DNA of 64,000 bases from Dysgonomonas sp. 25 (lineage in GTDB: Bacteria > Bacteroidota > Bacteroidia > Bacteroidales > Dysgonomonadaceae): NCBI RefSeq assembly GCF_010501075.1, contig NZ_QVMN01000009.1, positions 1 to 64,000 of the forward strand, given 5' to 3'. The notes beneath the pieces are model-generated. The model searched no databases, was not told the DNA's origin, and worked only from the letters and a program-made list of their open reading frames with translations. A program made the translations under genes and the position numbers. Shown here piece by piece: positions 1 through 64,000 of this stretch (position 1 is the first letter of the stretch; every line of letters starts with the position of its first letter).

Positions 1-119
1 GAGATGACTCTGGTCGAGATACTTGAGTACTACACACTTGCTTAAATCAACTATTTCTTTAACTAATATGAATTACAATAAAAAAGACAAGCTGGAGTCA
101 TCCGGCAGAGACAAAAGCC
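1..119 (+). other. tRNA-Ile upstream spacer, possibly 16S-tRNA-Ile rRNA spacer
   Basis: No open frame is visible. The segment leads directly into a tRNA-Ile(GAT), the tRNA that in Bacteroidales normally sits in the 16S-23S spacer. The beginning could therefore be the spacer just after a 16S gene. No 16S sequence is visible in the window, so this is inference only. Confidence 0.35.
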
Positions 120-196
120 AGTCCTATAGCTCAGTTGGTTAGAGCGCTACACTGATAATGTAGAGGTCGGCAGTTCAAATCTGCCTGGGACTACCA
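120..196 (+). tRNA. tRNA-Ile (anticodon GAT)
   Basis: A full cloverleaf is visible. The 7-bp acceptor stem pairs AGTCCTA with TGGGACT (one G-T pair). The D arm contains AGCTCAGTTGGTTAGAGC. The anticodon stem CTACA/TGTAG carries loop CTGATAA with anticodon GAT. The T arm contains GGCAG/CTGCC with loop TTCAAAT, and CCA is encoded at 194-196. A phage-type integrase begins 310 bp downstream, so the 3' half of this gene is the natural candidate for the ICE attachment site. The second att copy was not found and should lie beyond the right end of the window. Confidence 0.95.
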
Positions 197-228
197 GAAA
201 AAGCGAAAGCTAAGGACAAGATAGGACA

Positions 229-266
229 AAAGGCAGTAAATCAGAAGATTTGCTGCCTTTGTTTTT
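229..266 (+). terminator. Rho-independent terminator after tRNA-Ile
   Basis: A 14-bp stem (229-242 with 247-260, one T-G pair) with an AGAA tetraloop is followed by GTTTTT. It lies 33 bp after the tRNA and would end its transcript before the integrase region. Confidence 0.85.
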
Positions 267-426
267 ATGTATCAATTGACAATTTACGCCAAACGATGTC
301 CCGTTACGACATCGGACTGTGGGTAAAACCATGGGGATGAAAATATGTAATTAAATACCCATACTAAACTTGTAATTCTAAGACTTTCAGATGACTACCT
401 ATGTCTATGTCAGTCATTAGTTGTCT

Positions 427-505
427 AGTGCATTTTTTTAACGAGCCACTTATTTTTGCAGTAAGCAAAAATTAAACATTTATTATTAACTCAAAAAAAT
501 GCACT
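427..505 (+). promoter_or_regulatory. Nested inverted repeat abutting the integrase start codon
   Basis: A perfect 13-bp inverted repeat, AGTGCATTTTTTT at 427-439 and its complement at 493-505, ends one base before the integrase ATG at 507. Inside it is a second hairpin, TTTTTGC/GCAAAAA (453-459 with 465-471). In RNA this would bury the translation start region; as DNA it could hold integrase or excisionase sites. The structure is seen directly; its role is inference. Confidence 0.6.
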
Positions 506-506
506 T

Positions 507-1790
507 ATGAAACATCGAATGTCACAATTTTTTTTCATCCGTAAATCAAAACTAAATAAGGATGGATCAGCAACCATTATCGTAAAGATTACAATCTCCG
601 GCAAATCGTTAGAATTCAGTACGGGGCTTTCCATACAAGCAATTGAGTTGTGGGATTCCACGCTAAGACGGATGAGAACAAAACGCACAGAAGCAATTGA
701 AATAAATGATTCACTCTCTATTATAGAAAAGAAGTTGGATAATATTTATTCATCCCTTTATAAAGATAATCCATATGTGACTGTAAAAATGGTGAGTGAT
801 TCATTTCATGGCAAAGACTTGAAGGAATATACCCTTTTAGACCAATTCGATAAAATCATTAAGCAGAAGAAAGCTTTATCCAAGACTACTATAACCGAGC
901 ATACTGTAGGCAAGTATGAATGCAGTAAAAAGAAAGTCGGACAATTTATAGAATACTATTATACAAAAGAGGATTTGATTTATAAAACTTCAAATACTGG
1001 TAATACGGTAGACATAAATATAAAGAAAGTCGACTATGAATTTATTCATAACTATGAAATTTACCTTTTATCTGATGGTGGCTGCGGGCATAATACCATG
1101 GTACGCCATATGCGCTACCTGAAGCAAGTGCTCTCCTATTCCATGAAATGCAAATATATCACTGATGATCCTTTCTATGGGATTGTTCTATCTTCTAAGA
1201 GGACTAATCCAAGATATCTGACAGAAGGAGAACTTACAAAAATTATCGAAACTGATCTTCGGAGCGAAGTATTGGATACCATCCGTGATATTTTTGTTTT
1301 TGCCTGCTTTACGGCTTTGGCCTACATCGATATACAAAATCTCAAAAAAACTGATATAATAACAGATTCCACAGATAGAGAATTCATCGATAAAAATCGC
1401 ATTAAAACCGGTAATGAATATTTTGTACCACTTGTTCCAGCTGCCAAGCAGATAATTGAAAAATATAAACAGAAGAAATATCCTGACAATAAACTATTCT
1501 CTGTTCCATCCGGACAATGTATTAACCGTTATTTGAAGGAGATTGCCAATATCTGTGGAATTAGTAAGAATATCTCTTTTCACACAGCTCGTCATACTTG
1601 CGCTACCCTGATGCTCACAAAAGGCATGTCTATAGAAAGTGTATCCAAAATGTTGGGGCATTCCGATATCCAGACTACACAAATTTATGCTAAAATACTT
1701 AATGAAAAGGTAACTATAGAAATCGAAGAAATAATGAAAGGGTTACCGGTAATAACCAAAGAAAGGATCGAAGAGTTGGAAGTCGCGTAA
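507..1790 (+). CDS. int: Tyrosine recombinase (ICE integrase)
   Basis: A 427-aa site-specific tyrosine recombinase expected to integrate and excise the element at the adjacent tRNA-Ile. An N-terminal arm-binding and core-binding region (about residues 1-220) precedes the catalytic domain. Catalytic residues visible are HTAR (His359, Arg362), LGHS (His385) and the nucleophile Tyr394 in TTQIYAKI. The usual first arginine (TGLR) is replaced: the sequence reads TALAYIDI, as in many Bacteroidetes integrases related to IntDOT. An alternative start at 519 (MSQFFFIRK) is possible. It stands alone, read away from the tRNA, and is preceded by an inverted repeat that may control its expression. No excisionase gene is recognisable nearby. 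Confidence 0.93.
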   Translation: MKHRMSQFFFIRKSKLNKDGSATIIVKITISGKSLEFSTGLSIQAIELWDSTLRRMRTKRTEAIEINDSLSIIEKKLDNIYSSLYKDNPYVTVKMVSDSFHGKDLKEYTLLDQFDKIIKQKKALSKTTITEHTVGKYECSKKKVGQFIEYYYTKEDLIYKTSNTGNTVDINIKKVDYEFIHNYEIYLLSDGGCGHNTMVRHMRYLKQVLSYSMKCKYITDDPFYGIVLSSKRTNPRYLTEGELTKIIETDLRSEVLDTIRDIFVFACFTALAYIDIQNLKKTDIITDSTDREFIDKNRIKTGNEYFVPLVPAAKQIIEKYKQKKYPDNKLFSVPSGQCINRYLKEIANICGISKNISFHTARHTCATLMLTKGMSIESVSKMLGHSDIQTTQIYAKILNEKVTIEIEEIMKGLPVITKERIEELEVA

Positions 1791-1812
1791 TAATATTACC
1801 TATACAATAAAA

Positions 1813-1842
1813 AGCACGAGGAGTGTTTAAACTCCTCGTGCT
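1813..1842. terminator. Hairpin between convergent int and histone-like genes
   Basis: A 12-bp perfect stem (1813-1824 with 1831-1842) with a 6-nt loop lies 22 bp after the integrase stop and just before the end of the convergent gene. It is preceded by an A-run, giving a T-run for minus-strand transcripts. It probably works as a bidirectional terminator. Confidence 0.75.
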
Positions 1843-1846
1843 CTCA

Positions 1847-2020
1847 TTATTTAGACTCAGCAATAGATATTTTACGAAAATCTTTTAATGCTTTCTCAAT
1901 AGCCAAAGAAGTCTTTCTGGCACGAGTTCCCGCAGCTTTATTTCCGTTTTCTACCTGAAGAGCTGCATCTTTTGCAAAATCTGTGAATAGTTGATTTAAA
2001 TTGTCTACTAAATTTTTCAT
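1847..2020 (-). CDS. Small histone H1-like protein (Hc1 family)
   Basis: A 57-aa basic protein starting MKNLVDNLNQLFTDFAKDA and ending RKISIAESK, with a lysine/arginine/alanine-rich middle (GNKAAGTRARKTS). This matches the short histone-H1-like DNA-binding proteins common in Bacteroides and its relatives. The role is likely nucleoid compaction. It is convergent to the integrase and has its own promoter (box at 2045-2052). The family assignment rests on recognition of the sequence pattern. Confidence 0.75.
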   Translation of the reverse strand: MKNLVDNLNQLFTDFAKDAALQVENGNKAAGTRARKTSLAIEKALKDFRKISIAESK

Positions 2021-2044
2021 ATTCTAACTTTTAAATTGAAGACG

Positions 2045-2052
2045 CAAATATA
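2045..2052 (-). promoter_or_regulatory. -7 promoter box for the histone-like gene
   Basis: On the minus strand the sequence reads TATATTTG, a perfect match to the Bacteroidetes -7 consensus TAnnTTTG, 24 bp before the ATG of the histone-like gene. No clear -33 TTTG is visible. Confidence 0.55.
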
Positions 2053-2170
2053 TACCTCAAATCCGATATAAGAATATCTTTTCGATAAATTTTATTTAAG
2101 AAACTCCATTTTATATGGATTCTATACCTCAATTCTCTGTAACTGTTATTATTTACCTGCCGCAAATTTA

Positions 2171-2293
2171 AAAACGGGCTTTCTTGAAAAGCAAGTTAAG
2201 CTTCCTTTGGAAGCTTTGCCCCAAAATCTCCACACCTTGTTTCACTTCGGGTTGTATTTTACCGGCAAAAACTTGCTTTTCATAGCCCGTTTT
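2171..2293 (+). promoter_or_regulatory. Nested-stem leader element, copy A
   Basis: P1 pairs AAAACGGGCT (2171-2180) with 2284-2293. P2 pairs TGAAAAGCAAGTT (2185-2197) with 2270-2282, 13 bp perfect. An extra 8-bp hairpin occupies 2198-2216. P3 pairs 2215-2227 with 2256-2269. The loop carries ATCTCCAC and CGGGTTGTATTTT, the conserved signature of the family. The start codon of the next gene is at 2360. See the finding on the leader family. Confidence 0.75.
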
Positions 2294-2359
2294 ATAAAAA
2301 GCTTCCGATAAAGAATAACTCTGCCAAAGGCGGAGAAGTATTAATAAAAATGATAAGTT

Positions 2360-2716
2360 ATGGAAAAGCAAGAACCAAACAAATTTCTCTTCCGTCAGGA
2401 TGAAGAGCAGTTAATAATCAGCAGGACTTATTTTACAATTGCAGCAAATAGCAAGGAAGAAGCTATAAGCATATTAGAATCATTTGAGAGAGAGAATATT
2501 CATGATTGCTATGATGAACGTATTCATATTGAAAATTCTGAATTAGAAATGGGTACTATTATTTCTTTGACTCCCGGAGAAACAATAAATAGAGCAACAC
2601 TTAATATCTATGATGCCGATAAGGAATTTCCGATTATCAGTAATCTAAATAAACCGATAAGTATAACAACTGAAAATGTAGGTTATGAAAATCGCAGAAC
2701 AGGAAGATATAAATAA
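2360..2716 (+). CDS. Hypothetical ICE protein
   Basis: A 118-aa, soluble, acidic protein without a recognised domain. It is the first gene after leader element A and overlaps the next gene by 32 bp, so the two are probably translationally coupled. The sequence has no signal peptide or membrane segment. The position next to the integrase suggests an accessory ICE gene; its function is unknown. Confidence 0.65.
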   Translation: MEKQEPNKFLFRQDEEQLIISRTYFTIAANSKEEAISILESFERENIHDCYDERIHIENSELEMGTIISLTPGETINRATLNIYDADKEFPIISNLNKPISITTENVGYENRRTGRYK

Positions 2717-3158
2717 ATCATACAAAAAGGTCGGTGAGACCTATTTTAAAAAAGAAACCGATGAAAAGATTGCCGATTTGCTCAATGAACTGATTGATTC
2801 CGGCCAAAGAGTGCGGATTTTTTATGGTGACCGCCGAACCGGACGAGATTTCTGCAAGAGATATGATACCATCGGCTACATAAGACGAACTACAGGAGAG
2901 GTGCCACAAGCTATCCTTCTGAAAGATAAGAGAGGTTTTGAAGGTGTTCCAATAGCAGAGCAGAATATTGTAAAGATTACGATAAGGAAAAAAACTGTCT
3001 ATCAGCATCCCCACTATCATATCCGTTTAAAGATTAAGGAAAGAGCCGGTAAATTCAGTTTATACAAATATGATGACAAAGAGCCCCTTTTTGAATCTGA
3101 ATCCAGATATGAAGTAGGTCGTGAAGAGCAGATATATATTGGCAATCGTGAGAAATAA
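2685..3158 (+). CDS. Hypothetical ICE protein
   Basis: A 157-aa basic protein with charged motifs (RIFYGDRRTGRDF, IRLKIKERAGKF) and no recognised family. Its ATG lies inside the end of the preceding gene, which supports a two-gene operon behind leader element A. The conserved-looking RTGRD segment and lack of export signals suggest a cytoplasmic, possibly nucleic-acid-related role, but this is speculation. Confidence 0.65.
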   Translation: MKIAEQEDINKSYKKVGETYFKKETDEKIADLLNELIDSGQRVRIFYGDRRTGRDFCKRYDTIGYIRRTTGEVPQAILLKDKRGFEGVPIAEQNIVKITIRKKTVYQHPHYHIRLKIKERAGKFSLYKYDDKEPLFESESRYEVGREEQIYIGNREK

Positions 3159-3175
3159 TATAAAATAATTTCAGG

Positions 3176-3295
3176 ATGGAAAAATTTAACTTACAATTCA
3201 CTCGAAAGGAACAGAGCCACCTTTATGATACACTATTTTATATTTTATTATTTCAAATTTATGGTAATAAAGGGAGTTCCTTAGCTCTCAAATAG
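3176..3295 (+). CDS. Possible 39-aa peptide, perhaps a truncated gene
   Basis: An ATG 17 bp after the preceding stop opens a 39-codon frame (MEKFNLQFTRKEQSHLYDTL...) that stops just before a terminator. The spacing fits a third operon gene, but the protein is short and looks like the beginning of something longer that has been lost. No homolog is recognised. Confidence 0.3.
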   Translation: MEKFNLQFTRKEQSHLYDTLFYILLFQIYGNKGSSLALK

Positions 3296-3302
3296 ATAAG
3301 AC

Positions 3303-3339
3303 AAAAAAGAGGTATAATCAATTATTATATCTCTTTTTT
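3303..3339 (+). terminator. Rho-independent terminator
   Basis: A 16-bp stem AAAAAAGAGGTATAAT (3303-3318) with 3324-3339 (one wobble pair) ends in a run of T. It closes the small operon that begins at 2360. Confidence 0.8.
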
Positions 3340-3427
3340 GGTAGTCTTTAATAGGTTCCTTTCACTTTCTCTAATTGTTAGATTGTTGCGGTTGTACGTG
3401 TTTTTGTTTTCTGTGCCGTGAAGTTTT

Positions 3428-3791
3428 GTTTAATTGATATTTCCAAAATTGTACGAGCTTTTAATATCTATCAAGTCCATTAAAATAGATTTGCATTAAT
3501 AAACTTAGATGGCAAGTCTATTTATTAAAGCAAACCATGTAATTATTAGGCAAACATGATATGACTACAATAGTTAATGATTTATTTAAGGCCTAAATGT
3601 TATCAAATTCAAAATTAACATTATAAGCTATAGAAAAATAGTATAATTTTCTTAAAATTAGAAAGTGATTTGTAAATAATGTTAATTTTAGCATCAGGAT
3701 GACGCTTTTACGGGCATCTAAAGAATAAGCCTTCTTATGAATCGAAATAACGTATATATTGCTCGTACAATTTTGGAAATATCAATTAAAC
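3428..3791. repeat. Non-coding segment bounded by perfect 31-bp inverted repeats
   Basis: Bases 3428-3458 are the exact reverse complement of 3761-3791 (31 of 31). The 302-bp interior is AT-rich and has no gene. It carries a plus-strand TAGATTTG box (3487-3494) and a minus-strand TAATTTTG box (3610-3617), both fitting TAnnTTTG. A further perfect 14-bp inverted repeat (3725-3738 with 3793-3806) straddles the right arm. No flanking target-site duplication is visible. It could be an invertible segment or a decayed mobile element. The rest of the gap 3340-3916 holds nothing I recognise. Confidence 0.7.
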
Positions 3792-3916
3792 GATAAGAAG
3801 GCTTATGATTTTTTTAATAAAGAAGTAGATTAATGTCTAAAAGAGAATATGTGTAATGCTATACCTTTAATGCTGTTACAAAGATATAATACAATAATTT
3901 ATATACAAATAAAACA

Positions 3917-6487
3917 TTATAATTTCAATCGATTTTTGATATTTAGACTCTTAATAGCTGATAAATGGTTTTTACCCAATTGTATTTCTTTGGGTTTAAA
4001 TTCCAGACAATTCGAGGCCCTATTAAATCTTATGGTTTGATCCCTATAGATTTTATTTTCCGTTAGTGATTTGAATTTCTTCACATCTATTGTCTCTCCC
4101 TTAAATAAAGATTCGACCTGTCCATAGTCTATCTTATCTACTATTTTATCTTTAATTGTATTATAAAATCCCATCACATTATCTGTTGAGATCATCGACG
4201 CAGGGATTTTCTCTTCTATTCCGGCTAAAGTCGCTCTTAAGTACATTTCGGGAGTCCTGGAGCTTTCACTTATATAGCGGATAGCCTCCGGATTGTTTTT
4301 TACGGCTTGAATCTGTATTTCGGATGTTTGGTGTTCAGGAGGGATACAGGCGATATGCTCTCCATCTTTGTTTACAACCAGACTTGCCATTTCCCTGGTC
4401 TTGAATTTATCAGGGAAACATTGATAAGTCCTATAGTCTAATGCAAAAAGTTCCGAACACATTTGTTCTGACATCATTCCACTTATTTTAATCGCTGTAG
4501 CTACTGATACGGGATTCACATCTTCAGCGATCAGTTTTTCTGCCAAATACAAGCTCGCTTCGGGATTTCTTATATACTTAAGTGTTTGGATCTGTTTATG
4601 GTCCATAAAAAAGTTGAATTCCAACATTGCCCTTCTAACAGCAATATCGGAGACATGGCCGTTTCTGAATTTTTCGGGTACATGCTTTAAAGCTATAAAC
4701 TTATTATTAACAGCAACTTCACACATTTGAGGCTTAATTCTATCCGAAGGAATATACTTTAATAAATCACCATCCTGTTTTAACGCCTTATATATCATTT
4801 TCTTTGTTAGTATATCTTCGGGAATGTATTTAATATCATAAGCATTATTTTTTATGGCTTCAAGACATAATTTTTTATCCCTGCGTTCAAGCGGTATTGC
4901 ACCGAGTCCTTCCTCCCTGATAAGCCGGAGGTCTTCTTCCCTGACTTTCAATAAGTCACTCAGTTGAACCCGTTGCAAATCTTCTTTGGGCGAGCAATCG
5001 TACTGCAAAATCAATAAATCGTTGGAAATATCATTATATTGTCCCAGTATTTTGCCGTTAACGACAATCAGGGGTGCCAAAGAATCCTTCAAATCCTCCA
5101 GATAACCGGAGAGCAGCTTGTAATTATCGGTTAGTCCCAAAGAATTGAATTGCTTCATTGCCTCATGTAAATCATTTGTAGTATCGGTTTTTAAGATATA
5201 ATTCTCCGGCATCCTTATTTTTAAGGTAGACGTAAATTGGCTTATGTGATAAATAAAATTTTCGGATTGCCTTACGTTATAGGGTACGCGTTGAATTAAT
5301 CTTTCAAAATTGTAGTTTTCATTCATATGGTCTCTCATGTAGTCCAGACACATCCTCATTGTCAAGAACCTTTCAGGTATATGTATTATACAACCCGGCT
5401 CCATTGAAAGAAGTGTTTGGACTATTTTTTTGTCATACACTTTGTCATTTATATTTTTTGCCAAATATTCAAAATCATAGGAAAGACCGGATCGGGAAAT
5501 AAAATCACAGAGAACATTCCTGTTGTTAATTTCGCTTATTAAATTATATACTATTGATGGATCGTATTCCTTCGTTGCGCTAATCAGGGTTTTTTCCTGT
5601 ATCTCTTTCGACCTTTCATCGCTTGGGATTTGAAAATATGCATACGGGTTCTTTTCAACGATTCTTAAATATATATCCTCATTGAATTCTTTTTGAGAGA
5701 TATATTGCATTGTTGTATAGTCTTTCGAAACGGCGTCGATAATTATTTCTTTTGTCAATTTGGAAGCCGGTACGTATTTTATATTTATGGGATTATCACT
5801 GACTGCTGCTTTACAAACTATGGCCGTTTTCCTGAAAGAAGGTATTTCCCTTAACGAAAGTTCGTTGATTGCTTCCAAATCCTTCTTTTGGTATTCCATC
5901 AATAATTCGATATTGAATACATTCAGCGGTTTATCCGTCGGAATTTGGTACATTTCAATAAGAGCACCGAGAGAAACCGCATTCATAAGAATTTCCGAAT
6001 CGTGTTTACGCCATCCCAATACTTTGTTACCATGGACAAGAAATGTATCCTTTTTATTTCCGTCGTCACTTAATAACATCAAATCTTCGATAAGAAAGAG
6101 CGGTTTAAGACCCAAAGATTGTATATTAATAAATGCATTAATCGGATTACTTATATCGAGTTCGATTAAGTACGATTCTTCCCGGGAATAGGCATATTGT
6201 TCCAATTCCGAAATTTTGTATATAGGAATATCCCTTATGTCTTCATCTATATTAAAAAGATGAGATAGTCGTTCATCGTGTACATCCTCTGTTTCATAAA
6301 TAATACCTTTATACACTAATAACCTGGATTCTTCTGTCTGATTACTTAGGTATTCTTCGTTTAACCATCTCTTTTCTTCGTTATCCTGATCCAATCCCAA
6401 ATTATCCAATACCTCCAATGTCGAAGCAGGTGGTATATCTAAAGCAATAAAATAATAATCCCTATTTAAATCCTTCTCATTTATCAT
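3917..6487 (-). CDS. DUF4116 repeat protein
   Basis: An 856-aa soluble protein. Its middle and C-terminal parts contain repeated units of the form NNxxAIKYIPEDxxTxEMxxxAV (for example KNNAYDIKYIPEDILT and KNNPEAIRYISESSRT), characteristic of DUF4116. The N-terminal 200 residues (start MINEKDLNRDYYFIALD) do not resemble the repeats. It is the last large gene downstream of the tra operon on the same strand. DUF4116 has no established function; the helical repeats suggest protein binding. No signal peptide is seen, so it is likely cytoplasmic and may be cargo rather than part of the transfer machine. Confidence 0.75.
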   Translation of the reverse strand: MINEKDLNRDYYFIALDIPPASTLEVLDNLGLDQDNEEKRWLNEEYLSNQTEESRLLVYKGIIYETEDVHDERLSHLFNIDEDIRDIPIYKISELEQYAYSREESYLIELDISNPINAFINIQSLGLKPLFLIEDLMLLSDDGNKKDTFLVHGNKVLGWRKHDSEILMNAVSLGALIEMYQIPTDKPLNVFNIELLMEYQKKDLEAINELSLREIPSFRKTAIVCKAAVSDNPINIKYVPASKLTKEIIIDAVSKDYTTMQYISQKEFNEDIYLRIVEKNPYAYFQIPSDERSKEIQEKTLISATKEYDPSIVYNLISEINNRNVLCDFISRSGLSYDFEYLAKNINDKVYDKKIVQTLLSMEPGCIIHIPERFLTMRMCLDYMRDHMNENYNFERLIQRVPYNVRQSENFIYHISQFTSTLKIRMPENYILKTDTTNDLHEAMKQFNSLGLTDNYKLLSGYLEDLKDSLAPLIVVNGKILGQYNDISNDLLILQYDCSPKEDLQRVQLSDLLKVREEDLRLIREEGLGAIPLERRDKKLCLEAIKNNAYDIKYIPEDILTKKMIYKALKQDGDLLKYIPSDRIKPQMCEVAVNNKFIALKHVPEKFRNGHVSDIAVRRAMLEFNFFMDHKQIQTLKYIRNPEASLYLAEKLIAEDVNPVSVATAIKISGMMSEQMCSELFALDYRTYQCFPDKFKTREMASLVVNKDGEHIACIPPEHQTSEIQIQAVKNNPEAIRYISESSRTPEMYLRATLAGIEEKIPASMISTDNVMGFYNTIKDKIVDKIDYGQVESLFKGETIDVKKFKSLTENKIYRDQTIRFNRASNCLEFKPKEIQLGKNHLSAIKSLNIKNRLKL

Positions 6488-6547
6488 ATTTGAAAAAAAT
6501 GTGCCCTGAAAGAGGTAGACTCCATCAGGGCAGGTTAATAAATGCTC

Positions 6548-6661
6548 CTAATCAATTTCTTTCCCCCACAACTGAACATCAGTCCTAGTGGAATATAAAG
6601 AAGTTATAAGCAATATACAATATATCAAGTACACGAAGAGTAATATTGATATTGTCTTCAT
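6548..6661 (-). CDS. Possible 37-aa membrane peptide
   Basis: A short frame starting MKTISILLFVYLIYCILLIT, with one strongly hydrophobic segment, begins 12 bp after the stop of traQ on the same strand. It could be a small membrane peptide of the tra operon. It is supported only by position and hydrophobicity. Confidence 0.35.
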   Translation of the reverse strand: MKTISILLFVYLIYCILLITSLYSTRTDVQLWGKEID

Positions 6662-6673
6662 AGATCTCTATTA

Positions 6674-7084
6674 TTAAGAATTTGAGTCATGATTAAAAGT
6701 AAAAGAAAGCGGAAATTCATTTCCCGCAGAGTCAAAAAATACGATGTCGATAACCTGCTGTACTTGCGATTTAGATGTATAATACAACCTGAAAGTTTCC
6801 TTGTTTAACGCGTATGTATCGTTTTGAGTCAGTATAGTCCCATCTTCCAGCTTTAATTCACCATTTCCATTGGGTTGGAAATAATACAGGTAATAAGACG
6901 TATTAATTTTCCCCTCACAAACGATCTGGCATCTTATCTCAGCTGTTTCGCCTTTTTTCAGTTTGCTTACAACGGGTAGATGCGATACAGAGAATCCATA
7001 ACTATTATTTATCTCCAGGTGATTGTCGGAACATGCAATCAAAGAGAAAGCCAGAATAAATATTATTAGAAAATACCTGTTCAT
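6674..7084 (-). CDS. traQ: Conjugal transfer protein TraQ (DUF3872)
   Basis: The start is chosen at 7084 because it gives a lipoprotein signal (MNRYFLIIFILAFSLIACSD, lipobox cysteine about residue 18). A longer upstream frame has no such signal and would overlap the preceding gene. The 136-aa protein has the DUF3872 pattern: KKGETAEIRCQI, YYLYYFQPNGNGELKLEDG, NDTYALNKETFRLYYTS. TraQ belongs to the Bacteroides conjugation gene set and is predicted to be a periplasmic or outer-membrane lipoprotein. It is last in the tra operon, 22 bp after a large paralog made of seven copies of the same fold. Confidence 0.85.
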   Translation of the reverse strand: MNRYFLIIFILAFSLIACSDNHLEINNSYGFSVSHLPVVSKLKKGETAEIRCQIVCEGKINTSYYLYYFQPNGNGELKLEDGTILTQNDTYALNKETFRLYYTSKSQVQQVIDIVFFDSAGNEFPLSFTFNHDSNS

Positions 7085-7106
7085 ATTTATTATAGTTTGA
7101 TGTGTT

Positions 7107-9572
7107 TTATTTTTGAGAATACTTAAATATTTTAGATACACTATATCCGGTATCATCATAGAGGGTAATTTCGACTTCCTGTTGAAGTTGGTAATTTGTT
7201 GCTGCCCCAATCATATGGAATAAATTGATTCTATTGTCTTTGTTGTAAATATCCCTGCGTATTATTTGAACCTTTGTATTCTCGGGATATATTCCGCCAG
7301 GATACCCTATATGACCTGTACCCTTTATCATTCTCCATTTTAAATAATACAACCCATCATATTGCTTATTATCAAGGCGATTCAGGTTAATCAGCAATAC
7401 ATGATATGCTACCTGTGCAAAGTACTTGTCGTATTCTACATTTTTGAATTCAAAGCCACCCGTAAGCCCTCTTTTATCTTCATTAAAGCTAACAGAAGAA
7501 TATACTTTCCTGTTATCTTCATCAATAATTGAAAAATCTAATTGATGACATAAGCTGTTATCAGCTGTATAGAAAAGGCTTACTTTGTCATCGGTAATTA
7601 AATATTGGTTGTCTGGCTGCATGAAGGTATTTCCATAAAATAACCTTCCCTGCCCATACTGGCTACTTTGATTATACCTGATATAATATCTTCCTGAATA
7701 AATTTTACTTCTTTCTATTTGTAACTGGAAGTTTACCGTTTCATTCAAGGTCAGATTCGATTGGGGTACAGAAGTTTTGACAATGCACAAATGGTCATCA
7801 ATTCCTTTTTTGTCCTCATTAAAAAACACTTGTAGTTTTTTCAGATGCCCGATCTCGTCATAAATTTTGAAATTTAGCTGATGGTAATTTATGGTTACTG
7901 CCGTATACAATAAGTTTATGATACTTGAGGTAATTTCTACAGGTTGCCCTGGCTGGATAATATTTCCGTTATATTTAATTTTTCCCAGCCCATTCCCGTC
8001 ATATTGATAATAGCGGATAAAATATTTTCCATTGTATACACCGCTTCTGATAAGTTTGAAATCTATTTCATTGGTTTCATTTTCTTTTATCGTTATCTTG
8101 GGATTTGAAACAGAAATAGAAAAATCCTTGTCATCTGCATCTTTTTTATCTTCATTCAATATTACCTGAAAATGCTTCTGTTGTCCCAGTTCATCATATA
8201 CGATAAAGTCCATCTGATGGTAATTGGGCGTAGAAGCGGTATAGTACAATTGTAAATTATCGTTGTCAATCTCAAGGGGTTTACCCGCTTGAAGATAATT
8301 ACCATTGTATTTCAGTTTTCCTAATCCATTGCCGTCAGCTTGTGCATATTTCAGAAAATATTTACCGGAGTATACTTTGCTTGGGGTTAGCTTTAAATTA
8401 ATTCCGATTGTCTCGTCCTTATTAATTACCGTTTTGTCAGGAGTGATTGCCGCCGAAAAAAGATTGTCGTCAATCCCTTTTTTATCCTCATTGAAAATTA
8501 TTGGTATATCTACCGAATGATTCAACTCGTCTTTGAGGGTAAAATCAATCTGGTGATAATTTTCAGAGATTGCTTTATAGTTCAATTTAATATTTGTAGA
8601 AATAAGTTCGACAGGTACGTCCTGTGCTAAGATTGTGTTATTATAGGAAATTTCCCCTTTACCACTACCTGCTTTTTGCTTATATGATAGATAGTATCTT
8701 CCACTATAAAGAGGGCTTGGCTGGATGATAATCCTGAAATCACAACTTTCACCACTATGTATAATATCTTTGCTTTGCTCTTTGATCAGCGAAAACACCT
8801 TATCATCTTCTCCTTTTTTATCCTTGTTAAATACAATCTCTTTTTTTAATTCCCTATCTTGCTGTTCATCAAAAAAGGTAAAATTCAATTGGTGGTAATT
8901 AGTGGTGTTAGCTGAATATTTCAAACATATCGTGTCTTCTATAACCTGCATAGGCTTATTTTGTTGAAGATATTCATCAAAATATTGTAGTATTCCCAGC
9001 CCTTGGTTCTCTAGTTGATTATACTTGAAATAATATTTACCTAAATAGACTTTACTGGGTTTTAGTACGAATTTTACTTCACGGGTTTCGTCTATCTTTA
9101 TAGAATCCTTATAAGGAAGCAGAATGACTTCAAATTCTTTATCATCCGTGCCTTTTTTGCTCTTGTTAAATATTATCGAGAAATCCACTTGATTACCGAA
9201 AGAATTGCTTACCGATAAATTCAGTTGATGGTAATTCTCCGATATGGGCGTATAATACAACGTAATATTATCGCCGGTCAAAGCATAGTTTGTGGATTGC
9301 TTAAGAGTTGCATTATTGAGTACAAGTTTGCCTAAGCCGTCTCCTGAATCCGTATTCTGTAAATAAGAAATAAAATATTTCCCGTCATATCCTTCCGGTC
9401 GTTTAATTTTGAACGAAAATGAGGCTGTTTCGCCAGAATTAATATTATCATTATATGTCGATTCAATAATGGAGAAAAGCGTATTGTCTTCCAATGAATG
9501 CTTACTGTCACTACAAGAAAGAAATCCTAATAGGAAGATTATTAGTGTAATATATGTCATTATTTTATTCAT
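7107..9572 (-). CDS. Large lipoprotein of seven TraQ-like domains
   Basis: An 821-aa lipoprotein (MNKIMTYITLIIFLLGFLSC, lipobox LSC). After the signal, the whole protein is about seven units of about 110 residues. Each has a GETxxxxFKL-like strand, YxGKYxxxYxQ, GxGxLxYNG, LxYTA, NYHQLxF and a closing FNEDKKGxDD linker. This is the layout of TraQ (DUF3872). It sits 18 bp from a four-domain paralog and 22 bp from traQ, so the three form a tandem family. The linkers are nearly identical, which suggests recent internal duplication. A role at the cell surface in mating contact is inferred, not known. Confidence 0.8.
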   Translation of the reverse strand: MNKIMTYITLIIFLLGFLSCSDSKHSLEDNTLFSIIESTYNDNINSGETASFSFKIKRPEGYDGKYFISYLQNTDSGDGLGKLVLNNATLKQSTNYALTGDNITLYYTPISENYHQLNLSVSNSFGNQVDFSIIFNKSKKGTDDKEFEVILLPYKDSIKIDETREVKFVLKPSKVYLGKYYFKYNQLENQGLGILQYFDEYLQQNKPMQVIEDTICLKYSANTTNYHQLNFTFFDEQQDRELKKEIVFNKDKKGEDDKVFSLIKEQSKDIIHSGESCDFRIIIQPSPLYSGRYYLSYKQKAGSGKGEISYNNTILAQDVPVELISTNIKLNYKAISENYHQIDFTLKDELNHSVDIPIIFNEDKKGIDDNLFSAAITPDKTVINKDETIGINLKLTPSKVYSGKYFLKYAQADGNGLGKLKYNGNYLQAGKPLEIDNDNLQLYYTASTPNYHQMDFIVYDELGQQKHFQVILNEDKKDADDKDFSISVSNPKITIKENETNEIDFKLIRSGVYNGKYFIRYYQYDGNGLGKIKYNGNIIQPGQPVEITSSIINLLYTAVTINYHQLNFKIYDEIGHLKKLQVFFNEDKKGIDDHLCIVKTSVPQSNLTLNETVNFQLQIERSKIYSGRYYIRYNQSSQYGQGRLFYGNTFMQPDNQYLITDDKVSLFYTADNSLCHQLDFSIIDEDNRKVYSSVSFNEDKRGLTGGFEFKNVEYDKYFAQVAYHVLLINLNRLDNKQYDGLYYLKWRMIKGTGHIGYPGGIYPENTKVQIIRRDIYNKDNRINLFHMIGAATNYQLQQEVEITLYDDTGYSVSKIFKYSQK

Positions 9573-9590
9573 GTTAGTTTTAATTTTAGG

Positions 9591-11036
9591 TTAGTTCTTT
9601 AGAGAATCGTTAAATGTTAGAATCATGTCTTGCTTACATCCTGTATCATCATATATACTAAGAAGGATTTGATGATAAATTTTTTCCGGAATATTTGTTG
9701 CTCGGAAAAATAACTGAATTTGGAAGCCTCCTTTTGTATACCTTATTTCTACTTTGGTATCTTGTGGTTGGCTTGCCTCTACGGGATTAGCCATCATACC
9801 ATCACCTTTTAGAAGTTTATATGAGAAATAATATTTTCCAGAATATGTTTGGTTATTCCATCTGTCAAGATCTAATAAGATCAGACAGGATGTGCCTGGA
9901 TTGACAGCTTTTGAGGGCGAATTGTCAATTATATCGAACCCGTCCATCCTATCTTTTTTGTCCTTGTTGATATATATCGGACATATTACTTCTCTACCGG
10001 TCTCATCAATAACAACAAATTCAAGTAAATGACATAGTTTATTCGTTGCGGTATATGTGAGTGTCAGATTTCCATTAGTTATCAAGGATATGCTTTCTTG
10101 CTCGAATTCAGTACCTCCAAGTTTTAATACTCCTGTACCATACTGGGATTGTTTATACTTTATGTAATAGTTTCCATCGTATAACCTGCTTCTATCTACA
10201 TTTAATGTAATAGTTGCTGTTTCACCTTTATCCAGTATGCTTTTATCTGTATATCCTTTTATTACAGGCAAATAGTCATCGATTCCCTTTTTTTCTTCAT
10301 TGAAAACTGCATATGAATCGAGTTCAATACCCTGTTCATCAAAAAAGGTAAAATCGAGCCTATGATAATTCAAGGTAATAGCAGTATATAATAGCTGTAT
10401 GGAATCGTTTTTAATCTCTATAGGGTATCCCGGTATCATTAAGCTTCCATTGTATCTGAGTATACCGGAGCCGTTTCCATTATATTGATTATATCTGATA
10501 TAATATTTACCCTCATATATTTTACTTCTTTTGAGATGGTATTTTATTTCGGCTGATTCATTCTCGGCGATAAGCAATTGATTAGGTAGTTTTTCTATAC
10601 TGAATAGTTTATCGTCAATTCCCTTTTTATCGTCATTGAAAACCACATCTATTGTTTCCTGTACTCCGTTTCCATCTATAACAGAGAGTGTAAGACGATG
10701 ATAATTTTCACTTACGGCACTATAGTATACGGTTACCTGATCCTGTTTGATTTCGTAGGTAGTTGCCTTATTTAGCGTTATATTGTTGTAGACAAGCTTA
10801 CCGACACCAGCATCGCTATCTTGATTATATAACAGATAAAATTTGTCTTTATAATTTTTCGGGCGATTTATCTGAAATGTAACAGCAACAGTTTCGCCTG
10901 CTGCAATCGAAGCTTTAACCGGAGATTGGGTTATCGTGTAAGCACCGTAATAATCATCGGGCAAATCCTTATCTGTGCTACAAGAGATAGTTATTAACAG
11001 AAAAATCGCGAAAAAGTATATCATTCTATTTTTCAT
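9591..11036 (-). CDS. Lipoprotein of four TraQ-like domains
   Basis: A 481-aa lipoprotein (MKNRMIYFFAIFLLITISC, lipobox ISC) of four TraQ-like units. Its first unit resembles unit 1 of the seven-domain neighbour. Units 2-4 resemble its units 5, 6 and 7 (for example YYIRYNQYNGNG, LCHLLEF, FEQESISLITNG). It therefore looks like the same protein without three internal units. It is transcribed between traO and the larger paralog. Export to the periplasm or outer membrane is likely; the function is not known. Confidence 0.8.
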   Translation of the reverse strand: MKNRMIYFFAIFLLITISCSTDKDLPDDYYGAYTITQSPVKASIAAGETVAVTFQINRPKNYKDKFYLLYNQDSDAGVGKLVYNNITLNKATTYEIKQDQVTVYYSAVSENYHRLTLSVIDGNGVQETIDVVFNDDKKGIDDKLFSIEKLPNQLLIAENESAEIKYHLKRSKIYEGKYYIRYNQYNGNGSGILRYNGSLMIPGYPIEIKNDSIQLLYTAITLNYHRLDFTFFDEQGIELDSYAVFNEEKKGIDDYLPVIKGYTDKSILDKGETATITLNVDRSRLYDGNYYIKYKQSQYGTGVLKLGGTEFEQESISLITNGNLTLTYTATNKLCHLLEFVVIDETGREVICPIYINKDKKDRMDGFDIIDNSPSKAVNPGTSCLILLDLDRWNNQTYSGKYYFSYKLLKGDGMMANPVEASQPQDTKVEIRYTKGGFQIQLFFRATNIPEKIYHQILLSIYDDTGCKQDMILTFNDSLKN

Positions 11037-11084
11037 ATGTTCAGTTATATTTTAATTATTTAATTAATAAAAAAGAATTGGTTA

Positions 11085-11660
11085 TCAGTTGATTATTATT
11101 TTTATGCCGAGCGATAGCTGGAAATGAAAATCGCTGACTGAAGAAGTGGGTAGGTAATGTTCCTTTATTCCCAATAACAATACATACCTGTCGGATATGA
11201 AACATTCGGTTTCAAGTCCCAGAGATGCACCGAATAAAAAGGCGTCTTTATTCTCTATTGAAGCCCCGTCTCTTAATTGTTTATCTCCCCAGTTGATAGT
11301 TTCATATCCTGCTAAAAGGCTACCACCAATAGAGAAGAAGAATGTTTTGCTCGGATCAGCCAATAACTTGTGATAATATCCGGCCTCGGCCGTAAACTGG
11401 TTTAAAGGGATATAGATGTTTTTGTATCCAAAATATTTTTGCAAGAATTCACCGCCGTATACCCACCGGTTAGTACCTTTTGTATATTTTGATATTGCAA
11501 TACCTATAGAAAAAGCCTGCCCGTCTTGTTGTTTCAATTTAAAACCATCTACAGCACCAAGGGTAAGCTGGATAGCTTTTTGTCCCGGTATGTAACGTTG
11601 GGCGAAAGAAGAAACAGTAACCAGCAGCAATAAAACCGTCATCAAGAATAACTTTTTCAT
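11085..11660 (-). CDS. traO: Conjugal transfer protein TraO
   Basis: A 191-aa protein with a signal peptide ending in SSFAQ. The start of the mature chain, RYIPGQKAIQLTLGAVDGF, and its beta-rich glycine-spaced pattern are typical of Bacteroides TraO, probably an outer-membrane beta protein of the mating apparatus. It begins one base after traN ends, consistent with the standard order traM-traN-traO. Confidence 0.88.
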   Translation of the reverse strand: MKKLFLMTVLLLLVTVSSFAQRYIPGQKAIQLTLGAVDGFKLKQQDGQAFSIGIAISKYTKGTNRWVYGGEFLQKYFGYKNIYIPLNQFTAEAGYYHKLLADPSKTFFFSIGGSLLAGYETINWGDKQLRDGASIENKDAFLFGASLGLETECFISDRYVLLLGIKEHYLPTSSVSDFHFQLSLGIKIIIN

Positions 11661-11661
11661 A

Positions 11662-12627
11662 TTATTTCAAATTTAAAGAGGTTACTTTAGCAGCACATAC
11701 AATATCTTCATTCTCAACCATGAATGATTGGTGGCGTCCACCGTTTTTTTCCAATAGATCAATAATGAGTACTTTATCATCGGGGATGGTAATCTTATCG
11801 AGCGCAAATACGATACGCTGGGTTTTCTTTCCACCGATAGTAGCCACATTATTGAATGCACGGAGAGGAACGACAAGGGTTTCCTGAATGGCTGTGCGTT
11901 TCATAACTTTTTTGTCGATTATTTTCATGCGAATAAAATCCACATCAAAAGGTACGTTCGAAGAGTTTTTGATTTGTGTATGTAAGTAGAGAAGCCCATC
12001 GAAGGTATATATTCCTTTAAGTAGGAATTGTATTGCAAATTTATTCGACCCGATATGCTTGATTTTTCTTTCATCCTTATTGTATATCGATTCCATTACC
12101 AACCTGACCAGTTTCGGGGATTCTTTTCCCAATTCCTTTAAATAGATATCCAGATAATTGTTCGGACGGCTAAAATCCTCCTCATGGTAAGTGAAGTCCT
12201 TAATTTCAATATTCAGCTTTTGAGGAATTTCCGCATAATTCACATTAAAACTGTAAAAGCTTCCATCATTCGTTATGATGGAAAAATTAGTGTCGGAAGT
12301 AAAATTTCTGACAGCAGCTTTTACTCGCAATACATTATTTATCCCATCGGCTTTTCCTGCAATAATATTGGAAGAGCCCAGGTCTACATAGGTAATAGGT
12401 GCCGGAAAGATCAGGTGTGTAGTCTTATCATACGTTACCTCAAGCTTATGGGGTGGGATAATACGGTCAAATATTATCCTGCTGCTCATATCTAAATAAT
12501 CCTGAGAATTATCTTTGTCGAACTCGCTTAGCGGTCTGTTTCCTTTAACCGCATTTTCATCCGTATTTTGACCAAATCCGGAAATAGAACATTGTAAAAG
12601 AATTAGGATTAATATATATTTTTTCAT
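11662..12627 (-). CDS. traN: Conjugative transposon protein TraN (DUF4138, VirB9-like)
   Basis: A 321-aa protein with a signal peptide (MKKYILILILLQCSISGFGQ). The mature part has VTYDKTTHLIFPAPITYVDLGS and KADGINNVLRVKA, the hallmark of DUF4138/TraN. TraN is thought to correspond to VirB9 of type IV secretion systems and to form part of the outer core with TraM and TraO. The order and tight spacing in the operon support this. Confidence 0.92.
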   Translation of the reverse strand: MKKYILILILLQCSISGFGQNTDENAVKGNRPLSEFDKDNSQDYLDMSSRIIFDRIIPPHKLEVTYDKTTHLIFPAPITYVDLGSSNIIAGKADGINNVLRVKAAVRNFTSDTNFSIITNDGSFYSFNVNYAEIPQKLNIEIKDFTYHEEDFSRPNNYLDIYLKELGKESPKLVRLVMESIYNKDERKIKHIGSNKFAIQFLLKGIYTFDGLLYLHTQIKNSSNVPFDVDFIRMKIIDKKVMKRTAIQETLVVPLRAFNNVATIGGKKTQRIVFALDKITIPDDKVLIIDLLEKNGGRHQSFMVENEDIVCAAKVTSLNLK

Positions 12628-12652
12628 TGTTATATTTTTTTAGTTAGTTGAT

Positions 12653-13945
12653 TTATTGAGGCAGTAGTAATATATTATGCCCGGCTTTGAGATTTACCTT
12701 TACCATTTTTACTTTCTTAGAAAAAAGTTGGGATGCTCCTTGTATAACCCCTTTTGTGATATCGGATGCAATCTGGGAGCCTGCACTTTGATTGATGCTG
12801 ATTCCCGAACCCATATTTGTTCCCATATTAGCAGCTACTTCTTTGGTGGCATCCAGCTCCATCGATCCGGGTACATATATCCCTTTTGTCCCATCCAGAT
12901 CATAAGAAGCCAGCCTTACCGAATAAATCGAGCCTTCGTATTCGATAGAGGAAATCATAATCTCCAACCGTTCTCCTTGTAGAGTTGCCTGTCCGGATAT
13001 AATGGTGTTTTTGGGGATGATACCACCATCAATCGACACAGGCTCCAGCAATCTTAATACTACCGTTTGTCCATTCATAACTGTTTGCTCGCCATGTATA
13101 CATGCTCTGATGGTATTTTTATCCCTTTTATCCTGGATATCGGTAACTGTATGAAATCCGAAATTGCGTGACTGGTCCATCTGCCTAAAGAGTTCCTCGT
13201 CCGAGATATCTTGTTTCAAAGCAGATACTACCTGTTCCTGTACTTGCTTTACCGGTTTTACAGCAACTTTGTCCCCACTTTTTTTTGTGATTTTAGTCTT
13301 TACTGCCTGAGCACTTGTTGCGGAAGGATCTGTATTGTTATAAATCTGAGTCGGACTGTTTGTGGGCATATATTTAGCAGCCAGTTCATAAGATTTTTCC
13401 ATCAGGGCGACCTGCTCATCCATTGAGCTTTTGGGGGTGCTGTTTTGTCTGTTTAGTTGGTTTTGCAAATCCTCGATTTGCTTCTCAAGCCTTTCTTTTT
13501 CCCTGTCATTATAAGGCTGAGTATAGAACGTTCCAATATTACGGTTTACATTCCGGTAAGAAGATATGGAAGACTGAATAGGTGAGCTTTCTGTAGGTAA
13601 ATCCTCCAGATAAGTATTATCCGTTATCTCCTCCATCTCAAGAAGTGTATCTCTGTCATCACTTGCGTTAAAGAGCATATTATAGTCATCGAGTGACATC
13701 AATTGTTCTTTGTGCTTATCTTCCATGGAAGCCATCTCATACGCATTCTTCTTATCTGCGATAATCTCTGCATCACTAGGTTGGGGAATATCTACGTTAT
13801 AGGCATTTGTATCTTTCTTTTCCGTATCAGCAGACGGAGAGAATATAAACCAAATAATTACTACAGCGATAATCCCGGCGAGAGCATAGAGTATATATAA
13901 CTTATGCTTTTGGGAAATAGAAAAGTTGTTTTTTGAATCGCTCAT
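12653..13945 (-). CDS. traM: Conjugative transposon protein TraM (VirB10-like)
   Basis: A 430-aa protein. An N-terminal cytoplasmic tail is followed by one membrane segment (about residues 15-30, LYILYALAGIIAVVIIWFIF). Next come a coiled, proline- and glutamine-rich periplasmic linker (EKERLEKQIEDLQNQLNRQN) and a C-terminal beta domain with HGEQTVMNGQTVVLRLLEP. This is the VirB10-like architecture of TraM, which spans both membranes. The gene start overlaps the preceding small gene by 44 bp. Confidence 0.92.
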   Translation of the reverse strand: MSDSKNNFSISQKHKLYILYALAGIIAVVIIWFIFSPSADTEKKDTNAYNVDIPQPSDAEIIADKKNAYEMASMEDKHKEQLMSLDDYNMLFNASDDRDTLLEMEEITDNTYLEDLPTESSPIQSSISSYRNVNRNIGTFYTQPYNDREKERLEKQIEDLQNQLNRQNSTPKSSMDEQVALMEKSYELAAKYMPTNSPTQIYNNTDPSATSAQAVKTKITKKSGDKVAVKPVKQVQEQVVSALKQDISDEELFRQMDQSRNFGFHTVTDIQDKRDKNTIRACIHGEQTVMNGQTVVLRLLEPVSIDGGIIPKNTIISGQATLQGERLEIMISSIEYEGSIYSVRLASYDLDGTKGIYVPGSMELDATKEVAANMGTNMGSGISINQSAGSQIASDITKGVIQGASQLFSKKVKMVKVNLKAGHNILLLPQ

Positions 13946-14249
13946 ATTCCTTGTATTTTAGAATAGGTTTAATATTTATAGAATCGTACACAGAATCTTT
14001 TTTCTGTTTTAAGAATCTGTTTCTTAAGGGTGGCAAATGCTCGTAGTTTATATCCGGACATTGCAGCTTATTACCGGGATTTCTTTTTTTATTAATCAGC
14101 TCTTTAAAATTGAGCTTCCATTCTATTTTTTCTCTGACTTTCTCATTTTGTAACATTTTGATAAAGCATATAATACCAGCCAAAATAGAAGCGATGAAAA
14201 TAATTTGAAACAGATGTACAAAAAGTCTTTTCCTTTTTCTGATCTTCAT
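13902..14249 (-). CDS. Small inner-membrane protein in tra operon
   Basis: A 115-aa protein with a very basic N-terminus (MKIRKRKRLF), one membrane helix (about residues 10-30) and a basic periplasmic tail. It overlaps traM by 44 bp. No family is recognised. With the next gene it occupies the interval between traL and traM, which is usually short, so it may be an element-specific addition to the mating pore. Confidence 0.7.
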   Translation of the reverse strand: MKIRKRKRLFVHLFQIIFIASILAGIICFIKMLQNEKVREKIEWKLNFKELINKKRNPGNKLQCPDINYEHLPPLRNRFLKQKKDSVYDSINIKPILKYKEYERFKKQLFYFPKA

Positions 14250-14255
14250 AAAAAG

Positions 14256-14498
14256 CTAGTCTTGAGAGGTGTCATTACGTTCCAATAGTTCATAAAATTC
14301 ATTCCAGATAGTGTCAGGTTCATAGACCTCCATATTATAATCAGAATTGTCTTCTTGATCGATTTCCATTTCTATAGATTGCGGCGTGTCTTTTTGCTTT
14401 TTCCCTGTAAAAGCGAATGCAAGAAGTATCGCAATAAAGAGAAGGACTACAATTAATAAAATGATTATATCAATCTTATTTACTTTGTGTTGGCTCAT
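14256..14498 (-). CDS. Small inner-membrane protein in tra operon
   Basis: An 80-aa protein with one membrane helix (IIILLIVVLLFIAILLAFAF, about residues 11-30) and an acidic tail (EMEIDQEDNSDYNMEVYEPD). It overlaps the end of traL by 23 bp, so translation is probably coupled. The family is unknown. The opposite charge of this tail and of the next protein's tail might let them pair, but this is speculation. Confidence 0.7.
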   Translation of the reverse strand: MSQHKVNKIDIIILLIVVLLFIAILLAFAFTGKKQKDTPQSIEMEIDQEDNSDYNMEVYEPDTIWNEFYELLERNDTSQD

Positions 14499-14799
14499 AA
14501 ATTGAATCTTGATCTTGATTAAGTTTTAAATTATGATGGATGGTGTTTATTTGATTGCTTCTTTTCTTATCCACCAGTTCAGATGGGCTTATGTGCCGTA
14601 TCTCAATCCGGTCATTTTTATTCTCTTTACCCAGATTATAGATAGAGGTGAACGTGAAATAAATATTAAGAGAAGCAAATACTACGAGGATGGAGGCAAC
14701 GATTATAAATCGTTTATCGGGGGTTAGTTCGCCGCACCATTTTCTGATGCGGTCTTCAATATTCAGTTTACTCTTTTCTATATACTTTTTTATTCGCAT
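14476..14799 (-). CDS. traL: Conjugal transfer protein TraL-like (DUF3989)
   Basis: A 107-aa protein: IEDRIRKWCGELTPDKRFIIV followed by a membrane helix (FIIVASILVVFASLNIYFTF) and YNLGKENKNDRIEIRHI. This pattern fits DUF3989/TraL of Bacteroides conjugative elements. It lies 4 bp after traK, the expected order. The product should be an inner-membrane component with a short periplasmic tail. Confidence 0.8.
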   Translation of the reverse strand: MRIKKYIEKSKLNIEDRIRKWCGELTPDKRFIIVASILVVFASLNIYFTFTSIYNLGKENKNDRIEIRHISPSELVDKKRSNQINTIHHNLKLNQDQDSIYEPTQSK

Positions 14800-14803
14800 C
14801 GTT

Positions 14804-15427
14804 TTAACGTTTTAGAGTTCGTATATCCCTGTTTTCTTTGATTTCGAAGCCTTCGATAGTGAATCCGTGAGGGTTATTATCCGAACGCGTTGAATTATGC
14901 AGGCGACAATGGGTAATGAGGCTGCGTTCTGTAACATTACTTTCCCTTATGATTATCTGCCTGGCATAAGTAGTCATCAGATAGGGATATGTTTCAAAAT
15001 TGCAGGATATACTATCAACCTGAGTGTTCTGAATAATATTGCCGGAGATAATCCTGTTATAATACCCTTTCTCGGATAAGTCCTTGTAATAGTTGAATGC
15101 ACTTTTGTCCGAAAGCAACAAAGCTCTTTTTATATTACTTTCAATTGCACTCTTTTCCGGCGATAGCGTAAAGAACAGTTCATGGAACCGCTTTACATGC
15201 TCTCTGGCTTCCACAGGCCGATTTTGGGATATGTCTTGAGATAGGGCAAGTATCAGAGATTTACCTTGGTCTAGGACATATATTTTTTCACGCTGTTTCT
15301 CCGCAAAGCTATAGGCACAGTAAACTGAATACCCTGCAACTAAAGCACACAGGCATAGAAAAATGATGCATGAAAAGCGGATCATCCGGAAACTGCTTTC
15401 AATATTTATCAATGATTTAAATTGCAT
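14804..15427 (-). CDS. traK: Conjugative transposon protein TraK (VirB8-like)
   Basis: A 207-aa protein. A short cytoplasmic start (MQFKSLINIESSFRMIR), a membrane helix (about residues 18-40), and a periplasmic domain with REHVKRFHELFFTLSPEKSAIESN and a C-terminal GFTIEGFEIKENRDI. This is the TraK pattern, thought to be equivalent to VirB8. It lies between traJ and traL as expected. Confidence 0.92.
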   Translation of the reverse strand: MQFKSLINIESSFRMIRFSCIIFLCLCALVAGYSVYCAYSFAEKQREKIYVLDQGKSLILALSQDISQNRPVEAREHVKRFHELFFTLSPEKSAIESNIKRALLLSDKSAFNYYKDLSEKGYYNRIISGNIIQNTQVDSISCNFETYPYLMTTYARQIIIRESNVTERSLITHCRLHNSTRSDNNPHGFTIEGFEIKENRDIRTLKR

Positions 15428-15450
15428 AGATGATTTTTTGGAATGATTTT

Positions 15451-16449
15451 TTATTTACCTTGATTGAAAAGTTTACCCGCTATATTTCCAGCACTAGCTC
15501 CAAGCCCTCCGGCTACATATGCACCAGCTTTTGTGGCTGCACTATTCAGGTTCTTAGAGAATGCACCGCCACCTCCGGCTTGTACAATCCATCCTGCTAC
15601 TGTAGGTACCGTGAAATAGCCGATAATCCCAATAATCATAAAAATGATGTATACTACATTCGATGCGTCGATTGCATAAGAAGGATTTTGTGTCATCTCT
15701 ATGATATCATTTTGCAGCATCAATATTTGCAATTTGGCAAGGATACAGCTGAAAATATCGGAAACAGGTAACCACAGATATACACTGATGTAACGCACCA
15801 GCCACTGACTGAGGGTTGACTGAAAGCCATCCCATACGGAAAGTCCAAATGCGACAGGTCCAAGTATAGCCAAGACGATAAGGAAAAATGTGCGGATCAC
15901 ATCGATAACAAGGGCAGCCGCCTGAAAGAGAATTTCCAATAAGTTTCTCATAGCTTCCTGTATACCTTTTTCTGCATTATATAATCCTCTTTGCACATAT
16001 AGTCCCAGTTTATCGGCAACATCCGTAACGCCCAATTCTTTAAGGCGTGCTTCGAATATATCGTCATCTACCAGGTATGCTTTTTCCGGATTGTTCTTCA
16101 GCGCTTCATATTCCAGCCTGTCTTTTTGTTCACGATATTTGTTCATATCGAATGTCTGGGTTTGAAGCATATTATTTGTACCCTGTACAACCGGGCTGAG
16201 CACACTATTGATAGTCTCCAATACAATGGTTGGAAAAAACATGATGCAGATGCCAATGATGATAGGACGCAGCAATGGAAACACGTCTATAGGTTCTGCA
16301 CGGGAGAGAGATTGCCATACACGGTATGCGACATAGAAAAGAGCCCCGAGTCCGGCTATTCCTTTTGCAACCCCGGCCATGTTCCCGCATAAAGGCATCA
16401 TTTCCCCGTAGAGGCTTCTTAGAATCTGATGAATGTTTTCTACGTCCAT
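15451..16449 (-). CDS. traJ: Conjugative transposon protein TraJ (VirB6-like)
   Basis: A 332-aa polytopic inner-membrane protein with about six hydrophobic segments. The PLLRPIIIGICIMFFP and GFQSTLSQWLVRYISVYLWLP segments are typical of TraJ. It is the VirB6-like channel component of the mating pore. It starts 3 bp after traI ends. The glycine/alanine-rich C-terminus (GAYVAGGLGASAGNIAG) is usual for the family. Confidence 0.93.
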   Translation of the reverse strand: MDVENIHQILRSLYGEMMPLCGNMAGVAKGIAGLGALFYVAYRVWQSLSRAEPIDVFPLLRPIIIGICIMFFPTIVLETINSVLSPVVQGTNNMLQTQTFDMNKYREQKDRLEYEALKNNPEKAYLVDDDIFEARLKELGVTDVADKLGLYVQRGLYNAEKGIQEAMRNLLEILFQAAALVIDVIRTFFLIVLAILGPVAFGLSVWDGFQSTLSQWLVRYISVYLWLPVSDIFSCILAKLQILMLQNDIIEMTQNPSYAIDASNVVYIIFMIIGIIGYFTVPTVAGWIVQAGGGGAFSKNLNSAATKAGAYVAGGLGASAGNIAGKLFNQGK

Positions 16450-16452
16450 TGT

Positions 16453-17082
16453 CTACCAGTATTTTTCGTTAGTACCACCATAGAGAGCTATCACCCTGTC
16501 AGTATCCCCTTTTTTCTTTGCCCTTAGATACGAAATACTGATATTCTTTTTGGTGTAATACTTGGTTAGATTCAGGTACTCCCGCATCGATTCATAAGAA
16601 TTGTTGACTACATCCATTCTGTCCTTATCGGTCATAGAGAGAGTAGAGATGTTAATAACATTTTTCAATTCTCCCAGTACAGTATTGCCCTCTTCCAGCA
16701 ATACCGAGTAGCCGTAGGCTATTGCATTGAGTTCATCCACGGAATAGTTGGGATCACGAAGCATTTTTTGAAAATTCCCGACATAGATATCAGAAATTTC
16801 TCCTATCATCAATATTGTCAGTTGTACTTTCTTTGCATCACGGACAAGATTATTGACGGACTTTAAGCCATCGTAATACTGCTTTCCCTGTTCATAGATT
16901 TTGACAGTCTGTTCAAAATTTTTAATCATATTGTTGGCTGTAGTAGATGTCTCTGCCACATTGCGTGTGGTATTTATTATCCCTTGTGCCAGATTGCTTG
17001 GATCTATTACTGCCCATTGAGCCTTAGCGCTAATGTTCGTACCAAAAAAAATAACTAATGCAACAAAAAATATTCGTTTCAT
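16453..17082 (-). CDS. traI: Conjugal transfer protein TraI (DUF4141, VirB5-like)
   Basis: A 209-aa exported protein with signal peptide MKRIFFVALVIFFGTNISAKA. The mature start QWAVIDPSNLAQGIINTTRN is the clear DUF4141/TraI signature. It is mainly helical, similar in role to VirB5 pilus-associated proteins. It sits between traG and traJ. Confidence 0.9.
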   Translation of the reverse strand: MKRIFFVALVIFFGTNISAKAQWAVIDPSNLAQGIINTTRNVAETSTTANNMIKNFEQTVKIYEQGKQYYDGLKSVNNLVRDAKKVQLTILMIGEISDIYVGNFQKMLRDPNYSVDELNAIAYGYSVLLEEGNTVLGELKNVINISTLSMTDKDRMDVVNNSYESMREYLNLTKYYTKKNISISYLRAKKKGDTDRVIALYGGTNEKYW

Positions 17083-17099
17083 AAAAAATTAGGTTTTAG

Positions 17100-19601
17100 T
17101 TAATATGAATTTCTTTTCTCTTCGGCTAATTGTTTTATAGCCAACTCTATATTTCCTCCCAGCTTTTCAACCAGACGGAATAATTCCAGTTTTTCGGTTT
17201 CTTCGGTTGAGTATGTCAGATACTCTTCCAGCGAAACCTCGGTAGCATACACGGCAGATTGTACCCCTCCCAGTCCGATCCAGACTTCCTTATATTTACG
17301 GTTGGGATTATTGGACATATTGATGGAGAGCACCTGGGCTTTTTCCTTCTCCGTCAGTCCAAGCAGGGATTGGATGGCATCAAACTTATTCATGAATTTC
17401 CGCTGGTCAAGCAGTATCTTACAATCCGAGTTGTTGATAATGGTTTCCTTGACAATAGGAGACGAAATAATGTCTTCGATCTCTTGTGTTACGACAACTG
17501 CTTCACCAAAAAATTTACGGACAGTTTTAAATAAATATTTGAGGTATTCCGCCATCCCTTCTTTAGCAATTGCTTTCCAGGCTTCCTCTATCAATATGAC
17601 CTTTCGGATACCTTTTAGGCGTCTCATCTTGTTTATAAAAGCTTCCATGATGATAATAGTAACCACAGGAAATAAAATCTTGTGGTCTTTGATATTATCC
17701 AGTTCAAAGACGATGAAGCGTTTGGATAGAAGGTCTAACTGTTTGTCGGAATTTAATAAAAAGTCGTACTCACCACCTTTATAATACGGTTCTAGGACAA
17801 ACAGGAAGTTTTCGATGTCAAAATCTTTTTCGCGGTTGTTTTTCTTATCGAGGATTTCACGGAAATCGTTTTTGATAAATTCATAGAAGCTATTAAATGA
17901 TGGTATAATAGATTTATCGCTTTTAATCTTATTGATAAAAAGTGTAACCGCATTTGACAAGGCAACGTCTTCTGCCCCGCTTGTCCGTTCTCCGTCTCGC
18001 TTCCAAAGGGTCAGGATCAGCGTCTTTATTGATTCGCGCTTTTCTATATCGAAGATGCCGTCTTCGGTATAGAAAGGATTAAATGAAATCGGGTTATCTT
18101 CGGTATATGTAAAATACACGCCATCTTTCCCGCCAGTCTTCCGGTGGATCAATTCGCATAATCCCTGATAAGAATTACCTGTATCCACAAGCAGTACATG
18201 TGTACCTTGCTCATAATATTGCCGTATCATATGGTTCGTGAAGAAAGATTTTCCGCTGCCGGAGGGACCGAGAATAAATTTGTTGCGATTGGTAATAATA
18301 CCTTTACGCATGGGTAAATCGGAAATATCCAGATGTATAGGTCTTCCGGTCAGCCTGTCTACCATTCTGATACCAAAAGGAGAAAGAGAGCTTTTGTAAT
18401 TCGTTTCTTCCGAGAAAAAGCAGATGGCATGATTCAGAAATGTATAAAAGCTTTCTTCTGCAGGAAAATCCGCCTGATTTCCCGGGATTCCTGCCCAAAA
18501 CAATGCAGGCAGGTCTACCGTATTATGACGAGGTACACATTCGATGAAAGCGAGTTGTGAACCGACGTCATTTTTTATTTGTCTCAACTCGCCAAGATCA
18601 TCACTCCATGAGATAATATTACAATGACATCTTACCGATATCAAGCCGTAGCTATGAGCTTCATTTAAATACAATTCAGCCCATTCCTTATTGATTTGGT
18701 TGCTGCGACTGTACTTGGAAAGAGAATGCATATTGCGCGCTTGCTTTTCAAACCTTTTAAGGTTTTCTCCATGATCATCGATAAAAACAAACTGATTGTA
18801 GATGTGATTACATGATAAGAGAATTCCCATCGGAGCAGCAAAAGATAATTGGCAGTCACTTCTGTCTGTTGACAACCGTTCATAGCGTTTATCTGTACTT
18901 ACAGTATTGGGCAGGTCATCGAGGTCAGAAAGTGTATGGAGGCACAAATAATTGTCTCCTATTTTCATTTCCCCTGCCCCCAGTTCAATATCGGATAAGT
19001 GGGTGTTATCGCTTTGAGATAATGAAAAGTATTTTTCTACAATTCCCGCCTTACCCTCAGTTCCGATAATATCATCAGCCATTAACCGGGTAAGGGAAAT
19101 AAAACCACTGTCATTGATAATACGTTCAAATTGTCCTACCGCCTCGATAAACCTGGCAGCTGTTTCTCTGTCCTGCATTTCCTTGGGTACGATAAATCCC
19201 CGACATAAGGTATTGAAATTACTTTGTTGCCTCATACGTTCTTTTGTCGTTTTGGTTAAGAATAGATAGCAGGTGTGGTTCAGATATGGGCGTTCATTAA
19301 AGTGACGTTCGAATGACCGGCTGAGAAAACTAAGGTCATCTTTCTGTATATCCGGTGTGTAATCCTCTTTAATAAACCAATCCTGTTTCAATAGTACCGA
19401 ATAATTGGGAAGAACTTTTATTGCTTTGAGCCAAGTCGCATGTATAGCCTCATATTCAGAAGATGTTACGGTAAAGAGCTCCGGTAACTCGACACGAAAT
19501 GCTATGGTTATATCTGCATCCTTGCTGATAATACAATTGTGCTCGACGGCCAAGAGAGGGAACTTGTTTTCAAGGGTTGTCGCTTTCAATATATTTCTCA
19601 T
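17100..19601 (-). CDS. traG: Conjugation ATPase TraG (VirB4-like)
   Basis: An 833-aa protein of the VirB4/TraG family that powers the mating pore. An N-terminal DUF3875-like domain precedes the ATPase domain, with Walker A GPSGSGKSFFTNHM near residues 442-455 and a Walker B-like VILIEEAWKAIAKEG further on. The C-terminal KEVWIGLGGVQSAVYATEVS segment is typical. It starts 4 bp inside traF, showing coupling. Full length for the family. Confidence 0.95.
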   Translation of the reverse strand: MRNILKATTLENKFPLLAVEHNCIISKDADITIAFRVELPELFTVTSSEYEAIHATWLKAIKVLPNYSVLLKQDWFIKEDYTPDIQKDDLSFLSRSFERHFNERPYLNHTCYLFLTKTTKERMRQQSNFNTLCRGFIVPKEMQDRETAARFIEAVGQFERIINDSGFISLTRLMADDIIGTEGKAGIVEKYFSLSQSDNTHLSDIELGAGEMKIGDNYLCLHTLSDLDDLPNTVSTDKRYERLSTDRSDCQLSFAAPMGILLSCNHIYNQFVFIDDHGENLKRFEKQARNMHSLSKYSRSNQINKEWAELYLNEAHSYGLISVRCHCNIISWSDDLGELRQIKNDVGSQLAFIECVPRHNTVDLPALFWAGIPGNQADFPAEESFYTFLNHAICFFSEETNYKSSLSPFGIRMVDRLTGRPIHLDISDLPMRKGIITNRNKFILGPSGSGKSFFTNHMIRQYYEQGTHVLLVDTGNSYQGLCELIHRKTGGKDGVYFTYTEDNPISFNPFYTEDGIFDIEKRESIKTLILTLWKRDGERTSGAEDVALSNAVTLFINKIKSDKSIIPSFNSFYEFIKNDFREILDKKNNREKDFDIENFLFVLEPYYKGGEYDFLLNSDKQLDLLSKRFIVFELDNIKDHKILFPVVTIIIMEAFINKMRRLKGIRKVILIEEAWKAIAKEGMAEYLKYLFKTVRKFFGEAVVVTQEIEDIISSPIVKETIINNSDCKILLDQRKFMNKFDAIQSLLGLTEKEKAQVLSINMSNNPNRKYKEVWIGLGGVQSAVYATEVSLEEYLTYSTEETEKLELFRLVEKLGGNIELAIKQLAEEKRNSY

Positions 19602-19927
19602 ACCGTTTCGTTTTTTTGGTTGAGGAATAATTTGTTTATCCGTTTCCTGTTGATAACATAAAAGGGATGCTTTTTTCGGGCAAAGGTTTTCATCAGGCCA
19701 TACTCGCCGTAACGCTTATTTAGGGAGAATGTCAACCGGATGAGAATGGATGCTGCAATAAGACCGAAACCGATACATATCCATTGACCTATACCGATCA
19801 TGTACATTACCACAAATACAATGAATACAGCTAATAACCCTCCGGCAAAAATGAAGAGGTATTGCGCTTTCAATCCTTGAAATTCAGCAGGCTTCCCGAT
19901 TCCTTTATTAATAGAATATTCTGCCAT
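19598..19927 (-). CDS. traF: Conjugal transfer protein TraF (DUF4133, VirB3-like)
   Basis: The start at 19927 (MAEYSINKGIGKPAEFQGLK) is chosen because this is the conserved DUF4133 N-terminus. A longer upstream frame would overlap traE. The 109-aa product has two adjacent membrane helices and a basic tail, matching VirB3-like proteins that associate with the ATPase. It overlaps traG by 4 bp. Confidence 0.9.
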   Translation of the reverse strand: MAEYSINKGIGKPAEFQGLKAQYLFIFAGGLLAVFIVFVVMYMIGIGQWICIGFGLIAASILIRLTFSLNKRYGEYGLMKTFARKKHPFYVINRKRINKLFLNQKNETV

Positions 19928-19937
19928 ATATCCAGTT

Positions 19938-20231
19938 TTAAAGGAAAAATGAACGAAGGATGGTCGCGGCAACGATAAGGAAGATACAAGCTCCGAACCA
20001 GCTCGCTGCGGTTTTGCTTGTATCGGGATCACCTGATGAGAACTTGGAATAGACTTTTACGCCACCAATCAGTCCTACAACAGCCCCAATTGCGTAAATC
20101 AATTTGGTCGCGGGGTCAAAATAAGAGGTAACCATGTTGGCTGCATCATTTATTCCCTGCAAGCCATTCCCTTGTGCGTATGCACCGATTGTAGAGATTA
20201 AAAATGAGATAAAAAACACTGTTTTCTTCAT
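19938..20231 (-). CDS. traE: Conjugal transfer protein TraE (DUF4134, VirB2-like)
   Basis: A 97-aa protein with signal peptide MKKTVFFISFLISTIGAYAQ and two membrane helices separated by a GGVKVYSKFSSGDPDTSKTA loop, the DUF4134 signature. It resembles VirB2 pilins. It is the first gene of the tra operon and is preceded by a promoter box at 20273-20280 and the shared direct-repeat operator at 20316-20346. Confidence 0.92.
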   Translation of the reverse strand: MKKTVFFISFLISTIGAYAQGNGLQGINDAANMVTSYFDPATKLIYAIGAVVGLIGGVKVYSKFSSGDPDTSKTAASWFGACIFLIVAATILRSFFL

Positions 20232-20272
20232 CGCTGGTAAAAATTAGTTAAACAAAAAATGAACTGCGATGT

Positions 20273-20302
20273 CAAAAATATTAGTGATAAACAGCTGTTT
20301 AT
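20273..20302 (-). promoter_or_regulatory. tra operon promoter with 16-bp palindrome
   Basis: On the minus strand, TATTTTTG (20273-20280) is a perfect TAnnTTTG -7 box, 42 bp before the traE start codon. Immediately upstream lies the perfect palindrome ATAAACAGCTGTTTAT (20287-20302), a possible repressor site overlapping the -10 to -33 region. Confidence 0.6.
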
Positions 20303-20315
20303 TAAAAGTATGTAG

Positions 20316-20346
20316 ATAAGTCCGGAGTTGACGTTATAAGTCGCAT
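20316..20346 (-). promoter_or_regulatory. GACTTATA direct-repeat operator, copy 1
   Basis: Two GACTTAT half-sites lie exactly 20 bp apart on the minus strand, with the inner block CGTCAACTCCG. The element ends 36 bp before the -7 box of traE, the position expected for an activator. See the finding on this motif. Confidence 0.65.
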
Positions 20347-20397
20347 TAAAGGATTATTTGATACTATCGGTTGTCCCTTTTTAGAGAAGAAACAACA

Positions 20398-20427
20398 ACA
20401 GGATAGCTACGAAAGCAGCTATCCTGT
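20398..20427 (-). terminator. Terminator hairpin after the methylase gene
   Basis: An 11-bp perfect stem (ACAGGATAGCT, 20398-20408, with 20417-20427) with an 8-nt loop is followed on the minus strand by TGTTGTTGTTTC. It lies 21 bp past the methylase stop and separates that operon from the tra operon. Confidence 0.65.
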
Positions 20428-20448
20428 ATAGATGGTGTTGTAAAAAAA

Positions 20449-21261
20449 CTATTTATCGTAATTGTTAATTAATAATTCAACAACTTCTCCTCTTTTCTTG
20501 CTATTAGAATTAATAGCCCTCCGGGCTTTTACCGTATGAATATTATAGCCTTTATATAGTTCATAAATGAATCTACTGCCAGAATTGGACAATAAGAATT
20601 TAATCCCCCTTTTCGTTAAAAGGTCACATTCCTCTTTTAGTTTAATTTGTTCATCCTCACCCCAGCCTTCACCGGTATATGCTGTGAAATTCGAAGTTTT
20701 TGAAATCGGGTGATATGGAGGGTCGAGATATACAAATGTATTGTTATCTATTTTTTCTAGAATCAAAGTATAGTCATAGCTTAGAATCTCAATATTATTG
20801 TTATTCAAATAATAGTTGATAGCATTCAACCTTTTCTCATCCAATATTACCGGATTTTTATACCAGCCAAAAGAGGTGTTAAATTGTCCTAAACGATTAA
20901 CTCTATAGAGTCCATTGTAACAAGTTTTGTTTAAAAAAATTATTCGGGATGCTTTTTTCACGTCGGATAATTCATTATAGGAAGGACTTCGGTCCGAAGC
21001 ACGTAGCTCATGAAAATATTCGGGAGTAGCTTCATGTTCTTTGAGTGCTTCAATCAGCTCATTGATATTATATTTTATAACCTGGTATACATTTATAAGT
21101 TCTTTATTATTATCGCTTATTATCGCATTGGAAGGCCTTAGGTAAAAGAATAAAGCACCTCCGCCAATAAATGGTTCACAATAATTTATATCCATTATAT
21201 TTTCAGGTAGATGCTTTACAATTTCCGGGATTAATTGCCTTTTTCCTCCCGCCCATTTCAA
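20449..21261 (-). CDS. Dam-type (D12) adenine-N6 DNA methylase, start frameshifted
   Basis: A 270-aa D12-class N6-adenine methyltransferase: WAGGKRQL near the N-terminus, FIGGGALFFY (SAM-binding motif), and catalytic DPPY near residue 179. The family normally begins PFLKWAGGK. Here the open frame has no ATG, and 21261 is a TTG inside that motif. Upstream on the same strand an ATG (21302-21304) is followed by eight A residues. With one A fewer it would read MEKNIRTNNDIAPFL and join the gene in frame. So the start is either frameshifted by the homopolymer or switched on and off by slippage. It lies between the ParA operon and the tra operon and is probably protective cargo. Confidence 0.85.
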   Translation of the reverse strand: MKWAGGKRQLIPEIVKHLPENIMDINYCEPFIGGGALFFYLRPSNAIISDNNKELINVYQVIKYNINELIEALKEHEATPEYFHELRASDRSPSYNELSDVKKASRIIFLNKTCYNGLYRVNRLGQFNTSFGWYKNPVILDEKRLNAINYYLNNNNIEILSYDYTLILEKIDNNTFVYLDPPYHPISKTSNFTAYTGEGWGEDEQIKLKEECDLLTKRGIKFLLSNSGSRFIYELYKGYNIHTVKARRAINSNSKKRGEVVELLINNYDK

Positions 21262-21366
21262 AAATGGGGCTATATCATTATTAGTTCGGATATTTTTTTT
21301 CCATTACTTCTACTATTATTTTGAAATATTAAATACTATAATTGTTTTACAGAGAATAATCTTACT

Positions 21367-22038
21367 CTATTCGTTTGCGTAAGAGCCTAGCTTATTATTT
21401 AACAAGTCTCTGCTTTTGCCTTCCATTTTATCATTTAATGCGAAAAATGCTTCCAAATCAGTTCCTTGTAATTTTTCTATTGTTTTTTCATTTGCCTCAT
21501 TCAAAGTCTTACTTTTCCGCATATTAGAGTAAGCATCTTCCAAGTCATCAATAGAAACACCATCTCCGTAATTGAAATCATCATCAAAACTATCGTCCGG
21601 ATTAATAATATCAATTTCATCGATATCATCGGGATCAATAGCAGCACCGGTTTCTATAATGATGTCATCGGGATTTATCGGCGGTTCATTTTCCGGAGGC
21701 GGCATTGGCTCCAGAGGTTCACTCTTATATGGTTCTACAGGCGGATGTGTTTTAAGCTGGGGTAATTCAGTAATAAATACCGATTTAGTAGAGCCGACAA
21801 CCGCATTATCTCCCGTTATTTTGAGATGCATTGGAATATTTTCATTCGCAGGGGACACACTTTTTTTTAAATTAGTTTTGAACCCTGTTTTTTTTCCATA
21901 TAAAAGATGAAGCTTACGTCGAAGTCGATTACTACTATCCCTAAATTTGATTACACTCTCTGCTAATTTTATAACTGGCCAAAGAAGATATTTTAGAGCC
22001 TGAATGCAAAGGTTGAATATTATATATAATCCTTTCAT
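21367..22038 (-). CDS. TraC/TraD-like conjugation-region protein
   Basis: A 223-aa protein with a hydrophobic N-terminus (YIIFNLCIQALKYLLWPVIKLA), a proline/glutamate-rich middle (EPLEPMPPPENEPPINPDD) and an acidic tail. It sits third in the order ParA, DUF3408, this gene, as in Bacteroides conjugative elements where TraC or TraD follows. No domain is recognised and the symbol is uncertain. A membrane-linked, disordered structure is likely. Confidence 0.65.
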   Translation of the reverse strand: MKGLYIIFNLCIQALKYLLWPVIKLAESVIKFRDSSNRLRRKLHLLYGKKTGFKTNLKKSVSPANENIPMHLKITGDNAVVGSTKSVFITELPQLKTHPPVEPYKSEPLEPMPPPENEPPINPDDIIIETGAAIDPDDIDEIDIINPDDSFDDDFNYGDGVSIDDLEDAYSNMRKSKTLNEANEKTIEKLQGTDLEAFFALNDKMEGKSRDLLNNKLGSYANE

Positions 22039-22044
22039 ATCAAT

Positions 22045-22494
22045 TTAAATATCAAAATCCATATTTTCCTGCATAGCATTGCGTTTCAATTCCCGTATCT
22101 CTTCCTCATATTCTTCGAAATGACGATCAAGTATATTGTCGAGAAAATTTGAAACGGAAAAATTGTTAGTTGTAAACTTAAGAAGGCTTGCCATTCGATT
22201 GAAATTCTCCTCAGATAATAAGATGGTCGATTGTTTTTTATTACCGCCAAATGCTTTTTTTGATAAAAAACGTGCTGAGTATTCTTTTATGGCTTTTTTC
22301 TTTTTCCCACTTTTAGGCAGAGTTGAGGCTGAAACATTATTATTGCTGTTTTCGTTGCTCGTGGATTTTTCTTCTTCACTCTGTAAGAATACAATATCCT
22401 TTTCCGGATCGACAGCTTCCATAGGTAGTTCTCCTCCCATAATCATCTTTATCTTTTCTTCATCTACCTTTACAATCGGTCTTTTTTTACTCAT
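22045..22494 (-). CDS. DUF3408 protein (TraB-like), possible centromere binder
   Basis: A 149-aa protein. A disordered, charged N-terminal half is followed by a C-terminal domain KQSTILLSEENFNRMASLLKF...FLDNILDRHFEEYEEEIREL, matching DUF3408. This part looks like a ribbon-helix-helix fold (beta strand STILL followed by two helices). It overlaps the ParA gene by 8 bp. A ParA gene, an RHH-like partner and a neighbouring repeat array resemble RHH-type plasmid partition cassettes; that role is inference. Confidence 0.75.
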   Translation of the reverse strand: MSKKRPIVKVDEEKIKMIMGGELPMEAVDPEKDIVFLQSEEEKSTSNENSNNNVSASTLPKSGKKKKAIKEYSARFLSKKAFGGNKKQSTILLSEENFNRMASLLKFTTNNFSVSNFLDNILDRHFEEYEEEIRELKRNAMQENMDFDI

Positions 22495-23263
22495 CGCAAG
22501 AAATATTTATGATTGAACATATTTCCTGAGCCAGCATATCTATATTGCTGAAACGTAATAATTTTCGGTCAGGGGGAAACATAGTAGAACGAAAGACAAC
22601 ATCTCTGTTAAGTGATAATTCTTTGTTGAATTTTTTCTGGTCAGGGAGTGATGTTTTTAATGCGGGTATATTCTCCTCTATCATTATTTCATTAAAAATG
22701 TCATAGAGCTCGGTGTTTTCCCGTTTGTCAACTTTGTTCCAGAACATATACAAACTTTTCAAAGCTATTTTACCTTGAATAGCATCTGTATATCGCATAG
22801 TTGTCATAAAAAAATTAAGGCTGCTTTGTAATGCTCTCTTATCAGCAATGATAGGAATAAAAATATAATTGATATTGAAAATAAGATTCAATATTCCCGT
22901 GCTATTCACTGTCCCGGGCAAGTCAAAAAGAATGATATCTAATTTCTCTTCAGTTGTTTCTATCAATTCATTAGCACTCTTGAGAGCTTTTTCCGGTTGG
23001 GCTTTGATGACCGGATATGCTTTCTTTTTGTTCTGGTCAAACTGAATACTTAAGGCTGATCGTAATTCGACAGACTCTCTTATCGATTTCATGTCATCTT
23101 CTCTCATGTTGTAAATAGAGTTTTGCGGAAAGTCACAATCTATTATTGCAACATTTTTTCTCTTGATGTGATGTAAGTAGCTAGCAAATAGAGTTGTGAT
23201 AGCGGACTTGCCTACGCCTCCTTTTTGATTTGCAAAAGCAATAAATACTGTTTCTTGTTCCAT
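22487..23263 (-). CDS. ParA-family ATPase (TraA-like)
   Basis: A 258-aa MinD/ParA ATPase. The deviant Walker A motif KGGVGKSAITTLFASYL lies at about residues 14-30, Walker B at IILFDLPGT, and an AIIDCDFPQN motif follows the Walker A. In Bacteroides conjugative elements the first gene of this operon (TraA) is such an ATPase. It is upstream of DUF3408 and 40 bp from the end of the 8-bp repeat array. Roles in segregation, or in placing the transfer machine, are likely. Confidence 0.9.
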   Translation of the reverse strand: MEQETVFIAFANQKGGVGKSAITTLFASYLHHIKRKNVAIIDCDFPQNSIYNMREDDMKSIRESVELRSALSIQFDQNKKKAYPVIKAQPEKALKSANELIETTEEKLDIILFDLPGTVNSTGILNLIFNINYIFIPIIADKRALQSSLNFFMTTMRYTDAIQGKIALKSLYMFWNKVDKRENTELYDIFNEIMIEENIPALKTSLPDQKKFNKELSLNRDVVFRSTMFPPDRKLLRFSNIDMLAQEICSIINISCDE

Positions 23264-23303
23264 AATTATTAATTTTTAGAGTTAAACATATTTTTATTTA
23301 TAT

Positions 23304-23663
23304 CCAGTTATCCGATTATCCAATTATCCAGTTATCCAGTTATCCGATTATCCAATTATCCAGTTATCCAGTTATCCGATTATCCGATTATCCGATTATC
23401 CAATTATCCAGTTATCCAGTTATCCAGTTATCCGATTATCCGATTATCCGATTATCCGATTATCCAATTATCCAGTTATCCGATTATCCGATTATCCGAT
23501 TATCCGATTATCCAATTATCCAGTTATCCAGTTATCCGATTATCCGATTATCCAATTATCCAGTTATCCAGTTATCCGATTATCCGATTATCCAGTTATC
23601 CGATTATCCAGTTATCCAGTTATCCAGTTATCCGATTATCCAGTTATCCAACTATCCAATTAT
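23304..23663. repeat. Array of 45 tandem 8-bp repeats (CCRRTTAT)
   Basis: Forty-five consecutive units of CCRRTTAT fill 360 bp without a change of phase, and a degenerate 46th follows. Three variants occur: CCAGTTAT, CCGATTAT and CCAATTAT (one unit reads CCAACTAT). Every CCAATTAT but the last is preceded by CCGATTAT and followed by CCAGTTAT, so the array has a higher-order pattern. It is non-coding, between the ParA operon and the mobilisation genes. Repeated binding sites for a partition or transfer protein are the simplest reading. Confidence 0.97.
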
Positions 23664-23720
23664 CCGATATTTGGATGCGAATATCTTGTATTTTACTAGC
23701 CTTCTTATGATAGTGGATAT

Positions 23721-23751
23721 ATAAGTCTGGAGTTGACGTCGTAAGTCGCAT
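23721..23751 (-). promoter_or_regulatory. GACTTATA direct-repeat operator, copy 2
   Basis: Minus-strand half-sites GACTTAC and GACTTAT are spaced 20 bp with inner CGTCAACTCCA. The orientation matches transcription of the ParA operon, with the repeat array between. No good -7 box is seen at the expected distance on that side. Confidence 0.6.
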
Positions 23752-23783
23752 GTACTTCTCTTTTATCCAGTATGTTAGCTTGG

Positions 23784-23791
23784 TATCTTTG
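23784..23791 (+). promoter_or_regulatory. -7 promoter box towards the mobilisation genes
   Basis: TATCTTTG is a perfect TAnnTTTG match, 299 bp before the MobA start. It would produce a long leader that includes the four hairpins at 23941-24058. Confidence 0.5.
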
Positions 23792-23940
23792 TGTCATACT
23801 TTAGAAATACCACAGACTAATTAAAAATAGAGAAGCTTATGAGAACAATTTTACTTTTATGGATATCTGCCCAGTTCAGATATGAAAAAAACAGGGTAAT
23901 TATTCTAGTAAAGTGCAATATCTATATGGAAGAAAGTTTA

Positions 23941-24058
23941 CCTGCCCTTGCAGGTAGCAAGTTGTATTTTGAGGCACCCGAAATAAATTCGGGCACTCAA
24001 AATAAACTTGCCCAACCTACCGGTTGGGGTGATGATTTTCTCCAAAGTCGAAAATCAT
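23941..24058 (+). other. Cluster of four hairpins, oriT or leader candidate
   Basis: H1 is CCTGC/GCAGG (23941-23954). H2 has 16 paired bases: GCAAGTT and TATTTTGAG at 23957-23973 with 23996-24011, and an inner 6-bp hairpin CCCGAA/TTCGGG. H3 is CCCAACC/GGTTGGG (24011-24028). H4 is ATGATTTTC/GAAAATCAT (24032-24058). The cluster ends 31 bp before MobA. Consecutive hairpins next to the accessory and relaxase genes are typical of origins of transfer, but a nick site cannot be named from the sequence. A translated frame across it (23839-24060) looks incidental. Confidence 0.55.
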
Positions 24059-24089
24059 AGGGTGGATATAAAAACAACAAGAGATATCT

Positions 24090-24509
24090 ATGAAAAATAA
24101 TAAAACTAAAAGCGGAAGAAAGCCAAGTGATGATCCTGCTATCTATCGATATGTTGTTAGATTGAACTCTATTGAGAATGAAAAATTTATGTCTTTATAT
24201 CTGAAATCCGGCAAAAAAAGAAAAGCTGATTTTGTAAAAACAATGCTTTTGGAAAAAGAAATAACGGTTATAACTTTTAATAAATCAATATTTGATTATT
24301 ATACCCGGCTGACCGATTTGCATCATCAATATCGAAAAATAGGAATTAATTATAATCAGGTTGTCAAACAAATCAATTCTAATGCAACGGAAAAAAGAAC
24401 AAAAGCATTGTTACTTCAACTGGAGAAGATGACGTTTAAACTCGTTGTTTTAAGCAAACAAATATTCGAATTAACACAAGAAATGAATGAAAAATGGTTG
24501 CAAAAATAA
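24090..24509 (+). CDS. Mobilisation accessory protein MobA-like (RHH)
   Basis: A 139-aa basic protein beginning MKNNKTKSGRKPSDDPAIYR, with a strand-helix-helix start (YRYVVRLNSIENEKFMSLYL) typical of ribbon-helix-helix relaxosome proteins of Bacteroides elements. A C-terminal coiled helix follows. It overlaps the relaxase gene by 16 bp, so the pair is coupled. It probably binds oriT and recruits the relaxase. Confidence 0.85.
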   Translation: MKNNKTKSGRKPSDDPAIYRYVVRLNSIENEKFMSLYLKSGKKRKADFVKTMLLEKEITVITFNKSIFDYYTRLTDLHHQYRKIGINYNQVVKQINSNATEKRTKALLLQLEKMTFKLVVLSKQIFELTQEMNEKWLQK

Positions 24510-25777
24510 CAGGTGGAAGTTCTATTTATGGAGCTTTGTCCTATAACAATGATAAGGTAAAAGAAGAAAAAGCGAAAATTCTTATGGTAAATAAAATGCC
24601 GCAAGACGGAGATACAGATACTATTATTTCATTTCGCAATACTTTATTTTCTTTTCATCCTTACCTTATCGCTAATCAAAAAACAGAGAAACCTGTTATT
24701 CATATTTCTCTAAATCCGCATCCAAATGATCGTTTAACTGATGAACAGTTAACGATAATTTCTGAAGACTATTTGCAACGAATGGGATATGGGGAGCAAC
24801 CTTTTATTGTTTATAAGCATACAGATATAGACCGTACACATATGCATATTGTCTCGGTAAGAGTGGATGAAAACGGTAAGAAAATAGACTCTAATTTTGA
24901 GAACATCCGTTCAATGAATATCTGTCGAGAACTTGAGATGAAATATAATCTGCATCCAATAACCAACCAACAGGAGGAAGAGAGAATTTATTATGCAGCA
25001 AGAGTCGATTATAGTAAGGGAGATGTAAAAAGGCAAATTTCTAATACAATTAAGACCCTGCTACAGCAATACCGGTTTCAGAGCATTGGGGAATATAATG
25101 CGCTTTTATCCCGATTCAATATACACTCAGAGTTTGTAAAAGGAAATGAAGCAAACCCATATAAAGGAATTATCTATGCAGCCACAACAGAATTCGGAGA
25201 GCTTGCTACCAATCCGATAAAAGCCTCCAAAATAGGACAGTTGGTCGGCTATGATTCTATTGAAAAGATTATAAAGAAGAATAAAGAGAAGATAAAAAAG
25301 CAGTATATCCCATACCAAGCGAAAAATTTTATTGCACAAGCATTGTCTGTTTCATCTAATAAATATGAATTCAGAGATAATTTACAGAAGCATAATATTG
25401 ATTTAGTACTTCGGGAGAATGAGGATGGACGAATTTATGGAGTGACTTTTGTCGATCATATAAATAAAATAGTATTTAATGGTTCTCGGATAGGCAAAGA
25501 ATTCTCCGCCAATAGCATAAATTTGTTATTTAACCAAAATATTCCGGCTCAGGCAGATATACACATGCAATCTGCTCTTATAAATAATGACGGCAGTAGC
25601 CAGCCTGTTGCTAATAATGTTAGCGATATAACAGTCGATTCATTTCATAAACCTGTATTAGTCGATGAGATTTTCGGAACATTCCATCTGAACTATCATT
25701 CAGAGGATGCACAAGAGGATGCTTTTACCAAAAGAATGAAACACAAGAAGAAAAATCAGCGAAAGCCAAAACTATAG
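24494..25777 (+). CDS. Relaxase (MobB-like mobilisation nuclease)
   Basis: A 427-aa relaxase. The N-terminal domain begins MVAKITGGSSIYGALSYN and carries the metal-binding histidines in HTDIDRTHMHIVSVRV (about residues 114-129). A candidate catalytic tyrosine is in the LSYN segment. It should nick oriT and pilot the transferred strand. It lies between the MobA-like gene and the coupling protein, the usual order. The length is in the normal range. Confidence 0.92.
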   Translation: MVAKITGGSSIYGALSYNNDKVKEEKAKILMVNKMPQDGDTDTIISFRNTLFSFHPYLIANQKTEKPVIHISLNPHPNDRLTDEQLTIISEDYLQRMGYGEQPFIVYKHTDIDRTHMHIVSVRVDENGKKIDSNFENIRSMNICRELEMKYNLHPITNQQEEERIYYAARVDYSKGDVKRQISNTIKTLLQQYRFQSIGEYNALLSRFNIHSEFVKGNEANPYKGIIYAATTEFGELATNPIKASKIGQLVGYDSIEKIIKKNKEKIKKQYIPYQAKNFIAQALSVSSNKYEFRDNLQKHNIDLVLRENEDGRIYGVTFVDHINKIVFNGSRIGKEFSANSINLLFNQNIPAQADIHMQSALINNDGSSQPVANNVSDITVDSFHKPVLVDEIFGTFHLNYHSEDAQEDAFTKRMKHKKKNQRKPKL

Positions 25778-25778
25778 A

Positions 25779-25808
25779 CGGACTTATATCGCCAACCCCG
25801 GACTTATA
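25779..25808 (+). promoter_or_regulatory. GACTTATA direct-repeat operator, copy 3
   Basis: GGACTTATA occurs at 25780 and 25800, exactly 20 bp apart, with the inner block CGCCAACCC. It starts 2 bp after the relaxase stop and ends 75 bp before the coupling-protein start. A weak -7 box (TTTTTTTG, 25843-25850) lies 35 bp beyond it. Confidence 0.6.
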
Positions 25809-25882
25809 TACATACCTTTTACTAGTATATCCTACAGTCATCTTTTTTTGCAACGTAATTATTAATCGAAAAACAATAAATT

Positions 25883-27889
25883 ATGCAACAAGAAGATGAT
25901 TTACAAGGACTTGCTAAAGTCATGAATTTTATGCGGGGCATCAGTATCCTGTTTATTATAATCCATATATACTGGTATTGCTATAATGTCTTTGTCCATT
26001 GGAATATAACATTTAGTATTGTAGACCGTATTCTTTTAAATTTCCAGCAGACGGCGGGACTTTTTTCCAGTCTTTTGTGGACAAAATTATTCTGTGTCGT
26101 TTTTCTTGCTCTTTCATGCTTGGGAACTCATGGAGTTAAGGATGAAAAAATCAAATGGTCAAAAATTCGTGTATATATAATCATTGGAATTATTCTTTTC
26201 TTTCTAAACTGGTGGATGCTGGATTTACCAGTAGATAAACAAATAAACGTGGTACTTTACATATTTACTCTTGTAACAGGCTATGTATATCTCCTGATGG
26301 CTGGATTATGGATTAGTCGCTTATTAAAAAGTCCTCTGACTGATGATGTTTTCAATAATGAAAATGAGTCTTTCATGCAGGAAACCCGCTTTATGGAAAA
26401 TGAATATTCGGTTAATCTACCTACCAGATTCTTTTACAATAAACAATGGAATGACGGATGGATAAATGTTGTCAATCCATTTCGTGCTACGATTGTACTG
26501 GGTACTCCCGGAAGTGGTAAATCGTATGCTGTGGTAAATAATTATATCAAGCAACAGATACAGAAAGGTTTTTCAATGTACATATATGATTATAAGTTTG
26601 ATGACCTGAGTGTTATAGCTTATAATACATTGTTGAAGAACTTGGATAAATATGAAATTCAACCTAAGTTTTATGTCATCAATTTCGATAATCCACGAAA
26701 ATCTCACCGTTGTAACCCTATCAATCCTGAATTTATGACCGACATCAGTGATGCATACGAAGCTGCTTACACTATCATGTTAAATCTAAACCGCACTTGG
26801 ATTCAAAAGCAGGGTGATTTCTTTGTTGAATCACCTATAATATTATTGGCCGCTATAATCTGGTATTTGAAGATCTACGAAAATGGTAAATACTGTACAT
26901 TTCCTCATGCCATTGAATTTTTAAATAAAGAATATGTCAATATCTTTACAATTCTAACATCTTATCCTGATTTGGAAAATTACCTAAGTCCGTTTATGGA
27001 TGCTTGGCGCGGAGGAGCGCAAGATCAGTTACAAGGGCAAATAGCATCGGCTAAAATACCTCTTTCGAGAATGATAAGTCCACAGTTATATTGGGTTATG
27101 ACAGGAGATGATTTTTCCTTAGATATAAATAACCCGAAAGAACCGAAGATACTCTGTGTGGGTAACAATCCTGATCGTCAAAATATTTATTCTGCGGCAC
27201 TAGGTTTGTATAATAGTCGTATAGTAAAGCTGATTAACAAAAAGGGGCAACTCAAATCCTCGGTCATTATTGATGAGTTACCTACTATTTATTTTCGTGG
27301 CTTGGATAACCTAATAGCTACTGCACGTTCCAATAAAGTAGCTGTATGTTTAGGCTTTCAGGATTACAGCCAGCTTATCCGCGACTATGGAGATAAAGAA
27401 GCAAAAGTAATCCAGAACACAGTCGGTAATATTTTCTCCGGGCAGGTAGTAGGAGAGACAGCCAAGAACTTGTCTGAGAGATTCGGTAAAATTGTTCAGA
27501 AACGCCAATCGATGACTATCAACCGTCAGGAGACATCGACAACTATCAATACCCAATTGGATTCTTTGATACCCGCATCAAAAATATCGAACCTAACGCA
27601 AGGAATGTTTGTCGGGGCTGTATCCGATAACTTTGATGAACGGATTGAACAAAAGATTTTCCATTCACAGATAGTTATTGATAATGATGCTGTAAGAGAA
27701 GAAACAAAAAAATACCAATCGATACCGGAGATTGTAAATTTTGTTGATGCTGATGGTAAGGATCATATGGAAGAACAAATCAAAATGAATTATGATAAGA
27801 TAAAAATTGAAGTCAAGCAGATCATTGAAGATGAACTACATCGTATAGCGAATGATCCGGAGCTTCAGCATCTTATGCCGCAACAATAG
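25883..27889 (+). CDS. Type IV coupling protein (MobC/TraG/VirD4 family)
   Basis: A 668-aa coupling protein that brings the relaxase-DNA complex to the mating pore. Four N-terminal membrane segments (residues about 15-150) are followed by the ATPase domain, with Walker A GTPGSGKSYA near residues 207-216, Walker B SVIIDELPTIYF, and RSNKVAVCLGFQDYSQL. It follows MobA and the relaxase and has its own copy of the direct-repeat operator. Confidence 0.94.
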   Translation: MQQEDDLQGLAKVMNFMRGISILFIIIHIYWYCYNVFVHWNITFSIVDRILLNFQQTAGLFSSLLWTKLFCVVFLALSCLGTHGVKDEKIKWSKIRVYIIIGIILFFLNWWMLDLPVDKQINVVLYIFTLVTGYVYLLMAGLWISRLLKSPLTDDVFNNENESFMQETRFMENEYSVNLPTRFFYNKQWNDGWINVVNPFRATIVLGTPGSGKSYAVVNNYIKQQIQKGFSMYIYDYKFDDLSVIAYNTLLKNLDKYEIQPKFYVINFDNPRKSHRCNPINPEFMTDISDAYEAAYTIMLNLNRTWIQKQGDFFVESPIILLAAIIWYLKIYENGKYCTFPHAIEFLNKEYVNIFTILTSYPDLENYLSPFMDAWRGGAQDQLQGQIASAKIPLSRMISPQLYWVMTGDDFSLDINNPKEPKILCVGNNPDRQNIYSAALGLYNSRIVKLINKKGQLKSSVIIDELPTIYFRGLDNLIATARSNKVAVCLGFQDYSQLIRDYGDKEAKVIQNTVGNIFSGQVVGETAKNLSERFGKIVQKRQSMTINRQETSTTINTQLDSLIPASKISNLTQGMFVGAVSDNFDERIEQKIFHSQIVIDNDAVREETKKYQSIPEIVNFVDADGKDHMEEQIKMNYDKIKIEVKQIIEDELHRIANDPELQHLMPQQ

Positions 27890-27986
27890 TACAGTGCTTT
27901 CATATGTTATGTTATTTTTATGTATGCTAATTTTGGTTGTTTATCTATAATTATTAATTTGGCTGGCAATTATAAAATAAGGATAA

Positions 27987-28289
27987 ATGATTATAGAAGA
28001 TTTATCAAAAAAGCTTTCAGTTTTATTGAGCGAAGACGATGATTTATCGCGTATTGAAATGGAAGTTGATGTTGAAACGATATTAAATCAGGTGCAGGAG
28101 AAAGGATATTTAGATACGGAGTTATTGATAGACCTCTCTTTTGCCGGAGTACCTTTTATCGATTATCTGAAAAGGTATAAAAATATATCGGGTGATGAAG
28201 CAAGAGCCCTGGTTCACTATAGGGATATTACTTTTGAAATTCTGATGAACATTCTTGAATTCGGAATTAATTCATGCAGTAAAAAATAG
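27987..28289 (+). CDS. Hypothetical acidic protein
   Basis: A 100-aa acidic, all-helical-looking protein (MIIEDLSKKLSVLLSEDDDLS...). It has no signal or membrane segment and no recognised family. It lies 97 bp after the coupling protein and converges on the helicase-PLD gene. It could be the last gene of the mobilisation operon or a partner of the neighbouring defence gene. Confidence 0.6.
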   Translation: MIIEDLSKKLSVLLSEDDDLSRIEMEVDVETILNQVQEKGYLDTELLIDLSFAGVPFIDYLKRYKNISGDEARALVHYRDITFEILMNILEFGINSCSKK

Positions 28290-28331
28290 GAGTCATTTTT
28301 AATATTTCTGTAGAAACGACAAAAATTGAAT

Positions 28332-31300
28332 TTATTGAGAATTTCTGTCCAACTCTTTAAGTAGCTGTACTATTTGTTGTTTTGCCTCTTCTTTCAATAT
28401 AATTTGAGATACTTCTAACCTGAAGTGTGGATTATTCTTATCTCTGACAGCCGATAGCCAATTAAAAGAACCTTCTATTAAAATGTCCTCATCAATGGCA
28501 AGTGCTTTATTGTGAATGCCATTTAGTATTTTAAGAATAGCACCGGCTTCTAACAATAATTGTCTGCCTTTCTTGCTGCTATCCTTCAATTTACCGTTAA
28601 CCTTGTCCAGATTATTGTCTGTATAAATAATGACTTCAACATTTCTTGATACGCATTTCTTTATTTGGGTTAATAAATCATCGGCCATTAATGCGTGGGC
28701 AGATATGAAAGGCGATACGATAACAATTCTTCTGTTTGCTTTTTCGAAAGCACGCACCAAGCATTTCTGATGTTTCTCTAATGTATCAACCCGTTGACTC
28801 GATTCTGTGTTGACATCTTCCAGCAAATATGCAGATGGAAGTTCGTTGGCCTCCTGTTCAAACAAATATTTACCCAAGCCTCCGGATGGTTTATTAACTG
28901 CCAAAGGGTTAAATAATTTCATATTACCGATAACTATAAAATGCTCTTTTGCTCTGGTTAGGGCCACATTCAACATATTATAACCATTATCAAAAAACAA
29001 AGGCTTTCCTTCATGGTTAATTCCATAGGCCGGTGAGAATATTACGATTGGTATTTCGGCTCCCTGTAAGGCATGAACTGTTCCTACCGTAATATCGGGA
29101 TCAATATTATACCGACGGAATGCCCTGTATATTTCGCGTTTTTGTTCGGAAAAAGGGGTGACGATGGCAATACAATCTTTCAGCGACAATTCTTTCTTTT
29201 TCTCCTTCTCTCGATAAAAATTCAGAATATATTTTTCGTATTTATTTATCCATTTGGCAATGGCTTCAGCCTCCTCAATATTGTAAGTACTTCCGGATCC
29301 GGTCATTGAATGACCTCTGACATTAATATAACTTAAAGGACGTACAAGGAGTTTTTCATTGCCATCTTTGAAAATATTATATTCTATGTCTCCGGTCAAT
29401 GGTTTTAACAACCCTTTATATACATATTCATTGCTGAAGGCTACCAATTTATCGACACATCTACGATGCTCCGTAAGAATTGTTCCACCCATATCACGAT
29501 TTACTCTGTATCGTGACGAGTTTCGAGATAAATGCATCAAACTGCCACAAGTACATAGCATCCCCCGATCACTTAATTCTTCAAAAGTCTGATTTCTCAG
29601 TAAGCCGGCTTCAATTAAATTTCCTTTATCGACTCTGGGATAGTCGATATTCCAAATAGGTTCGATTTGGTGTATGTCTCCTACGATTACGGCTCTTTTG
29701 GCAAATCCCATAGATGCAATTCCTATTTCAGGAGTAACCTGCCCGGCCTCGTCAACAATAAGAATATCGAACATTTCGAGGATTGGCTTATTCAACCATT
29801 CATCTTCTTTTTTTCTATATGAACAAAAGGTAGGCAATGTATGAAGAGTCGATACGAATAAAGGAGTCAGATAGCTAATTCTTCTGAAGACATCTTTGCG
29901 GCTATCCTTTCCTCTGCCATTCTTTAAATCCGATTCTTGTCGTAAAATCAACCATCTTCCTTCCCAGTAATGCAACGCAGATATAAAACAGCTGTATCGC
30001 AATGTTAAGTCCAGTATTATATTGATTTTTTCGATATAGCTTACCGATCTTATACCGGATTTATATCTGTCAAGATCTTCTGCAGATTTTATCGTTTTTA
30101 AAAAATCGGTCCATAGACTATCGGTCAGTTCGTTTATTTTATCATACTCTATTTTTATCTCTGATAGTTTTTGGTAAATATTTTTTTTCTCTTGTAGCGG
30201 TTTCTTTATAGTATCAATACTATTATGTATTTTTTCAATTATTTTTAATAATATAATCTCAGCCTCTTCTTGTGTTGATAATTCTTTCAGTTCTGAATAT
30301 CGGGCAGTTGACAAAAATAACTTAACTTTATTTGCATATGCTTGCTTTTTTGATGAGAAAAGCTTTTTGATTATCGATAACCTGTTTTCCCTGAAAAAAG
30401 TATCGAACTCTTTTTTGAATACGAAGAATTCTTTTTCCTTAGCTGTCCTTTCGTCCAATTCTTGCTTCAATTCCGAGATTTCGTTTTGAAGGTTCTCCAT
30501 TTGTGATAAGGGGAGATATTTGATTTCAGCTTTTTTTACAAAGTCAGCAGTATTTAAAATGTAGTCTATCTCTTCCGTTAGATCCTTTATTTCGCATCTT
30601 AGTGTATCTACTACTTCCGAAACGCTGTAAGGAAGTGTGATTTTATTTGCTTTTTTAAAATTATCGACATAAAACCTTTCGAGATCCTCTATCGGAACAT
30701 CCAAATTCTCCAAACTGTTGAAATAATATCCTTCTAAACCTTTAATTCCGGATGTTAGAGTTTGATAGCCTTTTTTAGATGCTGCCTCCTGTTTGTCTTC
30801 TGAGGCCGGAACAAGATAAGTCCCTAAAGACGAAATACCCGGTAACCATCGGTGTAAATTTTTCGTATTCCCAAACGAGTCAAGAATATTGGTTATTGCT
30901 TGATTGTTGGCTGATGTGGCAGCAATCAAAGGAGCGTCCTTTCCAACTAAAACGGCATTTACGACTTCATTGGCTATAATGCTTTGAAGCAATGTTGTTT
31001 TTCCTGTTCCCGGAGGTCCATTTACCGCTGATACACTGGACTTGCATTCGGTTTTATCTTTGACAAATGCCAATAAGGATTGTCGTTGCGAATAGCTTAA
31101 CGAGAATTTATTATTATACTGCCCATAATGCCCCTTGGTCGTAAACAGGACATCTTCCGGCGGCAAATCGTTTTGGTCAACATCCTGACCATTTAGTATC
31201 AGATGTAATAACCCCGGAATGCGTTTTGTCGATTTTAAGTATGTATATACTTCCTGAATAGAATTTGCTTTTATTTTAGTTTTTGCCGGAATCAGACATA

Positions 31301-31943
31301 CCTGTTGAACAATAACGGCATTACCAATTTTAAATTTTTTAAACGTATACCCTGTTATTTTTTCAAATAAGGCTTCACAATCTGCAAAATAAGTTTCCCA
31401 TGTATCTGTATTGAAATTAAATGTATTTATTTGATTTAAAACATCTGTAATATGTGCAATACAGGGCATGTCAAGATAGTTGACGGCATTTGGTTCTAAA
31501 ATTTTCCTTAAAAACCAGGGTACTGCATTTTCACCCGGTGCCAATAATACCCCTTTTTCAGTCAATTTTGCAGGTATCCAAAATGGAAAAAAATCATTCT
31601 TGTTAGTACTTTTGCCTCTTTCTATTTCTTTGGACATTAGAAAAGGAGATAGAAAAATGTCTATATCCGGATATAAATTTTCGTCAGTATTATCAGCTTT
31701 TTCTTTTTTCTTTTGAGTCTTTTCATAAAAATCTTTGTAAATGACTTGCAGATAATCAGTTGTAAGTACATTTATATCGTTGACAATACAGCCGTTTGAA
31801 TATTCTTTGGGTTGTATATCATATACATCGCCATCTGTCAGACTGGCTGCATAATAATCGATCCATTTACGGGATAGGTCTGTTTTTGCTTCTTTTTCTG
31901 TCAGCATGTTTAGAGTAAAGGTTTCTGTTATAAAAACATACAA
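28332..31943 (-). CDS. SF1 helicase-phospholipase D fusion (Mokosh type II-like defence)
   Basis: A 1203-aa single protein. The SF1 helicase core has Walker A GPPGTGKTTLLQSII near residue 308, a coiled-coil insertion (about 470-640), Walker B DILIVDEAGQVTPE near residue 730, and the late motif NVALTRAKEHFIVIG. The C-terminus is a phospholipase D nuclease domain with HNKALAIDEDILIEGSFNW (HxK-D motif, near residue 1141). Mokosh type II anti-phage systems are single proteins with this helicase-PLD order. The gene is alone, opposite in direction to its neighbours, and therefore looks like inserted cargo. An alternative is an RNA-processing helicase of the UPF1/DNA2 type. Confidence 0.8.
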   Translation of the reverse strand: MYVFITETFTLNMLTEKEAKTDLSRKWIDYYAASLTDGDVYDIQPKEYSNGCIVNDINVLTTDYLQVIYKDFYEKTQKKKEKADNTDENLYPDIDIFLSPFLMSKEIERGKSTNKNDFFPFWIPAKLTEKGVLLAPGENAVPWFLRKILEPNAVNYLDMPCIAHITDVLNQINTFNFNTDTWETYFADCEALFEKITGYTFKKFKIGNAVIVQQVCLIPAKTKIKANSIQEVYTYLKSTKRIPGLLHLILNGQDVDQNDLPPEDVLFTTKGHYGQYNNKFSLSYSQRQSLLAFVKDKTECKSSVSAVNGPPGTGKTTLLQSIIANEVVNAVLVGKDAPLIAATSANNQAITNILDSFGNTKNLHRWLPGISSLGTYLVPASEDKQEAASKKGYQTLTSGIKGLEGYYFNSLENLDVPIEDLERFYVDNFKKANKITLPYSVSEVVDTLRCEIKDLTEEIDYILNTADFVKKAEIKYLPLSQMENLQNEISELKQELDERTAKEKEFFVFKKEFDTFFRENRLSIIKKLFSSKKQAYANKVKLFLSTARYSELKELSTQEEAEIILLKIIEKIHNSIDTIKKPLQEKKNIYQKLSEIKIEYDKINELTDSLWTDFLKTIKSAEDLDRYKSGIRSVSYIEKINIILDLTLRYSCFISALHYWEGRWLILRQESDLKNGRGKDSRKDVFRRISYLTPLFVSTLHTLPTFCSYRKKEDEWLNKPILEMFDILIVDEAGQVTPEIGIASMGFAKRAVIVGDIHQIEPIWNIDYPRVDKGNLIEAGLLRNQTFEELSDRGMLCTCGSLMHLSRNSSRYRVNRDMGGTILTEHRRCVDKLVAFSNEYVYKGLLKPLTGDIEYNIFKDGNEKLLVRPLSYINVRGHSMTGSGSTYNIEEAEAIAKWINKYEKYILNFYREKEKKKELSLKDCIAIVTPFSEQKREIYRAFRRYNIDPDITVGTVHALQGAEIPIVIFSPAYGINHEGKPLFFDNGYNMLNVALTRAKEHFIVIGNMKLFNPLAVNKPSGGLGKYLFEQEANELPSAYLLEDVNTESSQRVDTLEKHQKCLVRAFEKANRRIVIVSPFISAHALMADDLLTQIKKCVSRNVEVIIYTDNNLDKVNGKLKDSSKKGRQLLLEAGAILKILNGIHNKALAIDEDILIEGSFNWLSAVRDKNNPHFRLEVSQIILKEEAKQQIVQLLKELDRNSQ

Positions 31944-32091
31944 TAGTTAAGCAATATTTATCATCTGATTAACTGTAATTTGGTCTGTCCGAAATCAAAC
32001 ACGAATATAATAAATTTTTAACATAATTTGGTCGTGGTAGGATTGAATCAGCTACTTCTCAATTAAAATCCGGAAGTCCCCTGCGCTATTA

Positions 32092-32249
32092 TCCCTTTTG
32101 CAAATTTATATTTGTGTCGGTGCCGGACAAATTCAGGCCCTTGCCCTTGGCGGGTTTATCAAAAAATCTCCACCCTCGTCTCAAGCTTCGGGTTGTATTT
32201 TTTGCTAAAAATTTGTCATTCCCGTCACTGCATTACATAGCAAAAGGGA
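32092..32249 (+). promoter_or_regulatory. Nested-stem leader element, copy B (no gene directly after)
   Basis: P1 is TCCCTTTTGC (32092-32101) with GCAAAAGGGA (32240-32249), 10 bp perfect. P2 is GACAAATT (32126-32133) with 32210-32217. P3 pairs 32155-32167 with 32197-32209. The loop holds ATCTCCACCCT and CGGGTTGTAT. No start codon of a usable frame follows before copy C. The rest of the gap 31944-32676 between the copies is AT-rich and has no gene I can support. Confidence 0.7.
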
Positions 32250-32478
32250 CATAGCATGCGAGGCCACTTCCGACGCATATAAATAAGAGGGCGGGAATGT
32301 AGTCGTTACCGATAGCTTTTTAGGGGAAGGGGACAAAAGCTGCTCCGCTCTTCCTCTGCATATAGTTATCTTACATTAATCAATTAATTTATATCCTATC
32401 ATACTTCTCCTTTATTATTGGCTTTAAATCGATAGAAGAGGAAAAGAGAAAGCAACATAACATTGACTAACTTTTGTC

Positions 32479-32605
32479 GGCAAAGGTATTGCGTGGATTC
32501 TTTAACAGACAAGTTCCGAGATAACTCTTTGGAGAGAAAATCTCCACCCTACGGGTTGTATTTTCCCACCAAAACTTGCCTGTTATAATCACGCCCTTTA
32601 TTGCC
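32479..32605 (+). promoter_or_regulatory. Nested-stem leader element, copy C
   Basis: P1 is GGCAAAGG and GCGTG (32479-32495) with CACGC and TTGCC (32590-32605). P2 is AACAGACAAGTT (32504-32515) with 32573-32584, one mismatch. P3 joins 32528-32541 with 32560-32573. The loop is a very tight ACCC-tac-GGGT. The PRTRC operon starts at 32677. Confidence 0.72.
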
Positions 32606-32676
32606 GTAAAAATTAGTCAATGAATATTGCCCCTAAAGGGACATATTAGTGTTTAATAACTTTAAATTAAGAAATT

Positions 32677-33462
32677 ATGTTTACGGAAATTTTTCAATTA
32701 GTTGCTGATGGACAGAGCTTACAGCTGTCTATTATGAAAGTTGGTGACCGCTTGACTGTCGCTACTATGCCTGTTGCTAAAGGAGTACAAGATGATGCAA
32801 AAGGCAAGATTCAACCATTGATTCTAACGGGGACACCACAAGAATTGGATGCTCGTTACCTAACCGAAATTACCAGTCCAATAAAACAGGTTAGCGGATT
32901 ATTGAGTAATCTGGCTGCATTTGAAAGATCTGCCAAGAAAGCCGAAGCAGAATCTAAACCTGAGAAAGAGAAAGCTTCCAAAGCTGACAAATTTATCAAA
33001 GATGCAGAGCGTCTGGAAAAAAATAATCAAATACCGGATGCTTTGGCTCTGTACAGGAAAGGATTGGCTGTAGATAAGAACAACGAGAAAATAAAGGCTA
33101 AGATTAACGAATTAAGCAGTAAACTGTCGCAGACAAGTATGTTCTCGGATCATTTGGATGCGACAGAAGATGAAGGTGAGAATATTGAAGAAACATCAGT
33201 AATATCCCCTGTGCAAGCAGACAAGCAACCGCAACAGTTCTCTCGATCTAATACTGTTCCAATAGAACCTGCAAAAGAGGAAGAGGATGAATTCGAACTC
33301 TTTATTAAAAATGGACAGAAAAAGGAAGACAGCAATGTTAAGGAAGAAATAAAACCTCAAACAACGGCAACTTCGCCTCAGAATGTCAATGCAAATGAGT
33401 GGGCACAATTTCAAGCATTCATGCAATTTCAAAAACAACAGGAAGCCGTTCCTGTCCAATAG
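32677..33462 (+). CDS. PRTRC system protein E
   Basis: A 261-aa protein. The first 100 residues (MFTEIFQLVADGQSLQLSIM..., LILTGTPQELDARY) are typical of PRTRC protein E. A charged region follows with a TPR-like stretch (AERLEKNNQIPDALALYRKG) and an acidic, glutamine-rich tail. PRTRC (ParB-related, ThiF-related cassette) genes are found on plasmids and conjugative elements; their biochemical role is not established. It is first in a five-gene operon behind leader copies B and C. Confidence 0.85.
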   Translation: MFTEIFQLVADGQSLQLSIMKVGDRLTVATMPVAKGVQDDAKGKIQPLILTGTPQELDARYLTEITSPIKQVSGLLSNLAAFERSAKKAEAESKPEKEKASKADKFIKDAERLEKNNQIPDALALYRKGLAVDKNNEKIKAKINELSSKLSQTSMFSDHLDATEDEGENIEETSVISPVQADKQPQQFSRSNTVPIEPAKEEEDEFELFIKNGQKKEDSNVKEEIKPQTTATSPQNVNANEWAQFQAFMQFQKQQEAVPVQ

Positions 33463-33497
33463 TTGTTATTCTGTATTCATTCTTAAAAATTAAAATT

Positions 33498-33704
33498 ATG
33501 GAAGTAAAACAAATAGGACGAAAATTTAAAATTCAGGAAACAGGTTTGGAGTTACCAGACCCAAATCCAGCCATGACAGAAGAACAGGTGCAACAATTCT
33601 ATTCCGTTACTTATCCACAGCTAACAACGGCAACTATGGAGAAAGTATTTGATGGGGAGAGTTTTGTTTTTACGTTTAAATCGGTAATAGGAACGAAGGG
33701 ATAA
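33498..33704 (+). CDS. PRTRC system protein C (ubiquitin-like fold proposed)
   Basis: A 68-aa protein starting at MEVKQIGRKFKIQETGLELP. It has conserved DPNPAMTEEQVQQFYSVTYPQL and the end FVFTFKSVIGTKG, the PRTRC C family. The family has been proposed to have a ubiquitin-like beta-grasp fold, which would suit the E1-like ThiF protein in the same operon. An upstream in-frame ATG at 33399 lies inside the previous gene and is less likely. It overlaps the next gene by one base (TAATG). Confidence 0.85.
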   Translation: MEVKQIGRKFKIQETGLELPDPNPAMTEEQVQQFYSVTYPQLTTATMEKVFDGESFVFTFKSVIGTKG

Positions 33705-34768
33705 TGAATGAGAAAAAAAAGCAAACGGCAAATAGAGGAGTTTCATCAGGAACTTGGAAATATCCTGTTGAGGGAGAAGAATGGCAAGAACATCGACCGG
33801 GGAGTCAGCAAAGTAGAAAGAGTCTGCAAGAAGTCAGAGAGCCAGGTAATGGTTTTCTGACTTCGGTTTTTAGGCCTATTGCCATACACGAGATAGGAGG
33901 TACGCATTATTCAGAAGAAAGCTATGATTATCTTCTCAGATCGGCGAAAAGGTATGCTAAACTATCGGGAAAAGAGTTACCCGTTGATTGCCAAGAGGTA
34001 AATTATTCAAGGCTCTTTGAAACGGTTCGGGATAACCTACTGAAAGAACGCCAGCAACTGGATATAATAAAGAAAGATGGGAAACTAAAATTTATGATTT
34101 CGGATGATCAGGCAAGTTGCCTGATTTATTTTATACCCTGTAAGGTAATCGATAAGGTAAAAGGGGAGTTAAGAGATATCATAATTTCTTTTTTTTCGAT
34201 TTTCCAATCCTGTCAAAATCTGGAGCCGCTGGAAAATAATCCGATACTCGGCTATTGGAGACATGACTTTGAGGCACCCGGTGCATGTGACAGGGATTGG
34301 ATAAAAGAACTGCGGTGTTACTTCAAAGGCCGGAAAAAGAAACGACTGGATTTGATTAAAGAAAAGTCCAAGTATACATTAAAAGAATTGAAAAATAGAA
34401 TTGCCGACTATAAGACAAATTCCCGTAAGTATAAGAGACTATTGGAATTAATGGCAGAGGGATTGGGTCTATTCTCCAAAGGAAAGATATTGAGCTTTGA
34501 AGCAGAACCTTATACAGATGAAGAGTTTTATGCAGAATATTATCCGGTGGAGATGAACCGCCTGATACAAATAGTCTATGATACGGACGATTGGTTTACG
34601 GAGAATATGATAGAATGGACAAATAATGAAGCCGGAGAACAATGGTATAACTATCTGAGTTCCGAACATTTTATTCTCTCCCCTCAATCCAAACGTATAT
34701 TTCGTGAAAATGAGTTTTTGAAGTCCTATTTGGATTGGTTAGTCAGATTTATAAACGTATTACGATGA
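33704..34768 (+). CDS. PRTRC system protein F
   Basis: A 354-aa soluble protein without membrane segments. Its position between PRTRC C and B and features such as VFRPIAIHEIGGTHYSEESY and SCLIYFIPCKVIDKV fit PRTRC protein F. It begins within the stop codon of the C gene and ends overlapping the B gene by 4 bp (ATGA), showing tight coupling. The function is unknown. Confidence 0.75.
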   Translation: MNEKKKQTANRGVSSGTWKYPVEGEEWQEHRPGSQQSRKSLQEVREPGNGFLTSVFRPIAIHEIGGTHYSEESYDYLLRSAKRYAKLSGKELPVDCQEVNYSRLFETVRDNLLKERQQLDIIKKDGKLKFMISDDQASCLIYFIPCKVIDKVKGELRDIIISFFSIFQSCQNLEPLENNPILGYWRHDFEAPGACDRDWIKELRCYFKGRKKKRLDLIKEKSKYTLKELKNRIADYKTNSRKYKRLLELMAEGLGLFSKGKILSFEAEPYTDEEFYAEYYPVEMNRLIQIVYDTDDWFTENMIEWTNNEAGEQWYNYLSSEHFILSPQSKRIFRENEFLKSYLDWLVRFINVLR

Positions 34769-35451
34769 TGACACATGATATTTTAGAGAAAGCCGATCAG
34801 AAATATGTTCCTCAACTGGCAGTAATCCTTTATGAAAGCGATATAGATAATGAATATTATCTGGAATCGCACGATATTGACGCCCAAGGAAGGTTGAAGG
34901 CCGGCGTTCCTTTGTCTATGGAATGTATTTCGGCCATTGCCGCCAATTTCACACAGAATCACACGATTAGTCCTCACGGAGCTATTCCTTCAAATATGCT
35001 ATATGCCGATAACAGGCTTGGTCATGATAAGTATATTTGGTATAACCCGCCTCAAAAAAGAATGATGTATTTTTCCAAAGGTTTGAATATCCCGAACGCT
35101 TATTACCATGTACCGGGTATTATTTATGTTGCCAAAGGAAATAGCCTGAATCTCTATGCATTTAAAGGAAAAGAACCGGAGACGGAATTATTCAAGGCTC
35201 CCTTTTTTAACACCACTGATGGGGCGGTTTGTCTTGGAAGTGCTAAAATAGATTATCCCGATAATCCATCCTATCAGGATATAATTGATTATTGGGAGAA
35301 GAAGTTTTGGCTGACAGAATTTTCCCATTTAGGAGGTAGTCGCAATCCTACTAAAAATAATCTGGTAACCGTAACAAAAAAATCAGAGGAAGCATTTGAC
35401 TATGAAGAATTGCTGCCTATAGGTTTAACATTAGAATATCTTTTAAAATGA
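34765..35451 (+). CDS. PRTRC system protein B
   Basis: A 228-aa protein. The start at 34765 (MMTHDILEKADQKYVPQLAV) gives the usual ATGA overlap; a longer frame reaches into the F gene. The core GLNIPNAYYHVPGIIYVAKGNSLNLYAFKG and FFNTTDGAVCLGSAKI is typical of PRTRC B. It overlaps the ThiF gene by 4 bp. Confidence 0.85.
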   Translation: MMTHDILEKADQKYVPQLAVILYESDIDNEYYLESHDIDAQGRLKAGVPLSMECISAIAANFTQNHTISPHGAIPSNMLYADNRLGHDKYIWYNPPQKRMMYFSKGLNIPNAYYHVPGIIYVAKGNSLNLYAFKGKEPETELFKAPFFNTTDGAVCLGSAKIDYPDNPSYQDIIDYWEKKFWLTEFSHLGGSRNPTKNNLVTVTKKSEEAFDYEELLPIGLTLEYLLK

Positions 35452-36221
35452 AAATACATATTGCACCACCTTACTTTTTAAGTCCCACCCATCCGATTAC
35501 AGTTAACCTGATTGGTTGCGGAGGGACAGGAACACAAGTTCTATCAGCGTTAGGGCGGATAGATCATTGTCTGAAAGCATTGAATAAACCCGGTTTATAT
35601 ATAACAGTATACGACCCGGATATTGTTACACCTGCCAATATCGGCAGGCAATTATTTTGTAAAGCTGATTTAGGATTAAACAAAGCTTTTGTGATGGTTT
35701 CACGCATGAATGCATTCTGGGGTACGGCATGGGATGCCATTGCCGAAAAATTTAATGAGGAGAATGCGCGAAGCTGTAATATTACTATTTCATGCGTCGA
35801 TAACCTTAAATCCAGAAAAGAAATAGCGAAGATATTAAAACAGCAGTCCAAATACAATCAGACAGCATATCCTTATAAAACAGCTTACTATTGGATGGAT
35901 TTCGGTAACGGAAGGGAAACAGGGCAGGTCATACTGGGAACAGTACAAAAAATCAAACATCCTAAATCGAAAGAATGGGATATAATAGACTCGTTACCGA
36001 CATTTATTGAACGATATGATGTAAAAAAAATAGATGAAAAAGATTCCGGACCATCATGCTCCGTGGCCGAAGCGCTGAACAGCCAGGACTTATTTATTAA
36101 TTCCTCTCTGGCACAGGACGGATGCGATCTTCTCTGGCAGCTCTTAAAAAATGGTTCAACAAACAAAGCAGGCTTATATAAGAACCTTGCTTTGATGAAT
36201 ACTAATGCGATACCCTTGTGA
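35448..36221 (+). CDS. PRTRC system ThiF/E1-like protein
   Basis: A 257-aa ThiF/E1-superfamily protein. The nucleotide-binding GCGGTG motif is at residues 23-28, followed by VYDPDIVTPANIGRQLF, with the acidic and arginine residues that bind ATP in E1-like enzymes, and SCVDNLKSRKEIAK. E1-like enzymes adenylate the C-terminus of ubiquitin-like proteins. Here the possible partner is PRTRC C. No JAB-type peptidase (PRTRC A) or ParB-like gene is seen in this cassette. Confidence 0.88.
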   Translation: MKIHIAPPYFLSPTHPITVNLIGCGGTGTQVLSALGRIDHCLKALNKPGLYITVYDPDIVTPANIGRQLFCKADLGLNKAFVMVSRMNAFWGTAWDAIAEKFNEENARSCNITISCVDNLKSRKEIAKILKQQSKYNQTAYPYKTAYYWMDFGNGRETGQVILGTVQKIKHPKSKEWDIIDSLPTFIERYDVKKIDEKDSGPSCSVAEALNSQDLFINSSLAQDGCDLLWQLLKNGSTNKAGLYKNLALMNTNAIPL

Positions 36222-36282
36222 AATAATTCCCCTACATTTACTTTTTCAACTTCTAATTAAAGATCGAAAATACGCATAATTA

Positions 36283-37314
36283 TTATTTCGGAGTAAAGTT
36301 CCATTTGTAAATTCGACTTGTTTTGTTATTGGCTTTCAGTCGCTTGTCGTTGTCGATAGCCTCTTCCAATAAAGCGTCTGCTTCAGGTTTTAGGGGAGTA
36401 TAAGTAATCAAACTCAGATAATGTTTTACTTTCTCCAGATCGTCTTCGAGATTGGCAATGGATGCTAAGTTATAATAGCAATGTGAAGAGACATTAGACA
36501 CGTACTCCGGTTTATGTTTTTTATACCACTCAATAAGGTCTTCACAATATTTTTCGTACCGGAGGCGGGCTTTCTGATAGCGAGGATCTTTATCTGCCAA
36601 CCATTCCATCTTGAATGTTCCTGCTAAGGTTTCTGTTTCAAACTGATGAAAGTAACTTTGGTAGTAATCCATATCATTCATGAGATACAAACGTGCCCCG
36701 TCATGGTAGCTCGTTGTAGCAAATTTAGTATCAGCTTCATTTATGATAATCCCTTTGAGGCGGGGTAAATATAAAGGAAGTAATGCGCCTTGAAGCGTTG
36801 CTGCCGGGTGGGTAAAGAACTTCATCCATGTTTCCCCTTCTTCGTTTCGCACCCAATCGTCGTTTATTGTTTCTTTACGCTCCAACAGTACTTTGTCGTT
36901 ATTTCGCTTATCGATGATTAGCAGATAATACTCATATTTCACATTAGCAAATGTATTGTAAGCAGTATAACTATCCCCTTTGAAATTTTTCTTTTCAATG
37001 GACATAATATTGATATTCGAAAAATAGACGGGTGTTACTTTTGCGTATACTGTTAAATCGGGCTGCTCGCCTTTTTTCGGGAACTCAAATCCCCTGATTT
37101 TTAATCCCTTTTTCATATCTTCCATATCTTCTTTTGACAACCCATCCATGTCGATTCTGACATCACATGTCTTGTAATCGTCGCCTAATGGGATGAGTGG
37201 GAATTTATAGACAGAAATAGTCGGTTCAATATCTTTATAGGAGATAAATTGTGCAACTGTGGTTAATGGAGTACACAGAAAAGAGAACATTAACAGGATA
37301 TATATGTATTTCAT
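36283..37314 (-). CDS. Secreted protein of unknown function
   Basis: A 343-aa protein with a signal peptide (MKYIYILLMFSFLCTPLTTVAQ). The middle contains YAKVTPVYFSNINIMSIEKK and a C-terminal helical region with tetratricopeptide-like spacing (CYYNLASIANLEDDLEKVKHY). No family is recognised. It forms a two-gene minus-strand unit with the next gene, inserted between the PRTRC and DUF4099 operons, so both may be cargo. Confidence 0.75.
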   Translation of the reverse strand: MKYIYILLMFSFLCTPLTTVAQFISYKDIEPTISVYKFPLIPLGDDYKTCDVRIDMDGLSKEDMEDMKKGLKIRGFEFPKKGEQPDLTVYAKVTPVYFSNINIMSIEKKNFKGDSYTAYNTFANVKYEYYLLIIDKRNNDKVLLERKETINDDWVRNEEGETWMKFFTHPAATLQGALLPLYLPRLKGIIINEADTKFATTSYHDGARLYLMNDMDYYQSYFHQFETETLAGTFKMEWLADKDPRYQKARLRYEKYCEDLIEWYKKHKPEYVSNVSSHCYYNLASIANLEDDLEKVKHYLSLITYTPLKPEADALLEEAIDNDKRLKANNKTSRIYKWNFTPK

Positions 37315-37341
37315 TTATCTGAAAAGTTTCAATGGTGAATA

Positions 37342-38187
37342 TTAATAGAATGAGGGAATTAAGTAGCAGAAAGTCTGCTGTCCGAGAAGGACATTGATCA
37401 ACCAATTTGAACATGGCATATATACTTTATCGGCATTGCCCATGCCCGGTTCGTAGGTTATTTTGATATGCCGTTCCAACTCGTTTGTGCCATCTTGGCG
37501 TTGCGAGTATACTTTTTCTTCACACAGCAGACCGTGTTTATCATAGAAGAATTCATGAAGTGCAATTTCCGAACTATGATTTCTATAGAGACCGGATATA
37601 CGAGTGATTCGTCCATTCTCCCATTCCACGATAGCGTCTTCGCGATGTGTGTGTGTCGGGTCAGTGAAAGCAGAGGAAGTTATGTTTAGAAAGCGGATGC
37701 ACTGACCTTCTTCGTTGTTATAAATCAGGTAAGAGTCGTATAAGCTGGAAGTCTTTGAGCCTGTTATTACGGATAAGTGCCCCAACTCATTGTTTAGCAT
37801 TTTATAGCGATAAGAATATTTGTTGACCTTATCTTTTTCTTCAAATTCTTTTAGTTCACCTTTCTTATAAATCAGTTTGATGTACTCTGTTTCTTTGAGT
37901 GTACCATCTTTTTCAAACTTTAGTTCAGATTTCTTTTTATTATTCTCCAGAATAGTTACTTTATTTTTATCATATTTCAGATTATAGACGTCTCTTCTGG
38001 CATGAGTTGATTTAGTCTCGGGCGATTCTTCGACATAAGAAATAAGCTGATCGCCTGCGTATTGAAAACTAGTAGTGTAGAGTTTATCGTTCCGTTGTTC
38101 TTCAATGCGCGAAATGCGGTACTGAGAGAAAGCCATATTTGTCGCAAAGTAGAATAACCCGATGAACATTAATTGTTTAAGCTTCAT
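37342..38187 (-). CDS. Secreted protein with YD-like beta repeats
   Basis: A 281-aa protein with a signal peptide (MKLKQLMFIGLFYFATNMAFS). Repeated strand-turn units such as YAGDQLISYVEES, YDKHGLLCEEKVY and IVEWENGRITRISGLY resemble the simple beta units of DUF4595/RHS-like exported proteins. It is upstream of the previous gene in the same unit. The function is unknown. Confidence 0.75.
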   Translation of the reverse strand: MKLKQLMFIGLFYFATNMAFSQYRISRIEEQRNDKLYTTSFQYAGDQLISYVEESPETKSTHARRDVYNLKYDKNKVTILENNKKKSELKFEKDGTLKETEYIKLIYKKGELKEFEEKDKVNKYSYRYKMLNNELGHLSVITGSKTSSLYDSYLIYNNEEGQCIRFLNITSSAFTDPTHTHREDAIVEWENGRITRISGLYRNHSSEIALHEFFYDKHGLLCEEKVYSQRQDGTNELERHIKITYEPGMGNADKVYMPCSNWLINVLLGQQTFCYLIPSFY

Positions 38188-38444
38188 GCTCTGTTTGTTT
38201 AAAGTTTTACTTTCAAATAGTTTTGTTTTGTAAAATTAACAAATAAATGTTATAATGCAAAATAAGAATGCTGAGAGCACAATGCATTTAGCCCGAAGGT
38301 AACAGATGTAGAGAGTATAACTTCAGATCGTAATCAGGAATTCGGATTATGATACTTTGTATTCCAACCTCTTATTGTCATTGTTAATTGACGGTAAAAA
38401 TTGATGTGCAAAAATATTTGATTAGCTTTTTTCATAAGAAAAAC
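38188..38444. other. Divergent intergenic region
   Basis: Between the secreted-protein unit (minus) and the DUF4099 gene (plus). It holds no gene. The left part has AT-rich promoter-like DNA without a clear TAnnTTTG box; the right part leads into the operator at 38445. Confidence 0.5.
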
Positions 38445-38474
38445 GCGACTTATAACGTCAATCCCGGACTTATA
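38445..38474 (+). promoter_or_regulatory. GACTTATA direct-repeat operator, copy 4
   Basis: GACTTATA at 38447 and 38467, exactly 20 bp apart, with inner ACGTCAATCCCG. A -7-like box TTGATTTG (38506-38513) lies 33 bp after it, and the DUF4099 gene starts at 38565. Confidence 0.65.
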
Positions 38475-38564
38475 TATCCAATTATTTAAAAATCAGTCTG
38501 TTATGTTGATTTGGTGCTTATTTTTGAGCCGTAAACCTTTTATAACATAAAAAGTAACGTGGTT

Positions 38565-40322
38565 ATGGCAAAACAAAATCAACGCACCAGAGATGAAACG
38601 GATTCTCCGGAATTAGTTTCACGGGAAGAATCAGTTGTATTGGTTAAAGACAACCAAGAACAAACTGTCGAGGCTGTCACTGATATTGAAGATGATGGTA
38701 CAATCAGGACACAGGATGCGACTAAAGCACATCAGAATGAATTTTTACACATCGGTATCAATAGCGATGCATGGGATGTCTTGATTACCGCAATCAAGAA
38801 TTTTTATAGTCAGGCGAAGGACCCGACACGTTTTGAATTCTTCGCTTTCCCAAAAAATGTGTTGCATAAAGGCCTAGAAGCTTTACGCAGGCTATTTGGA
38901 AATACTAATCCGGAATTGAAGGCTCTGGCAGACGAGCATAAGATTGACCCTACTACTCTTCGATCTGCACAACAAAATCAAAAAAACTCCAATAAAATGG
39001 CGAAACAAAATCAACAAACCTCGAATCAGGAAATCCCTGAAAACAATACGGATAGGCAATATCGCTTCCAACCCTCTCTGATCAACTGGGCAGAATTAAG
39101 TAAGATGGGTATTCATAAGGATTACCTTGAAAGAACAGGAATGCTCGACCAGCTTCTTAGGGGTAATAAAACATCCAAAGCTATTCCGGTAAATATTAGG
39201 ATTGGCGATACAGCATCTATTACCGCAGAAGCTAAACTTTCGTTGCGTAATAACGATGACGGGTCGGTAAAATTGAATATTCACGGTATAAAACAGGAGC
39301 CCCCATTGGACAATCCTTTCTATGGGCATATCTTTTCGGTAGAAGAAAAAGAAATTTTAAAAACCACAGGTCATTTGGATAAACTCGTAGATTTACGGGA
39401 CGCCAAAACCAATAATCTTATCCCTTCTTTTGTGAGTATTGACCCGATAACCAATGAAATTTCTGCAATCCGAGCATCAAGTGTCTCTATTCCCAATGAA
39501 ATGAGTGGAGTCAAGCTAAACGATTGGGAAAAAGACCAACTTAAAAATGGTAAAGAAATCCACCTGGAGGGCATGATATCGAAAGGAGGACGTGAGTTTG
39601 ATGCTTACCTTAGAGTCGATGCGGTGGAGCGTCGTATCGTTTATCGCTTTGACCAGGGACTCGACCGTATTCAAAAGATTGGAGGTGTGGATTTAAGTCC
39701 GCAGCAGAAACAGGACCTTATAGCTGGTAAAGCTATTCTGGTTGAGAATATGAAGCAAAATGGAGAGCTGCGGGATTCCTTTGTTAAAGGTGACGATAGC
39801 GGTAGATTACAATATTACAGTTATAATCCCGATTCTCCCGAAGAAAACCGTGAGATAATCATCCCTAAATATGTCGGGCAGGTCGAATTAACTCCTGAAG
39901 ACCGGAAAGAGTTGGCAGAGGGCAAAATAATCTTTGTTGAAAACCAGCTTACCCAGAAAGGAGAAGAATTCAGTTCATTTGTTCGTCTTCAACCCGGTAC
40001 AGGCGTTGTGCAACGCAGCCAGCATCAGGATGGATTCTCTGATGAGGTCAAGATGCAGATACCGGATACGATCCGCAACGTGAAAATTTCGGCAAAACAA
40101 CGTGCCGAGATCCAGGATGGTAAGGTAGTTGAGATCAAAAAAGCTACCGGCTATGATGGTAAGCCCGTTCCAACATTTGTGCAGATGAATAAAAATACCG
40201 GGCGTCTGAATTATTACAACGAGAATCCGGAAAAGAAAAATGCCCAAACAATGGTTCATTCGCAAAATCAATCCCAAACGGCTGCCAATAACAAGAAACA
40301 AAAAAGTCGTTCCGTACAATAA
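38565..40322 (+). CDS. DUF4099/DUF3945 protein
   Basis: A 585-aa protein. The start MAKQNQRTRDE is preferred over a GTG six bases upstream. Residues about 170-245 hold a DUF4099-like unit (INWAELSKMGIHKDYLERTGMLDQLL). About four DUF3945-like units follow, each with the phrase LTPEDRKELAEGKxIxVEN and a FVRLQPGTG-like strand. Such proteins lie next to topoisomerase genes in Bacteroides conjugative elements. A DNA-related role is assumed but not known. It is hydrophilic and highly charged. Confidence 0.85.
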   Translation: MAKQNQRTRDETDSPELVSREESVVLVKDNQEQTVEAVTDIEDDGTIRTQDATKAHQNEFLHIGINSDAWDVLITAIKNFYSQAKDPTRFEFFAFPKNVLHKGLEALRRLFGNTNPELKALADEHKIDPTTLRSAQQNQKNSNKMAKQNQQTSNQEIPENNTDRQYRFQPSLINWAELSKMGIHKDYLERTGMLDQLLRGNKTSKAIPVNIRIGDTASITAEAKLSLRNNDDGSVKLNIHGIKQEPPLDNPFYGHIFSVEEKEILKTTGHLDKLVDLRDAKTNNLIPSFVSIDPITNEISAIRASSVSIPNEMSGVKLNDWEKDQLKNGKEIHLEGMISKGGREFDAYLRVDAVERRIVYRFDQGLDRIQKIGGVDLSPQQKQDLIAGKAILVENMKQNGELRDSFVKGDDSGRLQYYSYNPDSPEENREIIIPKYVGQVELTPEDRKELAEGKIIFVENQLTQKGEEFSSFVRLQPGTGVVQRSQHQDGFSDEVKMQIPDTIRNVKISAKQRAEIQDGKVVEIKKATGYDGKPVPTFVQMNKNTGRLNYYNENPEKKNAQTMVHSQNQSQTAANNKKQKSRSVQ

Positions 40323-40341
40323 CCCTATAATACCCATTTAG

Positions 40342-40617
40342 ATGAATGTTAATCAAAAAGGACGAATCTATAATCCGGAGGATTTAAATTGGAATGAACT
40401 TTCTGTTATCGGTATCGATAGGGAAGAAATGGAGACAACCGGTATTCTGGAAGAATTGCTTCACGGCAAACAAGCGGGTCCCGTTCATTTACATTTGATG
40501 CTATATGGCATTTTTGTTGAAATGGATGCAACTTTAAGAATTTTGGAAGTCGATGGTAAACCTATTGTCGATATTATTGGCCTCAAAGCTGATGACTCCT
40601 TAGAAGAATATGAATAA
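40342..40617 (+). CDS. Stand-alone DUF4099 protein
   Basis: A 91-aa protein that matches the DUF4099 unit of the preceding gene (LNWNELSVIGIDREEMETTGILEELLHGKQ). It lies 19 bp downstream, so it is a tandem partial paralog in the same operon. Function unknown. Confidence 0.8.
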   Translation: MNVNQKGRIYNPEDLNWNELSVIGIDREEMETTGILEELLHGKQAGPVHLHLMLYGIFVEMDATLRILEVDGKPIVDIIGLKADDSLEEYE

Positions 40618-40624
40618 TCAATCA

Positions 40625-40653
40625 GGGCTTCCAATAGTTTAAATTGGAAGCCC
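40625..40653 (+). terminator. Hairpin before topB
   Basis: An 11-bp perfect stem GGGCTTCCAAT (40625-40635) with 40643-40653, loop AGTTTAA. There is no strong T-run, so it may be an attenuator or RNA-processing site rather than a full terminator. Confidence 0.5.
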
Positions 40654-40681
40654 ATCAATTAACTCACAAAACAATAACTAT

Positions 40682-42760
40682 ATGATCGCTATATTAACAG
40701 AGAAACCCAGTGTAGGACGTGATATCGCCCGTGTATTGGGAGTAACGAACAAAAAAGACGGTTATCTGGAAGGAAACGGATATATGATAACCTGGGCTTA
40801 TGGGCATTTAGTCGGCCTCGCTTATCCGGAAGATTACGGAATCAACCGGTTCGAAATAAATAACCTTCCCATAATCCCTAAAGAATTTGTCCTTACTCCC
40901 AGGCGCAGTGCCAAAGGAGTGCAAACCGATAGCGGCGCTGTAAAACAACTTAAAGTAATAGACAAGGTTTTTAGTCAATGCAAATCTATTATTGTCGCGA
41001 CAGATGCAGGTCGTGAAGGGGAGCTTATATTTCGTTTTATTTATGAATACCTCAAATGCAAAAAACCTTTTCAACGACTATGGATCAGTTCCCTTACCGA
41101 TTCGGCAATTAAAGATGGCTTTAACAACCTTGTTGATGGTTCTGCATTCGACAGTCTATATCTGGCGGCTAAAGCAAGAAGCATTTCTGACTGGTTGATC
41201 GGAATTAATGCCAGCCGTGCTCTTTGCAAAATGACAGGAGAGTGGAATAACTCATTGGGGCGCGTACAGACGCCTACTTTGGCGATGATCTGTAATCGTT
41301 ACATGGAACACAAAACTTTTATCAGCCAGCCATATTTTCAACCTGAAATCAAAATAACTATCGGGGATAAGATGTATGCCTTAACGGGAACTCAAAAATA
41401 TGAGAATGAACAAGAAGCCAATACTGTTTATAAACGACTAACTCAATGTCCCACAACCAAACTATCCAAGGTTGAAACTAAAGAAGTGGTACAGAACCCG
41501 CCTTTGCTTCATGACCTGACTTCTTTACAAAAAGAAGCGAATGTTAAATTCGGCTTTTCGGCGGAAAAGACACTAAATATAGCTCAGAAGCTATATGAAG
41601 GTAAACTTATATCTTACCCTCGTACAGGCAGTCGTTATATTCCGGAAGATGTTTTCTTGCAAATCCCTTCTTTAATGGCCGGTCTGATAGCAAATCCTCT
41701 TTATGCATCCGTTGTAGGGCAATTATCGAAATCAAAGTTGAACCGACAATCAGTTAACGACAAGAAAATAACCGACCACCATGCGCTGTTGATCACCGGG
41801 AATATTCCGGATAAACTGAAAGAAGACGAGGAGAAGGTTTATTCCCTTATCACAGGGCGTATGCTCGAAGCTTTTTCTAAAGCTTGTAAGAAAGATGTGA
41901 CTGAGTATAGTTTTATTTGTGACGAGCTCGAATTTGGATTGAAAGGCTCTCAAGTTAAGCAAATGGGCTGGCGTGGAGTCCTGAATGAAGATATGGATGA
42001 GGATAGTCATCTGTTACCTCTTTTACAGGAAGGGGAGTATTTTAATGTCGATAGTTATAACCTTTTACAAAAGAGTACCAAACCTAAGCCTCTTTATACC
42101 GAAGCAAGCCTTCTGTCAGCTATGGAGACTGCCGGCAAGGAAATTGAAGATGAAGAAAAACGCAAGGCGATGAAAGAATGCGGTATCGGTACACCTGCTA
42201 CAAGGGCCGCTATCATTGAAACCCTCTTCAGTCGGGAATATATTCTCCGACTGAAGAAAACGATTATTCCGACAAAAAGAGGATTGGATTTATACAAATC
42301 CCTTCGCACCCTGAATATAGCTGATGTAGAGATGACCGGTGCATGGGAGTCTGCGATGGCTAAAATAGAGAAAGATCCGGAATTCTATCATTCCTTTATC
42401 AGTGGTATCTTGGTATTTACCGAACAAACAACAAAAGAAATACTGGAGGTATTAAGTATCAACAAAGCTGACTTTGAGACGCCTTATATTTGCCCGAAAT
42501 GTAAACTGGGTAAAATCAGCTTCTATTCACAGTCAATTAAATGTAATAATTCGAAATGCCGTTTCACGATGAGTCGTAAGATCTGCGGTAAAGTTCTTAA
42601 TGAAAAGCAGCTGACCGAGTTATTTAAAAACGGAGAATCTCCCGTTATCAAAGGGTTCAAGAGTAAAAAAGGTAATTCATTCGATGCTTCGATATTTATT
42701 GATGAAACGGGGAAACCTACATTTAAATTTATTCCCAAGGAAAAAGCTAATAAGAAATAA
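40682..42760 (+). CDS. topB: DNA topoisomerase III
   Basis: A 692-aa type IA topoisomerase. The TOPRIM domain starts MIAILTEKPSVGRDIARVLG and includes VATDAGREGELIFRFIYEYL. The catalytic tyrosine is in ISYPRTGSRYIPE, near residue 311. The C-terminus carries a zinc ribbon CPKCKLGKISFY...CNNSKC. TopB is a standard gene of Bacteroides ICEs and probably resolves DNA intermediates in transfer. It is followed by a terminator at 42784. Confidence 0.96.
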   Translation: MIAILTEKPSVGRDIARVLGVTNKKDGYLEGNGYMITWAYGHLVGLAYPEDYGINRFEINNLPIIPKEFVLTPRRSAKGVQTDSGAVKQLKVIDKVFSQCKSIIVATDAGREGELIFRFIYEYLKCKKPFQRLWISSLTDSAIKDGFNNLVDGSAFDSLYLAAKARSISDWLIGINASRALCKMTGEWNNSLGRVQTPTLAMICNRYMEHKTFISQPYFQPEIKITIGDKMYALTGTQKYENEQEANTVYKRLTQCPTTKLSKVETKEVVQNPPLLHDLTSLQKEANVKFGFSAEKTLNIAQKLYEGKLISYPRTGSRYIPEDVFLQIPSLMAGLIANPLYASVVGQLSKSKLNRQSVNDKKITDHHALLITGNIPDKLKEDEEKVYSLITGRMLEAFSKACKKDVTEYSFICDELEFGLKGSQVKQMGWRGVLNEDMDEDSHLLPLLQEGEYFNVDSYNLLQKSTKPKPLYTEASLLSAMETAGKEIEDEEKRKAMKECGIGTPATRAAIIETLFSREYILRLKKTIIPTKRGLDLYKSLRTLNIADVEMTGAWESAMAKIEKDPEFYHSFISGILVFTEQTTKEILEVLSINKADFETPYICPKCKLGKISFYSQSIKCNNSKCRFTMSRKICGKVLNEKQLTELFKNGESPVIKGFKSKKGNSFDASIFIDETGKPTFKFIPKEKANKK

Positions 42761-42783
42761 TAGTTAATTAAAACTTGTAATTA

Positions 42784-42815
42784 AAGGAGATATACAAAAT
42801 GAGGTGTATCTCCTT
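42784..42815 (+). terminator. Rho-independent terminator after topB
   Basis: A 12-bp stem AAGGAGATATAC (42784-42795) with 42804-42815 (one wobble pair) is followed by CTTTTATTT. It separates topB from leader copy D and the methylase-helicase gene. Confidence 0.8.
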
Positions 42816-42841
42816 CTTTTATTTCACCCGGCAAAGCTACA

Positions 42842-42953
42842 GGCGTTTACAACGATTATCACAAGGTCAAGCTTCATTTTCCGAAAAATCTCCACCCTCG
42901 CCTTCACATCGGGTTGTATTTTCCGAAAAAACCTTGTGAAATCCGGTAACGCC
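42842..42953 (+). promoter_or_regulatory. Nested-stem leader element, copy D
   Basis: P1 is GGCGTTTAC (42842-42850) with GTAACGCC (42946-42953). P2 is CACAAGGT (42860-42867) with 42931-42938. P3 is TTTTCCGAAAAAT (42877-42889) with 42918-42930, one mismatch. The loop has ATCTCCACCC and CGGGTTGTAT. The methylase-helicase start codon is 36 bp downstream. Confidence 0.75.
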
Positions 42954-42988
42954 CGTTTGGTATGCCTATGAAATAAAAGGACTATGCT

Positions 42989-45900
42989 ATGGGATATAAC
43001 AAAAAGAAACATTTGCAGGATAATATACTTGCAATAAAAGTATTATGTGAGTTACGGGCAACAAAGTTAGAGCCTACCGAAGAACAGCTCTCCACTTTGG
43101 AAAAATATTCAGGTTTCGGGGGCTTGAATTGTATATTGAAACCTTGCGAAAAGCCGGAAGATAAGCAAACGTGGACGAAAAGCGAGCAGTATCTGTTCGA
43201 TGATACAGTAGAACTATACCGTCAAATCCATAGATATTCCACTGATGAAGAGGAATATAAAAACAATGTGAGCAGCTTGAAGAGTTCAATCCTATCGGCA
43301 TTCTATACACCGCCGGAAATAACAAAGGTAATAGCTAAAGTATTTGATATATGCGGGCTGCAAGTCAGCCGGTTTCTCGACCCGTGTTGTGGAACCGGGG
43401 TTTTTTCCAGGGCTTTCGAGGAATACGCCAAAGAGTATATATGCTTTGAAAAGGATTTGATAACAGCAAGAATCGCGACATATCTGAATCCATATGCTTG
43501 TATCTATTCCGAGGGTTATGAAACAATAAAGCCGCATTTTAATAATTACTTCGACATAGTGGCATCCAATATCCCTTTCGGTAATTACAAAGTCTATGAT
43601 CCCCTGTTTAGTAGGGATGAGACAAAGCAAAAGTCATGTAATAAGATACATAACTATTTCTTTCTTAAAGCTACAGATAGCGTTCGTGAAGGCGGTATTA
43701 TTGCATTCATTACTTCACAGGGGGTAATGAACTCGCAGGAAAATAAACCTATCCGTGAGTGGCTGATGAATCGTTATAATTTGATATCAGCCATCCGCCT
43801 GCCCAATAACTTGTTTATCGATACAGAAGTCGGAAGCGATTTGATAATCCTGCAAAAAAATACAGCAAAGACTAAGCTCGGTAACAGAGAAATTGCTTTC
43901 CTCGATACACGCACATTAAGTAACGGCTGTACGATAAATAATTACTACAAAGGTTTCAGCCGTGTTGTACATACAAAGCTTATAGTCGATACAGACGGAT
44001 ATGGAAAACCCGGATTCAACTTTTATTACGAAGACAGTATCGAGAATCTTGCCGAAGATTTATTTTTTAAACTACAGAATGATTGCCTTGCTTTTATTGA
44101 TACAGATCTTTATAATAATAATTTACATGCATCAGTTCCGGTGGAAGAAATGGAAGAAGCAGAGGACGATGATACAGATAATGCTGTTGAGATAAACCTC
44201 TATGACCTTTTCGGTATTTCGGAAGAAGACCGAAGTCAAATCAAAGTAAAACAAAAAAACAGATCTGTCGATCTGTGTGTAGAAGAATCCGACATCTCGA
44301 TAACTACTATGGAAGATCCCCTGAAAACGATCCGGACAAGTAAAAATCCTTGTATCTATAAAGGAATGATGGAGGAATTTTATGACAAAGGAACCTTGAT
44401 TCAATATAAGGGACAAACCGGAATCCTTAGTATTCAAACCGAGATCAGGAAAGGGGAAGAAATAAAGACCAATATGTTCAATCCCATTGAGGTCACTCAT
44501 GAACAGTCTTTACGTATAAAGGATTATATCCTTCTTCGTGATGCTTATTACAAACTGTTTAATTACGAATATGAACAAAAATATGAAAGTCCCCATCTAC
44601 GCAAGGTATTAAACACACAATATGAAGAATTTGTAAGCAAGCGGGGTAATCTGAATAGTAAGGAGAATTACCGGCTGATCACTCTTGATGCACTGGGGCT
44701 GGACGTCCTGGCTCTTGAGTCTTTTGAGAACGGACATAAGAAACTCGCGGATATTTTTACAGAACCCGTATCGTTTCGACGGGATAATGAAATAAAAGCT
44801 CTAAGGGCAGACGAAGCATTAGCATCTTCGTTAAACCTGTATGGTTATCCGCATTTTCAACATATGATATCTGTTTCGGAAAAAACGCAGGAAGAGTTAT
44901 TAAGTGAACTGAAAGGTGTCTTGTATTACAATCCTCTTCTATTCCGATATGAGCTATCCACTCATTTAATATCGGGAAATGTATTAGTGAAGTCCGAAGC
45001 AATAGATGAATATATCAATGAAAATCCCGATGCACCGGATATAGAAGAAAGCAGGGAGTCATTACAGGTATTGAAAGACGCTATTCCCGAAGCTATCCCT
45101 TTTGCCGATTTGGATTTTAACTTCGGGGAGCGGTGGATACCTGAAAAATATTATAATGATTTCTGCTCCGGATTGTTGGCCACGAAAATACAAATAAACT
45201 ATTTCGTCGATCTGGATAATTTCAATATTATCTCCGATAACCGGGATACCATTGAAGTTACCGAAAAATATGCAGTCACACCGGTAGACAGCGATAAATT
45301 GGACGGCCTGAAATTACTGTCACATGCCTTGTTGAATACAATTCCCAAAATAACTAAAGGAACAGGCCAGTCCGATATTAATGGTAAGGAGATACGTGTC
45401 GCCGATACCGAAGCCATCCAGCAGGCTAATACCAAGATCGATGAAATACGTGCTTGCTTTGTCGATTGGTTACTCGACTTACCGGTTAATAAAAAGGAAG
45501 AATTAGCTGCGCTATATAACCGTAAGTTTAACTCCCGTGTTATTCCTAAATACGATGGAAAGTTTCAGACATTTCCCGGTTTGCAGTTGGAGTCATTGAA
45601 AATACCCAAACCATATGACAGCCAATATGATACAGTCTGGATGCTCAAATCGAATATGGGAGGAATCGTAGATCACGAGGTGGGAAGCGGTAAAACGCTG
45701 ACTATCTGTATGGCTGCCCATGAGATGAAACGTTTAAAAATGGTTGATAAGCCGCTTATAATCGGTAAGAAAGGAAACATTTTTGAGATAGCCAAGACCT
45801 ATGCAACCGTTTATCCCAATGACAGGATTCTATATCCGTCGGAAAAAGATTTTGAGAAGAAAAACCGGAAACAGTTATTTACCAAAATCAAGAACAATAA

Positions 45901-48163
45901 TTGGGATGTCATCATTATGACACACGACCAGTTCTTTAAGATCCCGCAATCGTTGGATATGCAATTTCAAATTCTGCAAAAAGAATTGGATTCCGTAGAA
46001 GAGAATCTGAAGGTCGCCGAAAGACTTTCCGGAAAAAATGCATCTACGGCTATGTTGAAAGGTCTGCAAAAAAGGCAAGAAAATCTGAAAGCAGCCTTGA
46101 GCCTGCTATTTGAAAAGATGGAGGCACGTCGTGATGAAGTAGTCGATTTTAAGACAATGGGTATAGACCATATCTTTATCGATGAGAGCCATGTCTTTAA
46201 GAATCTTCGTTTTGATACCCGCTATAGGAATGTAGCCGGATTGGGTGACCCTAAAGGCAGCCAACGTGCGTTAAATCTGCTCTATGCCATTCGGACAATA
46301 CAGGATAAGTTTGACCGAGATTTATGTACAACGTTCTTAAGTGGAACCACCATCAGTAATTCACTTGTAGAACTTTACCTGATATTCAAATACCTGCGTC
46401 CAAGAGCGATGGAGGCGCAAGGTATCCGTACTTTCGATGCCTGGGCAGCTGTATATGCTAAGAAGACCTCCGATTATGAATTTACGGTAACCGGAGAAAT
46501 CAAATCCAAAGAACGTTTCCGCTTTTTTAAGAATGTACCTGAACTTGCCAAGTTTTATAATGAAATCACCGATTACCGCAGGGCAGAAGATGTGAATATT
46601 GTCCGCCCAAAGAATAATATTATTCTCCATGCCGTAAAGCAAACACCCGAGCAAGCCCTATTTCAGCAGGATCTGATTGAGTTTGCCAAGACAGGTGACG
46701 GAGAATTAATCGGACGACCGGGAATGGATTATTCCAAGGCCCGTTCCGGAAAAATGCTTGTCGTTACCGATCTGGCACGTAAGGCTGCCATTGATATGCG
46801 GCTTATCGATCCTGAAAAATATAAAGACTATAGAGGTAGTAAAATACCGGAAGCCGCGAAAAAAATCACTGAATACTATTATAAGTATGACGAGTATAAG
46901 GGAACCCAATTCGTATTCTCGGATATCGGCACATATAAACCTGATAAATGGAATGTGTACAGTGAACTCAAGAAGATACTGGTAGAAGAATACCACCTGC
47001 CGGCCAATGAAATCCGTTTTATTCAGGAAGCAGTCACTACAAGACAGCGGGAGAAAATGATTGCAGATTTTCGCATCGGTAAGATACGGGTGTTGATAGG
47101 TCATACGGAGAGTTTAGGTACAGGAGTCGATGCTCCTCACAAATGTGTTGCCATACATAATATAAGCATGCCATGGACACCCAAAGACCTGGATCAGCGA
47201 GGAGGTCGAGGAGCGCGGAAAGGTAATGAAATAGCTCGTTTATATGCGAATAATGTGGTCGATAACTTTATGTATGCGGCAGAAGGCAGTCTGGATACCT
47301 ATATGTTTAATCTTTTACAGAATAAGCAAACATTTATTACACAGCTTAAGACCAACTCATTGGGTACACGTATCATTGATGAAGGAGCAATGGATTCGGA
47401 TGGAAATATGAACTATTCCGAATTTGTTGCTATCCTGTCAGGAAATAATGATTTACTGGAAAAAGCTAAGTTAGAAAGAAAGGTAATGGCATTGGAAAGT
47501 GAGCATCGGAGCTATAATAAGCAACTTGATATGACAGCTTCAAGGTTGAATTACATTACGAGAGAGCTAAACAGAGATAAAGAGCGTTTGGTTGGGATTA
47601 AGGAAGACTGGCGGATTATTGAAGAGAAGTTACCTATGAATGATGAAGGTATCCGTCCTAATCCGATCAGATTGAATAACTTCAATTATAATGATGATTT
47701 GCAAGCAATTGGAGAACGACTTATTGAAATAAACAAATATAAAAATACGCATGGATATTACGAGACTATCGGTTCATTGCTCCATTTCGAAATATTGGTC
47801 AAGACTGAAAAGTTGGATAATTATTCATTCAACCGCTTCTTTATTGAGGGGGCATGTAAATACTCTTACAACAGCGGACATTTGGCCGATACTCCCGGAT
47901 TGGCTGCATCCAACTTTATTCGGGCACTTGGACGTATACCGCGGCTGATAGAAAAATACGAGACTGATAACAGGGAGAAAGAAGTAGATATTGCAAAAAT
48001 GCAAGAGATCATAGATACTCCATGGCGCAAAGAATCTCAGTTGAAGGATATGAAAATTCAATTAGCCGCTTTGGAACGAAAAATAAAAAATGATTTGGGG
48101 GAAATAGGTAATTCTGAAACAATTAGCAGTAAAATCGAAGAAGAAATCATTGAAGTTGTTTAA
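42989..48163 (+). CDS. Large N6 methylase-SF2 helicase fusion
   Basis: A 1724-aa ICE protein. The N-terminal YSGFGGLN motif and methyltransferase domain have FLDPCCGTGVFSRAF near residue 130 and the catalytic ASNIPFGNY near 193. Then a long middle region, and a helicase with Walker A EVGSGKTLTICMAAHE near residue 896, DESHVFKNL (Walker B-like) near 1064, and a late RGGRGARKGNE motif. The C-terminus is coiled coil. Such proteins accompany TopB in Bacteroides elements. It may methylate and unwind incoming DNA and so guard it from restriction; this is inference. It is the gene directly behind leader copy D. Confidence 0.9.
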   Translation: MGYNKKKHLQDNILAIKVLCELRATKLEPTEEQLSTLEKYSGFGGLNCILKPCEKPEDKQTWTKSEQYLFDDTVELYRQIHRYSTDEEEYKNNVSSLKSSILSAFYTPPEITKVIAKVFDICGLQVSRFLDPCCGTGVFSRAFEEYAKEYICFEKDLITARIATYLNPYACIYSEGYETIKPHFNNYFDIVASNIPFGNYKVYDPLFSRDETKQKSCNKIHNYFFLKATDSVREGGIIAFITSQGVMNSQENKPIREWLMNRYNLISAIRLPNNLFIDTEVGSDLIILQKNTAKTKLGNREIAFLDTRTLSNGCTINNYYKGFSRVVHTKLIVDTDGYGKPGFNFYYEDSIENLAEDLFFKLQNDCLAFIDTDLYNNNLHASVPVEEMEEAEDDDTDNAVEINLYDLFGISEEDRSQIKVKQKNRSVDLCVEESDISITTMEDPLKTIRTSKNPCIYKGMMEEFYDKGTLIQYKGQTGILSIQTEIRKGEEIKTNMFNPIEVTHEQSLRIKDYILLRDAYYKLFNYEYEQKYESPHLRKVLNTQYEEFVSKRGNLNSKENYRLITLDALGLDVLALESFENGHKKLADIFTEPVSFRRDNEIKALRADEALASSLNLYGYPHFQHMISVSEKTQEELLSELKGVLYYNPLLFRYELSTHLISGNVLVKSEAIDEYINENPDAPDIEESRESLQVLKDAIPEAIPFADLDFNFGERWIPEKYYNDFCSGLLATKIQINYFVDLDNFNIISDNRDTIEVTEKYAVTPVDSDKLDGLKLLSHALLNTIPKITKGTGQSDINGKEIRVADTEAIQQANTKIDEIRACFVDWLLDLPVNKKEELAALYNRKFNSRVIPKYDGKFQTFPGLQLESLKIPKPYDSQYDTVWMLKSNMGGIVDHEVGSGKTLTICMAAHEMKRLKMVDKPLIIGKKGNIFEIAKTYATVYPNDRILYPSEKDFEKKNRKQLFTKIKNNNWDVIIMTHDQFFKIPQSLDMQFQILQKELDSVEENLKVAERLSGKNASTAMLKGLQKRQENLKAALSLLFEKMEARRDEVVDFKTMGIDHIFIDESHVFKNLRFDTRYRNVAGLGDPKGSQRALNLLYAIRTIQDKFDRDLCTTFLSGTTISNSLVELYLIFKYLRPRAMEAQGIRTFDAWAAVYAKKTSDYEFTVTGEIKSKERFRFFKNVPELAKFYNEITDYRRAEDVNIVRPKNNIILHAVKQTPEQALFQQDLIEFAKTGDGELIGRPGMDYSKARSGKMLVVTDLARKAAIDMRLIDPEKYKDYRGSKIPEAAKKITEYYYKYDEYKGTQFVFSDIGTYKPDKWNVYSELKKILVEEYHLPANEIRFIQEAVTTRQREKMIADFRIGKIRVLIGHTESLGTGVDAPHKCVAIHNISMPWTPKDLDQRGGRGARKGNEIARLYANNVVDNFMYAAEGSLDTYMFNLLQNKQTFITQLKTNSLGTRIIDEGAMDSDGNMNYSEFVAILSGNNDLLEKAKLERKVMALESEHRSYNKQLDMTASRLNYITRELNRDKERLVGIKEDWRIIEEKLPMNDEGIRPNPIRLNNFNYNDDLQAIGERLIEINKYKNTHGYYETIGSLLHFEILVKTEKLDNYSFNRFFIEGACKYSYNSGHLADTPGLAASNFIRALGRIPRLIEKYETDNREKEVDIAKMQEIIDTPWRKESQLKDMKIQLAALERKIKNDLGEIGNSETISSKIEEEIIEVV

Positions 48164-48190
48164 TATCCGGTTATTTCCCCGGCAAAGATA

Positions 48191-48310
48191 TGTAGTGTCT
48201 TTTCGTGATTGCAAGGTACGCCTGACGGACATTTAAGAAGAAATCTCCACCCATCGTTGTCACATCGGGTTGTATTTCTTCTTAAAACCTTGCATCCACA
48301 GGACACTACA
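48191..48310 (+). promoter_or_regulatory. Nested-stem leader element, copy E
   Basis: P1 is TGTAGTGTC (48191-48199) with 48302-48310, 9 bp perfect. P2 is TGCAAGGT (48210-48217) with 48287-48294. P3 is TTTAAGAAGAAAT (48232-48244) with 48274-48286, 13 bp perfect. The loop has ATCTCCACCC and CGGGTTGTAT. The next gene begins at 48377. This copy is the cleanest example. Confidence 0.8.
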
Positions 48311-48376
48311 CGTGTGTAGCCTGTAAATAACGGGATACTATGTTGGTGTCCTTAGTAATTAATTAATCTAAAAGAA

Positions 48377-48778
48377 ATGGAAATAACGACAAGAAAAAGC
48401 ACTGTAAGCAGGGAATTGGGTGAAGCAAACAGTATCCTGAATGTTTATTTTCCCCAAACTTCATTTCGAACTGAAACGAAGAAAGAAGGTAATTATACCT
48501 GTATTTTAATTAGTTATACAGACGGCGTATCGTCCCAGAGAGTTTATAATGCTCTGAAACGATTGGAAAGATACGCCCAGCCGGAAATTAATTCTGATGG
48601 TATACGCATTGAGATTCAACGAGAAATAAGTCCGGAAGTTCAAAAATTACTAATGAGTGAAATGAAAACAGTATTTAACATGAAAACAGCCCTCAAAATG
48701 TCTGATTATTTCCAACCGATAAAAGGGACTGTGGGTGATTATGTGAGATTAATATTTAAAATGAGGGATTTCAAATGA
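48377..48778 (+). CDS. Small ICE protein, possibly LPD29-like
   Basis: A 133-aa protein with LISYTDGVSSQRVYNALKRLERY, resembling the large polyvalent protein-associated domain LPD29. It is first of a long run of small genes behind leader copy E and overlaps the next gene by 4 bp (ATGA). The domain assignment is tentative and the function unknown. Confidence 0.65.
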   Translation: MEITTRKSTVSRELGEANSILNVYFPQTSFRTETKKEGNYTCILISYTDGVSSQRVYNALKRLERYAQPEINSDGIRIEIQREISPEVQKLLMSEMKTVFNMKTALKMSDYFQPIKGTVGDYVRLIFKMRDFK

Positions 48779-49275
48779 AAAAAGAAGAAATAGAGTTAGG
48801 AATGGTATTCACATTCGGAAATAATCCGGATATAGAATATGTTGTAGTCGGTTTGTATCCTGATGATGTATCGCTGGAACGTATCAACCAAAGAAGTGAG
48901 AATAATAACCGTCATGCTTCGGGATACGGTTGGTTCACATATGATTCGACAAAATATGTTCGAAAGATGAGTAAGAAAGAATTAGAAAAATATCAGACAA
49001 GCGACCCTGTATGTAATCTTGAAAATGGAATATATATAACTAAAAAGGATATTGTAAATATAGATTTAAAAACATTAGCAGATGATGGGGAAGTTATTGA
49101 TATTTCGCAAATCGATTGTGATAAGAATTCTTATGGAGATAACTTCTATTTAGAAATTACATTCAAACGTTTCGGATATGAAGACGATTTTACAGCTATA
49201 TTTTATGAAAATACAAAAATGGCTTGTATACATCTCTTTTGGAGACTATTGAAGAAAATAAATGTCAACCCCTAG
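48775..49275 (+). CDS. Hypothetical ICE protein
   Basis: A 166-aa soluble acidic protein (MKKEEIELGMVFTFGNNPDIEYVVVGLYP). The opening resembles small domains that follow a substrate or regulatory loop, but no family is recognised. Translationally coupled to the gene before it. Confidence 0.65.
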   Translation: MKKEEIELGMVFTFGNNPDIEYVVVGLYPDDVSLERINQRSENNNRHASGYGWFTYDSTKYVRKMSKKELEKYQTSDPVCNLENGIYITKKDIVNIDLKTLADDGEVIDISQIDCDKNSYGDNFYLEITFKRFGYEDDFTAIFYENTKMACIHLFWRLLKKINVNP

Positions 49276-49317
49276 TAGATATAGTGAAATGTCAATCATC
49301 GAATAAAAATTGGAACT

Positions 49318-49602
49318 ATGATAATCAAATGCGAAGAAAGATATAGAGAAGCGTTAGAACATGCTGCAAAGACAGGAGATAAAACATTACATGATTGTAT
49401 TGAACGCCTTAAACAGTGGGAAACAAACCAAGATTGTGAAATATTTCTATGTAAAGATTTCGCCCCATTCTCATTCTACTTTGAGATGTACGACCGGAAC
49501 AATAACCGTGTAATGAACGGAGGTGTACTCTATCATGGCACCCCCGACCAATCCCATGCAGTTACGTTCGATTCGACGAGGGGATGGCAAATTCACACTT
49601 AA
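49318..49602 (+). CDS. DUF4120 protein
   Basis: A 94-aa protein with the pattern of DUF4120: MIIKCEERYREALEHAAKTGD, LKQWETNQDCEIFL, GGVLYHGTPDQSHAVT and a C-terminal GWQIHT. DUF4120 proteins are common on Bacteroides conjugative elements; no function is known. Confidence 0.8.
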   Translation: MIIKCEERYREALEHAAKTGDKTLHDCIERLKQWETNQDCEIFLCKDFAPFSFYFEMYDRNNNRVMNGGVLYHGTPDQSHAVTFDSTRGWQIHT

Positions 49603-49640
49603 TTCTTTCATTATGAGTGATTCTAAATTTATAGGATGAA

Positions 49641-49865
49641 ATGAAAAAAAGAAAAGTCAAAACTAAGAAGTTGAGGGTACCTCAGTGGCAAGCGGGATTA
49701 TTTATCTCGCTTTTTTATTCTGACGGCGGAGATGGATATAGCCACCAGGATATAGAAAGTGTATGTGAGATAATTAATGAAGAACACTTGCTCTCATTAG
49801 TTGAGATATCCAATCCTGTAGACGGTGAATGTATTTGCACGTTTATAACAGAATATTCCCAATAG
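49641..49865 (+). CDS. Hypothetical ICE protein
   Basis: A 74-aa protein (MKKRKVKTKKLRVPQWQAGLF) with a basic start and an acidic second half. No family is recognised. It lies between the DUF4120 gene and another small gene, 6 bp before the latter's start, so it is probably part of the same operon. Confidence 0.6.
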   Translation: MKKRKVKTKKLRVPQWQAGLFISLFYSDGGDGYSHQDIESVCEIINEEHLLSLVEISNPVDGECICTFITEYSQ

Positions 49866-49871
49866 ATTATT

Positions 49872-50048
49872 ATGGTGAAACAAACAATATACCGGCAAAA
49901 CGGTTTTGAAGACCGCAATGACTATCTGCAATCATTAGCCGATGATTATGGTGTAAACGTCTATGTAATTTTCTCTTTGGCTGAGATAATAGGCGAATCG
50001 GAAGACTTTGACGAATTAATCAGCACACTGGAGATCTTACCTATCTAA
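49872..50048 (+). CDS. Small ICE protein, 58 aa
   Basis: An intact 58-codon frame, MVKQTIYRQNGFEDRNDYLQ through FDELISTLEILPI, starts 6 bp after the preceding stop. Small proteins of the same shape (basic start, YLxSLADDYG, acidic end) are frequent in Bacteroides conjugative elements. Function unknown. Confidence 0.65.
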   Translation: MVKQTIYRQNGFEDRNDYLQSLADDYGVNVYVIFSLAEIIGESEDFDELISTLEILPI

Positions 50049-50079
50049 GTGGAATAACAAGAAAAAACAAAAAAGAATT

Positions 50080-50709
50080 ATGAAACAATATAAATTGGAG
50101 TCCTCTGATCCGATAAGAGAGGAGAGAAAAGATATTGCCGAAAAATTGGCAAAAGCATTATATCATGTAAATGAGCCGGATGAAATTCTTATTGTCGCAT
50201 TAAGAGAAATAGCAGACTATTATGAAACACTGACAGGATTATATAGTGTTCAGACAATCGGTAAAGATGATATCCGCAATCAGGGTTTTAGTCCACATAC
50301 TCTGACTACGGAGCAGATGCGTGAGTTTGCCGGAAAAGTGACAGAGATAATTACTATCGATTCGCTTTGGGAAGCGGTAGACCGTGTGTCGGAGGAGTAT
50401 TTTGAATTGCCGAAACTTCGTTTAGAAATCGAGAGCCGGTATAATGACTTTGTAAAACAATATGGTCGCCCCCCTCTTTACGTTTCTGTATGCTTAGAGA
50501 ATAAGAGTTATGATAATCAGCCATGGAGAGAAACGCTTAAGCTTTCTTTAGATATAAAAGAGGGAGAAGATGATAAAATTTATATGTATTTCAACGGCTT
50601 TGAAGACATGAAAACATGGTTGTGGTCACTTGAAAATGATGAGATGAGTGATAATGTTTGGTGTTATGATTCACCACAGCATCAAATAGAGTTTTTCGAT
50701 GAATTGTAA
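50080..50709 (+). CDS. Hypothetical ICE protein
   Basis: A 209-aa soluble protein with no recognised family. The N-terminal 100 residues are helical (EERKDIAEKLAKALYHVNEP) and the C-terminal part looks mixed. It is in line with the other small genes of this cluster and read the same way. Confidence 0.65.
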   Translation: MKQYKLESSDPIREERKDIAEKLAKALYHVNEPDEILIVALREIADYYETLTGLYSVQTIGKDDIRNQGFSPHTLTTEQMREFAGKVTEIITIDSLWEAVDRVSEEYFELPKLRLEIESRYNDFVKQYGRPPLYVSVCLENKSYDNQPWRETLKLSLDIKEGEDDKIYMYFNGFEDMKTWLWSLENDEMSDNVWCYDSPQHQIEFFDEL

Positions 50710-50724
50710 TTAAAAAAAGACTTT

Positions 50725-50943
50725 ATGATATCAAACAATATATTCATTTTCATCTTACCTGTCAGTAATTTTTCCTTTGAAGAATCAATGAACCTTTCAT
50801 TTGAGGAACTGGAAAAGCTATGGGTAGATGATGAAATTATTAAATATACCCTTCCCAATTTTATGAAAGATATTAACGATAACCTTTTGGTTGATAATGT
50901 CAATAATTGGATAATAATGAAAGAAACAGTTTCTAATAATTAA
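50725..50943 (+). CDS. Hypothetical small protein
   Basis: A 72-aa acidic protein (MISNNIFIFILPVSNFSFEE). It lies 15 bp after the preceding gene and 12 bp before the next. The first 15 residues are hydrophobic but no membrane helix of full length is present. Function unknown. Confidence 0.55.
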   Translation: MISNNIFIFILPVSNFSFEESMNLSFEELEKLWVDDEIIKYTLPNFMKDINDNLLVDNVNNWIIMKETVSNN

Positions 50944-50955
50944 AAGGTAATGACT

Positions 50956-51378
50956 ATGAAAGTAATATGTACCAAATGTGGAAGCATGCAGGTCTTGTGT
51001 GAAGCATGGATTAACCCGAACGAGAGGGAGACAGAAAAAGCATTCGATCATTTTTCGGATGATAGTTTCAACTATGGTTATTGTATGTGTTGTGATGACT
51101 CTGCAATCCTTACAGATTGTGATAAAATAAGGGAGCGGATAGACAAAGAATATTATGCCTACAAAAAACTATCAAAAAAAGAACCTTATGCTGCACGTTG
51201 TGAAATAACCTATTGTAGTCCTAGAAACGGAACAGAAGAAGTTTTGATAAAAATTTCAGCAGATGAAAACGGCCATAAAAATTATTTCCCTTTCTGTGAG
51301 AATGTCAATGCTTTGAAAAAGCTTTGCGGAAAAAGCCGTGAGAGATTTATTGTTACGAATATATATTGCTTTGAATAA
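50956..51378 (+). CDS. Zinc-ribbon ICE protein
   Basis: A 140-aa protein. The start at 50956 (MKVICTKCGSMQVLCEAWIN) is chosen because the preceding in-frame ATG adds only two residues. CTKC near the N-terminus and CMCC further on suggest a zinc ribbon. It may bind nucleic acid. A terminator follows at 51407. Confidence 0.7.
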   Translation: MKVICTKCGSMQVLCEAWINPNERETEKAFDHFSDDSFNYGYCMCCDDSAILTDCDKIRERIDKEYYAYKKLSKKEPYAARCEITYCSPRNGTEEVLIKISADENGHKNYFPFCENVNALKKLCGKSRERFIVTNIYCFE

Positions 51379-51406
51379 CAGGGCAATTAAGAAATTAAAT
51401 TCAATA

Positions 51407-51439
51407 CTGTCAATATTTCAAAAGATATTGGCAGTTTTT
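51407..51439 (+). terminator. Rho-independent terminator
   Basis: A 10-bp stem CTGTCAATAT (51407-51416) with ATATTGGCAG (51425-51434), one wobble, followed by TTTTT. It ends the run of small genes that starts at 48377. Confidence 0.75.
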
Positions 51440-51453
51440 CATCGAGGGGCATT

Positions 51454-51954
51454 ATGACAACATCCCACAGTAATAATTATTACTACAAGAGCAAAGAGAG
51501 GCTACTGGAGGAATTTTTGGAGAAGATGAATCTTCCTGAAATTCTACTGAAAGCCAAAAAAACAATCGAATATCGTTGTAGTCATCCTGACTGGGATCGT
51601 CCGATAGTGATGTATGGGATTCGAAAAAAACATAAATGGATTAAGAAAAATGAAATTGCAGTAATAATTGATACAATGCCCTGGCAGGAGAGAGCAAGGA
51701 TGGCAGAGTCACACTGGTATACAATAATATATAAACGTCCGGCTACAGATTTAGAATGGCATGAGATGAAGATAAAGAATCCGATTAAACGCTATTGGAT
51801 ATGGTCTTATTTCATAAATAAAGAGTGGACGGTCGAAAAGATTATATCACATATTGTAAAAGATGATTCGATAGAATATAGATTGGATTGCAAGCCTCTG
51901 GTAAAAGCATTTGAAGGCTTTTATAGAAGAAAGTTTTCGATTGAAATCATTTAG
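51454..51954 (+). CDS. Hypothetical ICE protein
   Basis: A 166-aa basic protein rich in tryptophan and lysine (YRCSHPDWDRPIVMYGIRKK, RYWIWSYFINKEW). No family recognised. It is the first gene after the terminator at 51407 and is followed closely by the next gene. Confidence 0.6.
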   Translation: MTTSHSNNYYYKSKERLLEEFLEKMNLPEILLKAKKTIEYRCSHPDWDRPIVMYGIRKKHKWIKKNEIAVIIDTMPWQERARMAESHWYTIIYKRPATDLEWHEMKIKNPIKRYWIWSYFINKEWTVEKIISHIVKDDSIEYRLDCKPLVKAFEGFYRRKFSIEII

Positions 51955-51976
51955 TATTAACTATAAAAAGAGTATT

Positions 51977-52516
51977 ATGAAAATTGAATTAAGAAATGTA
52001 AGCTACAATGAGAGGTTATCGGAAGATAGCCATTGTTTTTCTGCGGATTTATTTGCAGACGGTAAAAAAATAGCATCCTGTTCTGATGGCGGACATGGAG
52101 GAATGACCAGGATATCACCCTATAAAGGGTGTGAAGAAGAGCTGCGTCAAATAGAAGAATACGCTAAATCATTGCCTCCTGTTATAGATCAACATTTTAA
52201 GTTAGAAATGGATTTAGAACTTCTGATCGGACAGCTGATGAATGATTACCTGTTTGAAAATAAAGTTCTAAAGAAATACCAAAATAGATGTGTTGTTTTG
52301 GGCTCGGATAAGACTAATCCCATGCTGCGATATTGGTATTTTTCAGGTACAAAAAAGAAGATCCCGATTACAGAAATGCTGCAAAATGATGAGGGTAAAA
52401 AGCTTTTGGCAGAAGTTATAAAAGAAGCGTTGTCAAATAATCAAACAATCTATAACACGAATATACCCGAGGAGGTGATAAAATCAATAGAGTTGGAATT
52501 GAAGCAATGTGAATAA
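51977..52516 (+). CDS. Hypothetical ICE/phage-type protein
   Basis: A 179-aa protein. The start MKIELRNVSYNERLSEDSHC at 51977 is chosen; the longer upstream frame overlaps the preceding gene by 44 bp without support. The motif DGGHGGMTRISPYKG looks like a conserved core. Proteins of this kind also occur in phages. Function unknown. Confidence 0.65.
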   Translation: MKIELRNVSYNERLSEDSHCFSADLFADGKKIASCSDGGHGGMTRISPYKGCEEELRQIEEYAKSLPPVIDQHFKLEMDLELLIGQLMNDYLFENKVLKKYQNRCVVLGSDKTNPMLRYWYFSGTKKKIPITEMLQNDEGKKLLAEVIKEALSNNQTIYNTNIPEEVIKSIELELKQCE

Positions 52517-52527
52517 ATCTTTCAGTT

Positions 52528-53283
52528 GTGATAGCTTCAAAACGCTTCTGTGCCAGCATTTCATTCGGAAAAGATAGCTTATGCATGTTATTTATGCTGA
52601 TTGAGAAAGGCTATCCATTGGATGAGGTGGTATTTTATAATACGGGGATGGATTTTGAAGCTATCTATTCCACCCGGGACAGGTTAATACCTTTTTTTAA
52701 AGAAAGAGGAATCAAGTTTACAGAGCTACATCCAGATAAACCTTTTCTGTGGCTAATGCTGGAGAAGCCAATAAGAAGCAGGGATACAGGCCTTATTCAT
52801 AAATATGGATATTCATGGTGTGGAGGTCCATGCCGATGGGGAACTGGAGAGAAACTCAGAGCATTAAAGAAGCATATCGGTCATAATTGGGATTATGTTG
52901 GTATTGCAGCCGATGAAACCCATCGTTTCGGGAAAGAGACGCGAGCCAATCGTATACTTCCGCTTGTCGAGTGGGGAATATCCGAAGCCGAGGCTCTCCA
53001 ATATTGTTATAATAAGGGATTTTTCTGGGAGGAAAACGGAATCCGGTTGTACGATATATTGGATAGAGTGAGTTGTTGGTGCTGTGGGAACAAAAATCTC
53101 AAAGAGTTATTTAATATCTATCGGTATCTGCCAACCTATTGGCAGCAGCTGAAAGAACTACAATCAAAAACTAACCGTCCATATCGTCGGCAATCTGGAA
53201 AATCTCTTTTTGATTTGGAAGAAGAATTTAGAAAATCAATAAAAGAAGATTCAATGATAAAGAAATCTGCTATTTTTGTCTGA
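52528..53283 (+). CDS. PAPS-reductase/ATP-pyrophosphatase-like protein
   Basis: A 251-aa protein with a GTG start. The SFGKDS motif (residues 12-17) is the ATP-pyrophosphatase P-loop of the PAPS reductase/DndC superfamily. WCGGPCRWGTG and CWCCGNKN add cysteines that may bind a metal. In host metabolism such enzymes reduce sulphate; on mobile elements similar proteins are linked to DNA or RNA modification. No other sulphur-transfer or dnd gene is nearby, so the substrate is unknown. Confidence 0.8.
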   Translation: MIASKRFCASISFGKDSLCMLFMLIEKGYPLDEVVFYNTGMDFEAIYSTRDRLIPFFKERGIKFTELHPDKPFLWLMLEKPIRSRDTGLIHKYGYSWCGGPCRWGTGEKLRALKKHIGHNWDYVGIAADETHRFGKETRANRILPLVEWGISEAEALQYCYNKGFFWEENGIRLYDILDRVSCWCCGNKNLKELFNIYRYLPTYWQQLKELQSKTNRPYRRQSGKSLFDLEEEFRKSIKEDSMIKKSAIFV

Positions 53284-53299
53284 AAATATATAAGTACAT

Positions 53300-53572
53300 A
53301 TGACAAAAGCTGATATTATTAGTAAAATCTCCGGGAATACAGGAATAGATAAAAATGCAGTGACAAAAATTGTAGAAACACTTATGTTGACAATTAAAGA
53401 TTCTCTTGCTCGCAATAAGAATGTGTACCTTAGAGGTTTCGGAAGCTTTGTCGTCAAGCATAGAGCTGAAAAGCCTGCGCGTAATATTAGTAAAAATACG
53501 ACTATTATTATCCCTGCCCACGATATCCCTGCTTTCAAAGCATCGAAAGCTTTTACTATAGACAAAAAATAA
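53300..53572 (+). CDS. HU/IHF-family DNA-binding protein
   Basis: A 90-aa protein with MTKADIISKISGNTGIDKNAV, the GFGSFVVKHRAEKPARNISK arm region and FKASKAF near the end, typical of HU/IHF. It bends DNA and may serve the relaxosome or recombination. It lies 16 bp after the PAPS-reductase-like gene. Confidence 0.92.
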   Translation: MTKADIISKISGNTGIDKNAVTKIVETLMLTIKDSLARNKNVYLRGFGSFVVKHRAEKPARNISKNTTIIIPAHDIPAFKASKAFTIDKK

Positions 53573-53719
53573 CAGGGCAAATCATCTTTTTTTATAAAAT
53601 GTATCGCTTAATCCACCGGTGATACATACTCTATTCACACAAACATTTCATGGATAACTTATAAAATACTTTATAAGAAAGATTCATAATCCCGTCATTT
53701 TATTTCATTTAGCGAAACT

Positions 53720-53828
53720 ATGATGTGTCCTTGACGGATGCAACAAGGTCAGGCATTGTTTTGGATAAAATCTCCACCCTAAAGGGTTGTATTTTACCCA
53801 AAAACCTTGTTTTTCCGCGACACATCAT
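53720..53828 (+). promoter_or_regulatory. Nested-stem leader element, copy F
   Basis: P1 is ATGATGTGTC (53720-53729) with 53819-53828, 10 bp perfect. P2 is AACAAGGT (53742-53749) with 53804-53811. P3 is TTTTGGATAAAAT (53759-53771) with 53791-53803, one mismatch. The loop is a small ACCC/GGGT hairpin with ATCTCC and TTGTAT flanks. The next gene starts at 53863. Confidence 0.8.
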
Positions 53829-53862
53829 TTTCCGGCTACTGAAATTATAAAATGACAGCATT

Positions 53863-54081
53863 ATGAAAAGATTCTTATTATCAGGGATGATCCCATTAGG
53901 ATTGATTGCTCTCGTGTATTTTATTATACAAGGACAGTTGCAAGGAATACCGGTATATATTGTGCTAGCTATACTCGGTTTGGGTATTATTAAAAAAGCC
54001 ATCAGACTGGCACTTGATGTACTGTCGCTTTCTTTAAAAATAATACTGTTTGTAATCGTATTAACCACCATTATAATATAA
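53863..54081 (+). CDS. Small membrane protein
   Basis: A 72-aa protein with two or three hydrophobic helices (MIPLGLIALVYFIIQG, YIVLAILGLGIIKK, IILFVIVLTTIII). First gene after leader copy F, so the leader family also precedes a membrane protein. Function unknown. Confidence 0.7.
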   Translation: MKRFLLSGMIPLGLIALVYFIIQGQLQGIPVYIVLAILGLGIIKKAIRLALDVLSLSLKIILFVIVLTTIII

Positions 54082-54092
54082 TATCAAGGACT

Positions 54093-54566
54093 ATGAAAGA
54101 AGATTTAATGTTTTGCGGTTTGGGTAATGGTATCAGTGTTGCTGACAGAAACCGCGAGGAACATAACGATTATATGATGGTGGCGCATATAGGTTACAAT
54201 AGAAAGATAACTTATTATGATAAAAAACTATCGCAGGATGCAATCCATAGTATAGAATACTATGCCAAATATGAGAATTCATCCGCTTCCGTCACCCAAT
54301 CTTACCCTGTACTGAAGCCTGTTTTATTTTCAAAGATGGATGTAACCGAGCTTAAAAAATTATTTGAAACGAAATTAACTAATCGGTTTGAAAATCTTAA
54401 GATTGAAGTTGCCGCTTATTCCAAAGACGAAAGAGTCGTAGTCTTCACGACAGAAGAAGCATGTCATTTTTTACAGCAATATTACAGGTATATGCATACA
54501 GAAAGTAAAAGACTAATTTACCGTTGGGTATTTATCATGTATGACAGAGGAAATACAAATTATTAA
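54093..54566 (+). CDS. Conserved ICE protein of unknown function
   Basis: A 157-aa protein whose opening (MKEDLMFCGLGNGISVADRN, then EEHNDYMMVAHIGYN and a tyrosine-rich IEYYAKYE) is frequent in Bacteroides conjugative elements. No domain name is known to me. It is 11 bp after the membrane-protein gene. Confidence 0.75.
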   Translation: MKEDLMFCGLGNGISVADRNREEHNDYMMVAHIGYNRKITYYDKKLSQDAIHSIEYYAKYENSSASVTQSYPVLKPVLFSKMDVTELKKLFETKLTNRFENLKIEVAAYSKDERVVVFTTEEACHFLQQYYRYMHTESKRLIYRWVFIMYDRGNTNY

Positions 54567-54586
54567 TTATAACAAAATATAAAGCA

Positions 54587-54745
54587 ATGAAAACATCAGA
54601 TTTATTAAAGAAAATAGAGGAGACTTTCCATCAAAAATTGGAAGACAAGACCGGCTGGGGCAGGAATGAAATCAAACAGGCCTATCAATCAGCAGTTAAT
54701 GAAGTATTATTGGAAATTGCAAACAAAGTGATAAAAGATGAATAA
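54587..54745 (+). CDS. Small helical protein, 52 aa
   Basis: A 52-codon frame, MKTSDLLKKIEETFHQKLED through LLEIANKVIKDE, starts 20 bp after the previous stop. It is highly helical and charged, and includes a TGWGRNEIKQAY turn. Small proteins like this are common in such elements. Function unknown. Confidence 0.6.
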   Translation: MKTSDLLKKIEETFHQKLEDKTGWGRNEIKQAYQSAVNEVLLEIANKVIKDE

Positions 54746-54798
54746 AGGAACGTATTTTCTAATATAAACCTACTATTAGAATTCTAAAAATCAAAGAT

Positions 54799-55212
54799 AT
54801 GAACTATAAAGAAAAGACACTGGAGGAATTAGATTCTCTCACAATTGAATACATCAAGCGTCATCGTGATTTAGGGGGAAGTTCAGAGTTCGACACTTCC
54901 ATAAATGATATTTCGAGGGCAAAGATCGAGAAATTTAAGGAAGTAAACGGAAAATGCTATTTAGGGAATATAAATCATTATGATATTGACAGACGAAATC
55001 CGGATATTAAGCTGGTAGAATATGAGGGCCAGCTTATCTACAATTTCCAATATTCATTTGTCATCCCTTGTGAAGATGAAACTGTCATCCGGCTCATCAA
55101 TGAATACAACAGAGAAAAAAAAGAATTTGACTGCCGCCTGCTAATGAAGGAAATTGAAGAGATAAATAACCGCATAGAGGAGTTAGGCGGAGAATTCCTT
55201 TTCTGGAGCTAA
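54799..55212 (+). CDS. Hypothetical ICE protein
   Basis: A 137-aa charged protein (MNYKEKTLEELDSLTIEYIK) ending in helical repeats with EIEEINNRIEELGGEF. Probably a coiled-coil protein. No family recognised. It follows the small helical gene by 53 bp. Confidence 0.6.
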   Translation: MNYKEKTLEELDSLTIEYIKRHRDLGGSSEFDTSINDISRAKIEKFKEVNGKCYLGNINHYDIDRRNPDIKLVEYEGQLIYNFQYSFVIPCEDETVIRLINEYNREKKEFDCRLLMKEIEEINNRIEELGGEFLFWS

Positions 55213-55250
55213 GTGATTAATAAAGTGATAACTATTTTAAAATACACATT

Positions 55251-55817
55251 ATGTTATACAGAGTATTAAAAGAAGATTACAAGTTTGAATTCATACATTA
55301 TGGTATATTGGAAGTTCCTAAAGGAACAGCTGTCGACTACAAGGTAGCCGGAGACCATGAGTTTGCATACTTCCCCTTGTCGGAATATGATTGGATAGAT
55401 GAAAAATATCCGGATCAGAGTAAAGAGCTGAAAGCAGATGCTATTAGAAATAAAATTATGATTCCCAAAGAGCAACTTACTTTAACAGTGAGAGTCCGCT
55501 TTATTTACGACAATTCCGGCTATTGCCGGGATATTTATAAAGCTATTAATGGTGAACATAAGTACTGCCGTATGGAATCGAGGAGTGACGATAGAGTAGA
55601 ATGGCTTACAGTAACCCCTGATTGGGAAGAACCAAATTGTCCTTTACGTACAGATATGCTTATTCAGGTTGTCGATGAAAATGGGAAAGTTATTATAACC
55701 GAACAACAAGAAAAAATAGACGGAGAGTACCGAAGTGAGAAGCGCTATCCATTCTCATGGGAAAAGACTGTAGATTTAGAAATACACGAATTGATTAGTA
55801 AAATCTACGGTCTTTAA
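55251..55817 (+). CDS. Hypothetical ICE protein
   Basis: A 188-aa acidic protein (MLYRVLKEDYKFEFIHYGIL) with no export signal and no recognised family. It lies before a terminator, so it ends a transcription unit. Confidence 0.6.
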   Translation: MLYRVLKEDYKFEFIHYGILEVPKGTAVDYKVAGDHEFAYFPLSEYDWIDEKYPDQSKELKADAIRNKIMIPKEQLTLTVRVRFIYDNSGYCRDIYKAINGEHKYCRMESRSDDRVEWLTVTPDWEEPNCPLRTDMLIQVVDENGKVIITEQQEKIDGEYRSEKRYPFSWEKTVDLEIHELISKIYGL

Positions 55818-55841
55818 TTAGTATAGACCAAAAAATCATTT

Positions 55842-55868
55842 ATCCGGGCTTTATAGTCCGGATTTTTC
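55842..55868 (+). terminator. Rho-independent terminator
   Basis: A stem ATCCGG (55842-55847) with CCGGAT (55858-55863), 10-nt loop, followed by TTTTTCTTT. It closes the unit ending at 55817. Confidence 0.75.
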
Positions 55869-55885
55869 TTTAAAAAAAGAACATT

Positions 55886-56197
55886 ATGAAACCAATAAAA
55901 TTTGATGAAGTAGAAGATTTCGAAGCTGTTACAATCAATGGTTTAAAAGCATTATATACACCGATGCGAGTCGACAGGCAAAGTATCCCTGGAAATCTTT
56001 ATACCTATGATATCAGAAGTTCCGATGATGAGCCTCATGCTACCATAGAATCCTTTGTTTGGGTAGACCATCAGGCTACTATTATTACAGACAAGGAAAT
56101 CAAGATGCTTAAAGAAGGCTGTACCGATGTGGAATCCTTCGGCTATGAAGATAACCTTTCGGATGACGATTGGAGACAAGCTTTTATAAACAGATAA
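55886..56197 (+). CDS. LPD28-like domain protein
   Basis: A 103-aa protein whose pattern VTINGLKALYTPMRVDRQSI, LYTYDIRSSDDEP, ATIESFVWVDHQATIITDKE fits the large polyvalent protein-associated domain LPD28. Such domains occur in ICE and phage polyproteins; here it stands alone. Function unknown. Confidence 0.7.
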   Translation: MKPIKFDEVEDFEAVTINGLKALYTPMRVDRQSIPGNLYTYDIRSSDDEPHATIESFVWVDHQATIITDKEIKMLKEGCTDVESFGYEDNLSDDDWRQAFINR

Positions 56198-56211
56198 CAA
56201 ATATAATAATT

Positions 56212-56457
56212 ATGGGACAACGCTATATCTATGAAGAAAAGCAGAAACCGGGACATAATACTTCCGGATTTGGCATAATCAGGGACACATGTCCTGATAA
56301 ACCCTGGAATGATGAAATTGCAACAATATTTGGAAATAAGAATGTGCAGAAAATGCAAGATGCATTGAACCTTTATGAAGATCTCTCCAAGTTAAAGAAG
56401 AATTCCACAAAGAAGCAGATATTAAGCGTATTCGCTAAATACAATATTAAGCTATGA
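56212..56457 (+). CDS. Small protein coupled to the radical SAM gene
   Basis: An 81-aa protein with start MGQRYIYEEKQKPGHNTSGF at 56212, preferred over a longer frame that begins inside the previous gene. It overlaps the radical SAM gene by 4 bp (ATGA). It has a single cysteine (DTCPDKPWND). It could be a partner or substrate of the enzyme; this is inference. Confidence 0.6.
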   Translation: MGQRYIYEEKQKPGHNTSGFGIIRDTCPDKPWNDEIATIFGNKNVQKMQDALNLYEDLSKLKKNSTKKQILSVFAKYNIKL

Positions 56458-57152
56458 AAAATGTAAAAATACCCCGGATGTCGATAGAGATCACACGCCG
56501 GTGCAATATGAGCTGTCGCCATTGTATGAGAGGTGCGGCTCAAAATATCGACATAAAACCGGAATATATCATTAATATTCTTCGGTATGTTAAAGAAATC
56601 GGCTATCTGAACCTGACCGGCGGAGAACCGTCTATGAATATAGAAACTATCAAATTTATCCTGTTGCAATTAAAACGCAGAAAAATCCCTGTGCGGGAAT
56701 TTCAGATTATAACTAACGGTTCAAAGACATCTATGAGTGATGATTTCATAGCAATATGTTCAAAGCTATATGACTATCAGGACGAAGACTCGAATCCGGC
56801 AGAATTGGACTGTATGTTGGAAATGAGCAATGATTGTTACCATGATGATACCCATCGAAAAACAGTTTATGATAAACTATCCAGATACCCTTTTTTTTCC
56901 AACAGGTATAGGGTAAACAACCCGGAAGGAGTTCCATTAATAAAGCAGGGGCGCAGCCAGATAGGATATGAACCGATAAAGAATGATATATCCTTATATG
57001 AGGATGAAGTTTCCGATTATCTATACCTGAATGCTCATGGTTACCTGATCAGTGCCGGGGATTTAAGCTACCGGAATCAAGAAAAACATCATATCTGCCA
57101 TTCAATGGATTTCATGCACTATTTAGAAACAACCCAATCAAAATCCCTATAA
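56454..57152 (+). CDS. Radical SAM enzyme
   Basis: A 232-aa radical SAM protein. The cluster-binding cysteines are C17, C21 and C24 in TRRCNMSCRHCMRG, and a GGEP motif follows (LTGGEPSMN). The C-terminal part has one more histidine/cysteine group (HHICHSMDF) but no recognisable SPASM domain. It uses SAM to make a radical; the substrate is unknown. It lies between an 81-aa gene and a DUF4121 gene, 2 bp away from the latter. Confidence 0.88.
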   Translation: MKNVKIPRMSIEITRRCNMSCRHCMRGAAQNIDIKPEYIINILRYVKEIGYLNLTGGEPSMNIETIKFILLQLKRRKIPVREFQIITNGSKTSMSDDFIAICSKLYDYQDEDSNPAELDCMLEMSNDCYHDDTHRKTVYDKLSRYPFFSNRYRVNNPEGVPLIKQGRSQIGYEPIKNDISLYEDEVSDYLYLNAHGYLISAGDLSYRNQEKHHICHSMDFMHYLETTQSKSL

Positions 57153-57154
57153 AA

Positions 57155-58207
57155 ATGAAAACACGACGATTTTGCCCTATGTGCGGGCGTCCGGTATGCA
57201 AATCGATGCAAAAAAAGAACCCATTCCGGTGCTATAATTGCGAAAAGGATTTTAATAGCCGGGTAGTGTTACGTATAAAAGACTTACCTAAAGTCAAAAA
57301 ACGTCAACGAATTGCTTATCGGAATGAATGCCAGCATGGAGATTATCCGCATGGTTTTAAAAGACCTTATCCGAAGAATAAAAATTTTATAGGTAATAAT
57401 AATATCCATCAGGACAAATATAATATAGCGAACCTTATCCCCTTGAATGGCTCTTATCATTTAAAGCATGGTGTAAGGCAATACGATGTGGATAAAGCCA
57501 ATCGATATGTCAGTCTTATTGAAGGTAGCCGTTCGAGCAAGCATCCCAGGAACGGGGATATTATCCGTTTGACCACCAGACATGGAGACTATTACCACGA
57601 AGCCCATCTGGAAGGATTGGATGATTGCGGCTTCGAAGTCTGTGAACAACCTTACGTTCCTTTTATCTATCCGAGCGGTGATAAAAATGGAATAAGGTGT
57701 AATACCAGTGGCGGCGGATGGCTGCATATTCCACCCAAAGCTTTGAAATATGTGGGGAAGGAGGAGAAAGAGTTCTGTGATTGGGGTTGGAATGGGGCTT
57801 GCGGAGGCGGAGCTGTTCATTTTAAGGCAGAGGTCAGTGTTTGGGAATATATTCAGCCGAATGCTTTGTATGGAAAATTTTCAACTAAAGAGTGGCGGAG
57901 GATTCGTTTAGATAAGCATTCAGAGGAAAATTGGAAAAAAGACGGTTATTTATATTCCGGTAGCGGACTGGCTTTTCGCAATCAGGAGGAACTTGATGAA
58001 TTTATGAAATTGTACAAGGGAACGATATTTCAGGGAGTATGGGATAATAGTTTTATTGTTTGGTGCTACTACGAGATACAAGTTGGAGTATCACAAGAAG
58101 AATGGAATAGATTACCATATCCTGAGACAAAAAAACATACTAAAATTCATCCTGATGACAAGAGACATATTCTTTATTCTTATTTTTTTAATAAAAATAT
58201 CTATTAG
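57155..58207 (+). CDS. DUF4121-like zinc-ribbon protein
   Basis: A 350-aa protein. The N-terminal zinc ribbon has MKTRRFCPMCGRPVC and CYNCEKD. The rest has RHGDYYHEAHLEGLDDCGFE, SGGGWLHIPPKALKYVGKEE and CGGGAVHFKAEVSVWEY, the DUF4121 pattern as I recall it. These are typical of Bacteroides conjugative elements. The start is directly behind the radical SAM gene, suggesting a shared process. Function not known. Confidence 0.75.
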   Translation: MKTRRFCPMCGRPVCKSMQKKNPFRCYNCEKDFNSRVVLRIKDLPKVKKRQRIAYRNECQHGDYPHGFKRPYPKNKNFIGNNNIHQDKYNIANLIPLNGSYHLKHGVRQYDVDKANRYVSLIEGSRSSKHPRNGDIIRLTTRHGDYYHEAHLEGLDDCGFEVCEQPYVPFIYPSGDKNGIRCNTSGGGWLHIPPKALKYVGKEEKEFCDWGWNGACGGGAVHFKAEVSVWEYIQPNALYGKFSTKEWRRIRLDKHSEENWKKDGYLYSGSGLAFRNQEELDEFMKLYKGTIFQGVWDNSFIVWCYYEIQVGVSQEEWNRLPYPETKKHTKIHPDDKRHILYSYFFNKNIY

Positions 58208-58862
58208 GGAAGGAATTAAGATGCTTTTTTTGTAAACTGCTGATTGTTAGTTTTAAATTTAATTGTTTCCCTTCATTATATTATCTGTAAATATTTATAA
58301 ACCGGTTGCTATAATGTTTATATAAGTAAAAAAAAACTATATTTTGAAAATGTAAATATCTAATAATGAGCATATGTTAAAAATAAAAACTGTGTTTTGC
58401 ATGTTGGGTATTGTTTTTATAGAGAAAATACTGTATGAATTTCTTTTGAAGAATGAATTGTTAATGTTTGTGTTTGATAATCTGTATATTAACTGTTTAT
58501 TAAAAATATTTAAGAAAAAACTATTAAAAATCGGATGCTGACAACAAAATTTTACTTTCCTTTGCTTTTGGAGGTTTGTACCCAAAAGAGGATACTTTAT
58601 CACTGGAAATATACGGGATTACACATTCAATTATCAAATATTTTTTGATCTAAATATTTTTGTAAATATGGATGTAAATTCCCAAAATTACTTGAGCTAT
58701 TAATATATTAATACCAAAGGGCTTAAAATAAATGTGCATACATATAACATAAACAGATTAGAAATTGTTTTACAAAACTAAAAAATCAAATTCTTATTGT
58801 ATTTGTGTCTGTAAGCACTTTATATAACTATTATATTATTAACAATTAAAATTTTACAACCT
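58208..58862. other. AT-rich region between ICE genes and the T6SS locus
   Basis: This 655-bp stretch has very high AT and no gene I can support. It probably carries the T6SS promoter near its right end: the plus strand reads TGTATTTG at about 58798-58805 (one mismatch to TAnnTTTG), with TTG far upstream and an AT-rich leader. No repeat of the tRNA-Ile 3' end is seen here, so this is not the ICE end. Confidence 0.55.
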
Positions 58863-59255
58863 ATGGCGTTTACAGCGACATTAAATTTTGGAGGCAAAGA
58901 GTTCGACGTACTTGATTGCAGCTATTCCCTAAAAAGAGACAGAGATTCAAAAGGCCGTCCATCGTCTGACATTTACGGCGGAGAAGTGACAATCCATGTC
59001 GAATCGACAGAAGATACGTCAATATTGGAAGCAATGGCATCGTCTTATAAGCCTGTGTCAGGGAGCGTCGTGTTCAAAAAAGGTGATGAGGAAGCTAAAA
59101 TGAAAGAGCTTACTTTTGAAAACGGTTATATCATCGCATTCGAAGAATCGATCGATGTAGTCGGTTCAAGACCTATGTCTTTGAAGTTTACAGTTTCAGC
59201 TCAGGTTCTTAAGATGGGAGGAGCTCAGATCGAACAAAACTGGCCGGCAAATTAA
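58863..59255 (+). CDS. tssD: T6SS tube protein TssD (Hcp)
   Basis: A 130-aa protein, MAFTATLNFGGKEFDVLDCS, with the Bacteroidetes TssD patterns SYSLKRDRDSKGRPSSDIYG and LEAMASSYKPVSGSV. TssD hexamers stack to form the inner tube of subtype-iii T6SS. It is first in the locus, with an attenuator or terminator hairpin behind it. Two further TssD paralogs lie downstream. Confidence 0.93.
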   Translation: MAFTATLNFGGKEFDVLDCSYSLKRDRDSKGRPSSDIYGGEVTIHVESTEDTSILEAMASSYKPVSGSVVFKKGDEEAKMKELTFENGYIIAFEESIDVVGSRPMSLKFTVSAQVLKMGGAQIEQNWPAN

Positions 59256-59262
59256 AAATGAA

Positions 59263-59327
59263 GCAGATGCGGAGTGGATTTCTCCGGTTCCAGCAAAGAT
59301 CTTGAGAATCTCTCCGCCCTGCTTTCT
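59263..59327 (+). terminator. Hairpin after tssD (terminator or attenuator)
   Basis: Nested paired segments GCAG, GCGGAG and GATT (59263-59280) with AATC, CTCCGC and CTGC (59307-59322), followed by TTTCTTGTT. It would reduce transcription from hcp into the sheath genes, which suits the much higher need for tube protein. Confidence 0.6.
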
Positions 59328-59446
59328 TGTTAACATCCGGATAAAAGAAGTGTTGATGCTATAAAAGTACCAACCGGTTTTCTTTTAATATATCCGAACA
59401 CGTTTCAAAGATAACTATTTTTTATTAAATCTAAATAAATAATTCA

Positions 59447-59896
59447 ATGATAAACAATTATGAAATAGGCGGGAACGAGGTCAAACCCGATGTATCGGAG
59501 GCGATTGCTGCTATTCCTGAAAACAAAACCTTGCTAATCGAGAAACTGACAGCCGAAGAGCCTGTCAATCCGGAAGTGGTAAAGGGTTTAACTACTATCG
59601 AACAAGTCTTTGCCCATTACAAGCCGGAGAAAGAAGTTGAATTTGAAAATGCGGAAGGACAGCCTGTAACCGAAAAATTCCACTTCAATACAGTCGGTGA
59701 TTTTTCAGTAAAAAATATGACAGAACAAAGTCAATTTTTAAAAGGAATCAGTACAGAAAAAAACTTTTTTGAAAACCTTGTTAAGCAATTACGTTCCAAT
59801 AAAGTCTTGCAACGGGCTTTAGAAAATGCCGAGAGCAAAGAAGCTATGATTGAAGCTCTACAGCAAATACTGGTGGAATTAAACGAAGCAGAATAA
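59447..59896 (+). CDS. tssB: T6SS sheath protein TssB
   Basis: A 149-aa protein with NKTLLIEKLTAEEPVNPEVV, VTEKFHFNTVGDFSVKNMTE and the C-terminal helix ALQQILVELNEAE, the subtype-iii TssB pattern. TssB and TssC form the contractile sheath. It is 20 bp before tssC. Confidence 0.92.
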   Translation: MINNYEIGGNEVKPDVSEAIAAIPENKTLLIEKLTAEEPVNPEVVKGLTTIEQVFAHYKPEKEVEFENAEGQPVTEKFHFNTVGDFSVKNMTEQSQFLKGISTEKNFFENLVKQLRSNKVLQRALENAESKEAMIEALQQILVELNEAE

Positions 59897-59916
59897 CAAA
59901 ACAACAAGAGAATAAA

Positions 59917-61284
59917 ATGGCAGAAGTAAAAGAACAATCAGCAGTAGTTGAGAAATCCAAATCCGCGAAAGGAGCCGAAAAAGCACAGTTAAATGAAGCA
60001 GTCAATAAACTGGCTAAGTTCGGAGGCTTTAGTTTCCTTGAATCGTCGGTAGAAGGTATTGCCTCGATGAACCCGGAACGGGCAGCCCGAAAGAAAGCAT
60101 TTTTAAACGATAACGATAAGAAGGCATCAAGAGAAGCACTAAAGAGTAATATCAACCTTTGGATTGAGCTACTATCTTCATCAGGTAGTGTTTCTGAGAT
60201 GTTGGATAAATCCAAAGAAAGTGCGGAAAAAGCATCAGAGCTGTTAAAAGATAACCAGTTGAAGGCTGTCGAAGCTGTATATGACTTGGAAAAATCATAT
60301 CGTAATGTAATGCTTTTTTATAAGAATACAGAAGAGGAAAAACTAAAGAATATCTCTATTGTTAACGCATCTCCGGAACAAATAACTGATTTAGACAATT
60401 CACGTTTTATCGATCATGTAGCAAATGAATTGAAGCAAAATTATGATAAACTGGATTTAAGAGAAAACTATTCTCTATTGGTTATTCCGGGCTATTTGGG
60501 AAGTGCAAAAGTATTGGATAAGTGGTCTAAGATTGCTTACGACAATAAAGCATTTTTGTATACCGACTTTATGGACTTGGATCAACCTGATGATGTTGTG
60601 GAAATGTTCTATACGGCCAATCTGGCAAGTGCCGATGCATTCAAAGCCAATACCAGTATGGCTTGTAACTGGCTTATCGGACGTGGAAAATATAATGAAC
60701 TCGGTGAAGAACAGGACCTTCATGTATCGCCAGCCGCAGCATTAGCCGGGAAAGTATATAGCACACTAATGTCTCAGATTACAGCCGGTAAGAAATACGG
60801 AGGTATCAATGAAGTAGAAAGTGTTGCATTCCCATTGAAGAAAAGTGAAATTTCACAACTTGATAAGATGGGATTGATACCGATGGTCAATGAATATGGA
60901 AAAGTGATGGCTTTCTCAGGAAAAACACTATTCAATGGAGATAATCTTGGATTACAAACATATTCGGTTGTGCGTGTATTCGACTATATTATGAAAGTTT
61001 TGTTTGACTTCTTGAATCGTCGTGCATTTGAAAATTGGAGTACTAAGACAGAAAAAGACTTACGCGCACAAATTATTAAATTCCTGGATGGCGTGCAAGG
61101 CCCTGACCGTTTGATCGAGAAGTTCAAGATTGTTCGCTTTATGCGTGATCCGAATCAAAAAGACCGTATCTATCTGGATATCCATATCACTCCGTTCTTC
61201 CCTGCTAAGAGTTTTGTTATTAAACTGGACGGAACAAAAGGTGAAGAGGAGAATACCTGGAATACGGATGTGGAACAACAATAA
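59917..61284 (+). CDS. tssC: T6SS sheath protein TssC
   Basis: A 455-aa sheath protein. The VIPGYLGSAKVLDKWSKIAYD core and the basic N-terminus are typical, as are MACNWLIGRGKYNELGEE and the C-terminal IYLDIHITPFFPAKSFVIKL that pairs with TssB. It follows tssB with normal spacing. Full length for the family. Confidence 0.94.
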   Translation: MAEVKEQSAVVEKSKSAKGAEKAQLNEAVNKLAKFGGFSFLESSVEGIASMNPERAARKKAFLNDNDKKASREALKSNINLWIELLSSSGSVSEMLDKSKESAEKASELLKDNQLKAVEAVYDLEKSYRNVMLFYKNTEEEKLKNISIVNASPEQITDLDNSRFIDHVANELKQNYDKLDLRENYSLLVIPGYLGSAKVLDKWSKIAYDNKAFLYTDFMDLDQPDDVVEMFYTANLASADAFKANTSMACNWLIGRGKYNELGEEQDLHVSPAAALAGKVYSTLMSQITAGKKYGGINEVESVAFPLKKSEISQLDKMGLIPMVNEYGKVMAFSGKTLFNGDNLGLQTYSVVRVFDYIMKVLFDFLNRRAFENWSTKTEKDLRAQIIKFLDGVQGPDRLIEKFKIVRFMRDPNQKDRIYLDIHITPFFPAKSFVIKLDGTKGEEENTWNTDVEQQ

Positions 61285-61414
61285 TGAAGAGTGGACAAGT
61301 TCGATTTTTTAATTAGCATATTTGAAAATTAGCAAATTAGTATATTAATTATCAAAACAACGTTCGGCGGAGCTAATTAGCATATCGACAAATTGTAATA
61401 TAACAAAAGAGGAA

Positions 61415-61837
61415 ATGGATGGTAAAGCAACATTGCGTCTGAGAAAACCAAGCAAGGATAATACACAAAATTTATATTTTGAGAATTATGATGTCCTTCA
61501 TTGCGATTATTCTTTTAACAAAGGGATAACCAAAGAAGGTGAAGTGCGGACAGACGTATTAGGCGGAAATATTCGTGTTGCTTTACCTATGCTTCCTACT
61601 CCCGAGCTATTATCATGGGTTTTTGACGGGTATCGGAAATGCAATGGTGAAATAGCCATACATGATGGATATGAAGAATCGATGGGTAAGATCTATTTCG
61701 AAGAAGCACGCTGTATTAGTTTTCGGATGCATTACGAACCCAGTGAGGATGCAAACCGTAACGTGACTTTGCTTCTGACAATCAATGCTCAGCGTATAAT
61801 AGTTGGGCAAATGGAGTACAAAAACCGTTTTCATTAA
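61415..61837 (+). CDS. Second TssD (Hcp) paralog
   Basis: A 140-aa protein (MDGKATLRLRKPSKDNTQNL). It shares the YDVLHCDYSFNKGITKEGEV and DVLGGNIRVAL layout of TssD and the closing FRMHYEPSEDANRNVTLLLT. Divergent from the first copy. Extra Hcp copies can carry or bind effectors, so this may be a cargo-bearing variant. Confidence 0.82.
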   Translation: MDGKATLRLRKPSKDNTQNLYFENYDVLHCDYSFNKGITKEGEVRTDVLGGNIRVALPMLPTPELLSWVFDGYRKCNGEIAIHDGYEESMGKIYFEEARCISFRMHYEPSEDANRNVTLLLTINAQRIIVGQMEYKNRFH

Positions 61838-61860
61838 TCCGAACAAACCAAAACGATACA

Positions 61861-62325
61861 ATGCTGAAAGGATTCTTCTCAAGGATACGAAAAGGAAAGC
61901 TATATGCCGGAAAAAAAGAACCGGCTATGGTTGTCCATTTTATCCATAGAGGGCATACCTATATCCTCGAAGAATTTGATCTGGATTTCAGGCAGGATAT
62001 AAATGATAAAAACAAACCGGATGGAGATACTTATGGAGGTTTGCTGATGCTTACTATCAGTGAAGAACCGAAAGAAGAATTATTTGCGTGGATGATGAAT
62101 ACCCTTGAAAAACAGGGCGGTGAAATCCGCTTCTTGGCAAATGAAGAAAAAATTACCGAAGGGGCTTTGATGCAAATGTCATTTAAAGATGCCTATTGCA
62201 TCAGCTTCCAGCAAGTGATGTCACCTGGGGGATCAGGAGTATTGACAACGTTTGTTATTTCACCTCGCCATCTTCAGATAGATAAAGAGGTTTTTGAGAA
62301 TAAGTGGAAACGTTATAATCAGTGA
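61861..62325 (+). CDS. Third TssD (Hcp) paralog
   Basis: A 154-aa protein with the Hcp core MVVHFIHRGHTYILEEFDLD and GDTYGGLLMLTISEEPKEEL. A basic N-terminal extension (MLKGFFSRIRKGKLYAGKKE) is not seen in the first copy. The three paralogs differ in length (130, 140, 154), suggesting division of roles in the tube. Confidence 0.82.
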   Translation: MLKGFFSRIRKGKLYAGKKEPAMVVHFIHRGHTYILEEFDLDFRQDINDKNKPDGDTYGGLLMLTISEEPKEELFAWMMNTLEKQGGEIRFLANEEKITEGALMQMSFKDAYCISFQQVMSPGGSGVLTTFVISPRHLQIDKEVFENKWKRYNQ

Positions 62326-62372
62326 CCAGTTATTAATTTATCATTCATCATTTGTAATTCTTAATTCATACC

Positions 62373-62855
62373 ATGTATACATTATCCGATTTCTACCTTT
62401 ATCTGAAACTTGATATCTGGCATACAGGAGATGTTGAAGGTTGGGGAACGGTGCAGAAAATAGATGTATATTCCAATGGATTAACAAATAAAGGATGCTT
62501 TGTAATAAAGCAACCGGAAGAATATAAAAAGGACGAAATAACCAAAACAGAACTTCAAATAGGATTATGCTTGCTTGATATGTATCCTTTGGATACCGGG
62601 CAAACATCAAAGTATAACAATAAATATAAAATATATAACTATCTGGTTGTTATATACGAATGCCGTTTGAAAGGGACGTTTGAAGATAATATATATTATC
62701 TGAAAGTAACCAATTATAATACATTGGAACAGTTCAGGAAAATAATAAACGACGGAGCGCAGGTAAGAAGAAGCAACTGGTCTCCGATCAAACCTAAACG
62801 CAGGGTCAGCCGTTTTGACAGCAGCCCGTTGAACTCTGTTTCGCGTAAACATTAA
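62373..62855 (+). CDS. Unknown T6SS-locus protein
   Basis: A 160-aa protein (MYTLSDFYLYLKLDIWHTGD) with no membrane segment and a basic tail (RRSNWSPIKPKRRVSRFDSS). It lies between TssD paralogs and TssE and is tightly spaced with the latter (14 bp). It may be a subtype-iii specific component or an effector-related protein. I do not recognise a family. Confidence 0.7.
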   Translation: MYTLSDFYLYLKLDIWHTGDVEGWGTVQKIDVYSNGLTNKGCFVIKQPEEYKKDEITKTELQIGLCLLDMYPLDTGQTSKYNNKYKIYNYLVVIYECRLKGTFEDNIYYLKVTNYNTLEQFRKIINDGAQVRRSNWSPIKPKRRVSRFDSSPLNSVSRKH

Positions 62856-62869
62856 AAAGAAATATACTC

Positions 62870-63313
62870 ATGGATAAAACCTGTTATAAACTGCCTATCC
62901 GATTTGAAGCCCTGTTAGGAGAGAATGGAGCCGAGCCTCAAATGTGTAGTGAAGTTGAATCCATCGACCAACATGTAGAATTACTTTTAACGACTTGTCC
63001 GGGAGAACATAAGTTTGATAAGAACTATGGTTGCCATATCTGGGACATGGACTTTGAGCGGGTCGTATCCCGTGAAAGATGGGAAAGCGATTTTAAAAGC
63101 TATATAAAAGAAGCAATTACAAAATTTGAGCCGAGACTAAAAGATATATCTGTAACTATTCATATAGAAGAGGTTGCCAGAGAAGATAAGCTGATGAAAA
63201 CAACAGCAATAAAAAAGAAAGTAACTGTACTGGTTAATAGCCTGATTGTTTCAACAAATAATCGTTGCGAGTTTAAATACGCGTTGTATTTGGGGCCATT
63301 AGCAACAGAATAG
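62870..63313 (+). CDS. tssE: T6SS baseplate protein TssE (gp25-like)
   Basis: A 147-aa GPW/gp25-family protein. It starts CYKLPIRFEALLGENGAEPQ, then VELLLTTCPGEHKFDKNYGC and IKEAITKFEPRLKDISVTI, matching gp25/TssE. This is a baseplate wedge protein that starts sheath assembly. It precedes tssF by 6 bp. Confidence 0.88.
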   Translation: MDKTCYKLPIRFEALLGENGAEPQMCSEVESIDQHVELLLTTCPGEHKFDKNYGCHIWDMDFERVVSRERWESDFKSYIKEAITKFEPRLKDISVTIHIEEVAREDKLMKTTAIKKKVTVLVNSLIVSTNNRCEFKYALYLGPLATE

Positions 63314-63319
63314 ATAATT

Positions 63320-64000
63320 ATGTCAGAAACATATAAAAATAAGCAAGCGATAAAGGATCGCATATGGCATTTTGCTGCCGGATACTATGGGCTGGGTCAA
63401 ACCGACACTATTGATCCTGTCAGTAATCTTTTTCTGGAGTCTTTGTGTGAAGAAATCTATCGGTTATCAGGGGAAATAGAAAGGATGGAAGACCGTATTC
63501 TTGACAAACTTTCTTCTACATTGGTATCAGATATAGAGCACACTTCTTTTCCTTCCCATACGATATTGCATGCGAGTCCATCCCAATCCTCTTTCCCTAT
63601 AACAACCCGAATGCCGTTTTATAGCGACCGTACTTATGATGGGAAACGTCGCCGTTTATCGTTCTATCCCGTATGTAATACATCTATCTATCAGGGAGAC
63701 ATAAAATACTTTGTTTATAAGGGACAATTCTATTCCATAGAAGCATATGGGACAAAAAAACTATTAGCTCGCAGTAAATCGAAAAGTTCCTTTCCTGATA
63801 ATACATTTTGGTTTGGAATGGAATTGGACCATACCATAACTAACTTGGAGGGTTTATCATTTTACCTTAACCTATCAGCTACACAGGGGAAGGATACTTT
63901 TTTGAGAGAATTTGTGCAGGCTGATTGGAAGATTAAAGGGCAAGAATTACAATTACAAAGAGGTATTAGTGTGATGGAAAATATACATGAAAATAAGGTT
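63320..64000 (+). CDS. tssF: T6SS baseplate protein TssF (cut by window end)
   Basis: An open frame from ATG at 63320 runs to the last base without a stop (227 codons seen). MSETYKNKQAIKDRIWHFAA, DPVSNLFLESLCEEIYRLSG and LHASPSQSSFPITTRMPFYS match the N-terminal part of subtype-iii TssF. It follows tssE as expected. TssG, TssK, ClpV (TssH), VgrG (TssI) and TssN to TssR are expected to follow outside the window. Confidence 0.85.
   Translation, partial: MSETYKNKQAIKDRIWHFAAGYYGLGQTDTIDPVSNLFLESLCEEIYRLSGEIERMEDRILDKLSSTLVSDIEHTSFPSHTILHASPSQSSFPITTRMPFYSDRTYDGKRRRLSFYPVCNTSIYQGDIKYFVYKGQFYSIEAYGTKKLLARSKSKSSFPDNTFWFGMELDHTITNLEGLSFYLNLSATQGKDTFLREFVQADWKIKGQELQLQRGISVMENIHENKV

Follow-up and report, generated by a model that had tools for sequence, protein, structure and literature searches.

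Frpo of the F plasmid, reportedly described by Masai and Arai in 1997, is a single-strand promoter and primer source. RNA polymerase is also recruited to a folded single strand at the complementary-strand origin of M13 and at plasmid single-strand origins, where it makes a primer. In the F leading region, SSB, DUF932, methylase and antirestriction genes lie on one strand. Known Frpo sequences have been sought by BLAST and new ones by TTGACA/TATAAT boxes, in a study whose main text does not contain the term 'Bacteroid' (PMC11541004). For Bacteroidota, the sigma-ABfr consensus is given as TAnnTTTG / TTTG with variable spacing (PMC7366714). Gut Bacteroidales genomes are shaped by conjugation, and the open-access literature that we searched held no account of gene expression from Bacteroidales elements before double-strand conversion. 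Here we analyse a hairpin family in a 64,000-nt stretch of Dysgonomonas sp. 25 (contig NZ_QVMN01000009.1, positions 1 to 64,000; hereafter the window).

Results

A first-pass annotation had placed six nested-stem elements (stems P1, P2 and P3) in the window, and all six stretches contain the described element, whose promoter boxes are read on the minus strand in each case. Copy A (2153..2314) lies upstream of a 118-aa gene at 2360+, with a -7 box at 2162-2170 (GCAAATTTA on the plus strand), a -33 CAAG at 2192-2195 and the core TCTCC..GTATT from 2227. Copy B (32091..32253; -7 box 32100-32108, -33 CAAA 32128-32131, core from 32167) has no gene of its own and stands in tandem with the next one, copy C (32471..32616; -7 box 32480-32488, -33 CAAG 32510-32513, core from 32541), which is located upstream of a PRTRC operon (PRTRC_E at 32677+). 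Copy D (42812..42980; -7 box 42831-42839, -33 CAAG 42862-42865, core from 42889) has an outer stem, P0, and is directly followed by a plus-strand gene for a 1724-aa N6 DNA methylase with SNF2-type helicase domains (42989..48163); another Dysgonomonas copy is followed by a protein with a similar start. Copy E (48173..48331; -7 box 48182-48190, -33 CAAG 48212-48215, core from 48244) lies upstream of a 133-aa gene at 48377+. Copy F (53694..53857), which precedes a small ORF of 72 aa at 53863+, has an imperfect -7 box at 53712-53720 (GCGAAACTA), a -33 CAAG at 53744-53747, its core from 53771 and a long outer P0. The outer bounds of copies D and F were taken from the predicted fold. As annotated at first, five copies are followed by a start codon (A 2360, C 32677, D 42989, E 48377, F 53863), 34-71 nt past the ends originally assigned. 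The covariance model found a seventh copy, missed in that annotation, outside the window at contig position 91,793-91,942, ahead of an ArdC gene. All seven copies lie on one strand of an integrative conjugative element (ICE) of ~99.5 kb.

The model, built from 19 sequences, recovered all six window copies at full length (E <= 4.3e-14), a value that is partly circular because the six are among the training sequences. Independently of the model, the core pattern had five exact matches in the window and none in 100 shuffles; the core of copy A is a variant. When folded as RNA at approximately the bounds first given, copies A, C, D, E and F had z-scores of -4.0 to -7.6, and copy B scored -0.94 trimmed, a weak value, and -3.1 at full length. 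The annotation had also claimed covariation, and the MAFFT alignment of 19 copies bears this out, with a score of 0.316; shuffled alignments scored 0.101, and slid structures no more than 0.108. At covarying pairs both sides had changed in 68 cells versus one side in 10. Rfam scans of the window and of 17 other loci gave no family match at an element, and the suggested ssNA-helicase family was likewise not found there. Outside P1 an outer stem, P0, is also present, and in several copies P2 and P3 are separated by a side hairpin, both features beyond the original description.

Further tests used 59 dereplicated copies; 32 of 91 clusters, in which one or both core halves were missing as searched, were left out. 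The proposal that the arms keep pairing despite sequence change was upheld, since in 55/59 copies the best partner among all 59 was the copy's own 3′ arm. The sequences of P1 and P0 diverge widely between copies with pairing retained, and the inner core is the most conserved part and is asymmetric. The minus strand gave the more stable fold in 54/59 copies, and shuffled sequences tilt likewise (45 vs 12), making the difference a weak pointer to the folding strand. A G.T/A.C asymmetry had looked decisive on this point and was dropped: plus-strand stems contain 113 A.C and 38 G.T mismatches, and shuffling the mismatched letters gave 106 and 37, so the A.C excess cannot tell which strand folds (the tRNA control was too small, with 14 distinct tRNAs and 42 pairs).

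Promoter boxes on the opposite strand are a further feature absent from the first description. The minus-strand -7 box CAAANNTA, matching the Bacteroidota TAnnTTTG, was present in the zone of the outer 5′ arm in 37/59 copies, compared to a mean of 0.71 and a maximum of 3 in 300 shuffles, and was missing in exact form from this zone in 22/59. In the mirrored 3′ arm the minus-strand box occurred in 0/59 copies, and the plus-strand box in the same 5′ arm zone was near chance (2/59 vs 0.68). Five of the six window copies carry the exact box, and copy F has one mismatch. At 19-23 nt from the -7 box, CAAG or CAAA (the minus-strand TTG of a -33 box) was found in 30/38 cases, whereas shuffles averaged 1.03 and reached at most 4. 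In the predicted DNA fold of 37 copies, the -33 region was paired at 0.86-0.95 and the duplex outside the -7 box at 0.69-0.92 over its first 16 nt, while the TA of the -7 box was paired at 0.41-0.49, forming a partly open stretch between duplexes. By prediction, the folded single strand would thus rebuild both boxes of the host sigma factor, with the -7 box exact in 37/59 copies.

The family is widespread in Bacteroidota. A search of Bacteroidales genomes, as the first-pass annotation had advised, found the element in 68/392 genomes of the window's order, and a negative control on the phylum of a Desulfobacterales record gave 0/198 genomes under the stricter filters applied to sets of >40 genomes. 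BLAST of copy E against plasmids returned a single irrelevant 25-nt match, and BLAST of a Flavobacterium copy returned 13 records. A phage origin of the copies flanked by poly-A/T was considered and dropped, as three neighbouring proteins had no PHROG match.

The first ORF to the right was on the element's strand in 69/88 cases, at a median distance of 91 nt for these, and the first ORF to the left was on the opposite strand in only 32/79. Scanning 117 downstream ORFs identified SSB (7), ArdA (7), DUF932 (5), RadC (3), the ArdC N-domain (2) and N6-methylase (1), together with one Rep3_N match; one copy outside the window precedes what we take to be a plasmid Rep gene. SSB, ArdA, ArdC, RadC, DUF932 and DNA methylases are cargo of plasmid leading regions.

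In the window, a mob operon (24090..27889, plus strand) shares its strand with the genes behind the copies and comprises a MobC_2-like gene (24090), a MobA/VirD2-type relaxase (24494) and a coupling protein (25883). Directly upstream is a candidate oriT hairpin (24030..24060; loop CTCCAAAGTC). The oriT motif CTCCGAAGTC was exact in 7/12 aligned elements and differed by a single base in the remaining five, including the ICE of the window. An RP4-like ATCCTG/TCCTGC nick site was rejected after a single match in 12 sequences. Among 67 linked copies, the element was on the same strand as the PF03432 relaxase in 61 and on the opposite strand in 6; in 49/67 the strand was the same and the relaxase lay downstream. 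Counted per relaxase (n=50), 44 had same-strand copies only, 5 opposite and 1 mixed, and the element is mostly directed towards the presumed oriT. The MOBP rule of transfer polarity comes from the RP4/R64 type of organisation, and by analogy the transferred strand would be the one opposite to the downstream gene. If this polarity holds, the tra operon (~20 kb) would enter before the element-driven genes, which would then not form a classical leading region adjoining oriT.

Discussion

The fold, its covariation, the promoter boxes, the strand linkage and the gene content, all obtained by computation, make it probable that each copy is a promoter working on single-stranded DNA, a Bacteroidota counterpart of Frpo with an unrelated sequence. 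As one possibility, the first-pass annotation had offered that single-stranded DNA hairpins serve as promoters or as sites of priming, and this idea gains support because minus-strand -7 and -33 boxes lie within the hairpin, the element is linked to the strand of the relaxase and leading-region genes lie downstream. We infer the transferred strand, RNA polymerase binding, the timing and the off-switch. The transferred strand would fold into a long hairpin upon entering the recipient, its 3′ arm serving as the non-template strand with the -33 TTG and the -7 TAnnTTTG and its 5′ arm as the template. Past the start site, P0 would form the downstream duplex, with the -7 TA located in the partly open stretch. 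Transcription of the incoming strand by host RNA polymerase, carrying the primary sigma factor, would then run towards the gene downstream. In this way SSB, anti-restriction and methylase products could appear before second-strand synthesis, and conversion to the double strand would turn the promoter off. The promoter model gives no account of the conservation of the inner core.

The other possibility raised at first, that the coding strand yields a structured RNA leader (a riboregulator or antitermination element) tying the ICE genes to one signal, is probably wrong. It is consistent with a right-hand ORF that is mostly on the element's strand and close by, with the strong covariation and with a plus strand that also folds well. 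However, TAnnTTTG was found on the plus strand in 0/59 copies within up to 78 nt upstream, where other sigma factors or more distant promoters are possible, G.T mismatches in the stems are no commoner than letter composition predicts, and the loci scanned gave no Rfam match at an element, each of which disfavours an RNA. The excess of two-sided over one-sided pair changes also speaks against it, and it leaves the minus-strand boxes and the relaxase linkage unaccounted for; a hairpin promoter on single-stranded DNA fits these data much better. We give about the same low probability to a priming site for second-strand synthesis, where a primer rather than mRNA would be made, either by RNA polymerase or by a primosome that assembles at the inner core. 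The same anatomy would do, the conserved core could recruit a primosome protein, one copy lies ahead of the presumed Rep gene, and Frpo is called both promoter and primer source in the title of the 1997 paper. Yet there are seven copies in this one element, most precede a co-directional gene and establishment genes recur among these, which argues for mRNA, as a primer site needs no gene.

Two further readings are very improbable. The -7/-33 pair is legible in double-stranded DNA too, as for an ordinary leftward promoter whose hairpin is a cruciform, either incidental or regulatory, but the ORFs to the left and right are oriented contrary to this expectation, and the covarying arms and P0 would be unexplained. 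Conjugation and recombination proteins use single-strand hairpins, and the conserved, asymmetric core could suit a binding site for such a protein on folded ssDNA (a secondary oriT, or an att-like or REP-like site). Against this, P1 and P0 vary widely with pairing kept, making the copies unlike a spreading sequence, and both the promoter boxes and the gene content would be left over.

With a single-strand promoter as the preferred reading, the entry of ssDNA probably provides a ready-made promoter that switches on establishment and anti-defence genes together. More speculatively, it might be a single promoter used throughout the Bacteroidota in the first minutes that follow DNA entry, common to ICEs and mobilizable elements as well as to plasmids, on unrelated backbones. 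A host factor marking incoming ssDNA might read the invariant core, and one signal might start a zygotic programme (SSB, anti-restriction, methylase, anti-defence and perhaps second-strand priming). The hairpin family offers a concrete, testable answer for early expression in incoming Bacteroidales elements and marks likely early genes of CTnDOT-type and other elements; many of these have no known function and are therefore candidate anti-defence genes. With the help of its sequence signature, early regions of this kind can be located in Bacteroidota genomes.

The element resembles the M13 and plasmid single-strand origins in the predicted use of polymerase on a folded strand, whereas its copies precede genes in series. 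RteR of CTnDOT has been characterised as a trans-encoded RNA of 90 nt that acts on expression of the tra operon (PMC7366714); it lies on the same class of element, and by that description it seems distinct from the present hairpin, which is repeated before several genes. Rfam structured RNAs share with the family their covarying nested stems. From the accounts of F and ColIb-P9 (PMC9849209, PMC11541004), the closest likeness is to Frpo/ssi: both are box-bearing hairpins before leading-region genes, present in several copies per element, with overlapping cargo (SSB, anti-restriction, methylase, DUF932). Against the F leading region stretch, the covariance model gave no match at E-values of 10 or below. 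Unlike Frpo, the element occurs in hosts of the phylum Bacteroidota and its boxes are those of the sigma factor of that phylum; its inner core is invariant, and a side hairpin is often present. This suggests that single-strand promoters had a separate origin here, not shared with Frpo and under another sigma factor. The hairpin family thus appears to be new, while the principle of a single-strand promoter is known from enterobacterial plasmids.

A nested-stem element recurs along the ICE

Six stretches had been put forward in the first-pass annotation as one shared nested-stem family, and all six were found to hold copies of a single element (copies A to F at 2153..2314, 32091..32253, 32471..32616, 42812..42980, 48173..48331 and 53694..53857). 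Read on the coding strand of the downstream genes (plus strand), a typical copy opens with the box GCAAANNTA, followed by the 5′ arms of stems P1 and P2, frequently a small side hairpin, and the 5′ arm of P3; the P2 arm reads CAAG or CAAA in the window copies. Next comes AAATCTCCACCC, the inner core. A variable loop separates it from GGGTTGTATTT, after which the 3′ arms of P3, P2 (CTTG or TTTG) and P1 follow. Copies D and F, like many relatives, have an outer stem, P0, that extends past the box.

The window covers the left part of the ICE, with a tRNA at 120, an integrase gene at 507, tra genes on the minus strand and mob genes on the plus strand from 24090. The tRNA end recurs over 14 nt at contig position 99,640, which gives the ICE a length of ~99.5 kb. 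The contig carries a seventh copy at 91.8 kb, and all seven ICE copies are on the plus strand. Two more diverged copies were detected in the same genome by model search (L001:10044-10197, 62 bits; L002:9950-10115, 40 bits).

Other features were observed along the ICE. About 45 units (by length) of an 8-bp repeat, approximately ATCCRRTT, fill 23301-23670 between a ParA-like gene and the mob operon, and in 7107-11036 a protein with six TraQ-family stretches (7107-9572) was noted, together with a 336-nt DNA periodicity that continues into the next gene. Adjoining copies B and C, a minus-strand Helicase/PLD protein (28332-31943) matches the Mokosh defence model MkoC (PADLOC, 956 bits), and directly after copy C a PRTRC operon (32677-36221) carries ubiquitin-like, E2-like and ThiF (E1-like) genes. 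Cargo on contig C58 (64,595-90,481; L003, L092) presumably resembles a type VI secretion locus, ClpV-like ATPase included, judging from ORF starts.

Pairing is conserved among diverged copies

The exact core pattern matched five times in the window and never in 100 shuffles. A covariance model, as called for in the first-pass annotation, was built from 19 aligned copies and recovered all six window copies with E ≤ 4.3e-14, a partly circular result because these six were in the training set. In the MAFFT alignment of the 19 copies, 90.9% of stem cells were paired (78.2% when shuffled) and 14 pairs had changed on both sides; the covariation claimed earlier was borne out, with a score of 0.316 compared with 0.101 for shuffled alignments and no more than 0.108 when the structure was slid. 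When copies were not aligned to each other, the own 3′ arm was the best partner among 59 in 55/59 dereplicated elements, and in 34/45 for P1/P0 alone.

The element is widespread in Bacteroidota

At least 80 stretches in the species collection contained the exact core pattern, Flavobacterium foremost. Among the stretches listed, all but four were Bacteroidota by record title; one of these four, titled Chlorobi, holds the element, while in the other three the model match was confined to the core or weak (≤21 bits). Model matches were found in 22/392 genomes drawn from the phylum. The search of Bacteroidales genomes proposed earlier found the element in 68/392 genomes and 47/204 genera of the order to which the window belongs, inferred to be Bacteroidales, and a model search of another phylum found it in 0/198 genomes. 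The suggestion that the family may correspond to a published motif found no support in Rfam, where no element in the loci scanned had a match.

One copy precedes the PcfK/PcfJ operon of the CTnDOT-like element CTn214 (described in PMC10865816), and a second lies before an abortive-infection-like gene, within an inserted segment that carries mobilization genes of its own. Four copies were found on one strand of a 16-kb stretch from a MOBP plasmid of Bacteroides ovatus.

Downstream genes

The first right-hand ORF was on the element's strand in 69/88 cases, and the first left-hand ORF was opposite in only 32/79. Families matched among 117 right-hand ORFs included DUF6943 (8), SSB (7), ArdA (7), PcfK (6), DUF932 (5), DUF6266 (4), RadC (3), ArdC N-domain (2) and N6-methylase (1). 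Among 75 left-hand ORFs integrases were commonest (6), and SSB, ArdA, ArdC, RadC and DUF932 were absent from the best 25 of 61 families. Within the ICE, an ArdC gene follows the seventh copy and a methylase-helicase gene follows copy D.

A Flavobacteriia subgroup has poly-A/T outer stems or flanks (L022, L053, L065, L068, L081, L011, L062, L064, L070) and adjoins integrases, small genes of unknown function or a Rep-like gene. Several of its copies may precede DUF6943 genes, the eight matches being an overall count not assigned copy by copy.

The minus strand carries promoter boxes and is predicted to fold

For the Bacteroidota primary sigma factor, PMC7366714 gives a -7 box, TAnnTTTG, and TTTG near -33. 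The box GCAAANNTA is the reverse complement of this -7 box. Elements formed 91 clusters at 80% identity, of which the 59 with both core halves were used in box tests. CAAANNTA was present in the 5′ arm zone of 37/59 copies (letter shuffles: mean 0.71, maximum 3) and in the mirrored 3′ arm of 0/59, and in these copies the plus-strand box was not clearly over-represented in any of the zones tested. At the density with which the box occurs in those loci, at least 37 boxes would have a probability of ~1e-50 assuming independent copies, which they are not fully. CAAG or CAAA (minus-strand TTG) lay 19-23 nt inward of the box in 30/38 (shuffles: mean 1.03, at most 4).

The first-pass annotation had offered, as one of its explanations, an RNA leader on the coding strand. 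This would predict enrichment of G.T in the stems, and none was seen: single mismatches on the plus strand comprised 113 A.C, 38 G.T and 265 others, and shuffling the mismatched letters gave 37 G.T. The same shuffle gave 106 A.C, so the A.C excess, which resembles minus-strand G.T wobbles, does not tell the strands apart. The minus-strand fold was the more stable in 54/59 copies with DNA parameters and 55/59 with RNA parameters; shuffles lean likewise (45 to 12, DNA parameters), by a smaller margin.

In the predicted minus-strand DNA fold of the 37 box-bearing copies, the -33 region was on average 86-95% paired and the duplex past the -7 box 69-92% paired across the 16 nt nearest the box, with 41-49% pairing at the TA of the box itself. 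In promoters, melting begins at the TA of the -7 box. With the -33 region and outer duplex paired and the TA half open, the minus-strand hairpin would be a partly pre-opened promoter, from which that strand would be transcribed into the downstream gene. In aligned copies the promoter boxes are less conserved than the inner core, which occupies the position expected for binding of an upstream activator or of a primosome, the two being candidates alike.

Orientation relative to relaxase and putative oriT

Action on incoming DNA would require that the strand that folds is also the one transferred. In RP4-type systems the template of the relaxase operon is the transferred strand, which is the arrangement that a single-strand promoter would need. 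A PF03432 relaxase match lay within 60 kb of 67 copies; 61 of these copies were on the relaxase strand and 6 were on the opposite one. Per relaxase (n=50), 44 were same-strand, 5 opposite and 1 mixed. In 49/67 copies the relaxase lay downstream on the same strand, giving the order element, genes directed towards oriT, oriT itself, then mob; in 12/67, five of them in the window ICE, it lay upstream on the same strand. The distance to the relaxase was only 4-6 kb in two mobile elements (G112 and G123), with no tra operon apparent between.

A candidate oriT hairpin, an inverted repeat with loop motif CTCCGAAGTC, lies just upstream of the mob operon (24030-24060); across 12 ICEs and other elements, seven had the loop exact and five differed from it by one base. 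In the window ICE and CTn214 the tra operon sits between the genes that the copies would drive and the putative oriT and so would enter first. This is the weakest fit of a promoter acting on incoming DNA.

Comparison with Frpo

Frpo is a single-strand promoter of the F plasmid, treated in PMC11541004, PMC9849209 and PMC12826799. 'Bacteroid' was absent from the main-text portions of the Frpo papers where it was looked for, and the open-access literature, as far as covered, gave no report of a single-strand promoter, leading region or Frpo together with Bacteroid, although a report elsewhere is possible. The F plasmid leading region has no match to the element model, and by sequence the element is not a member of Frpo. 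That region nevertheless carries SSB, DUF932, methylase and antirestriction genes all on one strand, and the element is predicted to work like Frpo.
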